Assembly (NCBI GenBank): GCA_030267565.1
Contig: BRXU01000020.1
Coordinates: 2,125,501 to 2,189,500, forward strand
DNA from: Pleodorina starrii
Lineage: Eukaryota; Chlorophyta; Chlorophyceae; Chlamydomonadales; Volvocaceae
DNA: 64,000 nt
Reading direction: 5' to 3'
The notes below the pieces were generated by a model. That model was not told the DNA's origin. It made no database searches and saw only the letters and a list, made by a program, of their open reading frames with translations. Below, in pieces: positions 1-64,000 of the stretch (its first letter is position 1; each line of letters opens with the position of its first letter). Position numbers and translations under genes: made by a program.

Positions 1-2513
1 GAAGGGCCTCATGCAGCTCCACGGCGCCGTACTGTGAGTGGTCTAATAAACCGCCGTACTACCGATGCCGTACTTGATGATGTACCGGTACGGCAACTGC
101 TGCTGCCGCGCGCACGCACCAAAGACAGCTCTCTCTCTATCTCTGTCTCTCTCTCTTTCTCTCTCCATGTCTGTCTGCCAGTCACGACATTTTGCACATC
201 TGAGATAGTTGCGGCCTTATAGCTTGACTCAGAATGCGCCAGCGCAGGACCCTGGTGGTCCCTCATTGTAACTCTCGCATCCTAATAGCTTCATAGCGGG
301 CGTAGTAGCCGACGCGCCACTCCCCGCCGCTCCGTCATTCCGCCACTCCCCAGTTCACTGCCCCGGGCCTCCTCCCACCTTCGCTCCCCCTCGCTCCTCC
401 TCCAAAACCCTAAAACCCAAAACCCCTTCAGCCCCGACTCTCTCCCCACACCCCACCCCCTGATACGTTACCGATTACGGGCGCCGGGCCGCCGGCCTAT
501 ACGTGGATACCCCCCCCTTACCCCCAACTCAAACCCCACAACCCCAGTACACGGACAGTCGGACACGCACTCAGCCCTAAAGCCCCCAATACCTCGCCAC
601 CAACAAACCAACAAACACGCCCCCTCCACCCTCCGCCTCAACAACTCCCACCTCCCGTCTGCCCCTCCCACAACACGAAACACACGAACGGACACACGCA
701 CACACTTTCTACAGCGCCACTGCCGCCCGCGGTGATGGCGGCGGTGGCGGCAGTCTGGCGTCGCGGATGGTGGAGCTTAAACTGACGTGTGTGGCGGCGG
801 GGGCGACAGCCAAGATGGGCACACAGGTGGGGGGGAGGTGGGGGGGGTTTTGGGGGGGAGGTGGAGGGGAGGATGGGCCAGTCCCCCGTGTGTGTATGTG
901 TCTGTGTGTATGCGTGTGTGTGTGTGGTAAGGGCGGTTGCGGTGAGGCGTGTATTCACGGCTGCCGGCGCACCTGTGTGTGTGTGCGCACACGTTTTCTT
1001 TTGTGTGTGAATATATGTATATGTGTGTGTCTGTGTGTGTCTGTGTGTCTCGAATGGCGAGCGGGTCGCTTCAGTACGGTACTGAAAAGAACCCCGCCGG
1101 GGGAATCGCTCGCTCCCCAGGTGAAGAAGCTGCCCCGCAGTACGACGGTTTCGGCGCTGCGTCTCCTCTGCGAGCGGCTGTTCAAGGTCCAGTCTGGCTC
1201 CATGGCGCTGTTCCTCCGGGCCCCGGGGGACCCGCTGCCGGAGGACATTGGGGGGGAGGAGATGGGGGACAGGACGCTGGGGTTCTTCGGGGTGCAGGTG
1301 AGGGGTGGAAGGGGGGAGGGGGGGAGGAGGGGGTGCAGGTGAGGGGTGGAAGGGGGGTGCAGGTGAGGGGGGGGAGGAGGGGGTGCAGGTGAGGGGTGGA
1401 AGGGGGGTGCAGGTGAGGGGGGAGGGGGTGTGGGGGGGGGGAAGGAGGGGAGGTGGAGGAAGGGGAGGGTTTGGTGGTGGTGCACGGCACACGGTGCTCC
1501 AAAGCACGGGCGCGGAGGTGTCTCGGGGTTGCGCCTCGCTTGGGGGGGGGGACTTGGGGGGGGAGGCTGCCGGACGGGCGTGGGCGGGGGTTTGCGACGC
1601 TGCTGTACAACGCATCCCTCGTTGCCCGCCCCATGTTTCTGTCCCTTCGCCGCCCCCTCCCCGCCCCTCCATGCACCCTACACCTACCTCTACACCTCAC
1701 TCCTTCTCCCCCTTCCCCTCCCCCCTCCCCTTCACACCCCCCCTCTTCCTCTCCCCCTCCTTCGCCGCGGTATCATTCTTCTTACCTAGCCCTCCTCCCC
1801 CCTCCCTGGCCTATACGTGGATAACCCTCCCCCTCCTCCCCCACCTCCCCCTCCCCACCTCCCACCCCCACCCCCTCCTCCCCCTCCTCCCCGCCCCACA
1901 GGATGGTTCCGAGGTGTTGATCGATGAGGTGGCTGACCCGGAGGAGCTCCGGAGGGCGGAGGCGGAGGAGAGGGCGGCGGCCGCTGCGGCGCACCAGCAG
2001 AGGGTGGCGGAGCAGCTGAGGGCGGCGGAGAGGATGCAGGTGGGTGGAGGGGAATGGGCTGGGAGGGGGGGGGGTTGAAGAGTGAATTTGCAACAATGAA
2101 AGGTGGGGGAGGATGGGGACTGGGGAGGGATGGGGGCTGGGAAGGATGGGGGCTGGGAACTCACCCCCACCAGCCACCACCCTCTCGTCACCGCCTTGGT
2201 GGAAAGGACCTTTCCGGTGCCTCATTCCGGGACTTCCGGGGCTTCCTTCTCTCCCCGATACTGATAGAACCCCCCCCCCTTCCAGCCCCTTCCTGCAAGG
2301 GACACCTCTTCAACGGACTGCAATGCACTGCAATGCACGTGCGCCGCTCGCCACTCGCCACCGCCCCGCCCTGCCCCGCCTCGGCCCGGCGCCGCATTTC
2401 TTACCCCCCTACATCTCTGACTCTCTCTCTACCCCGCCCCCACCCCGACCCCGGCACCGCAGGCCGAGTTCGCACGCAGCATGGGCCTACAGCAGCAACA
2501 GCAGCAGCAGTAG
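1..2513 (+). CDS. TBCE: Tubulin-folding cofactor E, C-terminal part (5' end outside window)
   Basis: Cofactor E binds alpha-tubulin and works with cofactors C and D in the cytosol to assemble alpha/beta tubulin dimers. Exons read by splice sites and phase are <1-33, 715-826, 1121-1297, 1902-2039 and 2463-2513 (TAG stop). The joined C-terminus contains SLASRMVELKLTCVA, then KKLPRSTTVSALRLLCERLF and LGFFGVQDGSEVLIDE. This is the pattern of the ubiquitin-like domain that ends plant and animal TBCE. After that domain comes an unusual Ala/Glu/Arg-rich helix (about residues ADPEELRRAEAEERAAAAAA) and a seven-glutamine end. The CAP-Gly and leucine-rich-repeat parts must lie upstream of the window. 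Phases agree at all four joins. The family call is strong; the helical tail may be lineage specific. Confidence 0.82.
34..714 (+). other. TBCE intron
   Basis: This stretch runs from the GTGAGT donor after base 33 to the TTTCTACAG acceptor before 715. It has a CT-rich run near 128-170 and a short CCCTAAAACCC stretch near 404-420. I see no gene in it. Confidence 0.6.
884..1060 (+). repeat. TG-rich microsatellite tracts in TBCE intron
   Basis: Several imperfect TGTGTG runs lie in the intron between the exons ending at 826 and starting at 1121. They are simple repeats, and the apparent reading frames across them are not coding. Confidence 0.7.
1292..1440 (+). repeat. Minisatellite that repeats the 5' splice site of TBCE exon 1121-1297
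   Basis: The exon end plus donor, GTGCAG|GTGAGG, occurs five times in a row. Potential exon ends fall at 1297, 1338, 1362, 1388 and 1412, in a G-rich unit of about 24-26 bp. The first copy gives the open TBCE reading frame into exon 1902-2039. The other four are perfect decoy donors inside the intron. Confidence 0.75.
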
Positions 2514-4459
2514 TAGCAGCAGCAGCAGCCTTAAGAGCGCGAGAAGAAGCAGGCGCAAAGCATTAGCAGCTGCTGCAGATGCTGTTGCAGCAGCTATGCG
2601 TTTGGGGGGTAAATCGACCGCCGTTCGTTTGGGTGATGTTCTGGTAGTTATGTGGCAGTTGTGCCGGGCTAGCACTGCAGGGCTCATAGCGCTAGGCGGT
2701 AAGACAAACGGCAGCAAGGGTCATTTGTGTGTGTGTGTGTGGTTGTGGGGGGCCGTATAATGAAGAACGGGGGCGGGAGGTGGGAGGCAGCGGTGGGGGG
2801 CCAGCCGTCAGGTGGCCCGCACGCGGACGGAAAGAAATTGCGCATGATTGCGTGTACGGCACGTACGGCGCTCGGAAAAGGCCATCCGCCCGCCCGCTCG
2901 TGCATGTGCATGTGTTTCCTCACGCTGCAAGGAATGGGAGTTCGTTTCCGGCACGTCTGTAATACCGTAAGCAGGGCACTCATCACTGCCAGGACAACCA
3001 ACAAAGCCCCCACTCTCAACCACTTGACATGACGCCTTTCTTGCACAGCGTCATCGCAATTCGGCTCTTCTGCATCGCAGCTCGCATCAGGACATCGGAT
3101 CCGGAGCAGTCCAGGACGGCATAAAAAAAGCGTGCGCAGCACAGCGAATCTGTGCGCGCGCGCGAGAGAGAGAAGAGAAAATAAGAGAGATCTGTAGCTT
3201 TACATCCGATGATGATTGCAAACCTGCAGCAGTGCCGTACCCTACCGTACCAGATCTCCGTTAGTTCCTGCCTGCATGGCATTGCGCTGCATCCTGCATA
3301 TGCCGCCATCTTGTGACACCTGGAATAGCAGATGGAACCGCTGCCGTACGGCCCACCCGCCGTCATACGACATGGCTATGTCCTGTGTGTCGTACATGTA
3401 CGACAGGGATCTGATACCCTAACCCGCCGCACGCCCCGCGCGTCCACAGAGAAGAGAAAAGAGAGAACCGAAAAATGTTTCAGACTTTCAATCTTTCCCC
3501 CAAACCCAAACAACAGGTGGGGTGGGGGTGGGGATTCTTATCATCCACCTTCTCAGAGCAGCTGTGCATTGGGAATACCCCACATACCGACACACGCCAT
3601 CGACCCCCACATCCCGCCCCACCACCACCACCACCATTCCTCTCTCTCTCCTTGCGTATACGGTAGCAGAGAGAAGGCAGGGCCGAGACCCGAGCATGAG
3701 AAAAAGAACGAGCCCTTGTCCGCATATCCTGCACGAGAGCTGCCCTCCCCCCTCCCTCCCTCCCTCCCTCCCTCCTTTTGCACGCTCCCGCGGCCCTCCC
3801 CCCAACCCCCCTGCTCCTCCATCCAGCCATGCATGTATCTCCCCCACACGCATCCTGCGTTGCTGCCCCATGGCCCCTTCGGTGCCATCCGGACCCCCCT
3901 CCCTCCGCGCCCTGTCCTCTTCCTCCTCCTCCCCGTCGTCCTCCCCCCACCGCCGTCCTCGTCCCTTCGTTGCGGTATCTTTTTTTGCCTCCTCCCCGCC
4001 TCCGCCCCGCCTCCTCCCCTCCCCCTCCCCGCCACCGCACTCCCAATCGAAACCTCCCCAGGAACGGCGGAATCCGACTCCGGCAAAGTACCAACGCAGC
4101 CCCCCTGTCAACAACAGCAACAGAAACAGAGAAAGCATCAACAGCAACAACAATCGGTGATCCGTTTGGGTCCACCGTGAAACAACCTTTTCAACAAACA
4201 ACAAACAACGACAACGACATTGCTTCGATCTCAGTACTGTACTTTCTGTTCACGTGCGCGCACGCACGCATGCACGCAGAGACGCACTCATAACATCGTA
4301 CGACAGTCGTCAACGCGTGGTCAAACCATCCGCTCGCGGTCATGACGGGACAAGGTCAAGGTCGATCCAGTCCTTCATTCATTTCAATTCATCCCTTCAC
4401 TCATTGAAATTTACGTTCCTTCGCTGCGCTCTTATGTAGCTAGCCTGCATACACCGCCA
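2514..4459. other. Convergent 3' region between TBCE and the malectin-like gene
   Basis: This holds the presumed 3' UTRs of the two converging genes. It starts with AGC/AGT trinucleotide repeats, then short TG, CT and CCT tracts. A minus-strand open stretch at 2684-3142 contains one hydrophobic segment (LRVGALLVVLAVMSALLTVL), but it has no recognisable family and no supporting splice structure. The long Pro/His/Arg frames at 3330-4290 come from pyrimidine-rich sequence and are not taken as genes. Confidence 0.4.
2958..2962 (+). promoter_or_regulatory. Polyadenylation signal TGTAA for TBCE
   Basis: TGTAA is the usual polyadenylation signal of Chlamydomonas and Volvox. This one lies about 445 bases after the TBCE stop codon, a normal 3' UTR length for these algae. 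The assignment is by position only. Confidence 0.4.
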
Positions 4460-6465
4460 TTACTCGATCATCTTCTTCTTCTTGTTTGGCGCCTTCGGCG
4501 GCGGCGGTGACGGCGACGGCGGTTTTGATGGCGGCGGTGACGGCGACGGCGGCGGTGACGGCGACGGTGGCCGCGGCGACGGCAGCGGCGGCCGCGGCGA
4601 CGGCGGTGGCGGCGGCGACGGCCGCGGCGACGGCGGCGGCCGTGGCAACGGCGGTGGCGGCCGGGGCGACGGCGGCGGCGGCGACGGCGGCGGCAACGGC
4701 GACGGCGGCAACGGCGGCGGTGGGCGCGGCTTGAGCTCCAGCCCTACCGCCCCCACACCCGGTAACGTAATCAGGCCCTGTACGGCAGTCCCGGCGCCTC
4801 GTACATTTACCCGTATTGCCAAAACCAACGCATTGCGAAACCAGGGAATCCTTGGAGCACTTCCGTGTAACGCCATCTTCCAATCGTTCAGCCCGGGGCA
4901 TCTGACCGCCAACTGAGCCGTAGTCGCGGAGTTGGAACGCCAGACCGGCATCAGTACGGGTGTACGGCTGCCGTACTCGAGCAGATCGCCGGCGGCGACG
5001 CCGGCGGCCGCCAGGGCGGGGAGTACGGCATCAGGCAGGTCCGTCACTGTCGTGTCGGCTGCAGCGTGTACGGCAAAGTCGGTACCGGTGGCGTCGGCGA
5101 CGTCGGCGGCGGCGGCGGTGTCAGTGGCGGCGGCGGTGTTGTTCTCGGTCGTGGTGAAAGGCGGAGAGGCGGGGGTTGAGGATGAGGAGCCGACGGCTGC
5201 CTGCTCTGGCGGTGCGGCTGGCGACGGCGGCGGTACAAGCAGGATCTCGATTCCGTCGATCACGGGGCGTACAGATCCGCGATTCAGTACGAGAACCGTG
5301 ATGTTTCCCACGTCAGACACTCGTACCAGGCCGGGGCCGCCGTCAAGCGCTGTGCCGAAAAATGCTTCCAAGTAGCAGACGCGCTGCGGGGGAGGCGGGG
5401 GTTTGTGGACATGTGTAGTGAGGTGGTGGGGTTGTGGAGTGAGGTGGGGTTGTGGAGTGAGGTGGGGTTGTGGAGTGAGGTGGGGTTGTGGAGTGAGGTG
5501 GGGTTGTGGAGTGAGGTGGGGTTGTGGAGTGAGGTGGGGTTGTGGAGTGAGGTGGGGTTGTGGAGTGAGGTGGGGTGAGGTGACAGGTACGTGGGCCGGG
5601 ACGCTGGTGATCCTAGGGGGCAAGGAGCAGGGGGCAGGGAACCCTTCGCCCGTCCAGCTCTCCCGCGCAGCTCTCTCTCGAGGCAAACAACAAAGCAATC
5701 ACCGAAAAGCATTGATCCCGCGCCCCACCCCGCCCCGCGCCCCGCGCCCTGTCCAGCAGCCAATGCGCTCACAAGTTCTCTCATCCCAAAATCCCAAGAA
5801 TGCTCCAGAAATTCCCAACAATGTCCGCCGCGCCAAGGAAACCACCACTAGTCCTCCAGAATGTCGTAGTATCATAGATAAAAGATGAAACATGCGTATA
5901 GTTATTATTGTAAAATGCATGACGGCGCTCACCGGAGCGTCCGAAACCCAGGATAGGCTGGGCGCGTCGGAGCAAACCCCGCTAGCCACCCGCAGCATCT
6001 GGGCAGCGCTGGGCGCGCCGACCGCGTTGCGCGCCGCGCCGCTGCGGCTGCTGTTTCCGGCGACGTCTGTGCAGTCGCGAGCAAACGTCGACCACAGCAC
6101 GTCCGAGGGGCCTGCGGGCAAAAATGGGGATAAAAGTGCAGAAACCGGCGCGGTGAGTTTTGGCATCTCGGCATTTCGAACATTTGAACACTAATCGGTC
6201 GGGTGACGCAAAGTTGCCGAAACCCAGACGACAAGGAGTTAATGAAGCGTGGCAGGATGTTACCTGCAGCTGGTCCCGCAGGCGACGGCGGGGGCGGGGT
6301 TGGAGGCTGCGGTGAGGGCGGCGACCGCGGTGCTTTGGGCGCCTTCGGGATGGGCGGTGGCCGCGACGACGCCGGGGCCCTGGCTGCGCAAGCCGCACCC
6401 GCGAAGCAGCAAATAACTAAAGTTGAAATATCTATGAAGTGCATCGCTGTTTTGAGTCTTGGCAT
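4460..6465 (-). CDS. Secreted Hyp-rich protein with malectin-like segment (434 aa model)
   Basis: Exons are 6465-6264, 6111-5933 and 5383-4460 (TAA stop), in phase. The N-terminus MPRLKTAMHFIDISTLVICC followed by FAGAACA is a good secretion signal. Next come a short Pro-rich linker, a Cys-containing region (VLWSTFARDCTDVAG) and NITVLVLNRGSVRPVIDGIE. The last resembles the C-terminal strand pattern of malectin-type carbohydrate-binding domains (NRG...I.GIEI). A Thr/Ala-rich stretch and a second small domain (PVLMPVWRSNSATTAQLAV...LNDWKMALHGSAP) follow. The protein ends in about 80 residues of SP/PP/RP repeats and KKKKMIE. The SP-rich tail suggests a hydroxyproline-rich cell wall or matrix glycoprotein. 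It is not a standard pherophorin, because I do not see the two Cys-rich pherophorin domains flanking the rod. The malectin match is partial. Position 6444 is an alternative start. Confidence 0.6.
4491..4740 (-). repeat. Coding GC-rich repeat for the SP/PP tail
   Basis: A near-continuous GGC/GAC trinucleotide pattern (plus strand) encodes the Pro/Ser-rich tail on the minus strand. Several other frames stay open by composition alone, which explains the Gly-rich and Ala-rich shadow frames here. Confidence 0.7.
5407..5580. repeat. 18-bp minisatellite in an intron of the malectin-like gene
   Basis: About nine near-identical copies of the unit TGGAGTGAGGTGGGGTTG lie in the intron between exons 6111-5933 and 5383-4460. 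The frame through it (HLTPQPHLTPQP on the minus strand) is a by-product of the 18-bp period. The acceptor just upstream of 5383 is a better exon boundary. Confidence 0.85.
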
Positions 6466-8103
6466 TTTTCGCGTCCCGCTGATGGCGCTTGCGTTTTGCT
6501 TGCAAGGTTGTGCAAGCAAACGCTGTCGGCCAAAAACACCAGGTGTTAGCGTTGCAGTGAAAGCATAGTGTTTGTATTTCAAGTTACGGCGCACACAACG
6601 TAGGACTTCCCCATCGGCAGTCGTACGAACCAATTGGAGCATAACTTCGAAAGCGCCAGCAAGGCTACAGAGGGCCGAAATTCCTTCATCATATCTACGG
6701 AAAGATCTTTAAAATTGGGTCTTTCATGATGACAACACTCTTACAGATCCGTCGCGAATTACGGTATGGTAAAATTATGGTTTAGGCCGACCGTGGCGGG
6801 TTGGTAACTCGTAAAGCTGGCTGAGAGGCAGGAAGCCATCCAGAAGTTCAAATTTATTTTGCATGCACCTTTCTATGCTCCGGCCAAGAGTCACAGGCGA
6901 CCGGCGATTTGCTTTTTTGTGCCGACTGACCGCTCGGAGGACAATGCCCTTGGCCTTGGAACCCGCGAGTTGATTAGCTCTACTGTTAAGGATGTATTTG
7001 TTACGCACTTGATCGATGATGTGACGATGCGGGCGCAGACAGGTACAAGAATGAGATAGACGCGAGCAGCAGTGCGGCCCTCCTGAGTCAGAAAACGGAC
7101 GGTGCGCCAGCCTCACCACCAAGCCTTCCGAGCTTGCAACATAAGACCTAACCTGATCAATCGCACGTGTTTTTGTGCCGTGCTCGTGCTCTGAGAGCGC
7201 AACGGGCATCCGTAGGCGCACACCCACCAATAGTGGAGACTCTATTGGAAGCTATGTATGTTACCAACAACGGCGCTTCCGTTAATGAACCTCTTATCCC
7301 GAATACGCCGTTGGGCGTCACACTTCCAGGAAAACGTCTACGGACGGCTTGTCGTGGACAGTGGTTTCAGCAGGTTCCGGAGCGGTTTCGTGGCCGGCGG
7401 TTGGCGGGCGCCACCTATCCCTGCTTCCCGCCATCAGGACTGCCGCAAAATACAGGCAAGCCACGAGGCCCTGCGAGTCTTTGTAGAATCAGATATTTAG
7501 ACCCCGCTACAGTGTTTACGAAATCTGGATTGAAGCGGGATGCAATCCGGGGGCAAGCGAATGCCGAGCTGAAATTAATGATATTTTCAGTGCGAACGGA
7601 CCCGACCGCCTCTCGTGTTTCAGAGGCGCCCCTGTGCGCACACGTACAATGACACAACCGCCCCCCCTCTGTGGAGCGACATCACGCGTTCGTGTACGGC
7701 AACGGCACTCTTGCGGCCTGTCGTACAATGACCCGGCCGAGTCGCGCAGTCACCCTGCTGCAAGCGTCTTGCACCTCTTTTGCGCCCTTCATCACTTGAC
7801 ACCTCCTGCCCTCTCATCAAGGCGTGCCACGCCCCCAGCCGTATGTGTCGGCAACGAGGACAACGGTATATATATTACCTTCCACGATGTGTCGTACACC
7901 ACTCAGCTTCCCAAGGCCCCCCTGCTGTCGAGCCCACGCTGTTCAAGCAGCATCCGCTTAACGAATGACTAAGCCACCCTTTTCCTTACTAAGCCCCTTT
8001 TCCCCCCCTGTTCTGTTCACGGGCTCCGGCCTATCCGCGTTTACACCCCCCCTCTCCCTCCTCCGCCCCTGCCTCCCCCACACGGTTGTCCATAATAAGC
8101 TAA
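6466..8103. other. Intergenic region, no supported gene
   Basis: This region lies between the 5' end of the malectin-like gene and the 3' end of the FKBP gene. It should hold the promoter of the first and the 3' UTR of the second. Open frames at 6775-7230 (-) and 7167-7652 (+) overlap on opposite strands, and neither shows a known domain or splice pattern. Confidence 0.4.
8041..8045 (-). promoter_or_regulatory. Polyadenylation signal TGTAA for the FKBP gene
   Basis: On the minus strand TGTAA lies about 60 bases after the FKBP stop codon. This fits the green-algal consensus signal, although it would give a short 3' UTR. Confidence 0.4.
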
Positions 8104-11100
8104 TCAAGACGGTGGAATCGACACCCGTACCAACTCGACGTCGTACACCAGCGTCGCGCCCGGCGGTACGACACCCTGCTTGTCCGGCACGTGCTCCGTG
8201 GGCCGCAGTACGGCACCCCGCTCTCCGAAACCCAACTCTGGCGGCACTGTCACCAACCGCCGACCGCCCGCCCGCATCGTGGAGAGGGCCTGCTCCAGGC
8301 CTGCGCACATGCCGCCAGTGTACGGCCGGCTGCCGTACAGGAACACGATGGGTTTGCCGCGCGCGCGGGTCGACTCGAATTGGACGCCGTCAACGGTGCC
8401 CCTGCGCCAGGGAGTGAGGGGGAGGGGGAGGGGGAGGGGGAGGGGGAGGGGGAGGGGGAGGGGGAGGGGGAGGGGGAGGAGGGGGAGGGGGATAAGAGTC
8501 CAAAGAGGCAGAACAGCTGACGGGCGGGTCAGGGGGAGGGGAAGGCAGGGGAGAGGGGAGAGGGGGAGGAGACGATGCGAACATGGGATTGGGGATGGGG
8601 AAACGACAATAGGATTTCCGCGTGTGATTGGATTATCCACCGGCGGGAGTTCACTGAAGCTACGGTGACCGGGTGGCAGCTGGCTGGGTGGCAGCTGCTT
8701 CAGAGTAGCGCTTCGGCCCCTCATGCTGCAATCCAATCCAACATAATCCCATCCGAATCAAGGGACAGCTCATGGAGAGGCTTACGTACCGTATCCGAAC
8801 GCGGCGCCGCGTCAGTGTGGCGCCCACATGCGTGTGTGTGCACACGACCACCACCATCACCACCACCCCCCGCCGCTCGATGGCGCCCCGATCCACGGGG
8901 TGACAGGATCACGCCCCCGCTCAGGGTAACGACTCCCAACCGCTTTCCCAACCGCTTTCCCAACCGTCACACTTACACGTAATCCACAACCGCCAGATAC
9001 CCCTTGATGGGGACCTGACCGCCCCCCACCCGGAGGTCCCGGTAGCTCACTCCACTGGGGAGAACCACCTGCACGTGTGTTTGTACGACATACACAGCCA
9101 CGAGCACGCACGCACGCGCAAAACACACACACCCACACGTATACACCGAGCGGAGGGAAGGGGCGCGGTTGAGCGGGTGCGTTTGGGGGGGGGAAGAGGG
9201 GGAAGCGTTGAGGCGGGAATGGAGATGTGGGGAATTGCGGAGCGTAGTGAAGGAAAGGGGGATGTGGGGTTGGGGGGTTGGGGGGTTGGGGAGGGGATGT
9301 GTCTGTGTGTTTGTGTGTATGTAGGCGGGGAAGGGGAGGCGCCAGGGAGGGAAGCATTGAGGCGGTCTTGGCTGCGCTGCGCCGTTCGTACCGTGCCGTA
9401 CCTACGCCCCCCCCCCCTTCACTCCCCTTATCGCCCGCCTTCCGGGTCGTACCACACCGCCGCCGCCACCCCCACTCCAACCACACCCCACCTCGCACAC
9501 CAAACAGCAGCATCCTCCCCTCTCCCCTTAACTCCGGTGCATGCCAGGCCCTCGAACTTCCAATCCCCCTCCACGTCACCCCAACCCCGACTCGTTTCCC
9601 CCCCCCTCCTCTCCAAGCCAAGACAGCCAGCCAGCCACCCACCTCCGGTGCGTCCTCCACGTCCTTCGTTCCGTTGATTTCATTCGCCACCTCCAACCGG
9701 GTCTTGATCTGCGGGGGCCCGGGGGGGGATGATGACCGGGGGGCGGGGGGGGCCAGGCGGGCGGGCGGGCGGGCGGGATTGGGGGGCCCGGGGGATGAAG
9801 GCCGGGGGGCGGAGGGGCCGGAGGGGAGGGGCGGGCGGGGTTATCCACGTATAGGCCGGAGCCCGTGAACGGTAAAAGTAACAGAAGAAGGCCGGCGGGC
9901 GGGGGGGAGTGGTTTGAGGAGAAACAGTCCCGGGGACGGTTCAGGAAACACCGTCGTGGGACGAGGGGCGGGTCGTTTCTTTGTAGTTGGTTGGTTGCCG
10001 TGGTTTCTATGTTTCCCTCCCCTTCCCCCCCCTCCTCTCCCCTCCCCTCCCCTCCCCTCCCCTCCCCTCCCCTCCCCTCCCCGGGTTGGTCGGCGGCGAC
10101 GCGGCCACGCGCTCGCTTTCTTTCTGCTGGAGATAACAGGTAATCCTCAGGTAATATTCCAGGTAACTGCATTGCGCTCCCCTCGCCCCGGGCCGTTCTT
10201 ATTACCCCTCCCCTCCCCTCCCCTCCCCTGCCCTTCCCTTCCCTTCCCTTCCCTCCCCTCCCCTTCCCTCCTCTCCTCTCCCCTCCCCTCCCCTCCCCTT
10301 CCCTTCCCTTCCCTTCCCTTCCCTTCCCTTCCCTTCCCTTCCCTTCCCTTCCCTTCCCTTCCCTTCCCTCTCCTCCCCTCCCCTTCCCTTCCCTTCCCTT
10401 CCCTTCCCCACCACACCCCACCTTTCCCCTCCCCCTCCCCCTATTCGGATTGTTCTGCGTTACCCCTCACGTTGGCCCCCACCCCTCACTCTCCTTCCTC
10501 CTCCCTCCCCTCCTTCGCCCCTCCCCTCCCCGCCTCCCCACCTCCCCTCCCCGCCTCCCCACCTCCCCTCCCGGCTCACCCCCTCTAACCCCTCTCCCAC
10601 CTGCTCCCCCAGGGTTCCAATCGCCAGGAAGCCCAGCCAAGCAAGACCACCCGCAATCCTGAGGAGCACGGGAACGAGGGGACAACGAGGGGAGCATGAG
10701 GAGACAACGAGGGGACAACGAGGGGAGAATGAAGACGAAACCGCAACGATGGGATGGGAGAAGCGGACGCATGAGCGGAGCATGAGGGGGGCTCGGGAAG
10801 GGGTATTCGGGTAAGGGGGGGTGTCGCGCGAGTGTGGAAAGACAGGGTTACGGGTTTTAGGGTTTTTGTGGTAATGGGGTTTTGCGGAGGGAAAGAGCAC
10901 GGCTACACCCCGACGTGGTCGTCTGCCGTTCCGGCGGGTACCGTTTGAAGTACCGTCGTTGTTTTTCTAACGGGTGGGGTAAGGGTGCGGAGGGAAGGGG
11001 AGCGGGGGAAGGGGGATCAAGGATGTGGCCGCAGCAGGGGACCGGTGGCGAGGTTGGTGCCGTTCCAGGGGTTGGGTTGGTGGTGGTGGTGGTGGGGGTG

Positions 11101-11873
11101 GTGGTGGTGGGGGTCATCCACGTATGGGCCGGAGCCCGTGAACGGTCGGGTGGTGGTGGTGGTGGTGGTGGTGGTGCAGCAAGCAGCCGCCATGCAGTCA
11201 GCGGGCAGGGTTCATGTGGTCACCAAGGCCATCACCAAGGCCCCGCACGTTTACGTTTGTTTCGATGCCTTGGATGCATTCGGGGGCAGCCACCCCGGCG
11301 CATCACCGCTGCGGGGCTATCAGCGCGCCGCCGGCGGCGGGGTTGATGGGGTTTTAGGGTCACGCACCCGACGGATGCACGAGGGGCAATGCACGCACTG
11401 GACTCAACACACACGCACACACACGCACCCACCCACCCGAATCGGCGCGTCAGGAAGGTGGCTACAGCGTCCGTGGAGTCTGCCTGCCGGCCCGACCGCT
11501 TCTTGCTGCGCGTCGCGGCGGCGATGACGTCTGAGGGCCGCTCGCCCGCCTGTACCGCCTGCTGCTGCTGTTGCTGCTCCGATTGGGTGGCGGTTGAGGA
11601 GGTGGTTGAGGTGACGGTTGCTGGCTCCGCCACGTCAACTTTTGACTCCGGAGCGCTCTGCGGCGGAGGCAGCAGCCGTCGCTGTCGCCTGGAGGGCAGA
11701 AGGGCGGGATCCCCAGCGCGGCAGCGCTGAGACCCGCCTGTGATTCGGGTTCGGAGATGGGGCCCGGGGATGCGTTTAGTAGCATCTTGCACGTTTAATG
11801 AATGACCGACGGAACGACGCGATGTAACTAAGAAAAACAGATATCCAAATGCGCAAGTTGTGTTGTCATTCAA
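8104..11873 (-). CDS. FKBP17-like immunophilin, probably chloroplast (316 aa model)
   Basis: Five exons join in phase: 11873-11437, 10658-10601, 9708-9643, 9068-8977 and 8401-8104 (TGA). The order of motifs follows plant FKBP17-2-type proteins: DSTDAVATFLTRRFG, GGLAWLGFLAIGTLGEQ (hydrophobic segment), IKTRLEVANEINGTKDVED, VVLPSGVSYRDLRVGGG and GSRPYTGGMCAGLEQAL, ending with VPPELGFG and VELVRVSI. The FKBP fold is complete, but several residues that line the FKBP12 active site are changed: F-D becomes F-E, the Trp of the pocket floor becomes Leu, and the Tyr before the 80s loop becomes Phe. Prolyl isomerase activity may therefore be weak, as known for many lumenal FKBPs. The Arg/Pro/Gln-rich first exon could be a plastid transit peptide, but the chosen start at 11873 is uncertain. 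Introns are unusually repeat-rich. Confidence 0.8.
8409..8485 (+). repeat. (GGGGAG)n tract in FKBP intron
   Basis: About eleven copies of GGGGAG lie next to the 3' splice site of the last FKBP exon. On the transcribed (minus) strand it is a C/T-rich tract just upstream of the acceptor CTGGCGCAG, so it doubles as an extreme polypyrimidine tract. The G-rich strand could form quadruplexes. Confidence 0.8.
10020..10090 (+). repeat. CCCCT-type repeat in FKBP intron
   Basis: A run of CCCTCC/CCCCTCC units lies in the intron between FKBP exons 10658-10601 and 9708-9643. Confidence 0.7.
10205..10410 (+). repeat. Pure pyrimidine tract of about 200 bp (CCCTT/CCCCT repeats) in FKBP intron
   Basis: The plus strand has only C and T over roughly 200 bases, with mirror-symmetric CCCTT pentamers and CCCCT blocks. 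The pre-mRNA strand is pure purine. Such mirror-repeat homopurine tracts can form triplex (H-) DNA. It lies in the same intron as the 10020-10090 repeat. Confidence 0.85.
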
Positions 11874-12823
11874 GCTCGGGGGCTTGCATGCCCCGTCAGG
11901 TGATGAGAATCCTCACGGGTCGACTGATAATCAGTATACTACTACATTCACTCGTCTCTTCAGCGCGTCCTCCAGGTGGCCAGGTTGGACATTTTCGTCT
12001 GCGTCGCTGCTAATTTAACTCGGCGCCTTACGCTTGTCTATGTACCTGAGACGCGGTTATGCAGACAGTTTGTATGCATAGCCGAATGAATCATTCTCCG
12101 TTGTCGCTCCTCAGCCTGGACAGGTGCAGCGGTGCAAGTGCTGAAATCGCAAGACACCGGGGCACCGTATGGTATGATATATGTCTCCTACGACAAGCCA
12201 GACGGCACAAGCAAAGCCATAATATTCCTTCTGCATTCGAGTGTGCCTCTCTCTCCTACGTCGCTACGGGTGCAAAAGTGTGGTCGTCGTAGCAGCTCGT
12301 CGTACAATCCATGTTTTACGTGCACGCGGCCGCGCTGTACAGAACTCATGCCGTCTTGATGGAAACCTAATGTAGCAATACCGTAAACTCATGGGGCCAT
12401 TACAAGCCGCGCATATGTGAGAGATATATAGATGCGACCTTTTTTGCTGGCCCCCCGACCAACCCCGACCTACCCCGGCCCGTCATTATGTCGCTACAGG
12501 GTACGGTTTACTAGCAACTGCTTGCTCGCTACGTACGCAGCTACGCACTCGAAACCTGGCGCACGCTGCATCATCCCATGCATCATCCCACGCATGCATC
12601 ATCCCGTCGCTCGGTGGGCCGATCTGGCACCATGCATGCATGGATTGCATTATTTGGACAGCATTCCGCACGACTTCGTTCCTTTATCGTGCGCCCCGTG
12701 CGTCCCCTCACGCATACAGACTGCAGCAAACCGGCTTATATGTAGATAAAGTACGTAGACATTCGTAATGTATGTATACTCGGTACTTGCACCCCCAGAC
12801 ATTGTTTAGTTATACATGCATAG
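11874..12823. other. Intergenic region upstream of the FKBP gene
   Basis: Presumed promoter side of the FKBP gene and left flank of the tRNA array. It contains a few short GCATGCATCATCCC-like repeats near 12575-12610. I find no gene. Confidence 0.4.
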
Positions 12824-12862
12824 ATATGAGACCTACGCGCTAACCAACTGCGCCACCTCCGC
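12824..12862 (-). pseudogene. 5' half of a tRNA-Met gene at the left edge of the array
   Basis: The acceptor 5' strand, D arm, 5' anticodon stem and CAT anticodon match the array genes. Homology stops two bases into the intron, and no T arm or 3' acceptor strand follows. This marks the left breakpoint of the array. Confidence 0.85.
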
Positions 12863-13260
12863 AGCTTGCCGTACACCGGGGTGAACAAGCACCCGGGTTG
12901 CCACCTAACCATCGAGCTGCCACCACCCAGCCCCACCTCTCCTTTCGCGCTCGTTCCAACTTGTCGCCTTACCTTGCCCCCAGTCGCAATCCCCATCCTC
13001 GCCCTGATTTGCATTCGGTTTCCACCACCACCCTCGCTCACACCACCTCCCTCCGTCCTACACTTGATTTCACCTCTGACCACCCTATCTAACAACCTTT
13101 CTGGAGAACTGCCATTTACTTCTCTTCTACTGTTGTCACTGCTGCTTGTAAAGGTGCCCTCGCAAAGTGCCGAGCCTGCTCAATCAACGTGCACCTGTCC
13201 TCAATAAGCACACTTGGCCAGGACTTGGCAATGATGGCTCTACAGCATAAGCTGTGGACT

Positions 13261-13354
13261 TGCGGAGAGAGGGGTTCGAACCCTCGACCTTAGTATGTCC
13301 CAAGTCATACAGAGTATATGAGACCTACGCGCTAACCATCTGCGCCACCTCCGC
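13261..13354 (-). tRNA. tRNA-Met(CAT), array copy 1
   Basis: Outermost complete copy. It folds as a cloverleaf with an intron, but has C40 to A, which breaks a pair of the anticodon stem, and one changed D-loop base. It may be inactive. Confidence 0.7.
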
Positions 13355-13752
13355 AGCTTGCCGTACACCGGGGTGAACAAGCACCCGGGTTGCCACCTAA
13401 CTATCGAGCTGCCACCACCCAGCCCCACCTCTCCTTTCGCGCTCGTTCCAACTTGTCGCCTTACCTTGCCCCCAGTCGCAATCCCCATCCTCGCCCTGAT
13501 TTGCATTCGGTTTCCACCACCACCCTCGCTCACACCACCTCCCTCCGTCCTACACTTGATTTCACCTCTGACCACCCTATCTAACAACCTTTCTGGAGAA
13601 CTGCCATTTACTTCTCTTCTACTGTTGTCACTGCTGCTTTTAAAGGTGCCCTCGCAAAGTGCCGAGCCTGCTCAATCAACGTGCACCTGTCCTCAATAAG
13701 CACACTTGGCCAGGACTTGGCAATGATGGCTCTACAGCATAAGCTGTGGGCT

Positions 13753-13846
13753 TGCGGAGAGAGGGGTTCGAACCCTCGACCTTAGGATATCCCAAGTCAT
13801 ACAGAATATATGAGACCTACGCGCTAGCCAACTGCGCCACCTCCGC
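13753..13846 (-). tRNA. tRNA-Met(CAT), array copy 2
   Basis: All stems intact. The D loop reads GGCTA, as in plant elongator tRNA-Met, and there is one intron base change (also in copy 3). Confidence 0.88.
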
Positions 13847-14244
13847 AGCTTGCCGTACACCGGGGTGAACAAGGACCCGGGTTGCCACCCAACCATCGAG
13901 CTGCCACCACCCAGCCCCACCTCTCCTTTCGCGCTCGTTCCAACTTGTCGCCTTACCTTGCCCCCAGTCGCAATCCTCATCCTCGCCCTGATTTGCATTC
14001 GGTTTCCACCACCACCCTCGCTCACACCACCTCCCTCCGTCCTACACTTGATTTCACCTCTGACCACCCTATCTAACAACCTTTCTGGAGAACTGCCATT
14101 TACTTCTCTTCTACTGTTGTCACTGCTGCTTTTAAAGGTGCCCTAGCAAAGTGCCGAGCCTGCTCAATCAACGTGCACCTGTCCTCAATAAGCACACTTG
14201 GCCAGGACTTGGCAATGATGGCTCTACAGCATAAGCTGTGGGCT

Positions 14245-14338
14245 TGCGGAGAGAGGGGTTCGAACCCTCGACCTTAGGATATCCCAAGTCATACAGAATA
14301 TATGAGACCTACGCGCTAACCAACTGCGCCACCTCCGC
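14245..14338 (-). tRNA. tRNA-Met(CAT), array copy 3; reference description
   Basis: Read on the minus strand: acceptor GCGGAGG/TCTCCGC with discriminator A, D stem GCGC/GCGC, anticodon loop CTCATA with CAT, T arm GAGGG-TTCGAAC-CCCTC. A 20-nt intron follows base 37. The mature length is 74 nt before CCA. The A box (TGGCGCAGTTGG) and B box (GGTTCGAACCC) are intact. The intron's TATGA pairs with TCATA at the anticodon, the usual eukaryotic pre-tRNA fold. The non-pairing T31/T39 and the intron position match plant elongator tRNA-Met, not initiator tRNA. One intron base differs from the majority. Confidence 0.93.
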
Positions 14339-14736
14339 AGCTTGCCGTACACCGGGGTGAACAAGCACCCGGGTTGCCACCCAACCATCGAGCTGCCACC
14401 ACCCAGCCCCACCTCTCCTTTCGCGCTCGTTCCAACTTGTCGCCTTACCTTGCCCCCAGTCGCAATCCTCATCCTCGCCCTGATTTGCATTCGGTTTCCA
14501 CCACCACCCTCGCTCACACCACCTCCCTCCGTCCTACACTTGATTTCACCTCTGACCACCCTATCTAACAACCTTTCTGGAGAACTGCCATTTACTTCTC
14601 TTCTACTGTTGTCACTGCTGCTTTTAAAGGTGCCCTAGCAAAGTGCCGAGCCTGCTCAATCAACGTGCACCTGTCCTCAATAAGCACACTTGGCCAGGAC
14701 TTGGCAATGATGGCTCTACAGCATAAGCTGTGGACT

Positions 14737-14830
14737 TGCGGAGAGAGGGGTTCGAACCCTCGACCTTAGGATGTCCCAAGTCATACAGAGTATATGAGAC
14801 CTACGCGCTAACCAACTGCGCCACCTCCGC
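14737..14830 (-). tRNA. tRNA-Met(CAT), array copy 4
   Basis: All stems intact. The base at the 3' intron/exon junction is G where most copies have A (GATGTCC on the plus strand). Confidence 0.92.
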
Positions 14831-15228
14831 AGCTTGCCGTACACCGGGGTGAACAAGCACCCGGGTTGCCACCCAACCATCGAGCTGCCACCACCCAGCC
14901 CCACCTCTCCTTTCGCGCTCGTTCCAACTTGTCGCCTTACCTTGCCCCCAGTCGCAATCCCCATCCTCGCCCTGATTTGCATTCGGTTTCCACCACCACC
15001 CTCGCTCACACCACCTCCCTCCGTCCTACACTTGATTTCACCTCTGACCACCCTATCTAACAACCTTTCTGGAGAACTGCCATTTACTTCTCTTCTACTG
15101 TTGTCACTGCTGCTTTTAAAGGTGCCCTAGCAAAGTGCCGAGCCTGCTCAATCAACGTGCACCTGTCCTCAATAAGCACACTTGGCCAGGACTTGGCAAT
15201 GATGGCTCTACAGCATAAGCTGTGGACT

Positions 15229-15322
15229 TGCGGAGAGAGGGGTTCGAACCCTCGACCTTAGGATGTCCCAAGTCATACAGAGTATATGAGACCTACGCGC
15301 TAACCAACTGCGCCACCTCCGC
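15229..15322 (-). tRNA. tRNA-Met(CAT), array copy 5
   Basis: Identical in the tRNA to copy 4. Confidence 0.92.
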
Positions 15323-15720
15323 AGCTTGCCGTACACCGGGGTGAACAAGCACCCGGGTTGCCACCCAACCATCGAGCTGCCACCACCCAGCCCCACCTCT
15401 CCTTTCGCGCTCGTTCCAACTTGTCGCCTTACCTTGCCCCCAGTCGCAATCCCCATCCTCGCCCTGATTTGCATTCGGTTTCCACCACCACCCTCGCTCA
15501 CACCATCTCCCTCCGTCCTACACTTGATTTCACCTCTGACCACCCTATCTAACAACCTTTCTGGAGAACTGCCATTTACTTCTCTTCTACTGTTGTCACT
15601 GCCGCTTGTAAAGGTGCCCTCGCAAAGTGCCGAGCCTGCTCAATCAGCGTGCACCTGTCATCAATAAGCACACTTGGCCAGGACTTGGCAATGATGGCTC
15701 TACAGCATAAGCTGTGGACT

Positions 15721-15814
15721 TGCGGAGAGAGGGGTTCGAACCCTCGACCTTAGGATGTCCCAAGTCATACAGAGTATATGAGACCTACGCGCTAACCAAC
15801 TGCGCCACCTCCGC
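15721..15814 (-). tRNA. tRNA-Met(CAT), array copy 6
   Basis: Identical in the tRNA to copies 4 and 5. Confidence 0.92.
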
Positions 15815-16212
15815 AGCTTGCCGTACACCGGGGTGAACAAGCACCCGGGTTGCCACCCAACCATCGAGCTGCCACCACCCAGCCCCACCTCTCCTTTCGC
15901 GCTCGTTCCAACTTGTCGCCTTACCTTGCCCCCAGTCGCAATCCCCATCCTCGCCCTGATTTGCATTCGGTTTCCACCACCACCCTCGCTCACACCACCT
16001 CCCTCCGTCCTACACTTGATTTCACCTCTGACCACCCTATCTAACAACCTTTCTGGAGAACTGCCATTTACTTCTCTTCTACTGTTGTCACTGCTGCTTG
16101 TAAAGGTGCCCTCGCAAAGTGCCGAGCCTGCTCAATCAGCGTGCACCTGTCATCAATAAGCACACTTGGCCAGGACTTGGCAATGATGGCTCTACAGCAT
16201 AAGCTGTGGGCT

Positions 16213-16306
16213 TGCGGAGAGAGGGGTTCGAACCCTCGACCTTAGGATATCCCAAGTCATACAGAGTATATGAGACCTACGCGCTAACCAACTGCGCCAC
16301 CTCCGC
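16213..16306 (-). tRNA. tRNA-Met(CAT), array copy 7 (majority sequence)
   Basis: This is the majority tRNA and intron sequence of the array, with all stems paired. The neighbouring spacer has a one-base C insertion. Confidence 0.93.
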
Positions 16307-16705
16307 AGCTTGCCGTACACCGGGGTGAACAAGCACCCCGGGTTGCCACTCAACCATCGAGCTGCCACCACCCAGCCCCACCTCTCCTTTCGCGCTCGTT
16401 CCAACTTGTCGCCTTACCTTGCCCCCAGTCGCAATCCCCATCCTCGCCCTGATTTGCATTCGGTTTCCACCACCACCCTCGCTCACACCACCTCCCTCCG
16501 TCCTACACTTGATTTCACCTCTGACCACCCTATCTAACAACCTTTCTGGAGAACTGCCATTTACTTCTCTTCTACTGTTGTCACTGCCGCTTGTAAAGGT
16601 GCCCTCGCAAAGTGCCGAGCCTGCTCAATCAGCGTGCACCTGTCATCAATAAGCACACTTGGCCAGGACTTGGCAATGATGGCTCTACAGCATAAGCTGT
16701 GGGCT

Positions 16706-16799
16706 TGCGGAGAGAGGGGTTCGAACCCTCGACCTTAGGATATCCCAAGTCATACAGAGTATATGAGACCTACGCGCTAACCAACTGCGCCACCTCCGC
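16706..16799 (-). tRNA. tRNA-Met(CAT), array copy 8
   Basis: Majority sequence. Its spacer shares rare variants with that of copy 24. Confidence 0.93.
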
Positions 16800-17197
16800 A
16801 GCTTGCCGTACACCGGGGTGAACAAGCACCCCGATTGCCACTCAACCATCGAGCTGCCACCACCCAGCCCCACCTCTCCTTTCGCGCTCGTTCCAACTTG
16901 TCGCCTTACCTTGCCCCCAGTCGCAATCCCCATCCTCGCCCTGATTTGCATTCGGTTTCCACCACCACCCTCGCTCACACCATCTCCCTCCGTCCTACAC
17001 TTGATTTCACCTCTGGCCACCCTATCTAACAACCTTTCTGGAGAACTGCCATTTACTTCTCTTCTACTGTTGTCACTGCTGCTTTTAAAGGTGCCCTAGC
17101 AAAGTGCCGAGCCTGCTCAATCAACGTGCACCTGTCCTCAATAAGCACACTTGGCCAGGACTTGGCAATGATGGCTCTACAGCATAAGCTGTGGACT

Positions 17198-17291
17198 TGC
17201 GGAGAGAGGGGTTCGAACCCTCGACCGTAGGATATCCCAAGTCATACAGAGTATATGAGACCTACGCGCTAACCAACTGCGCCACCTCCGC
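17198..17291 (-). tRNA. tRNA-Met(CAT), array copy 9
   Basis: Majority sequence except A44 to C in the variable loop. Stems are intact. Confidence 0.9.
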
Positions 17292-17689
17292 AGCTTGCCG
17301 TACACCGGGGTGAACAAGCACCCGGGTTGCCACTCAACCATCGAGCTGCCACCACCCAGCCCCACCTCTCCTTTCGCGCTCGTTCCAACTTGTCGCCTTA
17401 CCTTGCCCCCAGTCGCAATCCCCATCCTCGCCCTGATTTGCATTCGGTTTCCACCACCACCCTCGCTCACACCACCTCCCTCCGTCCTACACTTGATTTC
17501 ACCTCTGACCACCCTATCTAACAACCTTTCTGGAGAACTGCCATTTACTTCTCTTCTACTGTTGTCACTGCTGCTTGTAAAGGTGCCCTCGCAAAGTGCC
17601 GAGCCTGCTCAATCAGCGTGCACCTGTCCTCAATAAGCACACTTGGCCAGGACTTGGCAATGATGGCTCTACAGCATAAGCTGTGGGCT

Positions 17690-17783
17690 TGCGGAGAGAG
17701 GGGTTCGAACACTCGACCTTAGGATATCCCAAGTCATACAGAGTATATGAGACCTACGCGCTAACCAACTGTGCCACCTCCGC
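17690..17783 (-). tRNA. tRNA-Met(CAT), array copy 10, two stem mismatches
   Basis: G52 to T leaves a T-stem mismatch with C62, and G12 to A leaves a D-stem mismatch with C23. The same double variant occurs in copies 12, 22, 23, 25 and 34. It may be a weak or non-functional tRNA. Confidence 0.75.
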
Positions 17784-18181
17784 AGCTTGCCGTACACCGG
17801 GGTGAACAAGCACCCGGGTTGCCACTCAACCATCGAGCTGCCACCACCCAGCCCCACCTCTCCTTTCGCGCTCGTTCCAACTTGTCGCCTTACCTTGCCC
17901 CCAGTCGCAATCCCCATCCTCGCCCTGATTTGCATTCGGTTTCCACCACCACCCTCGCTCACACCACCTCCCTCCGTCCTACACTTGATTTCACCTCTGA
18001 CCACCCTATCTAACAACCTTTCTGGAGAACTGCCATTTACTTCTCTTCTACTGTTGTCACTGCTGCTTGTAAAGGTGCCCTCGCAAAGTGCCGAGCCTGC
18101 TCAATCAACGTGCACCTGTCCTCAATAAGCACACTTGGCCAGGACTTGGCAATGATGGCTCTACAGCATAAGCTGTGGGCT

Positions 18182-18275
18182 TGCGGAGAGAGGGGTTCGA
18201 ACCCCCGACCTTAAGATGTCCCAAGTCATACAGAGTATATGAGACCTACGCGCTAACCAACTGCGCCACCTCCGC
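18182..18275 (-). tRNA. tRNA-Met(CAT), array copy 11
   Basis: A50 to G and C41 to T both turn Watson-Crick pairs into G-T wobbles, so the fold is kept. Same type as copy 24. Confidence 0.85.
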
Positions 18276-18673
18276 AGCTTGCCGTACACCGGGGTGAACA
18301 AGCACCCCGGTTGCCACTCAACCATCGAGCTGCCACCACCCAGCCCCACCTCTCCTTTCGCGCTCGTTCCAACTTGTCGCCTTACCTTGCCCCCAGTCGC
18401 AATCCCCATCCTCGCCCTGGTTTGCATTCGGTTTCCACCACCACCCTCGCTCACACCACCTCCCTCCGTCCTACACTTGATTTCACCTCTGACCACCCTA
18501 TCTAACAACCTTTCTGGAGAACTGCCATTTACTTCTCTTCTACTGTTGTCACTGCTGCTTTTAAAGGTGCCCTCGCAAAGTGCCGAGCCTGCTCAATCAA
18601 CGTGCACCTGTCCTCAATAAGCACACTTGGCCAGGACTTGGCAATGATGGCTCTACAGCATAAGCTGTGGACT

Positions 18674-18767
18674 TGCGGAGAGAGGGGTTCGAACACTCGA
18701 CCTTAGGATATCCCAAGTCATACAGAGTATATGAGACCTACGCGCTAACCAACTGTGCCACCTCCGC
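18674..18767 (-). tRNA. tRNA-Met(CAT), array copy 12, two stem mismatches
   Basis: Same double T-stem and D-stem mismatch as copy 10. Confidence 0.75.
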
Positions 18768-19165
18768 AGCTTGCCGTACACCGGGGTGAACAAGCACCCG
18801 GGTTGCCACTCAACCATCGAGCTGCCACCACCCAGCCCCACCTCTCCTTTCGCGCTCGTTCCAACTTGTCGCCTTACCTTGCCCCCAGTCGCAATCCCCA
18901 TCCTCGCCCTGATTTGCATTCGGTTTCCACCACCACCCTCGCTCACACCACCTCCCTCCGTCCTACACTTGATTTCACCTCTGACCACCCTATCTAACAA
19001 CCTTTCTGGAGAACTGCCATTTACTTCTCTTCTACTGTTGTCACTGCTGCTTTTAAAGGTGCCCTCGCAAAGTGCCGAGCCTGCTCAATCAACGTGCACC
19101 TGTCCTCAATAAGCACACTTGGCCAGGACTTGGCAATGATGGCTCTACAGCATAAGCTGTGGACT

Positions 19166-19259
19166 TGCGGAGAGAGGGGTTCGAACCCTCGACCTTAGGA
19201 TGTCCCAAGTCATACAGAGTATATGAGACCTACGCGCTAACCAACTGCGCCATCTCCGC
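19166..19259 (-). tRNA. tRNA-Met(CAT), array copy 13
   Basis: G7 to A replaces the acceptor G-T wobble with an A-T pair. Same variant in copies 26 and 36. The spacer on its 3' flank of the plus strand is a 486-bp type. Confidence 0.9.
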
Positions 19260-19651
19260 AGCTTGCCGTACACCGGGGTGAACAAGCACCCGGGTTGCCA
19301 CTCAACCATCGAGCTGCCACCACCCAGCCCCACCTCTCCTTTCGCGCTCGTTCCAACTTGTCGCCTTACCTTGCCCCCAGTCGCAATCCCCATCCTCGCC
19401 CTGATTTTCATTCGGTTTCCACCACCACCCTCGCTCACACCACCTCCCTCCGTCCTACACTTGATTTCACCTCTGACCACCCTATCTAACAACCTTTCTG
19501 GAGAACTGCCATTTACTTCTCTTCTACTGTTGTCACTGCTGCTTTTAAAGGTGCCCTAGCAAAGTGCCGAGCCTGCTCAATCAACGTGCACCTGTCTTCA
19601 ATAAGCACACTTGGCCAGGACTTGATGGCTCTACAGCATAAGCTGTGGGCT

Positions 19652-19745
19652 TGCGGAGAGAGGGGTTCGAACCCTCGACCTTAGGATAACCCAAGTCATA
19701 CAGAGTATATGAGACCTACGCGCTAACCAACTGCGCCACCTCCGC
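19652..19745 (-). tRNA. tRNA-Met(CAT), array copy 14
   Basis: Stems intact. One base differs at the end of the intron (GATAACCC on the plus strand), as in copies 17, 21, 27, 37 and 44. Confidence 0.92.
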
Positions 19746-20143
19746 AGCTTGCCGTACACCGGGGTGAACAAGCACCCCGGTTGCCACTCAACCATCGAGC
19801 TGCCACCACCCAGCCCCACCTCTCCTTTCGCGCTCGTTCCAACTTGTCGCCTTACCTTGCCCCCAGTCGCAATCCCCATCCTCGCCCTGATTTGCATTCG
19901 GTTTCCACCACCACCCTCGCTCACACCACCTCCCTCCGTCCTACACTTGATTTCACCTCTGACCACCCTATCTAACAACCTTTCTGGAGAACTGCCATTT
20001 ACTTCTCTTCTACTGTTGTCACTGCCGCTTGTAAAGGTGCCCTCGCAAAGTGCCGAGCCTGCTCAATCAGCGTGCACCTGTCATCAATAAGCACACTTGG
20101 CCAGGACTTGGCAATGATGGCTCTACAGCATAAGCTGTGGGCT

Positions 20144-20237
20144 TGCGGAGAGAGGGGTTCGAACCCTCGACCTTAGGATATCCCAAGTCATACAGAGTAT
20201 ATGAGACCTACGCGCTAACCAACTGCGCCACCTCCGC
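20144..20237 (-). tRNA. tRNA-Met(CAT), array copy 15
   Basis: Majority sequence. Confidence 0.93.
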
Positions 20238-20635
20238 AGCTTGCCGTACACCGGGGTGAACAAGCACCCCGGTTGCCACTCAACCATCGAGCTGCCACCA
20301 CCCAGCCCCACCTCTCCTTTCGCGCTCGTTCCAACTTGTCGCCTTACCTTGCCCCCAGTCGCAATCCCCATCCTCGCCCTGGTTTGCATTCGGTTTCCAC
20401 CACCACCCTCGCTCACACCACCTCCCTCCGTCCTACACTTGATTTCACCTCTGACCACCCTATCTAACAACCTTTCTGGAGAACTGCCATTTACTTCTCT
20501 TCTACTGTTGTCACTGCTGCTTTTAAAGGTGCCCTCGCAAAGTGCCGAGCCTGCTCAATCAACGTGCACCTGTCCTCAATAAGCACACTTGGCCAGGACT
20601 TGGCAATGATGGCTCTACAGCATAAGATGTGGACT

Positions 20636-20729
20636 TGCGGAGAGAGGGGTTCGAACACTCGACCTTAGGATATCCCAAGTCATACAGAGTATATGAGACC
20701 TACGCGCTAACCAACTGCGCCACCTCCGC
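20636..20729 (-). tRNA. tRNA-Met(CAT), array copy 16, T-stem mismatch
   Basis: G52 to T mismatch only. The hairpin behind the gene is also changed (GCTGT arm altered), as in copy 34. Confidence 0.78.
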
Positions 20730-21127
20730 AGCTTGCCGTACACCGGGGTGAACAAGCACCCGGGTTGCCACTCAACCATCGAGCTGCCACCACCCAGCCC
20801 CACCTCTCCTTTCGCGCTCGTTCCAACTTGTCGCCTTACCTTGCCCCCAGTCGCAATCCCCATCCTCGCCCTGATTTGCATTCGGTTTCCACCACCACCC
20901 TCGCTCACACCACCTCCCTCCGTCCTACACTTGATTTCACCTCTGACCACCCTATCTAACAACCTTTCTGGAGAACTGCCATTTACTTCTCTTCTACTGT
21001 TGTCACTGCTGCTTGTAAAGGTGCCCTCGCAAAGTGCCGAGCCTGCTCAATCAGCGTGCACCTGTCTTCAATAAGCACACTTGGCCAGGACTTGGCAATG
21101 ATGGCTCTACAGCATAAGCTGTGGGCT

Positions 21128-21221
21128 TGCGGAGAGAGGGGTTCGAACCCTCGACCTTAGGATAACCCAAGTCATACAGAGTATATGAGACCTACGCGCT
21201 AACCAACTGCGCCACCTCCGC
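21128..21221 (-). tRNA. tRNA-Met(CAT), array copy 17
   Basis: Copy-14 type intron end. Stems intact. Confidence 0.92.
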
Positions 21222-21619
21222 AGCTTGCCGTACACCGGGGTGAACAAGCACCCGGGTTGCCACTCAACCATCGAGCTGCCACCACCCAGCCCCACCTCTC
21301 CTTTCGCGCTCGTTCCAACTTGTCGCCTTACCTTGCCCCCAGTCGCAATCCCCATCCTCGCCCTGATTTGCATTCGGTTTCCACCACCACCCTCGCTTAC
21401 ACCACCTCCCTCCGTCCTACACTTGATTTCACCTCTGACCACCCTATCTAACAACCTTTCTGGAGAACTGCCATTTACTTCTCTTCTACTGTTGTCACTG
21501 CTGCTTGTAAAGGTGCCCTCGCAAAGTGCCGAGCCTGCTCAATCAACGTGCACCTGTCCTCAATAAGCACACTTGGCCAGGACTTGGCAATGATGGCTCT
21601 ACAGCATAAGCTGTGGGCT

Positions 21620-21713
21620 TGCGGAGAGAGGGGTTCGAACCCCCGACCTTAGGATGTCCCAAGTCATACAGAGTATATGAGACCTACGCGCTAACCAACT
21701 GCGCCACCTCCGC
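21620..21713 (-). tRNA. tRNA-Met(CAT), array copy 18
   Basis: A50 to G gives a T-stem wobble. The intron junction base is as in copy 4. Confidence 0.88.
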
Positions 21714-22111
21714 AGCTTGCCGTACACCGGGGTGAACAAGCACCCCGGTTGCCACTCAACCATCGAGCTGCCACCACCCAGCCCCACCTCTCCTTTCGCG
21801 CTCGTTCCAACTTGTCGCCTTACCTTGCCCCCAGTCGCAATCCCCATCCTCGCCCTGATTTGCATTCGGTTTCCACCACCACCCTCGCTCACACCACCTC
21901 CCTCCGTCCTACACTTGATTTCACCTCTGACCACCCTATCTAACAACCTTTCTGGAGAACTGCCATTTACTTCTCTTCTACTGTTGTCACTGCTGCTTTT
22001 AAAGGTGCCCTCGCAAAGTGCCGAGCCTGCTCAATCAACGTGCACCTGTCCTCAATAAGCACACTTGGCCAGGACTTGGCAATGATGGCTCTACAGCATA
22101 AGCTGTGGACT

Positions 22112-22205
22112 TGCGGAGAGAGGGGTTCGAACACTCGACCTTAGGATATCCCAAGTCATACAGAGTATATGAGACCTACGCGCTAACCAACTGCGCCACC
22201 CCCGC
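22112..22205 (-). tRNA. tRNA-Met(CAT), array copy 19, T-stem mismatch
   Basis: G52 to T mismatch plus A5 to G acceptor wobble. Copy 40 carries the same pair of changes. Confidence 0.76.
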
Positions 22206-22603
22206 AGCTTGCCGTACACCGGGGTGAACAAGCACCCGGGTTGCCACTCAACCATCGAGCTGCCACCACCCAGCCCCACCTCTCCTTTCGCGCTCGTTCC
22301 AACTTGTCGCCTTACCTTGCCCCCAGTCGCAATCCCCATCCTCGCCCTGGTTTTCATTCGGTTTCCACCACCACCCTCGCTCACACCACCTCCCTCCGTC
22401 CTACACTTGATTTCACCTCTGACCACCCTATCTAACAACCTTTCTGGAGAACTGCCATTTACTTCTCTTCTACTGTTGTCACTGCTGCTTTTAAAGGTGC
22501 CCTCGCAAAGTGCCGAGCCTGCTCAATCAACGTGCACCTGTCCTCAATAAGCACACTTGGCCAGGACTTGGCAATGATGGCTCTACAGCATAAGCTGTGG
22601 GCT

Positions 22604-22697
22604 TGCGGAGAGAGGGGTTCGAACACTCGACCTTAGGATATCCCAAGTCATACAGAGTATATGAGACCTACGCGCTAACCAACTGCGCCACCTCCGC
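22604..22697 (-). tRNA. tRNA-Met(CAT), array copy 20, T-stem mismatch
   Basis: G52 to T mismatch; otherwise majority sequence. A 486-bp interval follows. Confidence 0.78.
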
Positions 22698-23089
22698 AGC
22701 TTGCCGTACACCGGGGTGAACAAGCACCCGGGTTGCCACTCAACCATCGAGCTGCCACCACCCAGCCCCACCTCTCCTTTCGCGCTCGTTCCAACTTGTC
22801 GCCTTACCTTGCCCCCAGTCGCAATCCCCATCCTCGCCCTGATTTGCATTCGGTTTCCACCACCACCCTCGCTCACACCACCTCCCTCCGTCCTACACTT
22901 GATTTCACCTCTGACCACCCTATCTAACAACCTTTCTGGAGAACTGCCATTTACTTCTCTTCTACTGTTGTCACTGCTGCTTGTAAAGGTGCCCTCGCAA
23001 AGTGCCGAGCCTGCTCAATCAGCGTGCACCTGTCTTCAATAAGCACACTTGGCCAGGACTTGATGGCTCTACAGCATAAGCTGTGGGCT

Positions 23090-23183
23090 TGCGGAGAGAG
23101 GGGTTCGAACCCTCGACCTTAGGATAACCCAAGTCATACAGAGTATATGAGACCTACGCGCTAACCAACTGCGCCACCTCCGC
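23090..23183 (-). tRNA. tRNA-Met(CAT), array copy 21
   Basis: Copy-14 type intron end. Stems intact. Confidence 0.92.
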
Positions 23184-23581
23184 AGCTTGCCGTACACCGG
23201 GGTGAACAAGCACCCGGGTTGCCACTCAACCATCGAGCTGCCACCACCCAGCCCCACCTCTCCTTTCGCGCTCGTTCCAACTTGTCGCCTTACCTTGCCC
23301 CCAGTCGCAATCCCCATCCTCGCCCTGATTTGCATTCGGTTTCCACCACCACCCTCGCTCACACCACCTCCCTCCGTCCTACACTTGATTTCACCTCTGA
23401 CCACCCTATCTAACAACCTTTCTGGAGAACTGCCATTTACTTCTCTTCTACTGTTGTCACTGCTGCTTTTAAAGGTGCCCTCGCAAAGTGCCGAGCCTGC
23501 TCAATCAACGTGCACCTGTCCTCAATAAGCACACTTGGCCAGGACTTGGCAATGATGGCTCTACAGCATAAGCTGTGGACT

Positions 23582-23675
23582 TGCGGAGAGAGGGGTTCGA
23601 ACACTCGACCTTAGGATATCCCAAGTCATACAGAGTATATGAGACCTACGCGCTAACCAACTGTGCCACCTCCGC
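23582..23675 (-). tRNA. tRNA-Met(CAT), array copy 22, two stem mismatches
   Basis: Double mismatch type of copy 10. Confidence 0.75.
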
Positions 23676-24073
23676 AGCTTGCCGTACACCGGGGTGAACA
23701 AGCACCCGGGTTGCCACTCAACCATCGAGCTGCCACCACCCAGCCCCACCTCTCCTTTCGCGCTCGTTCCAACTTGTCGCCTTACCTTGCCCCCAGTCGC
23801 AATCCCCATCCTCGCCCTGATTTGCATTCGGTTTCCACCACCACCCTCGCTCACACCACCTCCCTCCGTCCTACACTTGATTTCACCTCTGACCACCCTA
23901 TCTAACAACCTTTCTGGAGAACTGCCATTTACTTCTCTTCTACTGTTGTCACTGCTGCTTGTAAAGGTGCCCTCGCAAAGTGCCGAGCCTGCTCAATCAG
24001 CGTGCACCTGTCTTCAATAAGCACACTTGGCCAGGACTTGGCAATGATGGCTCTACAGCATAAGCTGTGGGCT

Positions 24074-24167
24074 TGCGGAGAGAGGGGTTCGAACACTCGA
24101 CCTTAGGATATCCCAAGTCATACAGAGTATATGAGACCTACGCGCTAACCAACTGTGCCACCTCCGC
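24074..24167 (-). tRNA. tRNA-Met(CAT), array copy 23, two stem mismatches
   Basis: Double mismatch type of copy 10. It starts a five-gene run (23-27) whose tRNA variants repeat those of copies 10-14. Confidence 0.75.
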
Positions 24168-24565
24168 AGCTTGCCGTACACCGGGGTGAACAAGCACCCG
24201 GGTTGCCACTCAACCATCGAGCTGCCACCACCCAGCCCCACCTCTCCTTTCGCGCTCGTTCCAACTTGTCGCCTTACCTTGCCCCCAGTCGCAATCCCCA
24301 TCCTCGCCCTGATTTGCATTCGGTTTCCACCACCACCCTCGCTCACACCACCTCCCTCCGTCCTACACTTGATTTCACCTCTGACCACCCTATCTAACAA
24401 CCTTTCTGGAGAACTGCCATTTACTTCTCTTCTACTGTTGTCACTGCTGCTTGTAAAGGTGCCCTCGCAAAGTGCCGAGCCTGCTCAATCAACGTGCACC
24501 TGTCCTCAATAAGCACACTTGGCCAGGACTTGGCAATGATGGCTCTACAGCATAAGCTGTGGGCT

Positions 24566-24659
24566 TGCGGAGAGAGGGGTTCGAACCCCCGACCTTAAGA
24601 TGTCCCAAGTCATACAGAGTATATGAGACCTACGCGCTAACCAACTGCGCCACCTCCGC
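24566..24659 (-). tRNA. tRNA-Met(CAT), array copy 24
   Basis: Double wobble type of copy 11. Confidence 0.85.
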
Positions 24660-25057
24660 AGCTTGCCGTACACCGGGGTGAACAAGCACCCCGGTTGCCA
24701 CTCAACCATCGAGCTGCCACCACCCAGCCCCACCTCTCCTTTCGCGCTCGTTCCAACTTGTCGCCTTACCTTGCCCCCAGTCGCAATCCCCATCCTCGCC
24801 CTGATTTGCATTCGGTTTCCACCACCACCCTCGCTCACACCATCTCCCTCCGTCCTACACTTGATTTCACCTCTGGCCACCCTATCTAACAACCTTTCTG
24901 GAGAACTGCCATTTACTTCTCTTCTACTGTTGTCACTGCCGCTTGTAAAGGTGCCCTAGCAAAGTGCCGAGCCTGCTCAATCAACGTGCACCTGTCCTCA
25001 ATAAGCACACTTGGCCAGGACTTGGCAATGATGGCTCTACAGCATAAGCTGTGGACT

Positions 25058-25151
25058 TGCGGAGAGAGGGGTTCGAACACTCGACCTTAGGATATCCCAA
25101 GTCATACAGAGTATATGAGACCTACGCGCTAACCAACTGTGCCACCTCCGC
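25058..25151 (-). tRNA. tRNA-Met(CAT), array copy 25, two stem mismatches
   Basis: Double mismatch type of copy 10. Confidence 0.75.
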
Positions 25152-25549
25152 AGCTTGCCGTACACCGGGGTGAACAAGCACCCGGGTTGCCACTCAACCA
25201 TCGAGCTGCCACCACCCAGCCCCACCTCTCCTTTCGCGCTCGTTCCAACTTGTCGCCTTACCTTGCCCCCAGTCGCAATCCCCATCCTCGCCCTGATTTG
25301 CATTCGGTTTCCACCACCACCCTCGCTCACACCACCTCCCTCCGTCCTACACTTGATTTCACCTCTGACCACCCTATCTAACAACCTTTCTGGAGAACTG
25401 CCATTTACTTCTCTTCTACTGTTGTCACTGCTGCTTTTAAAGGTGCCCTCGCAAAGTGCCGAGCCTGCTCAATCAACGTGCACCTGTCCTCAATAAGCAC
25501 ACTTGGCCAGGACTTGGCAATGATGGCTCTACAGCATAAGCTGTGGACT

Positions 25550-25643
25550 TGCGGAGAGAGGGGTTCGAACCCTCGACCTTAGGATGTCCCAAGTCATACA
25601 GAGTATATGAGACCTACGCGCTAACCAACTGCGCCATCTCCGC
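25550..25643 (-). tRNA. tRNA-Met(CAT), array copy 26
   Basis: G7 to A acceptor pair, as in copy 13. Followed by a 486-bp interval, again as copy 13. Confidence 0.9.
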
Positions 25644-26035
25644 AGCTTGCCGTACACCGGGGTGAACAAGCACCCGGGTTGCCACTCAACCATCGAGCTG
25701 CCACCACCCAGCCCCACCTCTCCTTTCGCGCTCGTTCCAACTTGTCGCCTTACCTTGCCCCCAGTCGCAATCCCCATCCTCGCCCTGATTTGCATTCGGT
25801 TTCCACCACCACCCTCGCTCACACCACCTCCCTCCGTCCTACACTTGATTTCACCTCTGACCACCCTATCTAACAACCTTTCTGGAGAACTGCCATTTAC
25901 TTCTCTTCTACTGTTGTCACTGCTGCTTGTAAAGGTGCCCTCGCAAAGTGCCGAGCCTGCTCAATCAGCGTGCACCTGTCTTCAATAAGCACACTTGGCC
26001 AGGACTTGATGGCTCTACAGCATAAGCTGTGGGCT

Positions 26036-26129
26036 TGCGGAGAGAGGGGTTCGAACCCTCGACCTTAGGATAACCCAAGTCATACAGAGTATATGAGACC
26101 TACGCGCTAACCAACTGCGCCACCTCCGC
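26036..26129 (-). tRNA. tRNA-Met(CAT), array copy 27
   Basis: Copy-14 type intron end. It has 486-bp intervals on both sides. Confidence 0.92.
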
Positions 26130-26521
26130 AGCTTGCCGTACACCGGGGTGAACAAGCACCCGGGTTGCCACCTAACCATCGAGCTGCCACCACCCAGCCC
26201 CACCTCTCCTTTCGCGCTCGTTCCAACTTGTCGCCTTACCTTGCCCCCAGTCGCAATCCCCATCCTCGCCCTGATTTGCATTCGGTTTCCACCACCACCC
26301 TCGCTCACACCACCTCCCTCCGTCCTACACTTGATTTCACCTCTGACCACCCTATCTAACAACCTTTCTGGAGAACTGCCATTTACTTCTCTTCTACTGT
26401 TGTCACTGCTGCTTTTAAAGGTGCCCTAGCAAAGTGCCGAGCCTGCTCAATCAACGTGCACCTGTCTTCAATAAGCACACTTGGCCAGGACTTGATGGCT
26501 CTACAGCATAAGCTGTGGGCT

Positions 26522-26615
26522 TGCGGAGAGAGGGGTTCGAACCCTCGACCTTAGGATATCCCAAGTCATACAGAGTATATGAGACCTACGCGCTAACCAA
26601 CTGCGCCACCTCCGC
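26522..26615 (-). tRNA. tRNA-Met(CAT), array copy 28
   Basis: Majority sequence. It begins a run of six identical tRNA genes (28-33). Confidence 0.93.
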
Positions 26616-27013
26616 AGCTTGCCGTACACCGGGGTGAACAAGCACCCGGGTTGCCACTCAACCATCGAGCTGCCACCACCCAGCCCCACCTCTCCTTTCG
26701 CGCTCGTTCCAACTTGTCGCCTTACCTTGCCCCCAGTCGCAATCCCCATCCTCGCCCTGATTTGCATTCGGTTTCCACCACCACCCTCGCTCACACCACC
26801 TCCCTCCGTCCTACACTTGATTTCACCTCTGACCACCCTATCTAACAACCTTTCTGGAGAACTGCCATTTACTTCTCTTCTACTGTTGTCACTGCTGCTT
26901 GTAAAGGTGCCCTCGCAAAGTGCCGAGCCTGCTCAATCAACGTGCACCTGTCCTCAATAAGCACACTTGGCCAGGACTTGGCAATGATGGCTCTACAGCA
27001 TAAGCTGTGGGCT

Positions 27014-27107
27014 TGCGGAGAGAGGGGTTCGAACCCTCGACCTTAGGATATCCCAAGTCATACAGAGTATATGAGACCTACGCGCTAACCAACTGCGCCA
27101 CCTCCGC
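27014..27107 (-). tRNA. tRNA-Met(CAT), array copy 29
   Basis: Majority sequence. Confidence 0.93.
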
Positions 27108-27505
27108 AGCTTGCCGTACACCGGGGTGAACAAGCACCCGGGTTGCCACTCAACCATCGAGCTGCCACCACCCAGCCCCACCTCTCCTTTCGCGCTCGTT
27201 CCAACTTGTCGCCTTACCTTGCCCCCAGTCGCAATCCCCATCCTCGCCCTGATTTGCATTCGGTTTCCACCACCACCCTCGCTCACACCACCTCCCTCCG
27301 TCCTACACTTGATTTCACCTCTGACCACCCTATCTAACAACCTTTCTGGAGAACTGCCATTTACTTCTCTTCTACTGTTGTCACTGCTGCTTGTAAAGGT
27401 GCCCTCGCAAAGTGCCGAGCCTGCTCAATCAGCGTGCACCTGTCTTCAATAAGCACACTTGGCCAGGACTTGGCAATGATGGCTCTACAGCATAAGCTGT
27501 GGGCT

Positions 27506-27599
27506 TGCGGAGAGAGGGGTTCGAACCCTCGACCTTAGGATATCCCAAGTCATACAGAGTATATGAGACCTACGCGCTAACCAACTGCGCCACCTCCGC
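27506..27599 (-). tRNA. tRNA-Met(CAT), array copy 30
   Basis: Majority sequence. Confidence 0.93.
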
Positions 27600-27997
27600 A
27601 GCTTGCCGTACACCGGGGTGAACAAGCACCCCGGTTGCCACTCAACCATCGAGCTGCCACCACCCAGCCCCACCTCTCCTTTCGCGCTCGTTCCAACTTG
27701 TCGCCTTACCTTGCCCCCAGTCGCAATCCCCATCCTCGCCCTGATTTGCATTCGGTTTCCACCACCACCCTCGCTCACACCACCTCCCTCCGTCCTACAC
27801 TTGATTTCACCTCTGACCACCCTATCTAACAACCTTTCTGGAGAACTGCCATTTACTTCTCTTCTACTGTTGTCACTGCTGCTTGTAAAGGTGCCCTCGC
27901 AAAGTGCCGAGCCTGCTCAATCAACGTGCACCTGTCCTCAATAAGCACACTTGGCCAGGACTTGGCAATGATGGCTCTACAGCATAAGCTGTGGGCT

Positions 27998-28091
27998 TGC
28001 GGAGAGAGGGGTTCGAACCCTCGACCTTAGGATATCCCAAGTCATACAGAGTATATGAGACCTACGCGCTAACCAACTGCGCCACCTCCGC
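27998..28091 (-). tRNA. tRNA-Met(CAT), array copy 31
   Basis: Majority sequence. Confidence 0.93.
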
Positions 28092-28489
28092 AGCTTGCCG
28101 TACACCGGGGTGAACAAGCACCCGGGTTGCCACTCAACCATCGAGCTGCCACCACCCAGCCCCACCTCTCCTTTCGCGCTCGTTCCAACTTGTCGCCTTA
28201 CCTTGCCCCCAGTCGCAATCCCCATCCTCGCCCTGATTTGCATTCGGTTTCCACCACCACCCTCGCTCACACCACCTCCCTCCGTCCTACACTTGATTTC
28301 ACCTCTGACCACCCTATCTAACAACCTTTCTGGAGAACTGCCATTTACTTCTCTTCTACTGTTGTCACTGCTGCTTGTAAAGGTGCCCTCGCAAAGTGCC
28401 GAGCCTGCTCAATCAACGTGCACCTGTCCTCAATAAGCACACTTGGCCAGGACTTGGCAATGATGGCTCTACAGCATAAGCTGTGGGCT

Positions 28490-28583
28490 TGCGGAGAGAG
28501 GGGTTCGAACCCTCGACCTTAGGATATCCCAAGTCATACAGAGTATATGAGACCTACGCGCTAACCAACTGCGCCACCTCCGC
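28490..28583 (-). tRNA. tRNA-Met(CAT), array copy 32
   Basis: Majority sequence. Confidence 0.93.
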
Positions 28584-28981
28584 AGCTTGCCGTACACCGG
28601 GGTGAACAAGCACCCGGGTTGCCACTCAACCATCGAGCTGCCACCACCCAGCCCCACCTCTCCTTTCGCGCTCGTTCCAACTTGTCGCCTTACCTTGCCC
28701 CCAGTCGCAATCCCCATCCTCGCCCTGATTTGCATTCGGTTTCCACCACCACCCTCGCTCACACCACCTCCCTCCGTCCTACACTTGATTTCACCTCTGA
28801 CCACCCTATCTAACAACCTTTCTGGAGAACTGCCATTTACTTCTCTTCTACTGTTGTCACTGCTGCTTGTAAAGGTGCCCTCGCAAAGTGCCGAGCCTGC
28901 TCAATCAACGTGCACCTGTCCTCAATAAGCACACTTGGCCAGGACTTGGCAATGATGGCTCTACAGCATAAGCTGTGGGCT

Positions 28982-29075
28982 TGCGGAGAGAGGGGTTCGA
29001 ACCCTCGACCTTAGGATATCCCAAGTCATACAGAGTATATGAGACCTACGCGCTAACCAACTGCGCCACCTCCGC
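28982..29075 (-). tRNA. tRNA-Met(CAT), array copy 33
   Basis: Majority sequence. Confidence 0.93.
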
Positions 29076-29473
29076 AGCTTGCCGTACACCGGGGTGAACA
29101 AGCACCCGGGTTGCCACTCAACCATCGAGCTGCCACCACCCAGCCCCACCTCTCCTTTCGCGCTCGTTCCAACTTGTCGCCTTACCTTGCCCCCAGTCGC
29201 AATCCCCATCCTCGCCCTGATTTGCATTCGGTTTCCACCACCACCCTCGCTCACACCACCTCCCTCCGTCCTACACTTGATTTCACCTCTGACCACCCTA
29301 TCTAACAACCTTTCTGGAGAACTGCCATTTACTTCTCTTCTACTGTTGTCACTGCTGCTTTTAAAGGTGCCCTCGCAAAGTGCCGAGCCTGCTCAATCAA
29401 CGTGCACCTGTCCTCAATAAGCACACTTGGCCAGGACTTGGCAATGATGGCTCTACAGCATAAGATGTGGACT

Positions 29474-29567
29474 TGCGGAGAGAGGGGTTCGAACACTCGA
29501 CCTTAGGATATCCCAAGTCATACAGAGTATATGAGACCTACGCGCTAACCAACTGTGCCACCTCCGC
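29474..29567 (-). tRNA. tRNA-Met(CAT), array copy 34, two stem mismatches
   Basis: Double mismatch type of copy 10. The 3' hairpin is also altered, as at copy 16. Confidence 0.74.
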
Positions 29568-29965
29568 AGCTTGCCGTACACCGGGGTGAACAAGCACCCG
29601 GGTTGCCACTCAACCATCGAGCTGCCACCACCCAGCCCCACCTCTCCTTTCGCGCTCGTTCCAACTTGTCGCCTTACCTTGCCCCCAGTCGCAATCCCCA
29701 TCCTCGCCCTGATTTGCATTCGGTTTCCACCACCACCCTCGCTCACACCACCTCCCTCCGTCCTACACTTGATTTCACCTCTGACCACCCTATCTAACAA
29801 CCTTTCTGGAGAACTGCCATTTACTTCTCTTCTACTGTTGTCACTGCTGCTTGTAAAGGTGCCCTCGCAAAGTGCCGAGCCTGCTCAATCAACGTGCACC
29901 TGTCCTCAATAAGCACACTTGGCCAGGACTTGGCAATGATGGCTCTACAGCATAAGCTGTGGGCT

Positions 29966-30059
29966 TGCGGAGAGAGGGGTTCGAACCCTCGACCTTAGGA
30001 TATCCCAAGTCATACAGAGTATATGAGACCTACGCGCTAACCAACTGCGCCACCTCCGC
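29966..30059 (-). tRNA. tRNA-Met(CAT), array copy 35
   Basis: Majority sequence. The adjoining spacer lacks one C and has a C-to-A change near 30393. Confidence 0.93.
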
Positions 30060-30456
30060 AGCTTGCCGTACACCGGGGTGAACAAGCACCCGGGTTGCCA
30101 CTCAACCATCGAGCTGCCACCACCCAGCCCCACCTCTCCTTTCGCGCTCGTTCCAACTTGTCGCCTTACCTTGCCCCCAGTCGCAATCCCCATCCTCGCC
30201 CTGATTTGCATTCGGTTTCCACCACCACCCTCGCTCACACCACCTCCCTCCGTCCTACACTTGATTTCACCTCTGACCACCCTATCTAACAACCTTTCTG
30301 GAGAACTGCCATTTACTTCTCTTCTACTGTTGTCACTGCTGCTTGTAAAGGTGCCCTCGCAAAGTGCCGAGCCTGCTCAATCAACGTGCACATGTCTCAA
30401 TAAGCACACTTGGCCAGGACTTGGCAATGATGGCTCTACAGCATAAGCTGTGGGCT

Positions 30457-30550
30457 TGCGGAGAGAGGGGTTCGAACCCTCGACCTTAGGATATCCCAAG
30501 TCATACAGAGTATATGAGACCTACGCGCTAACCAACTGCGCCATCTCCGC
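30457..30550 (-). tRNA. tRNA-Met(CAT), array copy 36
   Basis: G7 to A acceptor pair as in copies 13 and 26, here with the majority intron. Confidence 0.91.
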
Positions 30551-30948
30551 AGCTTGCCGTACACCGGGGTGAACAAGCACCCGGGTTGCCACTCAACCAT
30601 CGAGCTGCCACCACCCAGCCCCACCTCTCCTTTCGCGCTCGTTCCAACTTGTCGCCTTACCTTGCCCCCAGTCGCAATCCCCATCCTCGCCCTGATTTGC
30701 ATTCGGTTTCCACCACCACCCTCGCTCACACCACCTCCCTCCGTCCTACACTTGATTTCACCTCTGACCACCCTATCTAACAACCTTTCTGGAGAACTGC
30801 CATTTACTTCTCTTCTACTGTTGTCACTGCTGCTTGTAAAGGTGCCCTCGCAAAGTGCCGAGCCTGCTCAATCAGCGTGCACCTGTCTTCAATAAGCACA
30901 CTTGGCCAGGACTTGGCAATGATGGCTCTACAGCATAAGCTGTGGGCT

Positions 30949-31042
30949 TGCGGAGAGAGGGGTTCGAACCCTCGACCTTAGGATAACCCAAGTCATACAG
31001 AGTATATGAGACCTACGCGCTAACCAACTGCGCCACCTCCGC
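30949..31042 (-). tRNA. tRNA-Met(CAT), array copy 37
   Basis: Copy-14 type intron end. Confidence 0.92.
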
Positions 31043-31440
31043 AGCTTGCCGTACACCGGGGTGAACAAGCACCCGGGTTGCCACTCAACCATCGAGCTGC
31101 CACCACCCAGCCCCACCTCTCCTTTCGCGCTCGTTCCAACTTGTCGCCTTACCTTGCCCCCAGTCGCAATCCCCATCCTCGCCCTGATTTGCATTCGGTT
31201 TCCACCACCACCCTCGCTCACACCACCTCCCTCCGTCCTACACTTGATTTCACCTCTGACCACCCTATCTAACAACCTTTCTGGAGAACTGCCATTTACT
31301 TCTCTTCTACTGTTGTCACTGCTGCTTGTAAAGGTGCCCTCGCAAAGTGCCGAGCCTGCTCAATCAGCGTGCACCTGTCCTCAATAAGCACACTTGGCCA
31401 GGACTTGGCAATGATGGCTCTACAGCATAAGCTGTGGGCT

Positions 31441-31534
31441 TGCGGAGAGAGGGGTTCGAACCCTCGACCTTAGGATATCCCAAGTCATACAGAGTATATG
31501 AGACCTACGCGCTAACCAACTGCGCCACCTCCGC
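31441..31534 (-). tRNA. tRNA-Met(CAT), array copy 38
   Basis: Majority sequence. Confidence 0.93.
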
Positions 31535-31932
31535 AGCTTGCCGTACACCGGGGTGAACAAGCACCCGGGTTGCCACTCAACCATCGAGCTGCCACCACCC
31601 AGCCCCACCTCTCCTTTCGCGCTCGTTCCAACTTGTCGCCTTACCTTGCCCCCAGTCGCAATCCCCATCCTCGCCCTGATTTGCATTCGGTTTCCACCAC
31701 CACCCTCGCTCACACCACCTCCCTCCGTCCTACACTTGATTTCACCTCTGACCACCCTATCTAACAACCTTTCTGGAGAACTGCCATTTACTTCTCTTCT
31801 ACTGTTGTCACTGCCGCTTGTAAAGGTGCCCTCGCAAAGTGCCGAGCCTGCTCAATCAGCGTGCACCTGTCATCAATAAGCACACTTGGCCAGGACTTGG
31901 CAATGATGGCTCTACAGCATAAGCTGTGGGCT

Positions 31933-32026
31933 TGCGGAGAGAGGGGTTCGAACCCTCGACCTTAGGATATCCCAAGTCATACAGAGTATATGAGACCTAC
32001 GCGCTAACCAACTGCGCCACCTCCGC
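31933..32026 (-). tRNA. tRNA-Met(CAT), array copy 39
   Basis: Majority sequence. Confidence 0.93.
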
Positions 32027-32424
32027 AGCTTGCCGTACACCGGGGTGAACAAGCACCCGGGTTGCCACTCAACCATCGAGCTGCCACCACCCAGCCCCAC
32101 CTCTCCTTTCGCGCTCGTTCCAACTTGTCGCCTTACCTTGCCCCCAGTCGCAATCCCCATCCTCGCCCTGATTTGCATTCGGTTTCCACCACCACCCTCG
32201 CTCACACCACCTCCCTCCGTCCTACACTTGATTTCACCTCTGACCACCCTATCTAACAACCTTTCTGGAGAACTGCCATTTACTTCTCTTCTACTGTTGT
32301 CACTGCTGCTTGTAAAGGTGCCCTCGCAAAGTGCCGAGCCTGCTCAATCAACGTGCACCTGTCCTCAATAAGCACACTTGGCCAGGACTTGGCAATGATG
32401 GCTCTACAGCATAAGCTGTGGACT

Positions 32425-32518
32425 TGCGGAGAGAGGGGTTCGAACACTCGACCTTAGGATATCCCAAGTCATACAGAGTATATGAGACCTACGCGCTAAC
32501 CAACTGCGCCACCCCCGC
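32425..32518 (-). tRNA. tRNA-Met(CAT), array copy 40, T-stem mismatch
   Basis: Same G52 to T and A5 to G combination as copy 19. Confidence 0.76.
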
Positions 32519-32916
32519 AGCTTGCCGTACACCGGGGTGAACAAGCACCCGGGTTGCCACTCAACCATCGAGCTGCCACCACCCAGCCCCACCTCTCCTT
32601 TCGCGCTCGTTCCAACTTGTCGCCTTACCTTGCCCCCAGTCGCAATCCCCATCCTCGCCCTGGTTTTCATTCGGTTTCCACCACCACCCTCGCTCACACC
32701 ACCTCCCTCCGTCCTACACTTGATTTCACCTCTGACCACCCTATCTAACAACCTTTCTGGAGAACTGCCATTTACTTCTCTTCTACTGTTGTCACTGCTG
32801 CTTGTAAAGGTGCCCTCGCAAAGTGCCGAGCCTGCTCAATCAGCGTGCACCTGTCCTCAATAAGCACACTTGGCCAGGACTTGGCAATGATGGCTCTACA
32901 GCATAAGCTGTGGGCT

Positions 32917-33010
32917 TGCGGAGAGAGGGGTTCGAACCCTCGACCTTAGGATATCCCAAGTCATACAGAGTATATGAGACCTACGCGCTAACCAACTGCG
33001 CCACCTCCGC
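32917..33010 (-). tRNA. tRNA-Met(CAT), array copy 41
   Basis: Majority sequence. Confidence 0.93.
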
Positions 33011-33408
33011 AGCTTGCCGTACACCGGGGTGAACAAGCACCCGGGTTGCCACTCAACCATCGAGCTGCCACCACCCAGCCCCACCTCTCCTTTCGCGCTC
33101 GTTCCAACTTGTCGCCTTACCTTGCCCCCAGTCGCAATCCCCATCCTCGCCCTGATTTGCATTCGGTTTCCACCACCACCCTCGCTCACACCACCTCCCT
33201 CCGTCCTACACTTGATTTCACCTCTGACCACCCTATCTAACAACCTTTCTGGAGAACTGCCATTTACTTCTCTTCTACTGTTGTCACTGCTGCTTGTAAA
33301 GGTGCCCTCGCAAAGTGCCGAGCCTGCTCAATCAACGTGCACCTGTCCTCAATAAGCACACTTGGCCAGGACTTGGCAATGATGGCTCTACAGCATAAGC
33401 TGTGGGCT

Positions 33409-33502
33409 TGCGGAGAGAGGGGTTCGAACCCTCGACCTTAGGATATCCCAAGTCATACAGAGTATATGAGACCTACGCGCTAACCAACTGCGCCACCTCC
33501 GC
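33409..33502 (-). tRNA. tRNA-Met(CAT), array copy 42
   Basis: Majority sequence. Confidence 0.93.
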
Positions 33503-33900
33503 AGCTTGCCGTACACCGGGGTGAACAAGCACCCGGGTTGCCACTCAACCATCGAGCTGCCACCACCCAGCCCCACCTCTCCTTTCGCGCTCGTTCCAAC
33601 TTGTCGCCTTACCTTGCCCCCAGTCGCAATCCCCATCCTCGCCCTGATTTGCATTCGGTTTCCACCACCACCCTCGCTCACACCACCTCCCTCCGTCCTA
33701 CACTTGATTTCACCTCTGACCACCCTATCTAACAACCTTTCTGGAGAACTGCCATTTACTTCTCTTCTACTGTTGTCACTGCTGCTTGTAAAGGTGCCCT
33801 CGCAAAGTGCCGAGCCTGCTCAATCAACGTGCACCTGTCCTCAATAAGCACACTTGGCCAGGACTTGGCAATGATGGCTCTACAGCATAAGCTGTGGACT

Positions 33901-33994
33901 TGCGGAGAGAGGGGTTCGAACACTCGACCTTAGGATATCCCAAGTCATACAGAGTATATGAGACCTACGCGCTAACCAACTGCGCCACCTCCGC
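33901..33994 (-). tRNA. tRNA-Met(CAT), array copy 43, T-stem mismatch
   Basis: G52 to T mismatch only. Confidence 0.78.
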
Positions 33995-34392
33995 AGCTTG
34001 CCGTACACCGGGGTGAACAAGCACCCGGGTTGCCACTCAACCATCGAGCTGCCACCACCCAGCCCCACCTCTCCTTTCGCGCTCGTTCCAACTTGTCGCC
34101 TTACCTTGCCCCCAGTCGCAATCCCCATCCTCGCCCTGATTTGCATTCGGTTTCCACCACCACCCTCGCTCACACCACCTCCCTCCGTCCTACACTTGAT
34201 TTCACCTCTGACCACCCTATCTAACAACCTTTCTGGAGAACTGCCATTTACTTCTCTTCTACTGTTGTCACTGCTGCTTGTAAAGGTGCCCTCGCAAAGT
34301 GCCGAGCCTGCTCAATCAGCGTGCACCTGTCTTCAATAAGCACACTTGGCCAGGACTTGGCAATGATGGCTCTACAGCATAAGCTGTGGGCT

Positions 34393-34486
34393 TGCGGAGA
34401 GAGGGGTTCGAACCCTCGACCTTAGGATAACCCAAGTCATACAGAGTATATGAGACCTACGCGCTAACCAACTGCGCCACCTCCGC
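34393..34486 (-). tRNA. tRNA-Met(CAT), array copy 44 (last)
   Basis: Copy-14 type intron end, stems intact. On the minus strand this is the first gene of the array. Its upstream spacer on the plus-strand right side is cut at 34803. Confidence 0.92.
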
Positions 34487-34803
34487 AGCTTGCCGTACAC
34501 CGGGGTGAACAAGCACCCGGGTTGCCACTCAACCATCGAGCTGCCACCACCCAGCCCCACCTCTCCTTTCGCGCTCGTTCCAACTTGTCGCCTTACCTTG
34601 CCCCCAGTCGCAATCCCCATCCTCGCCCTGATTTGCATTCGGTTTCCACCACCACCCTCGCTCACACCACCTCCCTCCGTCCTACACTTGATTTCACCTC
34701 TGACCACCCTATCTAACAACCTTTCTGGAGAACTGCCATTTACTTCTCTTCTACTGTTGTCACTGCTGCTTGTAAAGGTGCCCTAGCAAAGTGCCGAGCC
34801 TGC

Positions 34804-35150
34804 ATATAAAAGCCTGCACAAAACCCAAAGACCAAGGCAGTTTGACAGTGTGCATCTGTACCCAGCCCCCATAAATGTGCACCTGCTGATGACCCGCATG
34901 GGACTCTGCTCTGCCTGCTGGGATAGTTGAGACGGCGAAGGTAGCAGACAATGTCGCCGCCGATGCCATCAACGCTGCTGTTGGCCGCACTGACACCACC
35001 CCCACCACTGCTGCTACAGCCAGTAGGCAACAGGTGGCATTTTACTGAAAAAAGGTCCATACGTAGGGCCCCTCAGCCGACCCACCAGCCAGCCGGGGGG
35101 CAGCCCCGGCGCCGCGATCAGCTAGCACATGTTGCTCAAAAAGCATGCAA
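34804..35150 (-). pseudogene. Partial decayed copy of the last exon of the neighbouring membrane-protein gene
   Basis: Bases 34950-35110 align with 35520-35690, the end of the gene at 35384-39108. Shared blocks include the GCCGCCGATGCCATC-like segment, ACAGCCAGTAGGCAACAGG, and CAGCCGACCCACCAGCCAGCC. On the minus strand the copy keeps GWLVGRLRGPT but then runs into stop codons, so it is not coding. It abuts the right edge of the tRNA array. Confidence 0.7.
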
Positions 35151-35383
35151 CTATTAAACCCAAATGGCGTTGATGGCTCTGCATGCATGCATCTGCGCAC
35201 ATACGATAGAAGCCCTGGGGAGGCCCGTGCCCTACTAATAAGGAACGCTGAACCGCGCCGTTGTACTCGCTCACATTACTGATTGCCCCGCTTCACCTAG
35301 CACTTCTTTCCAACGGAGCTCACTCGTCATCGCTGCACTGTCGTGACAGCAGCACTCGCCGTGGGACAGCAGCACTCGCCGTC

Positions 35384-38300
35384 TCATGTCCCATGAGTCG
35401 CGCGCCCGGGTGATGTCGCCACCGCCATTCCTGATGAATGGGTCGCCTCGACCAGCAGCGGCACCAATGACGCCGCTGGTAGCCATGAACCACCGACGGC
35501 AGCTGGGGCAGTGGAGGCGGTTAAGGACGCCGCCGCCGACACCGACACCGACGTCCTCGACGCTGTTGGTTGCGCTGTTACCAACCCCACCACAGCTAGA
35601 GCCAGCAGGCAGCAGGCGGCTGTTATAAGAAACGTAGGGCCTATCAGCCGATCCACCAGCCAGCCGCGCGGCAGCACCGGTGCCGCACTCAGCACCAACG
35701 GACCACCATACAACCACAGCACCGCTAGCAGCAACCTCACCCTACGTGCCGCCACAGTCGATGTCGTCGTGTCCGGCGTCACCTTGGATTTCGGTTCCGG
35801 AGCGCCCTGGCCATGGCCCGGGAGCGGTCGGGGTGTCGGCTGCTGCACCGCGGCCGACGGCGGCAGTGGCGGCTGCAGTTGTGGCGCCGGCGGCGAACCA
35901 CCAGGCGTTATCGTCCCCGCCGTCGCCTTGGACTTTGGTGGCGACGACTCTTGCCGTGCCGTGAGAACACCGGCCGTACAGGGCCCGCCGGCGGCGACAA
36001 GAGCCTCAGCGTCGGTGGTGGCGTTGCGGCGGGATGCGTGCAATTGCTGGGACCGGCGGAAGCCTGCGTTGAGTCCGGATCCGGAACCGGATCCAGACTT
36101 CGAGGCTGCCTTCGACCTGGATTCGGAATCGGTTCTGGATGCGGATACGAACCTCGATCTGAGGCCGAAAAGCCCACAGGCGAAGGCGCGGCGCCCCCCG
36201 CCGCCACCGCCTCGGCCGTAACTGCTCCTGCTGCTGCTGCAGTCCTTGTCCTTCGTCCCCTCCTCCTCGGCGCTGTCCCTGCCGGCGGCTCCCGCCGCCG
36301 AGGCGGGGGGCCGGCTGGTCTCCTCCCACTGCGTGCCGTACAAAGGTACGATGCCGCTGCGCCCCGGGCCTCGCTGCTCGCCACCGTCCTGCACCGTCTC
36401 GCCGTCGTATGCACCGTACGACGGCACGCATCCGTACGGCCGCGCACCGACGCAGGTGGTGACGACGGCAGGAGCGATGGGGTCCTCGGTGGCGGCCGCG
36501 CCCGCCACCAGCGCCATGAGGGCGTACGGCAGTACGGCATGCCATGTCAGCTGTAGCACCAGCCAGGCCGCCGGCGAGCCGCCCATCAGCGTCAACGCGG
36601 CCAGCCAGGCGGGCGAGTGGAGCAGAACAAGACCTGCGGAGCGCCGCCACATCGACCACCGCAGCGCCGGCGGCATCACGGCGCCGCCGCCGCCGCATCC
36701 GGCCAGCAGCCACTGGCGCCGCTGATGCCGGCCCTCGTCATAACCAGTCGCTGCGGCCGCCGTCATCGCAGCTGCCGCCGACGACGATGATGACGACGAC
36801 GGCGGCGGCATCCCAGCCAGGAGCGGCTGCTGCAACCTCTGAGGCGCCGCCGCCTCCAACGGTTCGAGCAGCAGGGACGTGAGGAATGTCCAACACCGCA
36901 GCGGAGGTGACTGGCGGCAGCTGGCAGTGCCGCCAGCGGCCGCGGCAGCCGCCGGGGCCGCCGCCGGCGCTTGGCAGCTGCGGTGGCGGGTCGCGGCCGC
37001 GGACCAGGCCAGGTAGCATCGGGCAGCGGTCCAGAGCACCAAGACGAGGGACCCCGCCATGAAGCCACCTGGGAGGGAAAGAGGGGGAAGTGGGCGAGTG
37101 AGGGTTTGGGAATGAGTGAATGAGCGAGCGATGGTTCGGGAGCGCGTGATATGGTGAGTAAGCGGGCCTAACAACGACCGGCGGGCCTAACAACGACCGC
37201 TGTCCGCCGCCCGGCTGCCAGCACCGCAATACCACCCAATTCCCAACGCCCAACTGTCAACTGTCCGGGGACAGCCGCAGCCCACACTCGCGCACTGGGA
37301 GGGACTGGGTGCCCGCGTTCGTTTCAACGTACGAAACCCAAACACCGCCGCTTCGCTCCAATCCAGCATTCCTTAAAATCGCGCCGCACGAACATGCGAA
37401 CGCCCTCCCCCCCGCTGCGGTATCGTCTTTATTGACACCCACTTCGCTACCAGATCAGCAAGTCCCCCGCCACCGCCCCACCACCACCGAACGTCCCTGC
37501 GCTCCAGTATCGTATACCTTAACCCCCCACCTCGCTGCGGCGGCGACGGCTGGCGAAGACATCCGCCGTTCCGCGCCCAGAACCGGGTCGGGCCACCCAC
37601 ATGCCGTACAAACCCACCTGTCATCCTGGTACGGCACACCAGCACGGAAGCCTCCCGGCCGCCAACGTCCCAGCACCACCACCACCACCACTGCCGCGGC
37701 CACGGCCAAAGGTCGCTGCCGCCGCCACCGCCGCTGCCAAAAGAGCTCCAGCCGTCGGCGGCGCCAAGCCTCCCCGACATGCCGGCCTTGGCCCCGCCGG
37801 ACATCCGCAACCAGGTCGGAGGCCATGAGGACGGCACGGCTGCGCCGCCGCCGCCGATGACTCCGGGGCCGCTGTGCGCCACTGCCTTTGGCACCGCCAG
37901 CGCATCCATCAGCCATCCACGAATGCCGCCGGCGGCGCCGCCGCCGGAGGCGGCCGAAGCTGCGATCTGAGCCGACGGTTGCCACCAGTCCCGGGACAGC
38001 TGTTTCCACAAACCGGCCAGCCCGCTGGCGACCCGCGGCGGTGGCGACGCCAGCGGCGCGCGGCACGCCCGCCAGCGGTACGGCAGGCCCACAGCCGCGC
38101 CCGTCAGCAGGCAGGCGGCGACGGAGAGATTCATGCCGCGGGCGGCGTGTATCGCATGCTCGTACAGGAGGCCCTCGTGGGTGGCGACGGTCGCGGCGGC
38201 GGAGAGCAGGGCGGCCATGTTGGAGGTATCGTACAGTACGGCACGCAGGGTGCGGCAGCAGTCCTGCACGGCAAGGTGCATTTGCAGCGCCCGCGGGGGA

Positions 38301-38455
38301 AGGGATGGGGTTCGGAGCGGTGTCCCGTGTCGTACACACATGGCTTGCACTATTCGAAGCAGAGGATGCTGCATTAAGCAAGTTTCGGTCACACAGTACG
38401 GTATCGGGCGACGAAGTGGTGGATGGAAACGCCCGCGGCGGCGGCAGTTGGCTGG

Positions 38456-38490
<35 letters not shown>

Positions 38491-39108
38491 CAAGTTTGCT
38501 GCAGGCCCTCGGAAGGAGAGGCGTCGTGAAGTAAGATGTGTTTGCCGAGGGCCGTCTGTTGAGTGACGATATCGGGGGCTGTGGGCGACTTGCATAACGA
38601 GAGCGTGCCGTACCTCAAGCAGTACGACTGCCATATTGCAGGACGCGGCGAGTTGTTGGAGGTGGTTGAGCATCGCGGAGCAGCAGCTGGGGAGGGTAGG
38701 GATGGCAGGTTCGGAAAGCGGGGGCTTGAGTGGAGGCGGGGGGAAGCTACGCTTGAGTGAAATCGGATTTAAGACACACGGGACTCTTCGAGGATCATGG
38801 AGAGCTGGTTTGCATCCGACGGGGCGTGACAGAGTCACGTACTTTGTCGGTACTTCGCCGAAAGCGTGTGCATGGGCGAAGACCTTGGGTTAGGGTGACA
38901 TCTGACATGAAATAAGGTGCACGAGAGAGTGGTGCATGTGCTCTGCTGGTGCGCACCTGCTGATGAACGCCAGTGGAACCAAGATTTGTCGGAGGAGCTC
39001 GTTGGTCTTGGCTTGTTCCTGCCGAATCCTCTCCAGCTCCGTTAGCACGTCGGGCGCATCGACCGGAGCTCTGACTCCAGTCCCACATCGTCGGTCAATA
39101 CCGATCAT
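35384..39108 (-). CDS. Ala-rich multi-membrane-span protein of unknown function (851 aa model)
   Basis: Four exons join in phase: 39108-38957, 38686-38614, 38263-37618 and 37068-35384. The N-terminus (VLTELERIRQEQAKTNELLR) predicts a short coiled coil. Hydrophobic stretches follow at NMAALLSAAATVAT, LSVAACLLTGAAVGLPYRW, GFMAGSLVLVLWTAARCYLA, WLVLQLTWHAVLPYALMALV and LLLAVLWLYGGPLVLSAAPV, with a final pair ending LITAACCLLALAVVGLVTA. The loop between the last pairs is long, Ser/Arg/Gly-rich and low in complexity, as is common in volvocine proteins. I recognise no family. The M at 39108 is the only start tested, and the phase at all three junctions supports the model. A further intron near the 3' end cannot be excluded. 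A damaged copy of its end lies at 34804-35150. Confidence 0.55.
38457..38490 (+). repeat. (GTT)n microsatellite in intron
   Basis: About eleven GTT units lie in the intron between exons 38686-38614 and 38263-37618. The Asn-run frame on the minus strand is spurious. Confidence 0.85.
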
Positions 39109-39560
39109 TTCAAATGACTACACAGATTGGAATAGATGTTCTTGGGCTTGAGCTTGTTATGTAAGTCTCGAGTGTTCAAGTGCGACTACAGCCATAGCTT
39201 TGAAACAACAGTCCAGAGTTCCAAGCGCCATTAGCACGTAGGCACTAAAAATAATATGCCATAAGAAGAAGCTGTGGGGAGGAACGAATGTTTTATGCTA
39301 CTTTATTTCTCCATTGTTTGACCATACTTCTTCGATTTTCCGTTTGACATGGCGATCGCGAGAGCATATGTGAGGAATAAAAGTGAAAACAGGTACAACT
39401 CTGAGAAGACCGTGCTTGACCTCGTGCAAAGCGGTTATAACTGGCGGTTGGCCGTTCTACGTTGCCCCACTTCCAGACTTCCAGAGCAGCAGGGCTTTTA
39501 CACATCAGCCTTGCGACGATCGGTTGAACAAAATTATAATTCACTAGGAGTAATGCATTG

Positions 39561-39856
39561 TTTTACGGGTTGTCTAGCTGCTTCAAGCTTCCCGTCAATC
39601 CCGTGTGGAGCTGAATCCATCTGGCCTGTTCGGGCCTCCAGGCTCCATACCCGGACGGTTGTACGAATAACGCAGTATACATAGCTTTATGCATTCCAGC
39701 TGTTAGTATTTTACGGGTTGTCTAGCTGCTTCAAGCTTCCCGTCAATCCCGTGTGGAGCTGAATCCATCTGGCCTGTTCGGGCCTCCAGGCTCCATACCC
39801 GGACGGTTGTACGAATAACGCAGTATACATAGCTTTATGCATTCCAGCTGTTAGTA
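39561..39856. repeat. Tandem duplication of a 148-bp unit
   Basis: Two essentially identical 148-bp copies, 39561-39708 and 39709-39856, lie directly next to each other. The near-identity suggests a recent event. No coding content is evident. Confidence 0.9.
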
Positions 39857-41242
39857 TGATGCATCCGTGCGACACCCTTGGCGCGCAACGGCGCAAGTGG
39901 CGTGCGTCGATCGTGTATGTGGTGGTTGATGACGACAGGGGCCGACTTGCAGTCCGCAGAAGATAGATGTTGCCAGGTCTGCTAAGCTGGTGTGCCAACT
40001 TGTGGATGGTTGAGACCCGTATCTAAATCACTTTGAAAATAGAGCTTGGAGGTCAATTCCCGTCCTCCCTTATCCAGGATTGTCCTGCTGGTTGTCACAG
40101 TGTCCTGCTGGTTGTCACAGTGGAGACAGCGGGTCAAGTGGCGGCGCGCTGCATCACAGAACGGCGGAGACGACCAGCCCAAAAAGAAAGCGCAAGCTCG
40201 AGGGTTGTCGTGCTCCTGCCCGAGGCGGGGTTCGTCGCCATGCCATGCAAAGGCTCACAGGCCTGCAACCACGGCGATCATGCCCGGCCCCGACGACTCT
40301 TCCATCGACGCTCGACCGTCAATTCCTTCGTTGTACTTTCATCTTTCTTACCCTTCGACCCCACTGGTCATTCAAGCATACCGGCCACCACGCAATACCG
40401 CCGGCAGACGAGCGACCTGATGACAGCAGCTCGCGGATACGTAGATACTATTCGAACTGCCCTTTGACACAACGAGGGGCCCCGAATGCCACCGCTCCGT
40501 TCGTTCCACCGTTCCGCTCATATCTCAACAAAGAAGAGACATAGCGCGCGGGGAATCCCACCCTTTGCCTCAGCTGTAGCCTCCGCTCAACAAGGTCGCG
40601 AGACCCCGAATAGGAAATAAACGCCTCCAGATAGAACACGAGCGCCATATATACATACATGCGACTGATGCTCCTGGCTGGCCCTCCGTCTCCATAAGGT
40701 AAGGCATACAGAATACAGCTAGACGTGTCGGCCACCGACGTGTTATCTCCAGCCACAAATACGGCACGGTACGGACAGACCTCACCACATACACACGGTG
40801 CCTAATGAATACACTCTCGCTCAACTCTCCGCTCTCCACAGACTCCACTACTACATTACGAATAAACCAGATCAGGTCCGCAGCAGCAGCACGGCCCGCT
40901 CCTTCCGCGAAGCACGCATGAGAAATGAACGTGCACCCGTATCACGTGGCCAGCGGAGCCACCATGTATATGTTCCCGTCAGTGAACAGGCTCGCAATAT
41001 ATGATTGCTTGGAGCCGCCTCGCCTCGCGATCGCACTACATACACGTACACGAACTCGATCGTACGTCGCCGCTCGGAATTGTAGCGCCCAACTAATAAC
41101 AAATCGAACCATACATCGATATCTTGTCCCATCCGCGTCCTCGCTGCGATACTCACCAGCCATCAGCAGCCAGCGCCAACTAACACCGGCCTGGTTGTGC
41201 CCTCTTTTTGCCCTCTGTCGTCGTCTCCGCTTCGGTGCACGG

Positions 41243-41315
41243 CGGCTGGCCCGCTGGCCCGCTGGCCCGCTGGCCGGCTGGCCCGCTGGCCCGCTGGTCC
41301 GCTGGCCCGCTGGCC
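41243..41315. repeat. 8-bp minisatellite (GGCCCGCT)n
   Basis: About nine GGCCCGCT/GGCCGGCT units in tandem. The PLARWPAG-like frame is a by-product. Confidence 0.85.
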
Positions 41316-41588
41316 CTACTCTTCCAAGGTTCTGGACGGAGCCCACTACTGTAACGAACACATGCATCCACACGCACCTTGGCTCTACTCTTCCGAAAGT
41401 CTGGAACCCACCGTCACCAACGTCGGCCACCACAACCAACTTGCCGCTGTATATTCTCCGCTTCTGTTTGCGCCGTATGTATCCTCAGCGGGGTTCGGCA
41501 GCAAACAGCAGCGAGGCGGGCGGCATCGGGATCGACCCTTTGAACGAATACATGATGCCCATGTGAACTACACTGGTGGCACTTAAGT

Positions 41589-44500
41589 TCACATGCCACC
41601 GCCACAATAACCGCCATAACTACCATAGCCGTAACCGCCGTAGCTGCCGTAACCGCCATAGCCGTAACCGCCGTAACCGCCGTACAAGCTGCATGGGCCG
41701 TATGCGGCTACGCCGCCGTACCATCCACCCTGCCCGCCACCGAAGCCAAAACCGCCGCCGATGCCGCCATCTTCCTGCACCTCCTCTTCGAACTGTCTCA
41801 TCGGAAGCTGCCTGTGCTGCTGCTGCTGCCGCTGCCCCTGCTGCTGCTGACGCCAGTAGTGCGCGGCGGTCGCCTGCTGCTTGGTGGCCTTGACGCGCCT
41901 GTAGAGCAGCGTGTAGAGGTAGGCGGGAACATTGCGGACGGAGGAGAGCTCGGCGGCGCGAACCCGGCTGAGGCATTGACGTACGACATCCGGTGACTCA
42001 ATCTCGCGGATGACGTCCAGGACCTTGGGGTCGAAGTGTGTCCAGCTGCATAAATAGCAAGGCAGTACAGTACGGAATTTGTCGTACAGGATTGTCGTCA
42101 GAAAAACGGAAAGCATCATTTCATGAGCCCTCTCTAGTGAGCACTTCAGCACAGAGCTGAAACTCGTAAATCTTACTTGGATTGGTGCTTGGTGTCGTGT
42201 TAGGTTAGAGCTCACAAGCTAGCTCTGCTGGATGTCGGCGGTCATCGGGTCATGATGGCTCCCGAACCATCAACCGCCGTGGGCCGGTGCAACTTGCAAC
42301 AGCCCAGCTGCCCACCCGCCCACCTTACCTGAGGCCCTTGCCGTGAAAGCCCGCCAGATCGTCCAGTACGGCAATCAGATCCGGAGTCAGCTGGTTCAGC
42401 GCGTAGCCCCGGCGATCTTTCCATCGTACGTCGGGCGGCGGGGCGAGGCGGGGAAGGCGGTAATGCAGGAAGGATCGGCGGCGATCAATCAACAACTGCT
42501 GTAGAAACAACCACGGGATATTATTCTGGGCCGCGTATATATCTAAAGCCCAGTAGTTCTGGAAACCTTGCTTGACTACTACTGACTGTTACGTTTCCAA
42601 TCTGGACGTCTGTCGTACATACGTCCCAACCTATCCTAACGCCCGCCTTAACCAATGCCAACGACCGCCTATGCCCACATACATACACCCCTGCCCAACG
42701 CTCTTATTAAGCCGTCGCTCCTACGCACGCATAGACCCAGGAGCTATCTATCTAGCCAGCCACCCAGCCGACCTCACCTTGCTTCCACACTTCTTGTTGC
42801 TGGTGGTCCATCAGGCGGGTGGCGATGAAGGCCCGCATGCGCCGGACACCCTGGATGGGAAGGGAAAGAGAGGGGAAGGGAGGGGAAGGGAGGGCAGGGA
42901 GGGGAGAGGGAGCGAGAGGGGAAGGGGAGAGGGAAGGTAAGAGCAAGTAAGGTTAGTCAGAGATAAACTTAGGTCCGCATGATCGGCGGTTCGTTGGCGC
43001 GTACGTGTTGTATGTTTGCGGCGGTGGTAAATGATAAATCGTGTGAGACACATACATGCGCTAGGTTTGGGGTATTGGGAATGCCGTACATGCTTATCAG
43101 GCGTGCGTCCGCCGATCGATCGGCGGAAGTCCCGAGCTCTTGCTACCCTCGAGGTTAGAAGGCCGGGTAATGTATGCAATTAAAGGCGCCATTGCTTGCC
43201 CACCAGCCCTCTAAGTATCTTTCGCTCGCCCTCACCGCTAAGCCGGTGGCGGTCTCAATGGAGTGCAGCGCCGAAACCGCGCTCGCCTCGCCGAACTGGT
43301 CCTGCAGCTGCAGCAGCCTTTGCATTACACCGTCGTCGAAATGCTCGGCCTGCGCAATCCGAGTGAGGTGCGGCAGTACGCTAAAAGTCAGGTAGTTACA
43401 TAAACTGAAGGTTTTCTGAGTGAAACGAAGAAAACCAAGGTTTTCTGTGTATTTGCCGAGAGCGTTCTCGGCTGTTCGTTGGTGGTACGGCCTGGCCGTA
43501 CCGGTGAGAGCGAAGTGCAAGTCGCGCTGAGCGCGACGGAAAGAGCAATTTCGCGAGTTCATATAGTCAGTACTGACAGGTTTCCGCTGCGTCTTCTGCC
43601 CATTACACCGCCCCGCGGCAGATAGCGCAGTCGGTTACCAGGCTCGCCTCCTCCCACGGAACGAAGCAAGCATACTCTTCTGCTCGCAGGTACCCGACTC
43701 CATCCCCGTCTTCAAGCGGTAAGGCAACTACTCATGAAAACGAACAGAGCATTAGCAAAGATCCGCACTACCACAACAGCAAATTAGCAGCGTTCCTTCC
43801 ACTAAGATGCTGAAAGTGCCTGGACGTACGAACGAAAGAAAGAGCGAAGCAGCACGACATGCCGTACCTAGCCCACATGATACGACATAACAAGGTCACG
43901 TAACAAAGCGTACCGTGATGTGCGGGCGGCACGTGTGCAGCACGCTCCGAATCTTCTGCCATACGGCGTGACCCAGATCTGCAAAGGCCATCTCGTCACT
44001 ACTGTCGTATTCCGTTTCAGTATCAGATGGTGATGAGGCCGCGAGGGGGCTGGCGCCACGGGGCGGCGGCAGCGGAGGCGCCGTCGCTGCCGCAATGGCC
44101 GCCGTTGCGGCGTTGCACACCTCAGAAAGGTGCTGCAGCCGCAGCTTCGGTGGCAGCAGGAGCGGAGGCAGCTGCAGGGCGGCGGCAGCGGCGGTGGAGG
44201 TGGTGTGGGAGCTCTTGGCTGCCGGTATCGACGGCGGGCTGCTGGCACTTCCGCGTTGCAAGGCCTCGGCGGTGAAGGCGGTGGCACGGTCGCGAGCGTC
44301 GCCCCGGCCGCGGTGGGAGTCCATCTTGCTCGGGACCTCGACCGCTTCCTGCGTTGGGTGGTGTTGGCGGTGGCCGCGCGCGGGGCGGCACGAGCAATTG
44401 ACAATTGACAAGGGGTTGGTGTCGGCTTCCTTGAAGCCGGAAAAAGGGCGGGGCCCCACTAAATCCGTACGGGTGAAGTTGAGTGCTAGGGTGGCGAGGG

Positions 44501-47151
44501 CGTGAAGTAGTGTGAGAGTGTCCACATTCCAGAGCTTTTTCCCGAAATGCCTGCTAGCCGAGTCGTTAGCAAGGCCTGCCGGCGCCGCGCGAAGCGCGTC
44601 ATCCCGTCGGGTGCATGAGCGCATGTGCGCATCGACCGAAATACGGCATTTCCAAAGCGAGCGGCGATGGCGTCAACTGTGAGAGTGTCGACATTCCTGA
44701 TGATAGGCAGCCAGAGCTTTATATCTGAAATGCCTGCGGCTTCAGCAATCCGACCCATGTTTAGCATCGCGCGCCGTCTCGGCACTGTGCAACTCTTCCG
44801 GCCAGCGCATTGGCTGAAGTTACTTGACAGTAGACATGGAGTGTATCATTTACACATCACGCAGGCTGACTTGCCAATAGAAGGACAGCGGAACTGTTTG
44901 CGAGGGTTGCGACGACGTGCAGTTGCCGACGAGAGTGCGTGTAGTGCTTGGGCGGAGCAAAGGCTACTCGAGATGCTGTGCGACGCCTTTCTTAGGCTTT
45001 ATGCTAGCCGATTGTACGGCACCTGTAACCTCGGCGTTACATTCCCCCCCTCTGAAGGGAACGTCCTCGGTCCTCACTGCGTCCTCGCAGTGTCTGTGCA
45101 TGCACAGTCCACTCCGCCTTTCACCACCTTTGCATGCCTGGGGTCTTAGCCAGGTCTTCGGCATTGGGGTGGACAACTTCCCAAGTCAGGTCATGCCGCG
45201 GCATACATGCCTCTAGCCTTCATTTGCAAGGTTTTCTGGAGTGGAAGCCTTTCCGCGAGTACCAGGGATCGAACTGACGACCTCTGAGAGACTGTACGAC
45301 AGTACTGGTCTCGATACCAATGTAGTGCTTGGGCGGAGCAAAGGCTACTCGAGATGCTGTGCGACGCCTTTCTTAGGCTTTATGCTAGCCGATTGTACGG
45401 CACCTGTAACCTCGGCGTTACAGTGCGTGCACAGGCTTCGCTACTGAGGTATTCGCCATAGAGGAGGCTTGACTGCTTTAACATTAGGACAGGGAATGTA
45501 GAAGTCCATCCCCTAGGTTGCCGACTGGACTTGTTGGGCGGCCCGCAGAAGACCGCTGCATCATGCGTGCATCGGCGGCTTGGCGTCCAACAACCAGCAT
45601 TTTGCCCCTCATGGTTTGCTCCTTACAACCTTTGTAATAGAAATATGCGTCAAGACGATCGGACCGGCTAGCAGAGCTGCTGTGGTGTGGTCGCGGGAAG
45701 AATGTTCGCAATGCAAACATAGTTGGTTGCTTGCCGAAACGAAGATTCATTTCACGCCGTCATGTCAAAATTCCACTTTAAGGAACGATGAATATTCTGG
45801 AATTAATTATAGGCCGAGAGGTGTTGGTTTGACCTCGGCCTCGGTCCATGGAGACTGCCAAACTGGCTTTTACTCATACGAGGTTGGGTTCCTATAATAA
45901 ATTTACCGTGCAATAAAGAATGTAATCTTTTACTTATGCAGCCTTTCCGATGGCCGAAAGTCTGCACTTGCCCTTTTACATTAGACATTAGACATTAGAC
46001 ATCAGACATCGCAGGCACGGACATGGGCAATCCTACAGGGCGGGGCCCCCCTGGGCGCTTCGCGCTGGGGCCCCGCCCAAAAATGCGGACACAGAAACAC
46101 AAGGCGTGGGATGGGAGAGCACGGTGGGGGAAAGATGTGGGCGCAAGATAGATGTCACCCACAATTCGCAATAAGGCGACGATAGCAAATGAGAAAGGGA
46201 CATGCATGAGGTATGCCTCCATTTGGTACGTATATGCCTTCATATTTGCTTGCGTCCTCCGTCAATTTGCGTGGTTATGATCTCAATCCGTCACGAACAG
46301 GCCTAATCTAAACATCCCGGAATGAAGCTTGCTAGGTACACGGCTCTTTCTACATACTCACTCACCCCCATGGTTGTACGGCATATGTCCACGACCGTTA
46401 GGCCCAGTTCTGCCAACTCGTAACACGCAATTGCGCTGCCATCGCAGAAGTTGCCGCCGCCGCTGCCGGTAGCAGTGACGAAGCTCACGTCGCCACTACT
46501 GCTGCTACGGCCGGCGCCGCCGTCACAGGAAGAGGAGCGGGAGGTGGAAGTTGAGGAGCGCTTTGCAGCGCCGGTGTAGGACTTTTGTTGCGGCTGCGAG
46601 TGCTGCTGCTGTACCGGCAATATTGGCAGCGGGCAGGGCAGCTGCAGCAACGTGCCTAAGTGGTACTCCTGCCCAGCCGCCTCCCCCTTCTGCGCCCCCA
46701 GTCCAGCATTCATTGCGTTGCGAATCATGGCCTCGCTGAAGATTCCGAGATGGCCGCTGCTCGCCGCCTGCTCTGCACTGCTGCCCACACCGCCGCCGCT
46801 GGCGTCTTGCTGGTACGTCTTCTGAGAAGGGGTTGTCGCCCAATAATCGGCGGGGCCCTGCTGGCTCATCACGACCTCGTTGGGTCGCCGGAGCGTCTGG
46901 TCGCCTTCGGCTTCCTTAACCGCTGCCAGGGTTGCTGCTTCCTCCCTGTCCCCAGGGACACCGCGCGTAGGATTGATAGAAGCCATGGCGTGGTCGGCTA
47001 GCTCGTATGAGGTTGGGGCCGCCGATGATGAGTCGAGGAAGTTGGCGGGGAGCGGCGCGAGTGGCGACCCGAGGATAGCGGTGCAGATGTAGCAGTCCTC
47101 ACCGTCCTCGCAGGTGATGCAGACGTTTACAAGTGTAGGACAGCGGGCCAT
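41589..47151 (-). CDS. Gene A: tandem hnRNP Q acidic-domain-like repeats, Gly/Tyr-rich tail (677 aa model)
   Basis: Exons are 47151-46366, 44429?-43914, 43349-43236, 42850-42778, 42416-42329 and 42045-41589 (TGA). Exons 3-5 have exactly the lengths and phases of those in gene B (114, 73 and 88 bp). The N-terminus has a cysteine cluster, VCITCEDGEDCYICT. The core has two helical repeats. Repeat 1 is built from KIRSVLHTC, AEHFDDGVMQRLLQLQDQFG and MRAFIATRLMDHQQQ. Repeat 2 is LTPDLIAVLDDL, HFDPKVLDVIREIESPDVVR and NVPAYLYTLL. The pattern matches the acidic domain of hnRNP Q/R (SYNCRIP), but no RRM is seen. The tail (GFGFGGGQGGWYGG, then GYGGYGYGG repeats) resembles low-complexity RNA-binding tails. 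A role in RNA binding is inference. The start of exon 2 is the least certain point. Confidence 0.6.
42838..42945 (+). repeat. Purine-rich tract in an intron of gene A
   Basis: GGGAAGGGAGG-type sequence lies just upstream (on the gene strand) of exon 42850-42778. It therefore forms a long C/T tract before the acceptor CCATCCAG. Confidence 0.7.
44940..45422 (-). mobile_element. TRIM-type miniature LTR retroelement in intron 1 of gene A
   Basis: Two identical 102-bp direct repeats, 44940-45041 and 45321-45422, begin TGTA and end TACA. The 5-bp flanks are identical: GTGCG at 44935-44939 and at 45423-45427. Read on the minus strand, the first repeat is followed at once by TTGGTATCGAGACC. This starts TGGTATC like the initiator-tRNA primer binding sites of plant LTR elements. 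The polypurine AGAGGGGGGGAA (45042-45053) directly precedes the second repeat. The 279-bp interior has no coding capacity. All structural marks of a terminal-repeat retrotransposon in miniature are present, and identical LTRs suggest recent insertion. Confidence 0.85.
46038..46083. repeat. GC hairpin motif shared with 58882-58903
   Basis: Perfect 12-bp inverted repeat GGGCGGGGCCCC / GGGGCCCCGCCC with a 17-base loop. Its right arm plus AAAAA gives 22 identical bases at 58882-58903. It is probably a fragment of a dispersed repeat family. Confidence 0.6.
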
Positions 47152-48049
47152 TTTGGCTGCGTGCGTGGGACGGGGCAGTCTAACGAATGGGAGGCAGTAC
47201 AAGGTGAAAGCGGCTGCTCGTGTAACTGGGCGCACGGAAAGGGACGGGCACGACGACGCTTCAAGCAGACCGAGTTTAAGGACAGAGTTGGGAGGCAGCC
47301 AGTCTGTCGATCGATCGGGCGGGAGACAGCAGTTAGGAGCTCGCTGTATGTTCGTACTTGGTAAACCTGGTTAGATGATTAGAGTGCGAATGATTGTTTT
47401 CTTTGCCTTGGCTGGCTGGATCGTGTGTTGATTATATATACATACAGCGATCGAGCGACAGGCCATGTATGCCCCTCACTGTCCCGTCGGCGGTCGGTGT
47501 CGTATTAGGGCGGGACGCGCGGACGGTCGCCAGTCGCCAGCAGTGGTTGTACCTGCAACGGCCTACAGTTGGTTTCGGTTTGGACAACACGTTACGTTCC
47601 TCTGTATGTCATATATATCAACCTCCCTCCCTTCGCTTACCGATCCTGCGTGGCAACATCTATCTTATTACGTATGCGCCGATCGAGACCTAGCAAGCCC
47701 TTGCTTGCCTCGGCCTCGCTTGACTCGGCTATGTAGATATGTCATCAACTTGACACGCAACCCTCGAAGTCCTCCTGCATACATACACGACCCGCCGATT
47801 ATATAGGTGGCGATCAAGGAGACGCCGTCCACCGTCCCCAATCAAATACAGTCCCCGCTGTCGCCACCCGAACACCAATCCCGCCCGGGTGTCGAACATA
47901 TATACACCAGGAAGACCACTACCATGCATACGGGATAACGCTTGAACGAACCTGCGCAAAACGGAAATAAGTGCTCGCTCCCCGGACCTGCTGCGAAATT
48001 CAGCAAGGGGACGGAGTGTGGCCATGCTTGGGTTAGTTTATGACCGAGA

Positions 48050-48300
48050 GGCAGGGTGGCTATCTTAAGATATGAATATATATTCGGTAGAAAATTTCGG
48101 ATATCTGAAGATACTTTTGCCGTGCAAAAAATTGAAGGTTTAGTTAATCCGGCCTCACAGGTGGGGCATGATATCTCCCGGGGGCGTGTTTAGCCGGTTT
48201 AATCCCCTCCGAGACAGATCCTGACAGACACTCTCAGCACTTCTGAGCCAGGAGTATCTCTGGCCGTAGATACTCGGCAAAATAAGATAGCCACCCTGCC
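48050..48300. mobile_element. MITE-like element, 251 bp
   Basis: Perfect 18-bp terminal inverted repeats GGCAGGGTGGCTATCTTA lie at 48050-48067 and 48283-48300. The flanks are GAGA on both sides (48046-48049 and 48301-48304), a possible 4-bp target duplication. There is no coding capacity. It looks like a small non-autonomous DNA transposon of unassigned superfamily. Confidence 0.7.
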
Positions 48301-48493
48301 GAGAGGACGCTTTATGGCTGGGCCTTTTTCCGAGTGATGGCCGGGGGTGTATGACCGGCGGCCAGCAGCCATGTCCCTAACAACCATTCCATTTGGCCAA
48401 GGGTGTATCGACCTAATGCTAATCTCACCATCCTCCATGGTCCCCAGACGATCCCACCATCCATGATTACCCTCCACCCGCCGGTCCCCCATC

Positions 48494-48590
48494 CAAAAAT
48501 AAAAATATATAATACTTCTACGATAAAATACTATGAATAATAATTAATAATACAAATAACATTAAATAATATTAATATAATTATTAAACC
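48494..48590. other. AT-rich island
   Basis: About 100 bases of almost pure A/T (repeated AATAAT, TTAATA) lie inside otherwise GC-rich DNA. Composition resembles organellar intergenic DNA. No gene is seen in it. Confidence 0.6.
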
Positions 48591-48994
48591 CTAAAACACT
48601 CAGGTTGCGGCCGAAGTAGCAGGAAGTAGATAGATAGCCGAAAGAAGCCGACTTATAAGAACGCGAGGACTCAGCTAAACGACGCCGTTATGAGTCGAAG
48701 CAATTTTCAATGTTGTGGAATAATTGCGATTTCATCGTTCGGTGAAAACTAACCGTCGGCCGTTGGCATTCATTCATCAACTGTCAGCAGGTCATGTCGT
48801 CCCTGCGTGCCGCCGACGGGATATTGACAGGGCGTGCCGGTTTCCACCGAGTCGCCGCATAAATGCAATAAAACTACGAAGTCGAAAGTCATGCCAATCA
48901 CCTGCACTTAAAGCTCCGCATTGCAGCATCCATTACCTCCGTCGCTGGTTTCAGCTACCCCCAACTCTGGTCTTCCCTACTTTAACTTGTCGTC

Positions 48995-49500
48995 GTGACC
49001 GTCCCTTTCCGTCCGGTCATCCGAGCAACCTCTTTCGCCCTGTACTGCCTTCCAATACATATATTGCCCCAACGCACAGCCATGACCGCCTACTGCCCTA
49101 CGACTAACTGTCGTCTACGTCTGCTACGTCTACGACTGTCTACATCTGCTACGTGGGTGAGGATTGTGAGGACTGCTATCTACCTCTGCGCCGCACTCCT
49201 CGGGTCGTCGTCGCCTCACACTACTCGCGCCGCTCCCCGCCGACTTCCTCCTCGACTCATCGGCACCAACCTCACACAAGCCAGCCGACCAAGCCATGAG
49301 CCCGATCAATCCTATGTGCGGCGGTGTCCCTGAGGACAGCAGCAGGAAAGAAGAAGCACCCCAGGCAGCGGTTAGTGAAACCGAAGGCGACCAGCCGCCT
49401 CGACGACCCAACGAGGCCGCGAGCCATCGAGCCGGTCGAGCCGGTCGCATAGCAATAAATGCTGGATTAGGGGTTGAGAAGGTTGAGATAACCCTCAGCT
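48995..49500 (+). pseudogene. Broken third copy of the gene A/B first exon
   Basis: The translation FRPVIRATSFALYCLP followed by TAYCPTT matches the 5' leader and start of gene A (RPVTRAAAFTLYCLP...MARCPT). After a frame change, the bases encode counterparts of the Cys region (GEDCEDCY). Then MSPINPMCGGVPEDS, EGDQPPRRPNEA and INAGLGVEKVE match the conserved parts of A and B. Several frame shifts and the absence of any downstream exon mark it as a pseudogene. It has the same orientation as gene B. Confidence 0.75.
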
Positions 49501-51465
49501 AGCGCATTTATTTATCATCGATCGACGCGCTGAAATTCCGTCATACATCTGTTGATTGCCAACAAGCGTGCGGTTGCAGTACTCCTTGCATACGGATAGG
49601 GGCGGGCAATCACGCAATCAAGGCCCTCAGTCGCGTGGCGGTAGGTTGAGTTCTATCTGTGGTCGGTGCGTGGGTTTCAGGGTTTTGCAGCCCAGGGGCC
49701 TCCGAGGGCGCGACTCCCCGCCCGCTGCTGGTGGAAGGGATGGGTCTGGAGCTCTGGACCACGCACGAAAGCACGCGCACATCCGTTTCGCTTGTGATTA
49801 AGCTTGCCGCCAGCAGCGGAGGGCTGCGTGGATGGCTTACTTCGCGCTGGTTCGTTGCGATGCGGAGGCCACAGCCTGCTGTTTGTGGGGCCATGCATCC
49901 AGCAGAAAGTTCACCAAAGCGCAAGCTGATGCTTGCTTACGCAACGAACCAGCGGCGCGGGAAGCGGAGTGGAGGCTACCATACGCCGTTGCATGCTGTC
50001 AAGTGTGCTGGTGCGCCCGCCGGCGTTGTTGGATAAATAGTCGTCGGTGCTCGTTCGTTGCCGAGAGAGTGAAAAGCCTGACCAGCAGACATCCCCCATA
50101 TGCGTTTCCTCCCGAGCCGAGCTCGCTACGTTACTTCGTACGTCTCTGTCTAGCTATATGGCTCGTGTTTCCGTCTAGCCTAGCTGGGCTTTCCTTCCTT
50201 CGCCCTGGTCGTTATTCCTCCGCTTTATTTAGGTAGGGTCTGCAAGCTATCGCCGCCACCGCCCGCCCGCTGGATGGCTTTACCCTCCAATTATATGACC
50301 CTGATGCCTTATCTCAGACGGCCTTGCAACCTGTGTAACCACTACACTGCCACTTCATTACCCTGTCGAGCGAGGGTTTGCTGGAGCCCACTGTAACAGT
50401 CTGTAACAAACACACGCAAAGCAAGACAACAACCCATCACACCCCGAATCACTCGTGCGTGGCCCAAGCCAGCACGCACGCTTGGCAGTAACGTTTCCGT
50501 ACGTATGTACCCACCTACCAACACGCCGTCATAATAAATTCCAACTTCCGCCGCCATCGCACATTATTTGCCCAACTCTGCCAAACAAATATATACACGT
50601 TGACGTTGAAATCCGAGTTATCCCTACCGTACTTTGATTGCACCTCGCGTGCAGGTTCCGATGATGAGACCGCCGGCGGAGGGGCACGCACTGGGAGCGG
50701 CTTCGGCGTCGGCTTTGAGCAGGGCAGCAGGTGGATAGTGTGCCGCATACATACCGCCCACACATACAGCATGTACGGCGTGGACGGCATCTGAGCGAGC
50801 GATCACGGGGCGAGACGAGTTGCGACATTGTATGTGCAAAAATAGGGAACTTGTTCCCTCTTGTTCGTCCATTGCTTGGCGGGCGGCCTAAGGAACTAAT
50901 GACGACGTATTGAGCTGGGCGTAATAAATCTGAATAAACCAGAATAAAACTGAATAAACCAGAGTAAAACTGAATAAACCAGAATAAACGAAGGGCTTCC
51001 TTTGTTCGTTGGGTGTCCATGATGGATGAGGGCGGCTTCGAGCGATTAGACAGACTTTCAGCTTCCTGGGCAGATAGATAGATAGAGGGGGTCGTCGGCG
51101 GTCCGCGGCGGTTGCATCCTATGTGCCGCCTGTAAGTTCCAACGAAAACCAACTGTCGGCGGTTGCAGGTAAATCCGTCAGCTGTTCGCGTGTCAGGTAG
51201 GTTGGTACTGTTGGCAGGGACTTCATGGACATGGTATGTCGCCTCATACGTAGCTGTACATAAATCATCGATCAATCCAGTCGAGAGCAGATAGGTAACA
51301 ATCTTCCGCAGCTGCCTAACACTCGCACTTCCATGCATTGAAGCTTCCATTTTCGTACCTGCCCCTTTCCCGCGGCTCAGTTACGTATTCAAACAGCCCT
51401 GCGCCGGCTGCCTTCCTACATCGATCGTTTCTGTCGCACACGTCCCGGCTGCGTGTCTCATCATC
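49501..51465. other. Upstream region of gene B, no supported gene
   Basis: This holds a 15-bp perfect inverted repeat (49845-49859 and 49940-49954) and AATAAACC-type short tandem repeats near 50930-50995. The long minus-strand frame at 50529-51350 is open through these repeats and shows no domain. I take it as chance. Confidence 0.4.
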
Positions 51466-54400
51466 ATGGCCACCTTCCCCAAACTTGTCAACGTATGCGA
51501 CATTTGCGAGGGCGGTGAGGACTATTGCTACCTCTGCGCCGCGCTCGCGCCGTTCCCGGACTTCCTCGACTCATCGTCCCTGGACGCACCCGAGCCGGCG
51601 GCCCCAGCCATCGGTTCTGTTATCCCGCCGTATCATCATCTCCATGAGGACCTGAAAAATGAAGGAGAAACCGCAGCAACCCAGGCAGCGGTGAAGGTAT
51701 TCGAAGGGGGCCAGCAGCCGCCGCCCCGGCGACCCAACGAAGCGGCGAGCCAGGGCCCCCATCGGGCGGCGCCGCCCTCTCAGCAGGAGGCAAACAGGCA
51801 AGAAGCCAGCGGCGGCGGCGGTGTGGGCGCTGCTGCAGAGCCGGCGGCGAGCAGCGGCCATTGCAGGATCTGCGAGGCCATGATTTGCAGCACAATGAAT
51901 GCGGGATTGGGGGCGCGGAAGGAGGAGGCGGCTACAGGGCCGCGGGAATACCACTTCATCAGCGCGTCGCGGCAGCAGCTGCAGCTGGCGCCCTGCTGGC
52001 TGCCCTTGCCGGCGACACAGCAGCAGCAGCACTCGCAGCCCAGGTCCTTCCCGTGTGCCGAGAAGCGATCCTCCACTGCCTCCCCCTCACGCTCCTGCTC
52101 CAGTGGCGGCGCTGGTCTCAGCAGCAGCAGTAGCGACTTCAGCAGCAGCGACCGCAGCGACCGCAGCGTTGGCCATATCCGCCGTGGCAAACACACCCTG
52201 CTGGTGCAGCCACGGCTGGCACCGACGCGCCCCGAGTTGGTCAGCCCAGGTCCCAGCAGTGCCGCCAGCATTGGCCCACTCATCACAGCGCCATTGGTCC
52301 CCCCTTCGCCGGCGCACCGCGGCGGCGCGGGGATGTGGGGAGGCCGGCGACCGACCCGCGGGTCGAATGTCGAGCGGGGCTCGCAAGGCCCACTCGGCAG
52401 CAGGCCCCAGTGGCGCGGCGCCGCCACCCGCGGCGGCGGCCAACAGGCCTTTGAGCGCATGTATACGGGCGGCAGCCGCAGAGGTGCCGCCGCCGGCTTC
52501 AGGCTCCAGGGCAGCGTCCCCAGCAGGCGGGCAGCAGCGGCGGCGGCGGCTGCGGCGGCGGGCTACGATGGCGACGAGACGGCGGCGTTCGAGAACCTGA
52601 GCCCGGCAGTACGGGCGAAGATCCATAGCGTGCTGTATTCTTGTTACCCGTACATCATGGTGAGTCTGCCGTTATTTAGTTATGTCGTACTGGTGTGTCG
52701 TACAGTGGGTTGGATACGGCGTGCATGGTGCGCTGCTGGTTGCGGCCATGGCTGCAGCGCCTCTTCGGTTGATTGGATTGTGGAGGATGCGCCTTGATCG
52801 CTTATGTTACTAATTTATATCGTACCTGCCTCGTATGTACAGGCCGAGCACTTCGACGCCGCACTACTGCACAGGCTGCTGCAGCTGCAGTGCCACTTCG
52901 GAGAAGCGAGCGCGGTTTCGGCGCTGGACACCATCGAGACCGCCATCGGCCTGGAGGTGAGCGCGCGCGAGCGACAGATACGTAATAAGAGGGCTGACGG
53001 CCGAGGGCTGTTTACTTGCCGTACTTGTACATACATGTCTTATTTCTAACGAGCTAGCTAGTTGCTATGCATACCGTAATACACCGAAGTAAGGTAGAGC
53101 CAGCGAGTTCAATTGACCGGCGGTCGTGCGAGCGAGAATATATGTGCAAACACAATGTACGGCATGCGTGTCGTACGGTTCTGGGGTCGCTCGGCGACAT
53201 GTAAGGGGTGCGCACACGCACCACGGCCATACCATTCGGTCCTCATCATTGTTTCACGGCCTCCTTCCATCGGTCATCATTCTCCAGGCCCTTGCTTGCC
53301 CTGCCCTTCCTTCTTCATTCCATCTCCCCGTACATATATGCACTAGCTAGTGTATGTATGTATGTATACCTCGGGCAGCGCAGTGGACTCCGTAGAGCCC
53401 GTTGGTACATACGTACTTCCAAAGGCTGGCGGCGGTCGCCCGCACGCCGAACATGTGCCGCATACATTTCTCGCACGCAGGACATACATCCGTCCACTTC
53501 TGCAACACGTGCGTGCGTACATACGGCGGAGTCACCACCCGCCACTCACCAGCCACTCACCTCCGACCATACGGTTCTGAACTACTTTCCGCGCGCGTCT
53601 TTCTTCGTTCTTCGTTCACCGAGCGATCTCCCTCACTGCCCTGCATGTGCTGCCCTATCCTTCCCTCCCTCGTCTCCCTCCCTTCCCTGGTCCATGCATC
53701 CCGCCCCTGTGTTCCCCTTCGGTTGATCCATCCCGTAGAGTATCCAGCGCATGATCCATCCCCTGTGTTCCCCTTTTCCATCCCGTAGAACATCTGGAAC
53801 ATGCCAGCCTTCATTGCCACCCGCTTGATGGACTTCCAGCAGCAAGTGGTGTGGTGGAAAGGTGCGTGGGGCTGATTGGCTTCTGACTGGCTGGCTTCTG
53901 AGTCGATGCGATGGGAAGCGACGGGAGCGCGTGACTGGCAAAAGGGTTCGGGCGTTCGTTTGGGGGCGCTGCTGGACAATGTCCGGATCGGACTTTGGCA
54001 GCACGCAACAATGCTTTGCATGGCACACGCTCACCCTGCTGCAAAAAAGATACGTATGTAGAAGTCCTCCCGTGTTTGTTACGTACGGCGTTAAGTTGAC
54101 GAGCGTTCGCGTTATTATATATTAGTTCGGCCATCACCCGTATTCACTAATAATCGATGTATGGTTGCCGTCCCTCTTTCCACCATGCACCATGTCCCTC
54201 ATCACCCCTGCCTCCCAATGGATGTACGACATACAGATCCCCGGGGCTACGCGCTGCACCAGTTGGCTCCGGATCTGATTGCCGTACTGGACGATCTGGT
54301 GGGCTCTCGCGACACGGGCCTCAGGTGGGGTGGGCTAGCTAGCTAGATAGATAGATAGCTGGGCTGCGTGTCGTGGGCGGGTCCGCGAGCGAGCGTCACG

Positions 54401-55261
54401 GCGGCGGGGTGCGCGCGGGGGGCTTGGGATTCCCAATCGTGTTGGGAACACGACCGACGGACGTCCGTAACATGACTGCTGGACGAGTCCTTTGACTGCG
54501 GTGAATGGACATACCGTAGGGCAGGGCATACGGAGCCATGAGGCCATATGATTGGGCTCACTCATGACCGGGGCGTCTCGGTATATGTATGGTTTTATGA
54601 CTGGGACTTGATTGACGACCCCAAGCGAGCGAGTGATGACCCATGTCCAGAGCTCGCGGGCCCTACACAACAACTCAAAACGCACGGCAAAACGTCTGCC
54701 AACACGTGTATGTAGGTTTGCATTTTTGGCTTGAAGTCCCACTAGCGCGGTTTATTTTGCACCCTATGTTTTTGTACGTCTCGTTGACGATCCTGTACGG
54801 CATTTTCCGCACTGTACTGCATGCCCTACCTGCTGTACAGCTGGATGCACTTCGACCCCAAGGTCCTCGGCATCATCCGCCAGTTTGAATCACCGGATGT
54901 CATACGGCAGTGCCTCAGCCGGGTTTGCGCCGCCGAGCTCTCTTTCGTCACCAATGTTCCCGCCTACCTCTACACATTGCTGAGGGCCACCAAGCAGGCC
55001 ACCGCCGCGCACTTGCGTCAGCAGCAGCAGCAGGGGCAGCAGCTGCAGCAGCAGGCGTGGCAGCACGCGATGAGGCAGCAGCTCGAAGAGGAGGTGCAGG
55101 AAGATGGCGGCATCGGCAGCGGTTTCGGCTTTGGTGGCGGGCAGGGTGGATGGTACGGCAGCAGCGCTGGCGTGTACAACGCGTACAACATGTACGGCAT
55201 GGGCGATCGCGGCTGGTTCGACAGCCGCGGCGGCTGCGACGACTATGGCCGCTGCTGTTAA
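51466..55261 (+). CDS. Gene B: tandem hnRNP Q acidic-domain-like repeats, Gln/Gly-rich tail (629 aa model)
   Basis: Exons are 51466-52659, 52843-52956, 53789-53861, 54237-54324 and 54841-55261 (TAA), with all phases consistent. The N-terminus VNVCDICEGGEDYCYLCAA has two CxxC pairs that could bind zinc. A long Ser/Ala/Gly/Gln-rich spacer follows, with the conserved island ICEAMICSTMNAGLGARKEE. Repeat 1 is VRAKIHSVLYSCYPYIM, AEHFDAALLHRLLQLQ and NIWNMPAFIATRLMDFQQQ. Repeat 2 is LAPDLIAVLDDL, MHFDPKVLGIIRQFESPDVI and VTNVPAYLYTLL. Both follow the hnRNP Q/R acidic-domain pattern. The tail is Gln-rich, then GFGFGGGQGGWYG. It is the paralogue of gene A, divergently oriented, and its first exon is not interrupted where A has a 1.9-kb intron. 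No RRM is seen, so the function is unknown. Confidence 0.68.
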
Positions 55262-57050
55262 TGCATGTTTGCCATGCGATTATGAACTGAGCTTTGACTA
55301 CCACGCACCGGCGGCGTGTGTACATGCATGGCGCCGGGACCATGCGAGGGGTCTGCTGCGTTCGTTCGAAGATAAGAGGCGGACAGAGGGGAAGGAACGC
55401 AACTTGATTGTTTCGTCTAGATAGTATTGTATACTGTGGCGGGTACATACAGATGCAGGTGGGGCTCGCCTGAGCTGATGATGAGCTGCACAATTGGGCT
55501 GTATGTGTGCATCGTTGCGGTGGTGGTGTTGAACTGTGTGGCTGTTTGATGGGGCAGGCGGGTTCGTTAGTTCCGGGCCCGTGGCTTGGGGGAAGGGCGG
55601 GGAGTTCACGTCATGGCTAGGAAGGTTTAAGAAAATGATGAGAAGTTGCATGCAGCACGGATGGAGTGAGAGCGGGCAGCACTGGTAATGGCGCTCGCTC
55701 GCAGCGAGGCCGCCGTGGGGAGGGTGTTGGTGGTTTGGTGTGTATGTCTGGCACTGCGATCCCGAGCGGCGACGACAATATTCTATCGTTTACGTGTATG
55801 TCGTGGGGCGGGTTGCAACGCGAGTCGAGTCCGTTGGTGGGTCTGAAAGCGGGATTAATCAGCTGTTGGCATGAACATACAGTTGTGTCGACACGTGGGC
55901 ATGCATGCACTGCTGGGTGTGGCTGCTGGCTTTGAGCGCATGGTATCGACCGAATTTACCCTTCCCGGGCAGATAGATAGATGGGGTCGGGTGGCGGCGG
56001 CCGCTGTCAGTGAGAGTGCAGATACACATGTTGATGAGCTACAGCAGATATGGATAGTGCGATTGGAACTTCATCATGCCTTAATCTTACGAAATCGGTA
56101 CGAGCAAAACAGCAAAAAAACATGGCATGGCAACGATGTTTCTGTTTTGTGCTGTGGAACGAAGCGGCTGGGCATTACGCCGGTGGAGCGAACGAAGGGC
56201 CCGGAGCTTGATTGGCGTTTTTGATGCGGGCATTGCATGTAGTGTATGGGTGCTTATCATGCATACGCTGTTGCAAAATGACGGTTCGTACGATAAAGCG
56301 GAAGATCGCCTCCGAGTGCGTTAAGTTTAATATATATACGGTACACGGCCAGCGCCATCGCTGCTATATGTTCGGACCCCATCGTGCTGAAGTACTGCGC
56401 ATGGTATGGGCGGCGGCTACGTATGCATCGCGGCTTATAAGGACCCTGCATGCGTGGCACGTGAACTTAACATACAGTCAAAAGTATAATCGCGAGCGTG
56501 GGGATAGATGGACAAGCGCCATGCATTGAAACGGCCTTTGGTGGGCGGCGGCAGAAGTGGAAGCAGGGCTGTCTACAACGTAGCGATGTGTTGTGATGTA
56601 ATGGTAGATGCTGATGGCTGCATGGCTGAGTAATGGCTGAGTAATGGTAGATGCATGGCTGAGTAATGATAGATGCATGGCTGCATGGCTGAGTAATGAT
56701 AGATGCATGGCTGATAGATGGCTGATGGCTGATAGATGCTAGATGGTGTGGTGCGTGTCGTGTAATGTGATCACCTGATAGATGGCGCAGAACCGAAGCC
56801 CATGGTATGGGCGGTCGGGAGTCGGGAGTATCATGGTAAGAACTGAGAAGGCCGGGAAAAAATGAAAAGCCCTTACTTGTGGCGCTCGCAGCGAGGACCT
56901 TGGAAAAAGGTGCTGCATGTGTGGTGGTTTGGTTTGTTCCGTCGTGCGTGGTTTGGTTTATTTCGTTTGTTCGTTCCGCGTGCCGATTTCTATCTTGCGA
57001 TTTCTGAGTGAACGTTTAGTTAGCGAGCAGGTGCATCAGAGTGGGGCTCT
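55262..57050. other. 3' flank of gene B with simple repeats
   Basis: Presumed 3' UTR of gene B; the nearest TGTAA signals on the plus strand that I noticed are at 56597 and 56761. GATAGATGCATGGCTGAGTAAT-like minisatellite sequence covers about 56600-56745. No gene is supported. Confidence 0.4.
56600..56745. repeat. Irregular GATGCATGGCTGAGTAAT minisatellite
   Basis: Several imperfect copies of a roughly 18-22 bp unit built from ATGGCTGA, GTAATG and ATAGATGC words. Confidence 0.75.
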
Positions 57051-57937
57051 ATGGATCAATCATTTGAACTGGTAGCGGACAATATTAGCAGCGTGATCAA
57101 TAACATAGCCTCACAGAAGGCAAAGGCTGAAGACCTGCTATACATTATGGCTTGCAAAATTGCAAAGTTGCCGCTCAAGGTGAGCATCAACATTCATGAA
57201 TGGACTGCCGAAGCTCCTGATGATGCAGCTCCGCAAAACATACCCTTCATTCCTGAAGTTCACCAATAGCCTCGACCCGGTAAGCACCTTGTTGGAGAAT
57301 GTATGGGGACTGATGAACTGACCCGTATCAGATCTCTCCTGCGTTCTCAGGCAAGCACGAAAACGCTGGCGGAATTGTTGAAGCTCGAGGGCCAGCCCGC
57401 CAAATTCAGTACAGCTATCCACAGGGGTGCCTTGGCCTTTTGCTAGCCGTACAGGCTAGACAAACTGTTCTTGTTGGTTGGACATCATTACTGTACGGCA
57501 ATGACGTACAGTAATGATGTCCAACCAACAAGAACAGCCTGTACGGCTAGCAAAAGGCCAAGGCACCCCTGTGGATAGCTGTACTGAACTTGGCGGGCTG
57601 GCCCTTGAGCTCCAACAATTCCGCCAGCGTTTTCGTGCTTGCCTGAGAACGCAGGAGAGATCTGATACGGGTCAGTTCATCAGTCCATCCCCATACATTC
57701 TCCAGCAAGGTGCTTACCGGGTCGAGGCTACTGGTGAACTTCAGGAAGAGTATGTTTTTCGGAGCTGCATCATCAGGAGCTTCGGCAGTCCATTCATGAA
57801 TGCTCGCCTTGAGTGGCAACTTCGCAATTTTGCAAGCCATAATGTACAGCAGGTTGTCAGCCATTGCCTTCTGTGTGGCTATGTTATTGATCGCGCTGCT
57901 AACCTTGCGCGCGCGCCTGTTCAATTGATTGATCCAT
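57051..57937. repeat. Long near-perfect palindrome (foldback element or inverted gene fragment)
   Basis: Arms 57051-57496 and 57506-57937 are inverted copies around a 9-base centre, with a few small indels. The outer ends are ATGGATCAAT and ATTGATCCAT. Each arm carries a copy of the same reading frame pointing towards the centre (LLYIMACKIAKLPLK, IHEWTAEAPDDAAP). The left copy is broken by a stop and indels. The right copy (minus strand) is open from 57984 to 57547 and further upstream to 58128. I do not recognise the protein. Flanking target duplications were not found. A transcript would fold into a hairpin of over 430 bp. Confidence 0.88.
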
Positions 57938-58128
57938 GCATTGCGCCTCCGAATGTTATTATATGTTATTATATAAGTATATAATGTTATTATATAGTTC
58001 GAATGTCCGATTTTTGCAAGTCGAAAGTACCCGGGTTTGTATCCGGGTTTGTGAAGCAAACCTGGGCTTAACTTTTTTTGTCTGGGGCAGCGTGGTGACC
58101 GTACAACGGCCGCAACGGCCTTCCCCAA
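57547..58128 (-). CDS. Hypothetical open frame on the right palindrome arm (193 aa)
   Basis: The C-terminal 140 or so residues (VSSAINNIATQKAMADNLLY, then HEWTAEAPDDAAPKN and LTRIRSLLRSQASTKTLAEL) look like a real helical protein, because the opposite arm carries the same text with changes. The N-terminal part lies outside the palindrome and looks random. It may be a fragment of a host or transposon gene captured by the palindrome. Confidence 0.35.
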   Translation of the reverse strand: MGKAVAAVVRSPRCPRQKKLSPGLLHKPGYKPGYFRLAKIGHSNYIITLYTYIITYNNIRRRNAWINQLNRRARKVSSAINNIATQKAMADNLLYIMACKIAKLPLKASIHEWTAEAPDDAAPKNILFLKFTSSLDPVSTLLENVWGWTDELTRIRSLLRSQASTKTLAELLELKGQPAKFSTAIHRGALAFC

Positions 58129-59174
58129 ATTCCGATGGAGGCACGACTGGTGGCACGATTGGCGGTTTACGCCGAAACGTTATGTATTCAATGGGATTAC
58201 AACAGTCTCACACGCACGGGCCGTTCTTCTGAATGTCGGTTGTAACGACGGCACTGTACAAAGCCGACTGCTGGAGTGCAACAATGCTTACGGTGAATTG
58301 TTTCACTTAATGAACAGTTGCGAAGTGCATGAAATTCTTATATGATGGTTCAACAGGCCGTGGTCGCGTGGTGCCATGTTGCCGGATGAATGGATGAAAG
58401 GAGCGCTTTTTCGCTTCACTTCGCTTCGATGTGTCGTGTCTTGCAAAGGCATGACTGTCTTTTGCGAGGTTGGTGTCGTTCCTGTGTTACGGGGCGACAT
58501 GTCATGTCCCATGGGATGTCCATCTCACGCGTCACGCGCATGAAACAATCGGTGGCTGGGGGGCCCGGGGCTTACCCACCCTACCCTCCACACTCCTCTT
58601 CCAGCCCTCCCACTCGCAGCATGGCGAGCTTCGTGCGCATTAGGTGATATGATCACCCGAATTATGACAAACGTAATCAACAAAGCGTAAGGCTCATGGG
58701 CAAATTTACTTGTGGTGTACGTGTCTCACTGCACACGTGGTGGGGGGCACAGGGCGTGCGCATCCACCCCCGCAGCAAGGCGGTTATCGTGCGTGTTAGG
58801 TAATTTGAGCTGCAATTACGGATATCGGGTAACGTGCTCATGGAGCCATGCATTGGCGGGGGGCCCGGGGTTTCGCGGGGGGCGCTGGGGCCCCGCCCAA
58901 AAAGATGAAAGTGAGCTTTTAATGGCAAACGGATGGGTGTGTGTCTCGGGCTTGCTTTGTGGTGACAGTGGAGCGACCGGACAGGAGCTTGGGTGGCTTG
59001 GGCGGCTGGTGGATTGGTACAGCCCCTTCGTAGTCACTGTCAAGGCGAGGCACTGTAAACATCTACGGACGCATGCCCCATAAGCCGTTTTAGTCGCTAG
59101 CGAGCATCTGGGAGATGCGAACTGCACTCGTCTCGTGTGCTTCGGTGAATGCCTCGTGTATAGTCGAGACCATA

Positions 59175-59256
59175 TTGAAACAGCCCGTGTCGCCCCGTGT
59201 CAAACACGAGCCGTGTTGAAACAGCCCGTGTCGCCCCGTGTCAAACACGAGCCGTG
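59175..59256. repeat. Two tandem copies of a 41-bp unit
   Basis: Copies start at 59175 and 59216, and a partial third start (TTGAAAC) lies at 59257. CACGAGCCGTG and TCGCCCCGTGTCAAACACGA are the inner words. Confidence 0.85.
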
Positions 59257-59817
59257 TTGAAACGGTGTCAAATTTTCCCTCATTTATTACACGGGGTTGC
59301 CATTTATACACGGCCCTCAAGATTACAGACGGATAAGACTTGCCCTACATCTTTATTGTTCTTACAAACTCGCAAGATCTTAGGGTAGGAATTGACACAT
59401 GGGCTGCATGGCCTCATGTAATCGAGGTTGTCGGAAACGCCTGGAAATGCAGCCTGAAATGCAGCCGTACAGCAGGTGCATTGGACAATGTTAGGGGTTT
59501 TCCACTGGCCGGCCGTTAACTTAGCTAGCAGACCACTAACAGGGACTTGGCAGATACGAAACATAACAGCCATTTCCACTGCAATCTGAACATAGCGCTG
59601 AAACCATTACTGGAACCGTGACCGGGTGCGTGACGGACTGGTTCGTTGCATGTGTGCACGCGTTTATGTGTGTTCGACCCAACCACCCAAGTTTCGTGCA
59701 ACTAAAGGTTCGACGCATTTCTGGCAGAACCAGTGCGGCAACTAGCCGCCAACTCCGACATAATAGATGGTGCGTGCACGCCTGCTTATCGTGCATGGGC
59801 ATTGCACGCGTCGTCTA

Positions 59818-60015
59818 CTATGAACTCCATAACATGTAGCAGCGATTTGCACGTTTTGGGTCAACGACTTCTTTTCCTCCGTTGACGCCATCTTTCGGTA
59901 ACGGTACGTCAATCAACACGCCGCATTGCAAGGGTGCACAATACATCAAGTCCTTTAGCCGCTCCAATGTTTTGGGTTGTGCCAGCCCAGCCTGGGCCCA
60001 TGGGTCGTACAGCAT
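59818..60015 (-). CDS. Possible exon of an unidentified gene
   Basis: The frame reads YDPWAQAGLAQPKTLERLKD, then CGVLIDVPLPKDGVNGG and VDPKRANRC. The residue mix looks protein-like and is not low complexity, which is rare in this window. I do not know the family, and splice borders are not clear. Confidence 0.2.
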   Translation of the reverse strand: MLYDPWAQAGLAQPKTLERLKDLMYCAPLQCGVLIDVPLPKDGVNGGKEVVDPKRANRCYMLWSS

Positions 60016-60531
60016 GATGTATGTTTATTAACAACATGTACGGCATGCATGTGCTCGATGCAATCATAGATATACCCATACATGCACGCACACTACCAGG
60101 GTTGGCAGCGGGAGGTTATTAGTAATCAATGGATGTTTGGATGGATGCTTTGCTTGCTTGGTTCGTCCGTCTGCGGCAAACACAAAATACGTATAGCCAA
60201 ACGAACCTCACTCGTTCACAACACCACGCACGGCACACCAAGGTTGGCGGCGGGCCCAGCAGTGAGCCCATGCATGCGGTCCTACAAGCGCAAGTCTACC
60301 TGCCCCACCCACCCCGATGTGAAGCGGAGGTTGCAGTAAGTAAGGTACAACTGTTGGGTGGTTGCAGTACAATCTAGTGCATCAATGGTTATTGTGCTCC
60401 GTTCTATATATGTAATCAAACGGTTGATACGGAAATGCCCCAGTGGCACGGCTGCAGCAGCTCCTTCTGCATGCATAAAAGCCCTGCCGCGTCTCTTTGT
60501 CACCACATTCTTTCTATGCAACTGACTTGCA

Positions 60532-61039
60532 TTGACTTCGGTTATAAATAGTAACAACACGTTCACTCGCGCTTTGGCATTTAGCTCGTTCGTTCTAGTT
60601 CTATTACTTACCGCTTCCGCTCATAACACGGCAGCTTTTCATACATGCATAAAATGTATGCCAAAAATAAGCCTCAAGCTGCAGCTCGTTTCAACGTTCT
60701 GCTGGCGCTGTTCATTCGTGGTTGGAGGTGAGCGCCGGCCCGAATGCGACCCGCCGGTCAACGCACTCGCTTCACATTCCCGGCCTAAACGAGCGAGCTC
60801 GGCTTGCCTGAAGTGCCAACGTTGACACATATAAGACATTCCAGGTGGACAGCTTCAACGATGAGCCCACAAACCTACCTATCGTTGAGCATGACGGTGT
60901 CCCTGCCTGCCAGTCCCGACGAGGACTTAACGGTTGGGGTTGCGCTGCATCCCCGGTTGTTCCCGGGAGACAAGAGCGCGTGGAATTTCGTACGTGCTCA
61001 GTGCAGCTGTCAGGGCAATTCATCCAAGTAGTATTATGA
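60532..61039 (+). CDS. Possible start of a secreted protein gene
   Basis: The frame at 60532 begins MTSVINSNNTFTRALAFSSF then VLVLLLTASA, a plausible signal peptide, followed by several Cys (CIKCMPK, FCWRCSF). After an acceptor-like CATTCCAG at about 60844, the frame VDSFNDEPTNLPIVEHDGVP continues to 61039. Cys-rich secreted proteins such as pherophorins are common in volvocine algae, but I see no clear pherophorin motif. The join is a guess. Confidence 0.22.
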
Positions 61040-61979
61040 GTTTAGGACTGGCGAGCTATTTCTTACCCCGTTAACAACCGACGCACCCTACCTACTGCCT
61101 AGCTATCAGCTTCTCCTTAAGCTTAGGCTTCACACTACCAACACGAGCCTCACTAGAAGGATCGTATTTGAAACGTAATCCCAACATTAACAAGGACGAC
61201 CTCAACCGCCGCACATGGCACCAGGCCGGCATCATGACTCGTGCGTACACGGCAAAGGTTCATGTTTTCATGTCTTGCAAATAAAGGCTCGAAGCCTTTT
61301 AAGCGCGACCGGCCCGATGCTCATGATGACTCCCATGATGAGGCCGATGTGTCTGGCGTGCTCGAGTTTGGGGGTGGGGGTGGTGCGCAACGGGGTGGTA
61401 TCACGGCAACGCGCGCCGTTGTCTGGCAGCTGGGTCAGCTGCAGGCAATGACAAGAGACCCCTGCGGTTTTGGAAACCTTATTTGCCAGTGCATACCTCG
61501 CATTCATTTCATATGCTGCCTGCGCTATAAGGTTGGCTACTTTGCCGCTGACTCGTACTAAGCGCCGACCGACCTGCGCATACAAGTTCTCTCATTCTAG
61601 TAATTTACGACGTAATACTTCTCTTTTTCAGAGGGGCTGCGGAACCGGGGGGGAGTGTGGGGGATGGAGTGGTACCGCCTCAGCTGGCCTCAGCCTCAGC
61701 TGTTACGTTACTTGTCCAGGTAGTCCTTGAGCTGCTCGTGAACCTAATTAGGCCCGCATGTGTATGGGATGTATGGGCTTGAGCATTGGACGGGATGGGA
61801 TGCAGCGCGGGATGGGATGCAACGGGTCAGCCGACCGGCTTGCTTGCTCTAGCCCTCCATGCCAGCCAAGCAAGCCTGCTGGGTCTATATATTTACCCGA
61901 CCTCAGTCGGTCTATCTTACTTCATCGCCCGACCGAGCCGCCGCATGCACACATCAATGTGACGTGTACATGCGAGCAC

Positions 61980-62594
61980 ACATGCATATGATCTTTCCGC
62001 CGACAGCCTGGTTAGCCCCCTTGACCCTCTCCGGACACTTTGCGACATGCCGGTCGATATTGGTCTTGTTGTTGGCTGCCAGGCTGGCAGTGCCAGCTGA
62101 CAGCGGCAGTCGGGGCACTGCCACTTGGCTGCGGCCTTCGCCTTGGTCTCCTGCTTTGCTGCTTGTTGGCTGAGGCATTTCTCTACGTGCCGGTTGAAGT
62201 TTGCGTCGTTGCCCGGCGGGAAGGCCTTGTCGCACGCAGGGCAGCAACGTTCAACTTGCACGACCGACTCGGTCTGCCTGCTGGTTGTTGCCTCGCTAGT
62301 GGATGGCTGCGAGCTCTGCAGCAAGCTGCTAGTGCACTGAGACCTAGTCTGCACCGACCATTGTGAGATGGCATTGCCCGAATGCCCGCCAAGCAACTCG
62401 GTATAAAAATGGTGGTGAGTGGCGCCCACCCACTCAATCACCCACCCACCCCTGCACCCCATTCCACACCCACCTCGCTTAACCCCGGAATGTCGGTGAC
62501 CAGGACGTGTTGAGGGCCCTCCGCGCTTGGTGTTACCCAGGAACATCAGACGCAGTACCACCGATTCGCGGTTGAAGCACCACAGCAGCTGCAA
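61980..62594 (-). pseudogene. Zinc-finger coding segment (UBZ4/Rad18-like C2HC) with a frameshift
   Basis: Finger 1 is intact: CPACDKAFPPGNDANFNRHV then EKC, a C-x2-C-x14-H-x3-C spacing like Rad18/UBZ4-type ubiquitin-binding fingers. Finger 2 begins WQCPDCRCQLALPAWQ, but its second half, NNKTNIDRHVAKC, is in another frame. The two parts match finger 1 only if about two bases are discounted near 62085. The upstream frame also reads LLWCFNRESVVLRLMFL before a GGTAAC donor-like site, so an exon of the same or another gene may lie there. It may be a pseudogene, a sequence error, or an odd splice. Confidence 0.45.
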
Positions 62595-64000
62595 TCACGC
62601 AATCAATGCACGCTAGGGCTTACGGTCCAGCGTAAACTTTCCTTTTCCTTTTCAATGCACGCACATACATACGTCGTACAGGAGCCGCGTTCGCGAACGC
62701 GTCATGGTCCCCAATATAAATTTATACAACCGAACCAAGACGACAAGCAAGGCAACGATGCAGGGTTCGGCAGTACAGTAGCCCCGGGCTGGATAGATGG
62801 ACATTGCCGTACATGCCGTACTCACCCATAGCGTGGTCGGTACGACAAAATGTATGGAAAGGAGATTCACGCACATCTTGGCGCTGCCCGGCGCGACGTT
62901 GGTCAGCGAATACGTAGTGGTCAAAGTCCGCGGTGCCACTGTCGCCACCCTGCTGGATGCATGCATGGGGGTGCAACGGGGGAGGGTTGCGGGGGCTGTG
63001 AGAGAGGGCAGGGCCCGTTGCTAGGAACGAAACCGGCCGGGGCCCAGAATGCTTTCCAAGTCAGTATTTGGCGGTCTCGCATCGCCCTTGATACCACAGT
63101 GGAACCAGCTCTGCCCTCGGCCAAGCAACCAGCCCTCTTCGCGCGTGCTGATTTATTTGCCTTCAATGTCACGATCAAGCATATATATATATCGGAGCAC
63201 CCACCTTCTTGATGCGAAAAAGCGCCGGCACGCCGCGCCGGCCGCGCCGGCACGCAGCGACAAAGACGCCAACCGCTATGCAAAAAATCAGCAACAAGGA
63301 GTTCAGGACGGCTGCTGAGCCAGCTGCCATCATTCGCGGCGCGGTGGTGCGCAGAGCGCGCAGCCGCGATCACGAGAAGGCGTGATGATGTGACTATGGA
63401 GAATATCGAGTAGTTCTGCCTAAGTACATGATACATTGTGTTCCGTGTAGCTGTAAACGAGCTGGGCAATGGACTTGCAGGGGCCCAGCAGAGCGCTCCG
63501 ATGCCAGACTTTGGACGATCCGGCCAGATCCGGCGGATAGGCGCGCTGAGAAGATGTTTTGTGGCCTCGTTGCTAAGGATGTTTGTTGCCACAAACCATA
63601 TAACGATATAGGTCGTTGGTCTCGGCTTCTGCCGTTGTGCATTGAAAGTGCCGCCGACGGTTGGCGAAAGGAAGTCGCGAGGTCGGCTCGCTGGACTGAA
63701 GTGATGCCGTGCTGGGCAGAACTTGCCGTGCTGTGCCGTTTAGGGGATGACCTGAAAAGAACGACGTATGCAGTATAATTCTTCCAATGATAGGGATGCC
63801 ACAAATGCGGCGCGCAGCAGTGCGTTGTGGGTTGCTTGTGGCCAAGTTGAAATCCGCGCGAGCTGGGTTACATTGTTCCGATAATCAGGGACTGACTCAT
63901 GGATCTCCTTACTACGTACATTACATACCGGCCAGTACGCGGCCCGGGACCGGGGCCCGCGGGGCCCGGCGCCCGGGGCCCGGGGCCCAGGGCCCGGGGC
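62595..64000. other. Right end of window: weak exon candidates and GGGCCC-rich terminus
   Basis: Apart from the candidate at 62836-63333 (-), nothing is supported. Opposed frames at 63394-63845 overlap and lack domains. The last 60 bases are dense in GGGCCC/CCCGGG words, which often mark assembly edges or GC-hairpin repeats. Confidence 0.35.
62836..63333 (-). CDS. Possible two-exon membrane protein fragment
   Basis: An exon at 63333-63205 starts MMAAGSAAVLNSLLLIFCIA then VGVFVAACRRGRRG, a single membrane span with a basic flank, and ends RIKK before GTGGGT. A downstream exon between CCAGCAG (about 62956) and GTGAGT (about 62836) can read TYSLTNVAPGSAKMCVNLLS then IHFVVPTTLW, which is protein-like. 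The phase between the two does not fit directly, so a middle exon is needed. Function unknown. Confidence 0.25.

Follow-up and report, generated by a model that had tools for sequence, protein, structure and literature searches.

The 64,000-nucleotide stretch of Pleodorina starrii DNA analysed here (the window) contains a tandem array at positions 12824..34803 (no strand assigned), for which TRF reports a 492-bp unit, 44.7 copies and 98% matches. One elongator tRNA-Met(CAU) gene lies in each unit, and ARAGORN and Rfam (RF00005) place 44 such genes on the minus strand between 13261 and 34486. ARAGORN called no tRNA gene elsewhere in the window, labelling 42 of the 44 as Met(CAT) and two as '???', with CAT read as CATA; RF00005 matched the same 44 genes with scores of 40.7-59.6 bits, its gathering score being 29. 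The 43 complete units measure 492 bp, except for four of 486 bp, one of 493 bp and one of 491 bp. The array begins inside a tRNA, where a truncated copy with the 5' half only (12824..12862, minus strand) was read from the sequence, being called by neither ARAGORN nor Rfam, and ends in spacer on the right; the flanks differ between the two sides. In unit U05, taken as an example, the tRNA gene at 15229..15322 (minus strand; Rfam match and alignment) contains a 20-nt intron (15265-15284), and 15304-15315 and 15240-15250 are what we take to be the A box and the B box, placed by hand from the consensus. The description in the first-pass annotation of an intron-containing elongator tRNA-Met present in 44 copies in one satellite-like array of a green alga is supported.

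Mature sequences identical to those of two dispersed elongator tRNA-Met genes are found in 24 of the 44 array copies, and on this sequence identity the array tRNA is assigned as elongator tRNA-Met. A count outside the array, as had been proposed, found three intact dispersed elongator genes. Introns of dispersed genes are 18 nt long, as against 20 nt in the array, and certain exon alleles are specific to the array. With stem pairing assigned by hand, all stem pairs are kept in 32 of the 44 array copies and a pair is broken in the other 12, so the earlier statement that every 492-bp unit carries one complete gene holds for the number and the minus-strand orientation of the genes but has to be qualified as to their integrity. 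The B-box bases are intact in 33 copies, with G53T in the remaining 11. Seven exon changes fall at paired positions, of which four keep the pair (again paired by hand), and together with the 24 canonical copies this hints at some selection.

Other identities for the repeat were considered and rejected. In the example spacer at 15323..15720 (no strand assigned), Rfam searches at E-values up to 5 gave no second RNA beyond chance level, and no open reading frame reaches 150 aa. Although 492 is a multiple of three, no reading frame overlapping 12500-35000 is as long as 150 aa, and the longest stop-to-stop frame in the array is 147 aa. A hairpin 3' of the tRNA is not notable either (fold z-score of -1.45 for the tRNA with its flank). 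A 25-nt spacer probe, allowing up to 3 mismatches, matched the 136-Mb genome at 45 sites, every one of them within the array, which argues against a SINE or other dispersed repeat; a dispersed tRNA head joined to an unrelated body, as in tRNA-derived SINEs, is not what is seen. A genome search with the whole 492-bp unit, which skips very common words, gave four further matches, covering at most positions 1-106 of the query. The Met array is confined to one locus. Inside 12824-34803 TRF lists only the 492-bp row, hence the unit contains no short repeats.

The copy number rests on one assembly, that of P. starrii NIES-4479 (the array lies at 2138324-2160303 of its contig BRXU01000020.1), which, according to the methods given in PMC10256686, was built from PacBio reads by merging two assemblies, gap-filling and polishing with 150-bp reads. 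Such a procedure, applied to a 22-kb array that may be longer than many reads, could have inflated the copy number or scrambled the units; however, 35 of the 43 complete units are distinct, and the array shows a left-right gradient between two different flanks. We regard this explanation as highly improbable, and collapse of copies is judged likelier than inflation.

Variation within the array is concentrated on the tRNA, with 13 of 96 sites variable as against 20 of 396 in the rest of the unit (p=0.0056), and diversity is best centred on column 55 of the unit. Within the gene, exons vary like the intron (10 of 76 and 3 of 20 variable sites, respectively). The longest invariant stretch of the unit is 82 bp (P=0.077). 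Alleles are mixed along the array, with 95 of the 276 pairs of sites failing the four-gamete test and r2 dropping within the unit from 0.13 to 0.03; the difference between units does not grow with distance. Mean unit difference at lags of 1-24 shows no period that would indicate a higher-order repeat. The two leftmost complete units hold five of the nine singleton changes, while the right third is closest to the consensus.

One reading of these data is that the array genes are transcribed, perhaps in particular life stages, as a supply or conditional reserve of elongator tRNA-Met. Transcription-associated mutation would centre diversity on a transcribed gene, and the excess variation at the tRNA could have arisen in this way; the copies that keep all stem pairs, and the canonical ones among the 44, also suit such a role. 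A precedent may be the Arabidopsis Ser/Tyr cluster, normally silent, for which activity in some root cells, those of the root tip, is described in PMC12308677. Against it, exons are no more conserved than the intron, 12 copies are damaged, and no AT-rich stretch was seen by eye upstream of the array genes, although some dispersed genes have one. There is also no TTTT on the tRNA strand anywhere inside the array; the first beyond its left edge is at 12274..12277 (minus strand). TTTT occurs within 8 bp of two of the three intact dispersed elongator genes, and within 130 bp it is missing from the third, as it is from one of two Thr tRNA genes inspected. Its absence from a Met unit has a chance probability of about 0.49 and is not significant as a stand-alone signal. 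Selection for dosage, as offered in the first-pass annotation, is therefore disfavoured by the damaged copies, the equal variation of exon and intron, the lack of TTTT and the existence of two dispersed genes for the same tRNA, and we consider it unlikely.

The intact B-box bases of 33 copies, combined with the absent TTTT, would also suit a chromatin element: TFIIIC bound to the repeated A and B boxes, with no productive transcription, would make the array a putative boundary, insulator or nuclear anchor. For the human genome, a tandem repeat carrying tRNA genes is proposed as a boundary in the account of PMC4041453. However, when 20 flanking stop-to-stop frames out of 152 were scanned, none gave a Pfam match above the cut-off (one weak match lay below it), and the scan thus defined no two domains for such an element to separate; a role of this kind appears quite improbable.

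The explanation that we favour, and hold to be probable, is a tRNA-bearing satellite whose individual copies are nearly neutral. A segment with an elongator tRNA-Met gene would have been duplicated in tandem, after which unequal exchange and gene conversion would have enlarged the array and mixed its units; each copy would be only weakly selected, and the array would not be a means of raising dosage. The tRNA gene may have promoted expansion as a replication-stalling site, and most array copies would contribute little mature tRNA, with the dispersed genes serving the cell. This reading is favoured by the confinement of the spacer probe to the array, the mixed alleles, the left-edge singletons, the similar variation of exons and intron, the broken stem pairs, the missing TTTT and the occurrence of other tRNA arrays with different spacers. 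It is weakened by the canonical copies and the pair-keeping exon changes, by the possible transcriptional origin of the tRNA variation, by allele shuffling that could come from short-read polishing, and by the plausible absence of TTTT by chance, which some dispersed genes also lack. Of the three possibilities raised earlier, that of a satellite with a tRNA gene in it by happenstance is thus preferred, with the amendment that the tRNA may itself have promoted amplification.

The Met array was initially thought to be unusual, which misses the wider picture, as the genome contains at least five further arrays of tandem tRNA genes. These comprise initiator-Met+Tyr (1137-bp unit, 67 matches), Lys-CTT (approximately 1425-bp unit, 35 matches), Trp+Glu (approximately 1777-bp unit, 43 matches), Asn+Ala (761-bp unit, 26 seen) and Arg-TCG (162-bp unit, 5 matches), the Tyr and Ala genes being assigned by eye. 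Units of the elongator Met, Lys and Arg arrays hold one tRNA gene and those of the other three hold two; spacers differ between the Met array and the others. A search for the initiator with a plant anticodon arm gave no match, and a shorter core then located it; a Phe pattern search gave six scattered sites. Since the tRNA genes of the initiator-Met+Tyr, Asn+Ala and Lys arrays are nearly invariant, near-neutrality is not extended to them. The Asn+Ala array also lacks TTTT on the tRNA strand, over 16.4 kb (chance P about 0.20, likewise not significant alone), and on a tentative view Pol III might read through it and the 22-kb Met array to give very long polycistronic transcripts, or both might work as TFIIIC-only chromatin. 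The arrays found span less than 0.5 Mb of 136 Mb, a lower bound from an incomplete search. The paper that reports the P. starrii genome does not use the term 'tRNA' in its main text, and a literature search of freely accessible papers, in their main texts, found none describing these arrays.

The P. starrii arrays belong to an already known class of tandem tRNA arrays, best known from Entamoeba. As described in PMC2652664, Entamoeba has several arrays per genome of head-to-tail units with at least one tRNA gene, with likely concerted evolution and some tRNAs still dispersed, and likewise here; the head-to-tail units of P. starrii, with one or two tRNA genes each, fall within the 1 to 5 per unit of the Entamoeba type. 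The same account places most Entamoeba tRNA genes in arrays making up more than 10% of the genome, whereas those found here make up a few tenths of a percent. It also reports short repeats between genes (in E. histolytica and E. dispar, not in all Entamoeba species), which the elongator Met unit lacks, and it notes no clear pseudogene copies, in contrast to the 12 of 44 with a broken stem pair. The Arabidopsis Ser/Tyr and Pro clusters, of about 27 tandem units alongside dispersed genes of their kind in another green-lineage genome, are reported as methylated and mostly silent, and the Ser/Tyr unit carries three tRNAs where the Met unit carries one (as outlined in PMC12308677 and PMC11700998); 44 arrayed genes accompanied by three intact dispersed ones follow the plant pattern of a tandem cluster with dispersed same-family genes. 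The Arabidopsis tRNA-Cys cluster, as presented in PMC10701932, resembles the Met array in its single tRNA per approximately 420-bp unit, damaged edge copy and variable tRNAs, but has 4-6 Helitron-like units rather than 44, and reported termination signals where the Met array has no TTTT. A maize run of 28 tRNA-Ile genes, a single-tRNA tandem cluster given as the longest in the flowering-plant survey of PMC11700998, is counted by a density rule (3 per kb) and is not directly comparable. The human 1q23.3 repeat is similarly long (9-43 units) and carries tRNA genes, but has a 7.3-kb unit and CTCF binding, according to the description in PMC4041453. For the related alga Volvox carteri, PMC2888827 gives 1051 tDNAs, 41% of them clustered within 1 kb.

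Tentatively, it is possible that Pleodorina, and perhaps volvocine algae generally, evolved an Entamoeba-like organisation independently, in which tRNA genes seed amplification as Pol III-bound replication barriers, and in which arrays would pass from a uniform and functional state (initiator-Met+Tyr, Asn+Ala) to a decaying one (elongator Met). The Entamoeba authors, in the text of PMC2652664, term the function of such arrays obscure. P. starrii offers several such arrays in different states. tRNA counts in genomes of this kind can be dominated by arrays, damaged copies included. In a haploid colonial alga that has arrays as well as dispersed members of the same tRNA gene families, expression, copy-number change and replication stalling could be tested directly, and the arrays would permit comparison across volvocine relatives.

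The tandem array of elongator tRNA-Met genes (eMet) lies on contig C20 of the assembly and extends over window positions 12824-34803 with a period of 492 bp, 44.7 copies and 98 % matches. All 44 tRNA genes found by ARAGORN in the window lie within this array on the minus strand (42 labelled Met; the other 2, which also read CAT, left unassigned), and the same 44 were recovered by Rfam with scores of 40.7-59.6 bits. The left end of the array falls inside a tRNA, of which the 5' half alone is present, and the right end falls in spacer. A 25-nt spacer probe, searched with up to 3 mismatches against the whole genome (136,057,477 bases, 95 contigs), gave 45 matches, 45/45 of them in the array. The assembly of the bisexual strain NIES-4479 (95 contigs, 136.1 Mbp) is described in its source as two merged assemblies with gaps filled and short-read polishing (PMC10256686), and the copy number and allele phase of eMet should therefore be read with caution. 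Elsewhere in the window are a perfect 148-bp tandem duplication (39561-39857), an 18-bp motif repeated perfectly 8.4 times (5425-5576) and a minus-strand stop-to-stop frame (46306-47370), whose single protein match, from Pleodorina starrii, shows 100 % identity over 74 % of the query.

The mature eMet tRNA is 74 bases long, and a 20-nt intron interrupts the gene one base past the anticodon. In 24 of the 44 copies the mature sequence is identical to that of dispersed genes, lying outside tandem arrays, on contigs C16 and C5 of the same assembly; a third intact dispersed gene, on C15, differs by one base, and the introns of the dispersed genes are 18 nt long. A gapped eMet pattern matched 44 places genome-wide (41 in the array, 3 dispersed), the remaining 3 array copies being missed owing to sequence changes, and an additional relative at C15:1842320 has an altered 3' end. 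The initiator tRNA-Met (iMet) is a separate gene; at C5:605933 the 5' half of one iMet copy is fused to unrelated sequence.

Variation was counted over 43 complete units, with the 2 partial end units excluded and indels disregarded. Across these units 33 sites vary, 13/96 in the tRNA taken with a single flanking base at each end versus 20/396 elsewhere (Fisher p=0.0056), and they lie nearer the tRNA centre than random sites (P=0.003; P=0.026 with the centre left free, the best being column 55). This surplus at the tRNA could also come from transcription-associated mutation, in which case the array would be expressed. Exons and introns showed no difference (10/76 vs 3/20), and the longest invariant run in the unit, 82 bp, was not significant (P=0.077). 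Pairwise diversity is 0.020 in the tRNA, 0.016 in the 5' flank and 0.020 in the 3' flank, and lower in the central spacer (0 and 0.006). With pairs assigned by hand, a stem pair is broken in 12 of 44 copies, through G53T in 11 (6 of these also with G12A) and C41A in 1 (mature numbering). The units, 35 of 43 of them distinct, differ by 5.9 bases on average irrespective of distance along the array; in the four-gamete test all four combinations occur at 95 of 276 site pairs, and r2 declines with distance inside the unit. The pattern of variation is consistent with units mixed by unequal exchange and gene conversion, selection on any one copy being weak or absent. Of the 9 singletons, 5 fall in the two complete units at the far left, and mean differences from the consensus by thirds, left to right, are 5.1, 3.9 and 1.8, the right third being closest, as if expansion had been recent on the right side.

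A genome Rfam search, in which 63 of 4674 candidates were scored, many of them regularly spaced, led to further arrays. Lys-CTT units of ~1425 bp occupy C2:6650967-6735871, where 35 of the 44 places in the genome that match a 35-nt core are found; gaps break their spacing, the one gap stretch inspected holding a truncated unit without a tRNA. In many of these units a B-box-like site recurs in the opposite orientation. Trp and Glu share ~1777-bp units, also with gapped spacing, at about 0-125 kb of C3 (contig end) and on C59 (43/46 Trp matches); in some Glu copies ARAGORN reads the anticodon as CTT or CTA, not CTC. Five copies of a 162-bp Arg-TCG unit lie at C2:6518881-6519601. Neither of the next two arrays was known when the patterns for the initiator and the A box were selected. 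At C36:423291-535804, mostly at 1137-bp spacing, are 67 of 75 genome matches of a 13-nt initiator core, with a second tRNA ~20 bp downstream of iMet, labelled Leu by ARAGORN and read here as a putative intron-containing Tyr. At C48:297501-324500 a 761-bp Asn unit is present in at least 26 copies, from 21.5 kb examined, and the second tRNA that Rfam places a few bases downstream of Asn is read as a putative intron-containing Ala-AGC.

A Phe pattern gave 6 scattered genome matches (4/4 inspected were tRNA-Phe), and an Asp pattern 7 versus 10 for its control, with tRNA-Asp in 1 of 4 inspected, which makes it a weak test for Asp. No tandem array of period ≥100 was seen at 25 loci (76 kb) near dispersed tRNAs or pattern matches, nor at 6 random 4-kb places, a small and partly non-random sample in which 3-kb loci are too short for long units; the same test flagged 8 of 12 loci from array or paired-tRNA regions.

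The arrays differ in how far their copies have changed. In an alignment of 15 iMet+Tyr units, from which one unit of double length was excluded, the units differ by 0.2 % and no tRNA site varies, although with 9 variable sites overall this result is not significant by itself. Across 20 Asn+Ala units, with 3 variable sites overall, the Asn gene shows no variation, and 23 of 28 Lys copies, from loci partly picked for high tRNA score, match the reference exactly. Among the arrays whose units were compared, eMet is the one with the most altered tRNA copies.

On the tRNA strand, TTTT is absent from the whole eMet array, the first run lying 550 bp past its left edge (a single unit would lack it by chance with P of about 0.49), and from 16.4 kb of the Asn+Ala array. 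It occurs within 8 bp in array units of Arg, Trp and Glu and a little 3' of Tyr in the iMet+Tyr unit; in the Lys array it stands at 117 in one of the two units inspected and is missing from 130 bp in the other. Among dispersed genes, it lies within 8 bp in 2 of 3 intact eMet genes (none within 130 bp in the third) and in 4 of 5 Lys genes inspected (at 38 in the fifth). One of two Thr genes inspected has it at 35, the other none within 130 bp.

Most likely, a tRNA-bearing segment would have been amplified locally and its units homogenised through recombination, with the dispersed genes probably sufficient for eMet supply. tRNA genes are described as recombination hot spots via replication-fork barriers in a paper on Entamoeba (PMC2652664), and by analogy we infer that this may apply to the eMet array.

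A tandem tRNA array is reportedly known in human as well. Published accounts describe tandem arrays in Entamoeba (PMC2652664), Arabidopsis (PMC10701932, PMC12308677) and maize (PMC11700998), and large clusters in several lineages, with 41 % of Volvox tRNA genes clustered (PMC2888827); since such arrays and clusters are known in other lineages, the eMet array is of a kind already known. Of greater interest than this array alone is the occurrence of multiple tandem tRNA arrays within one green alga.
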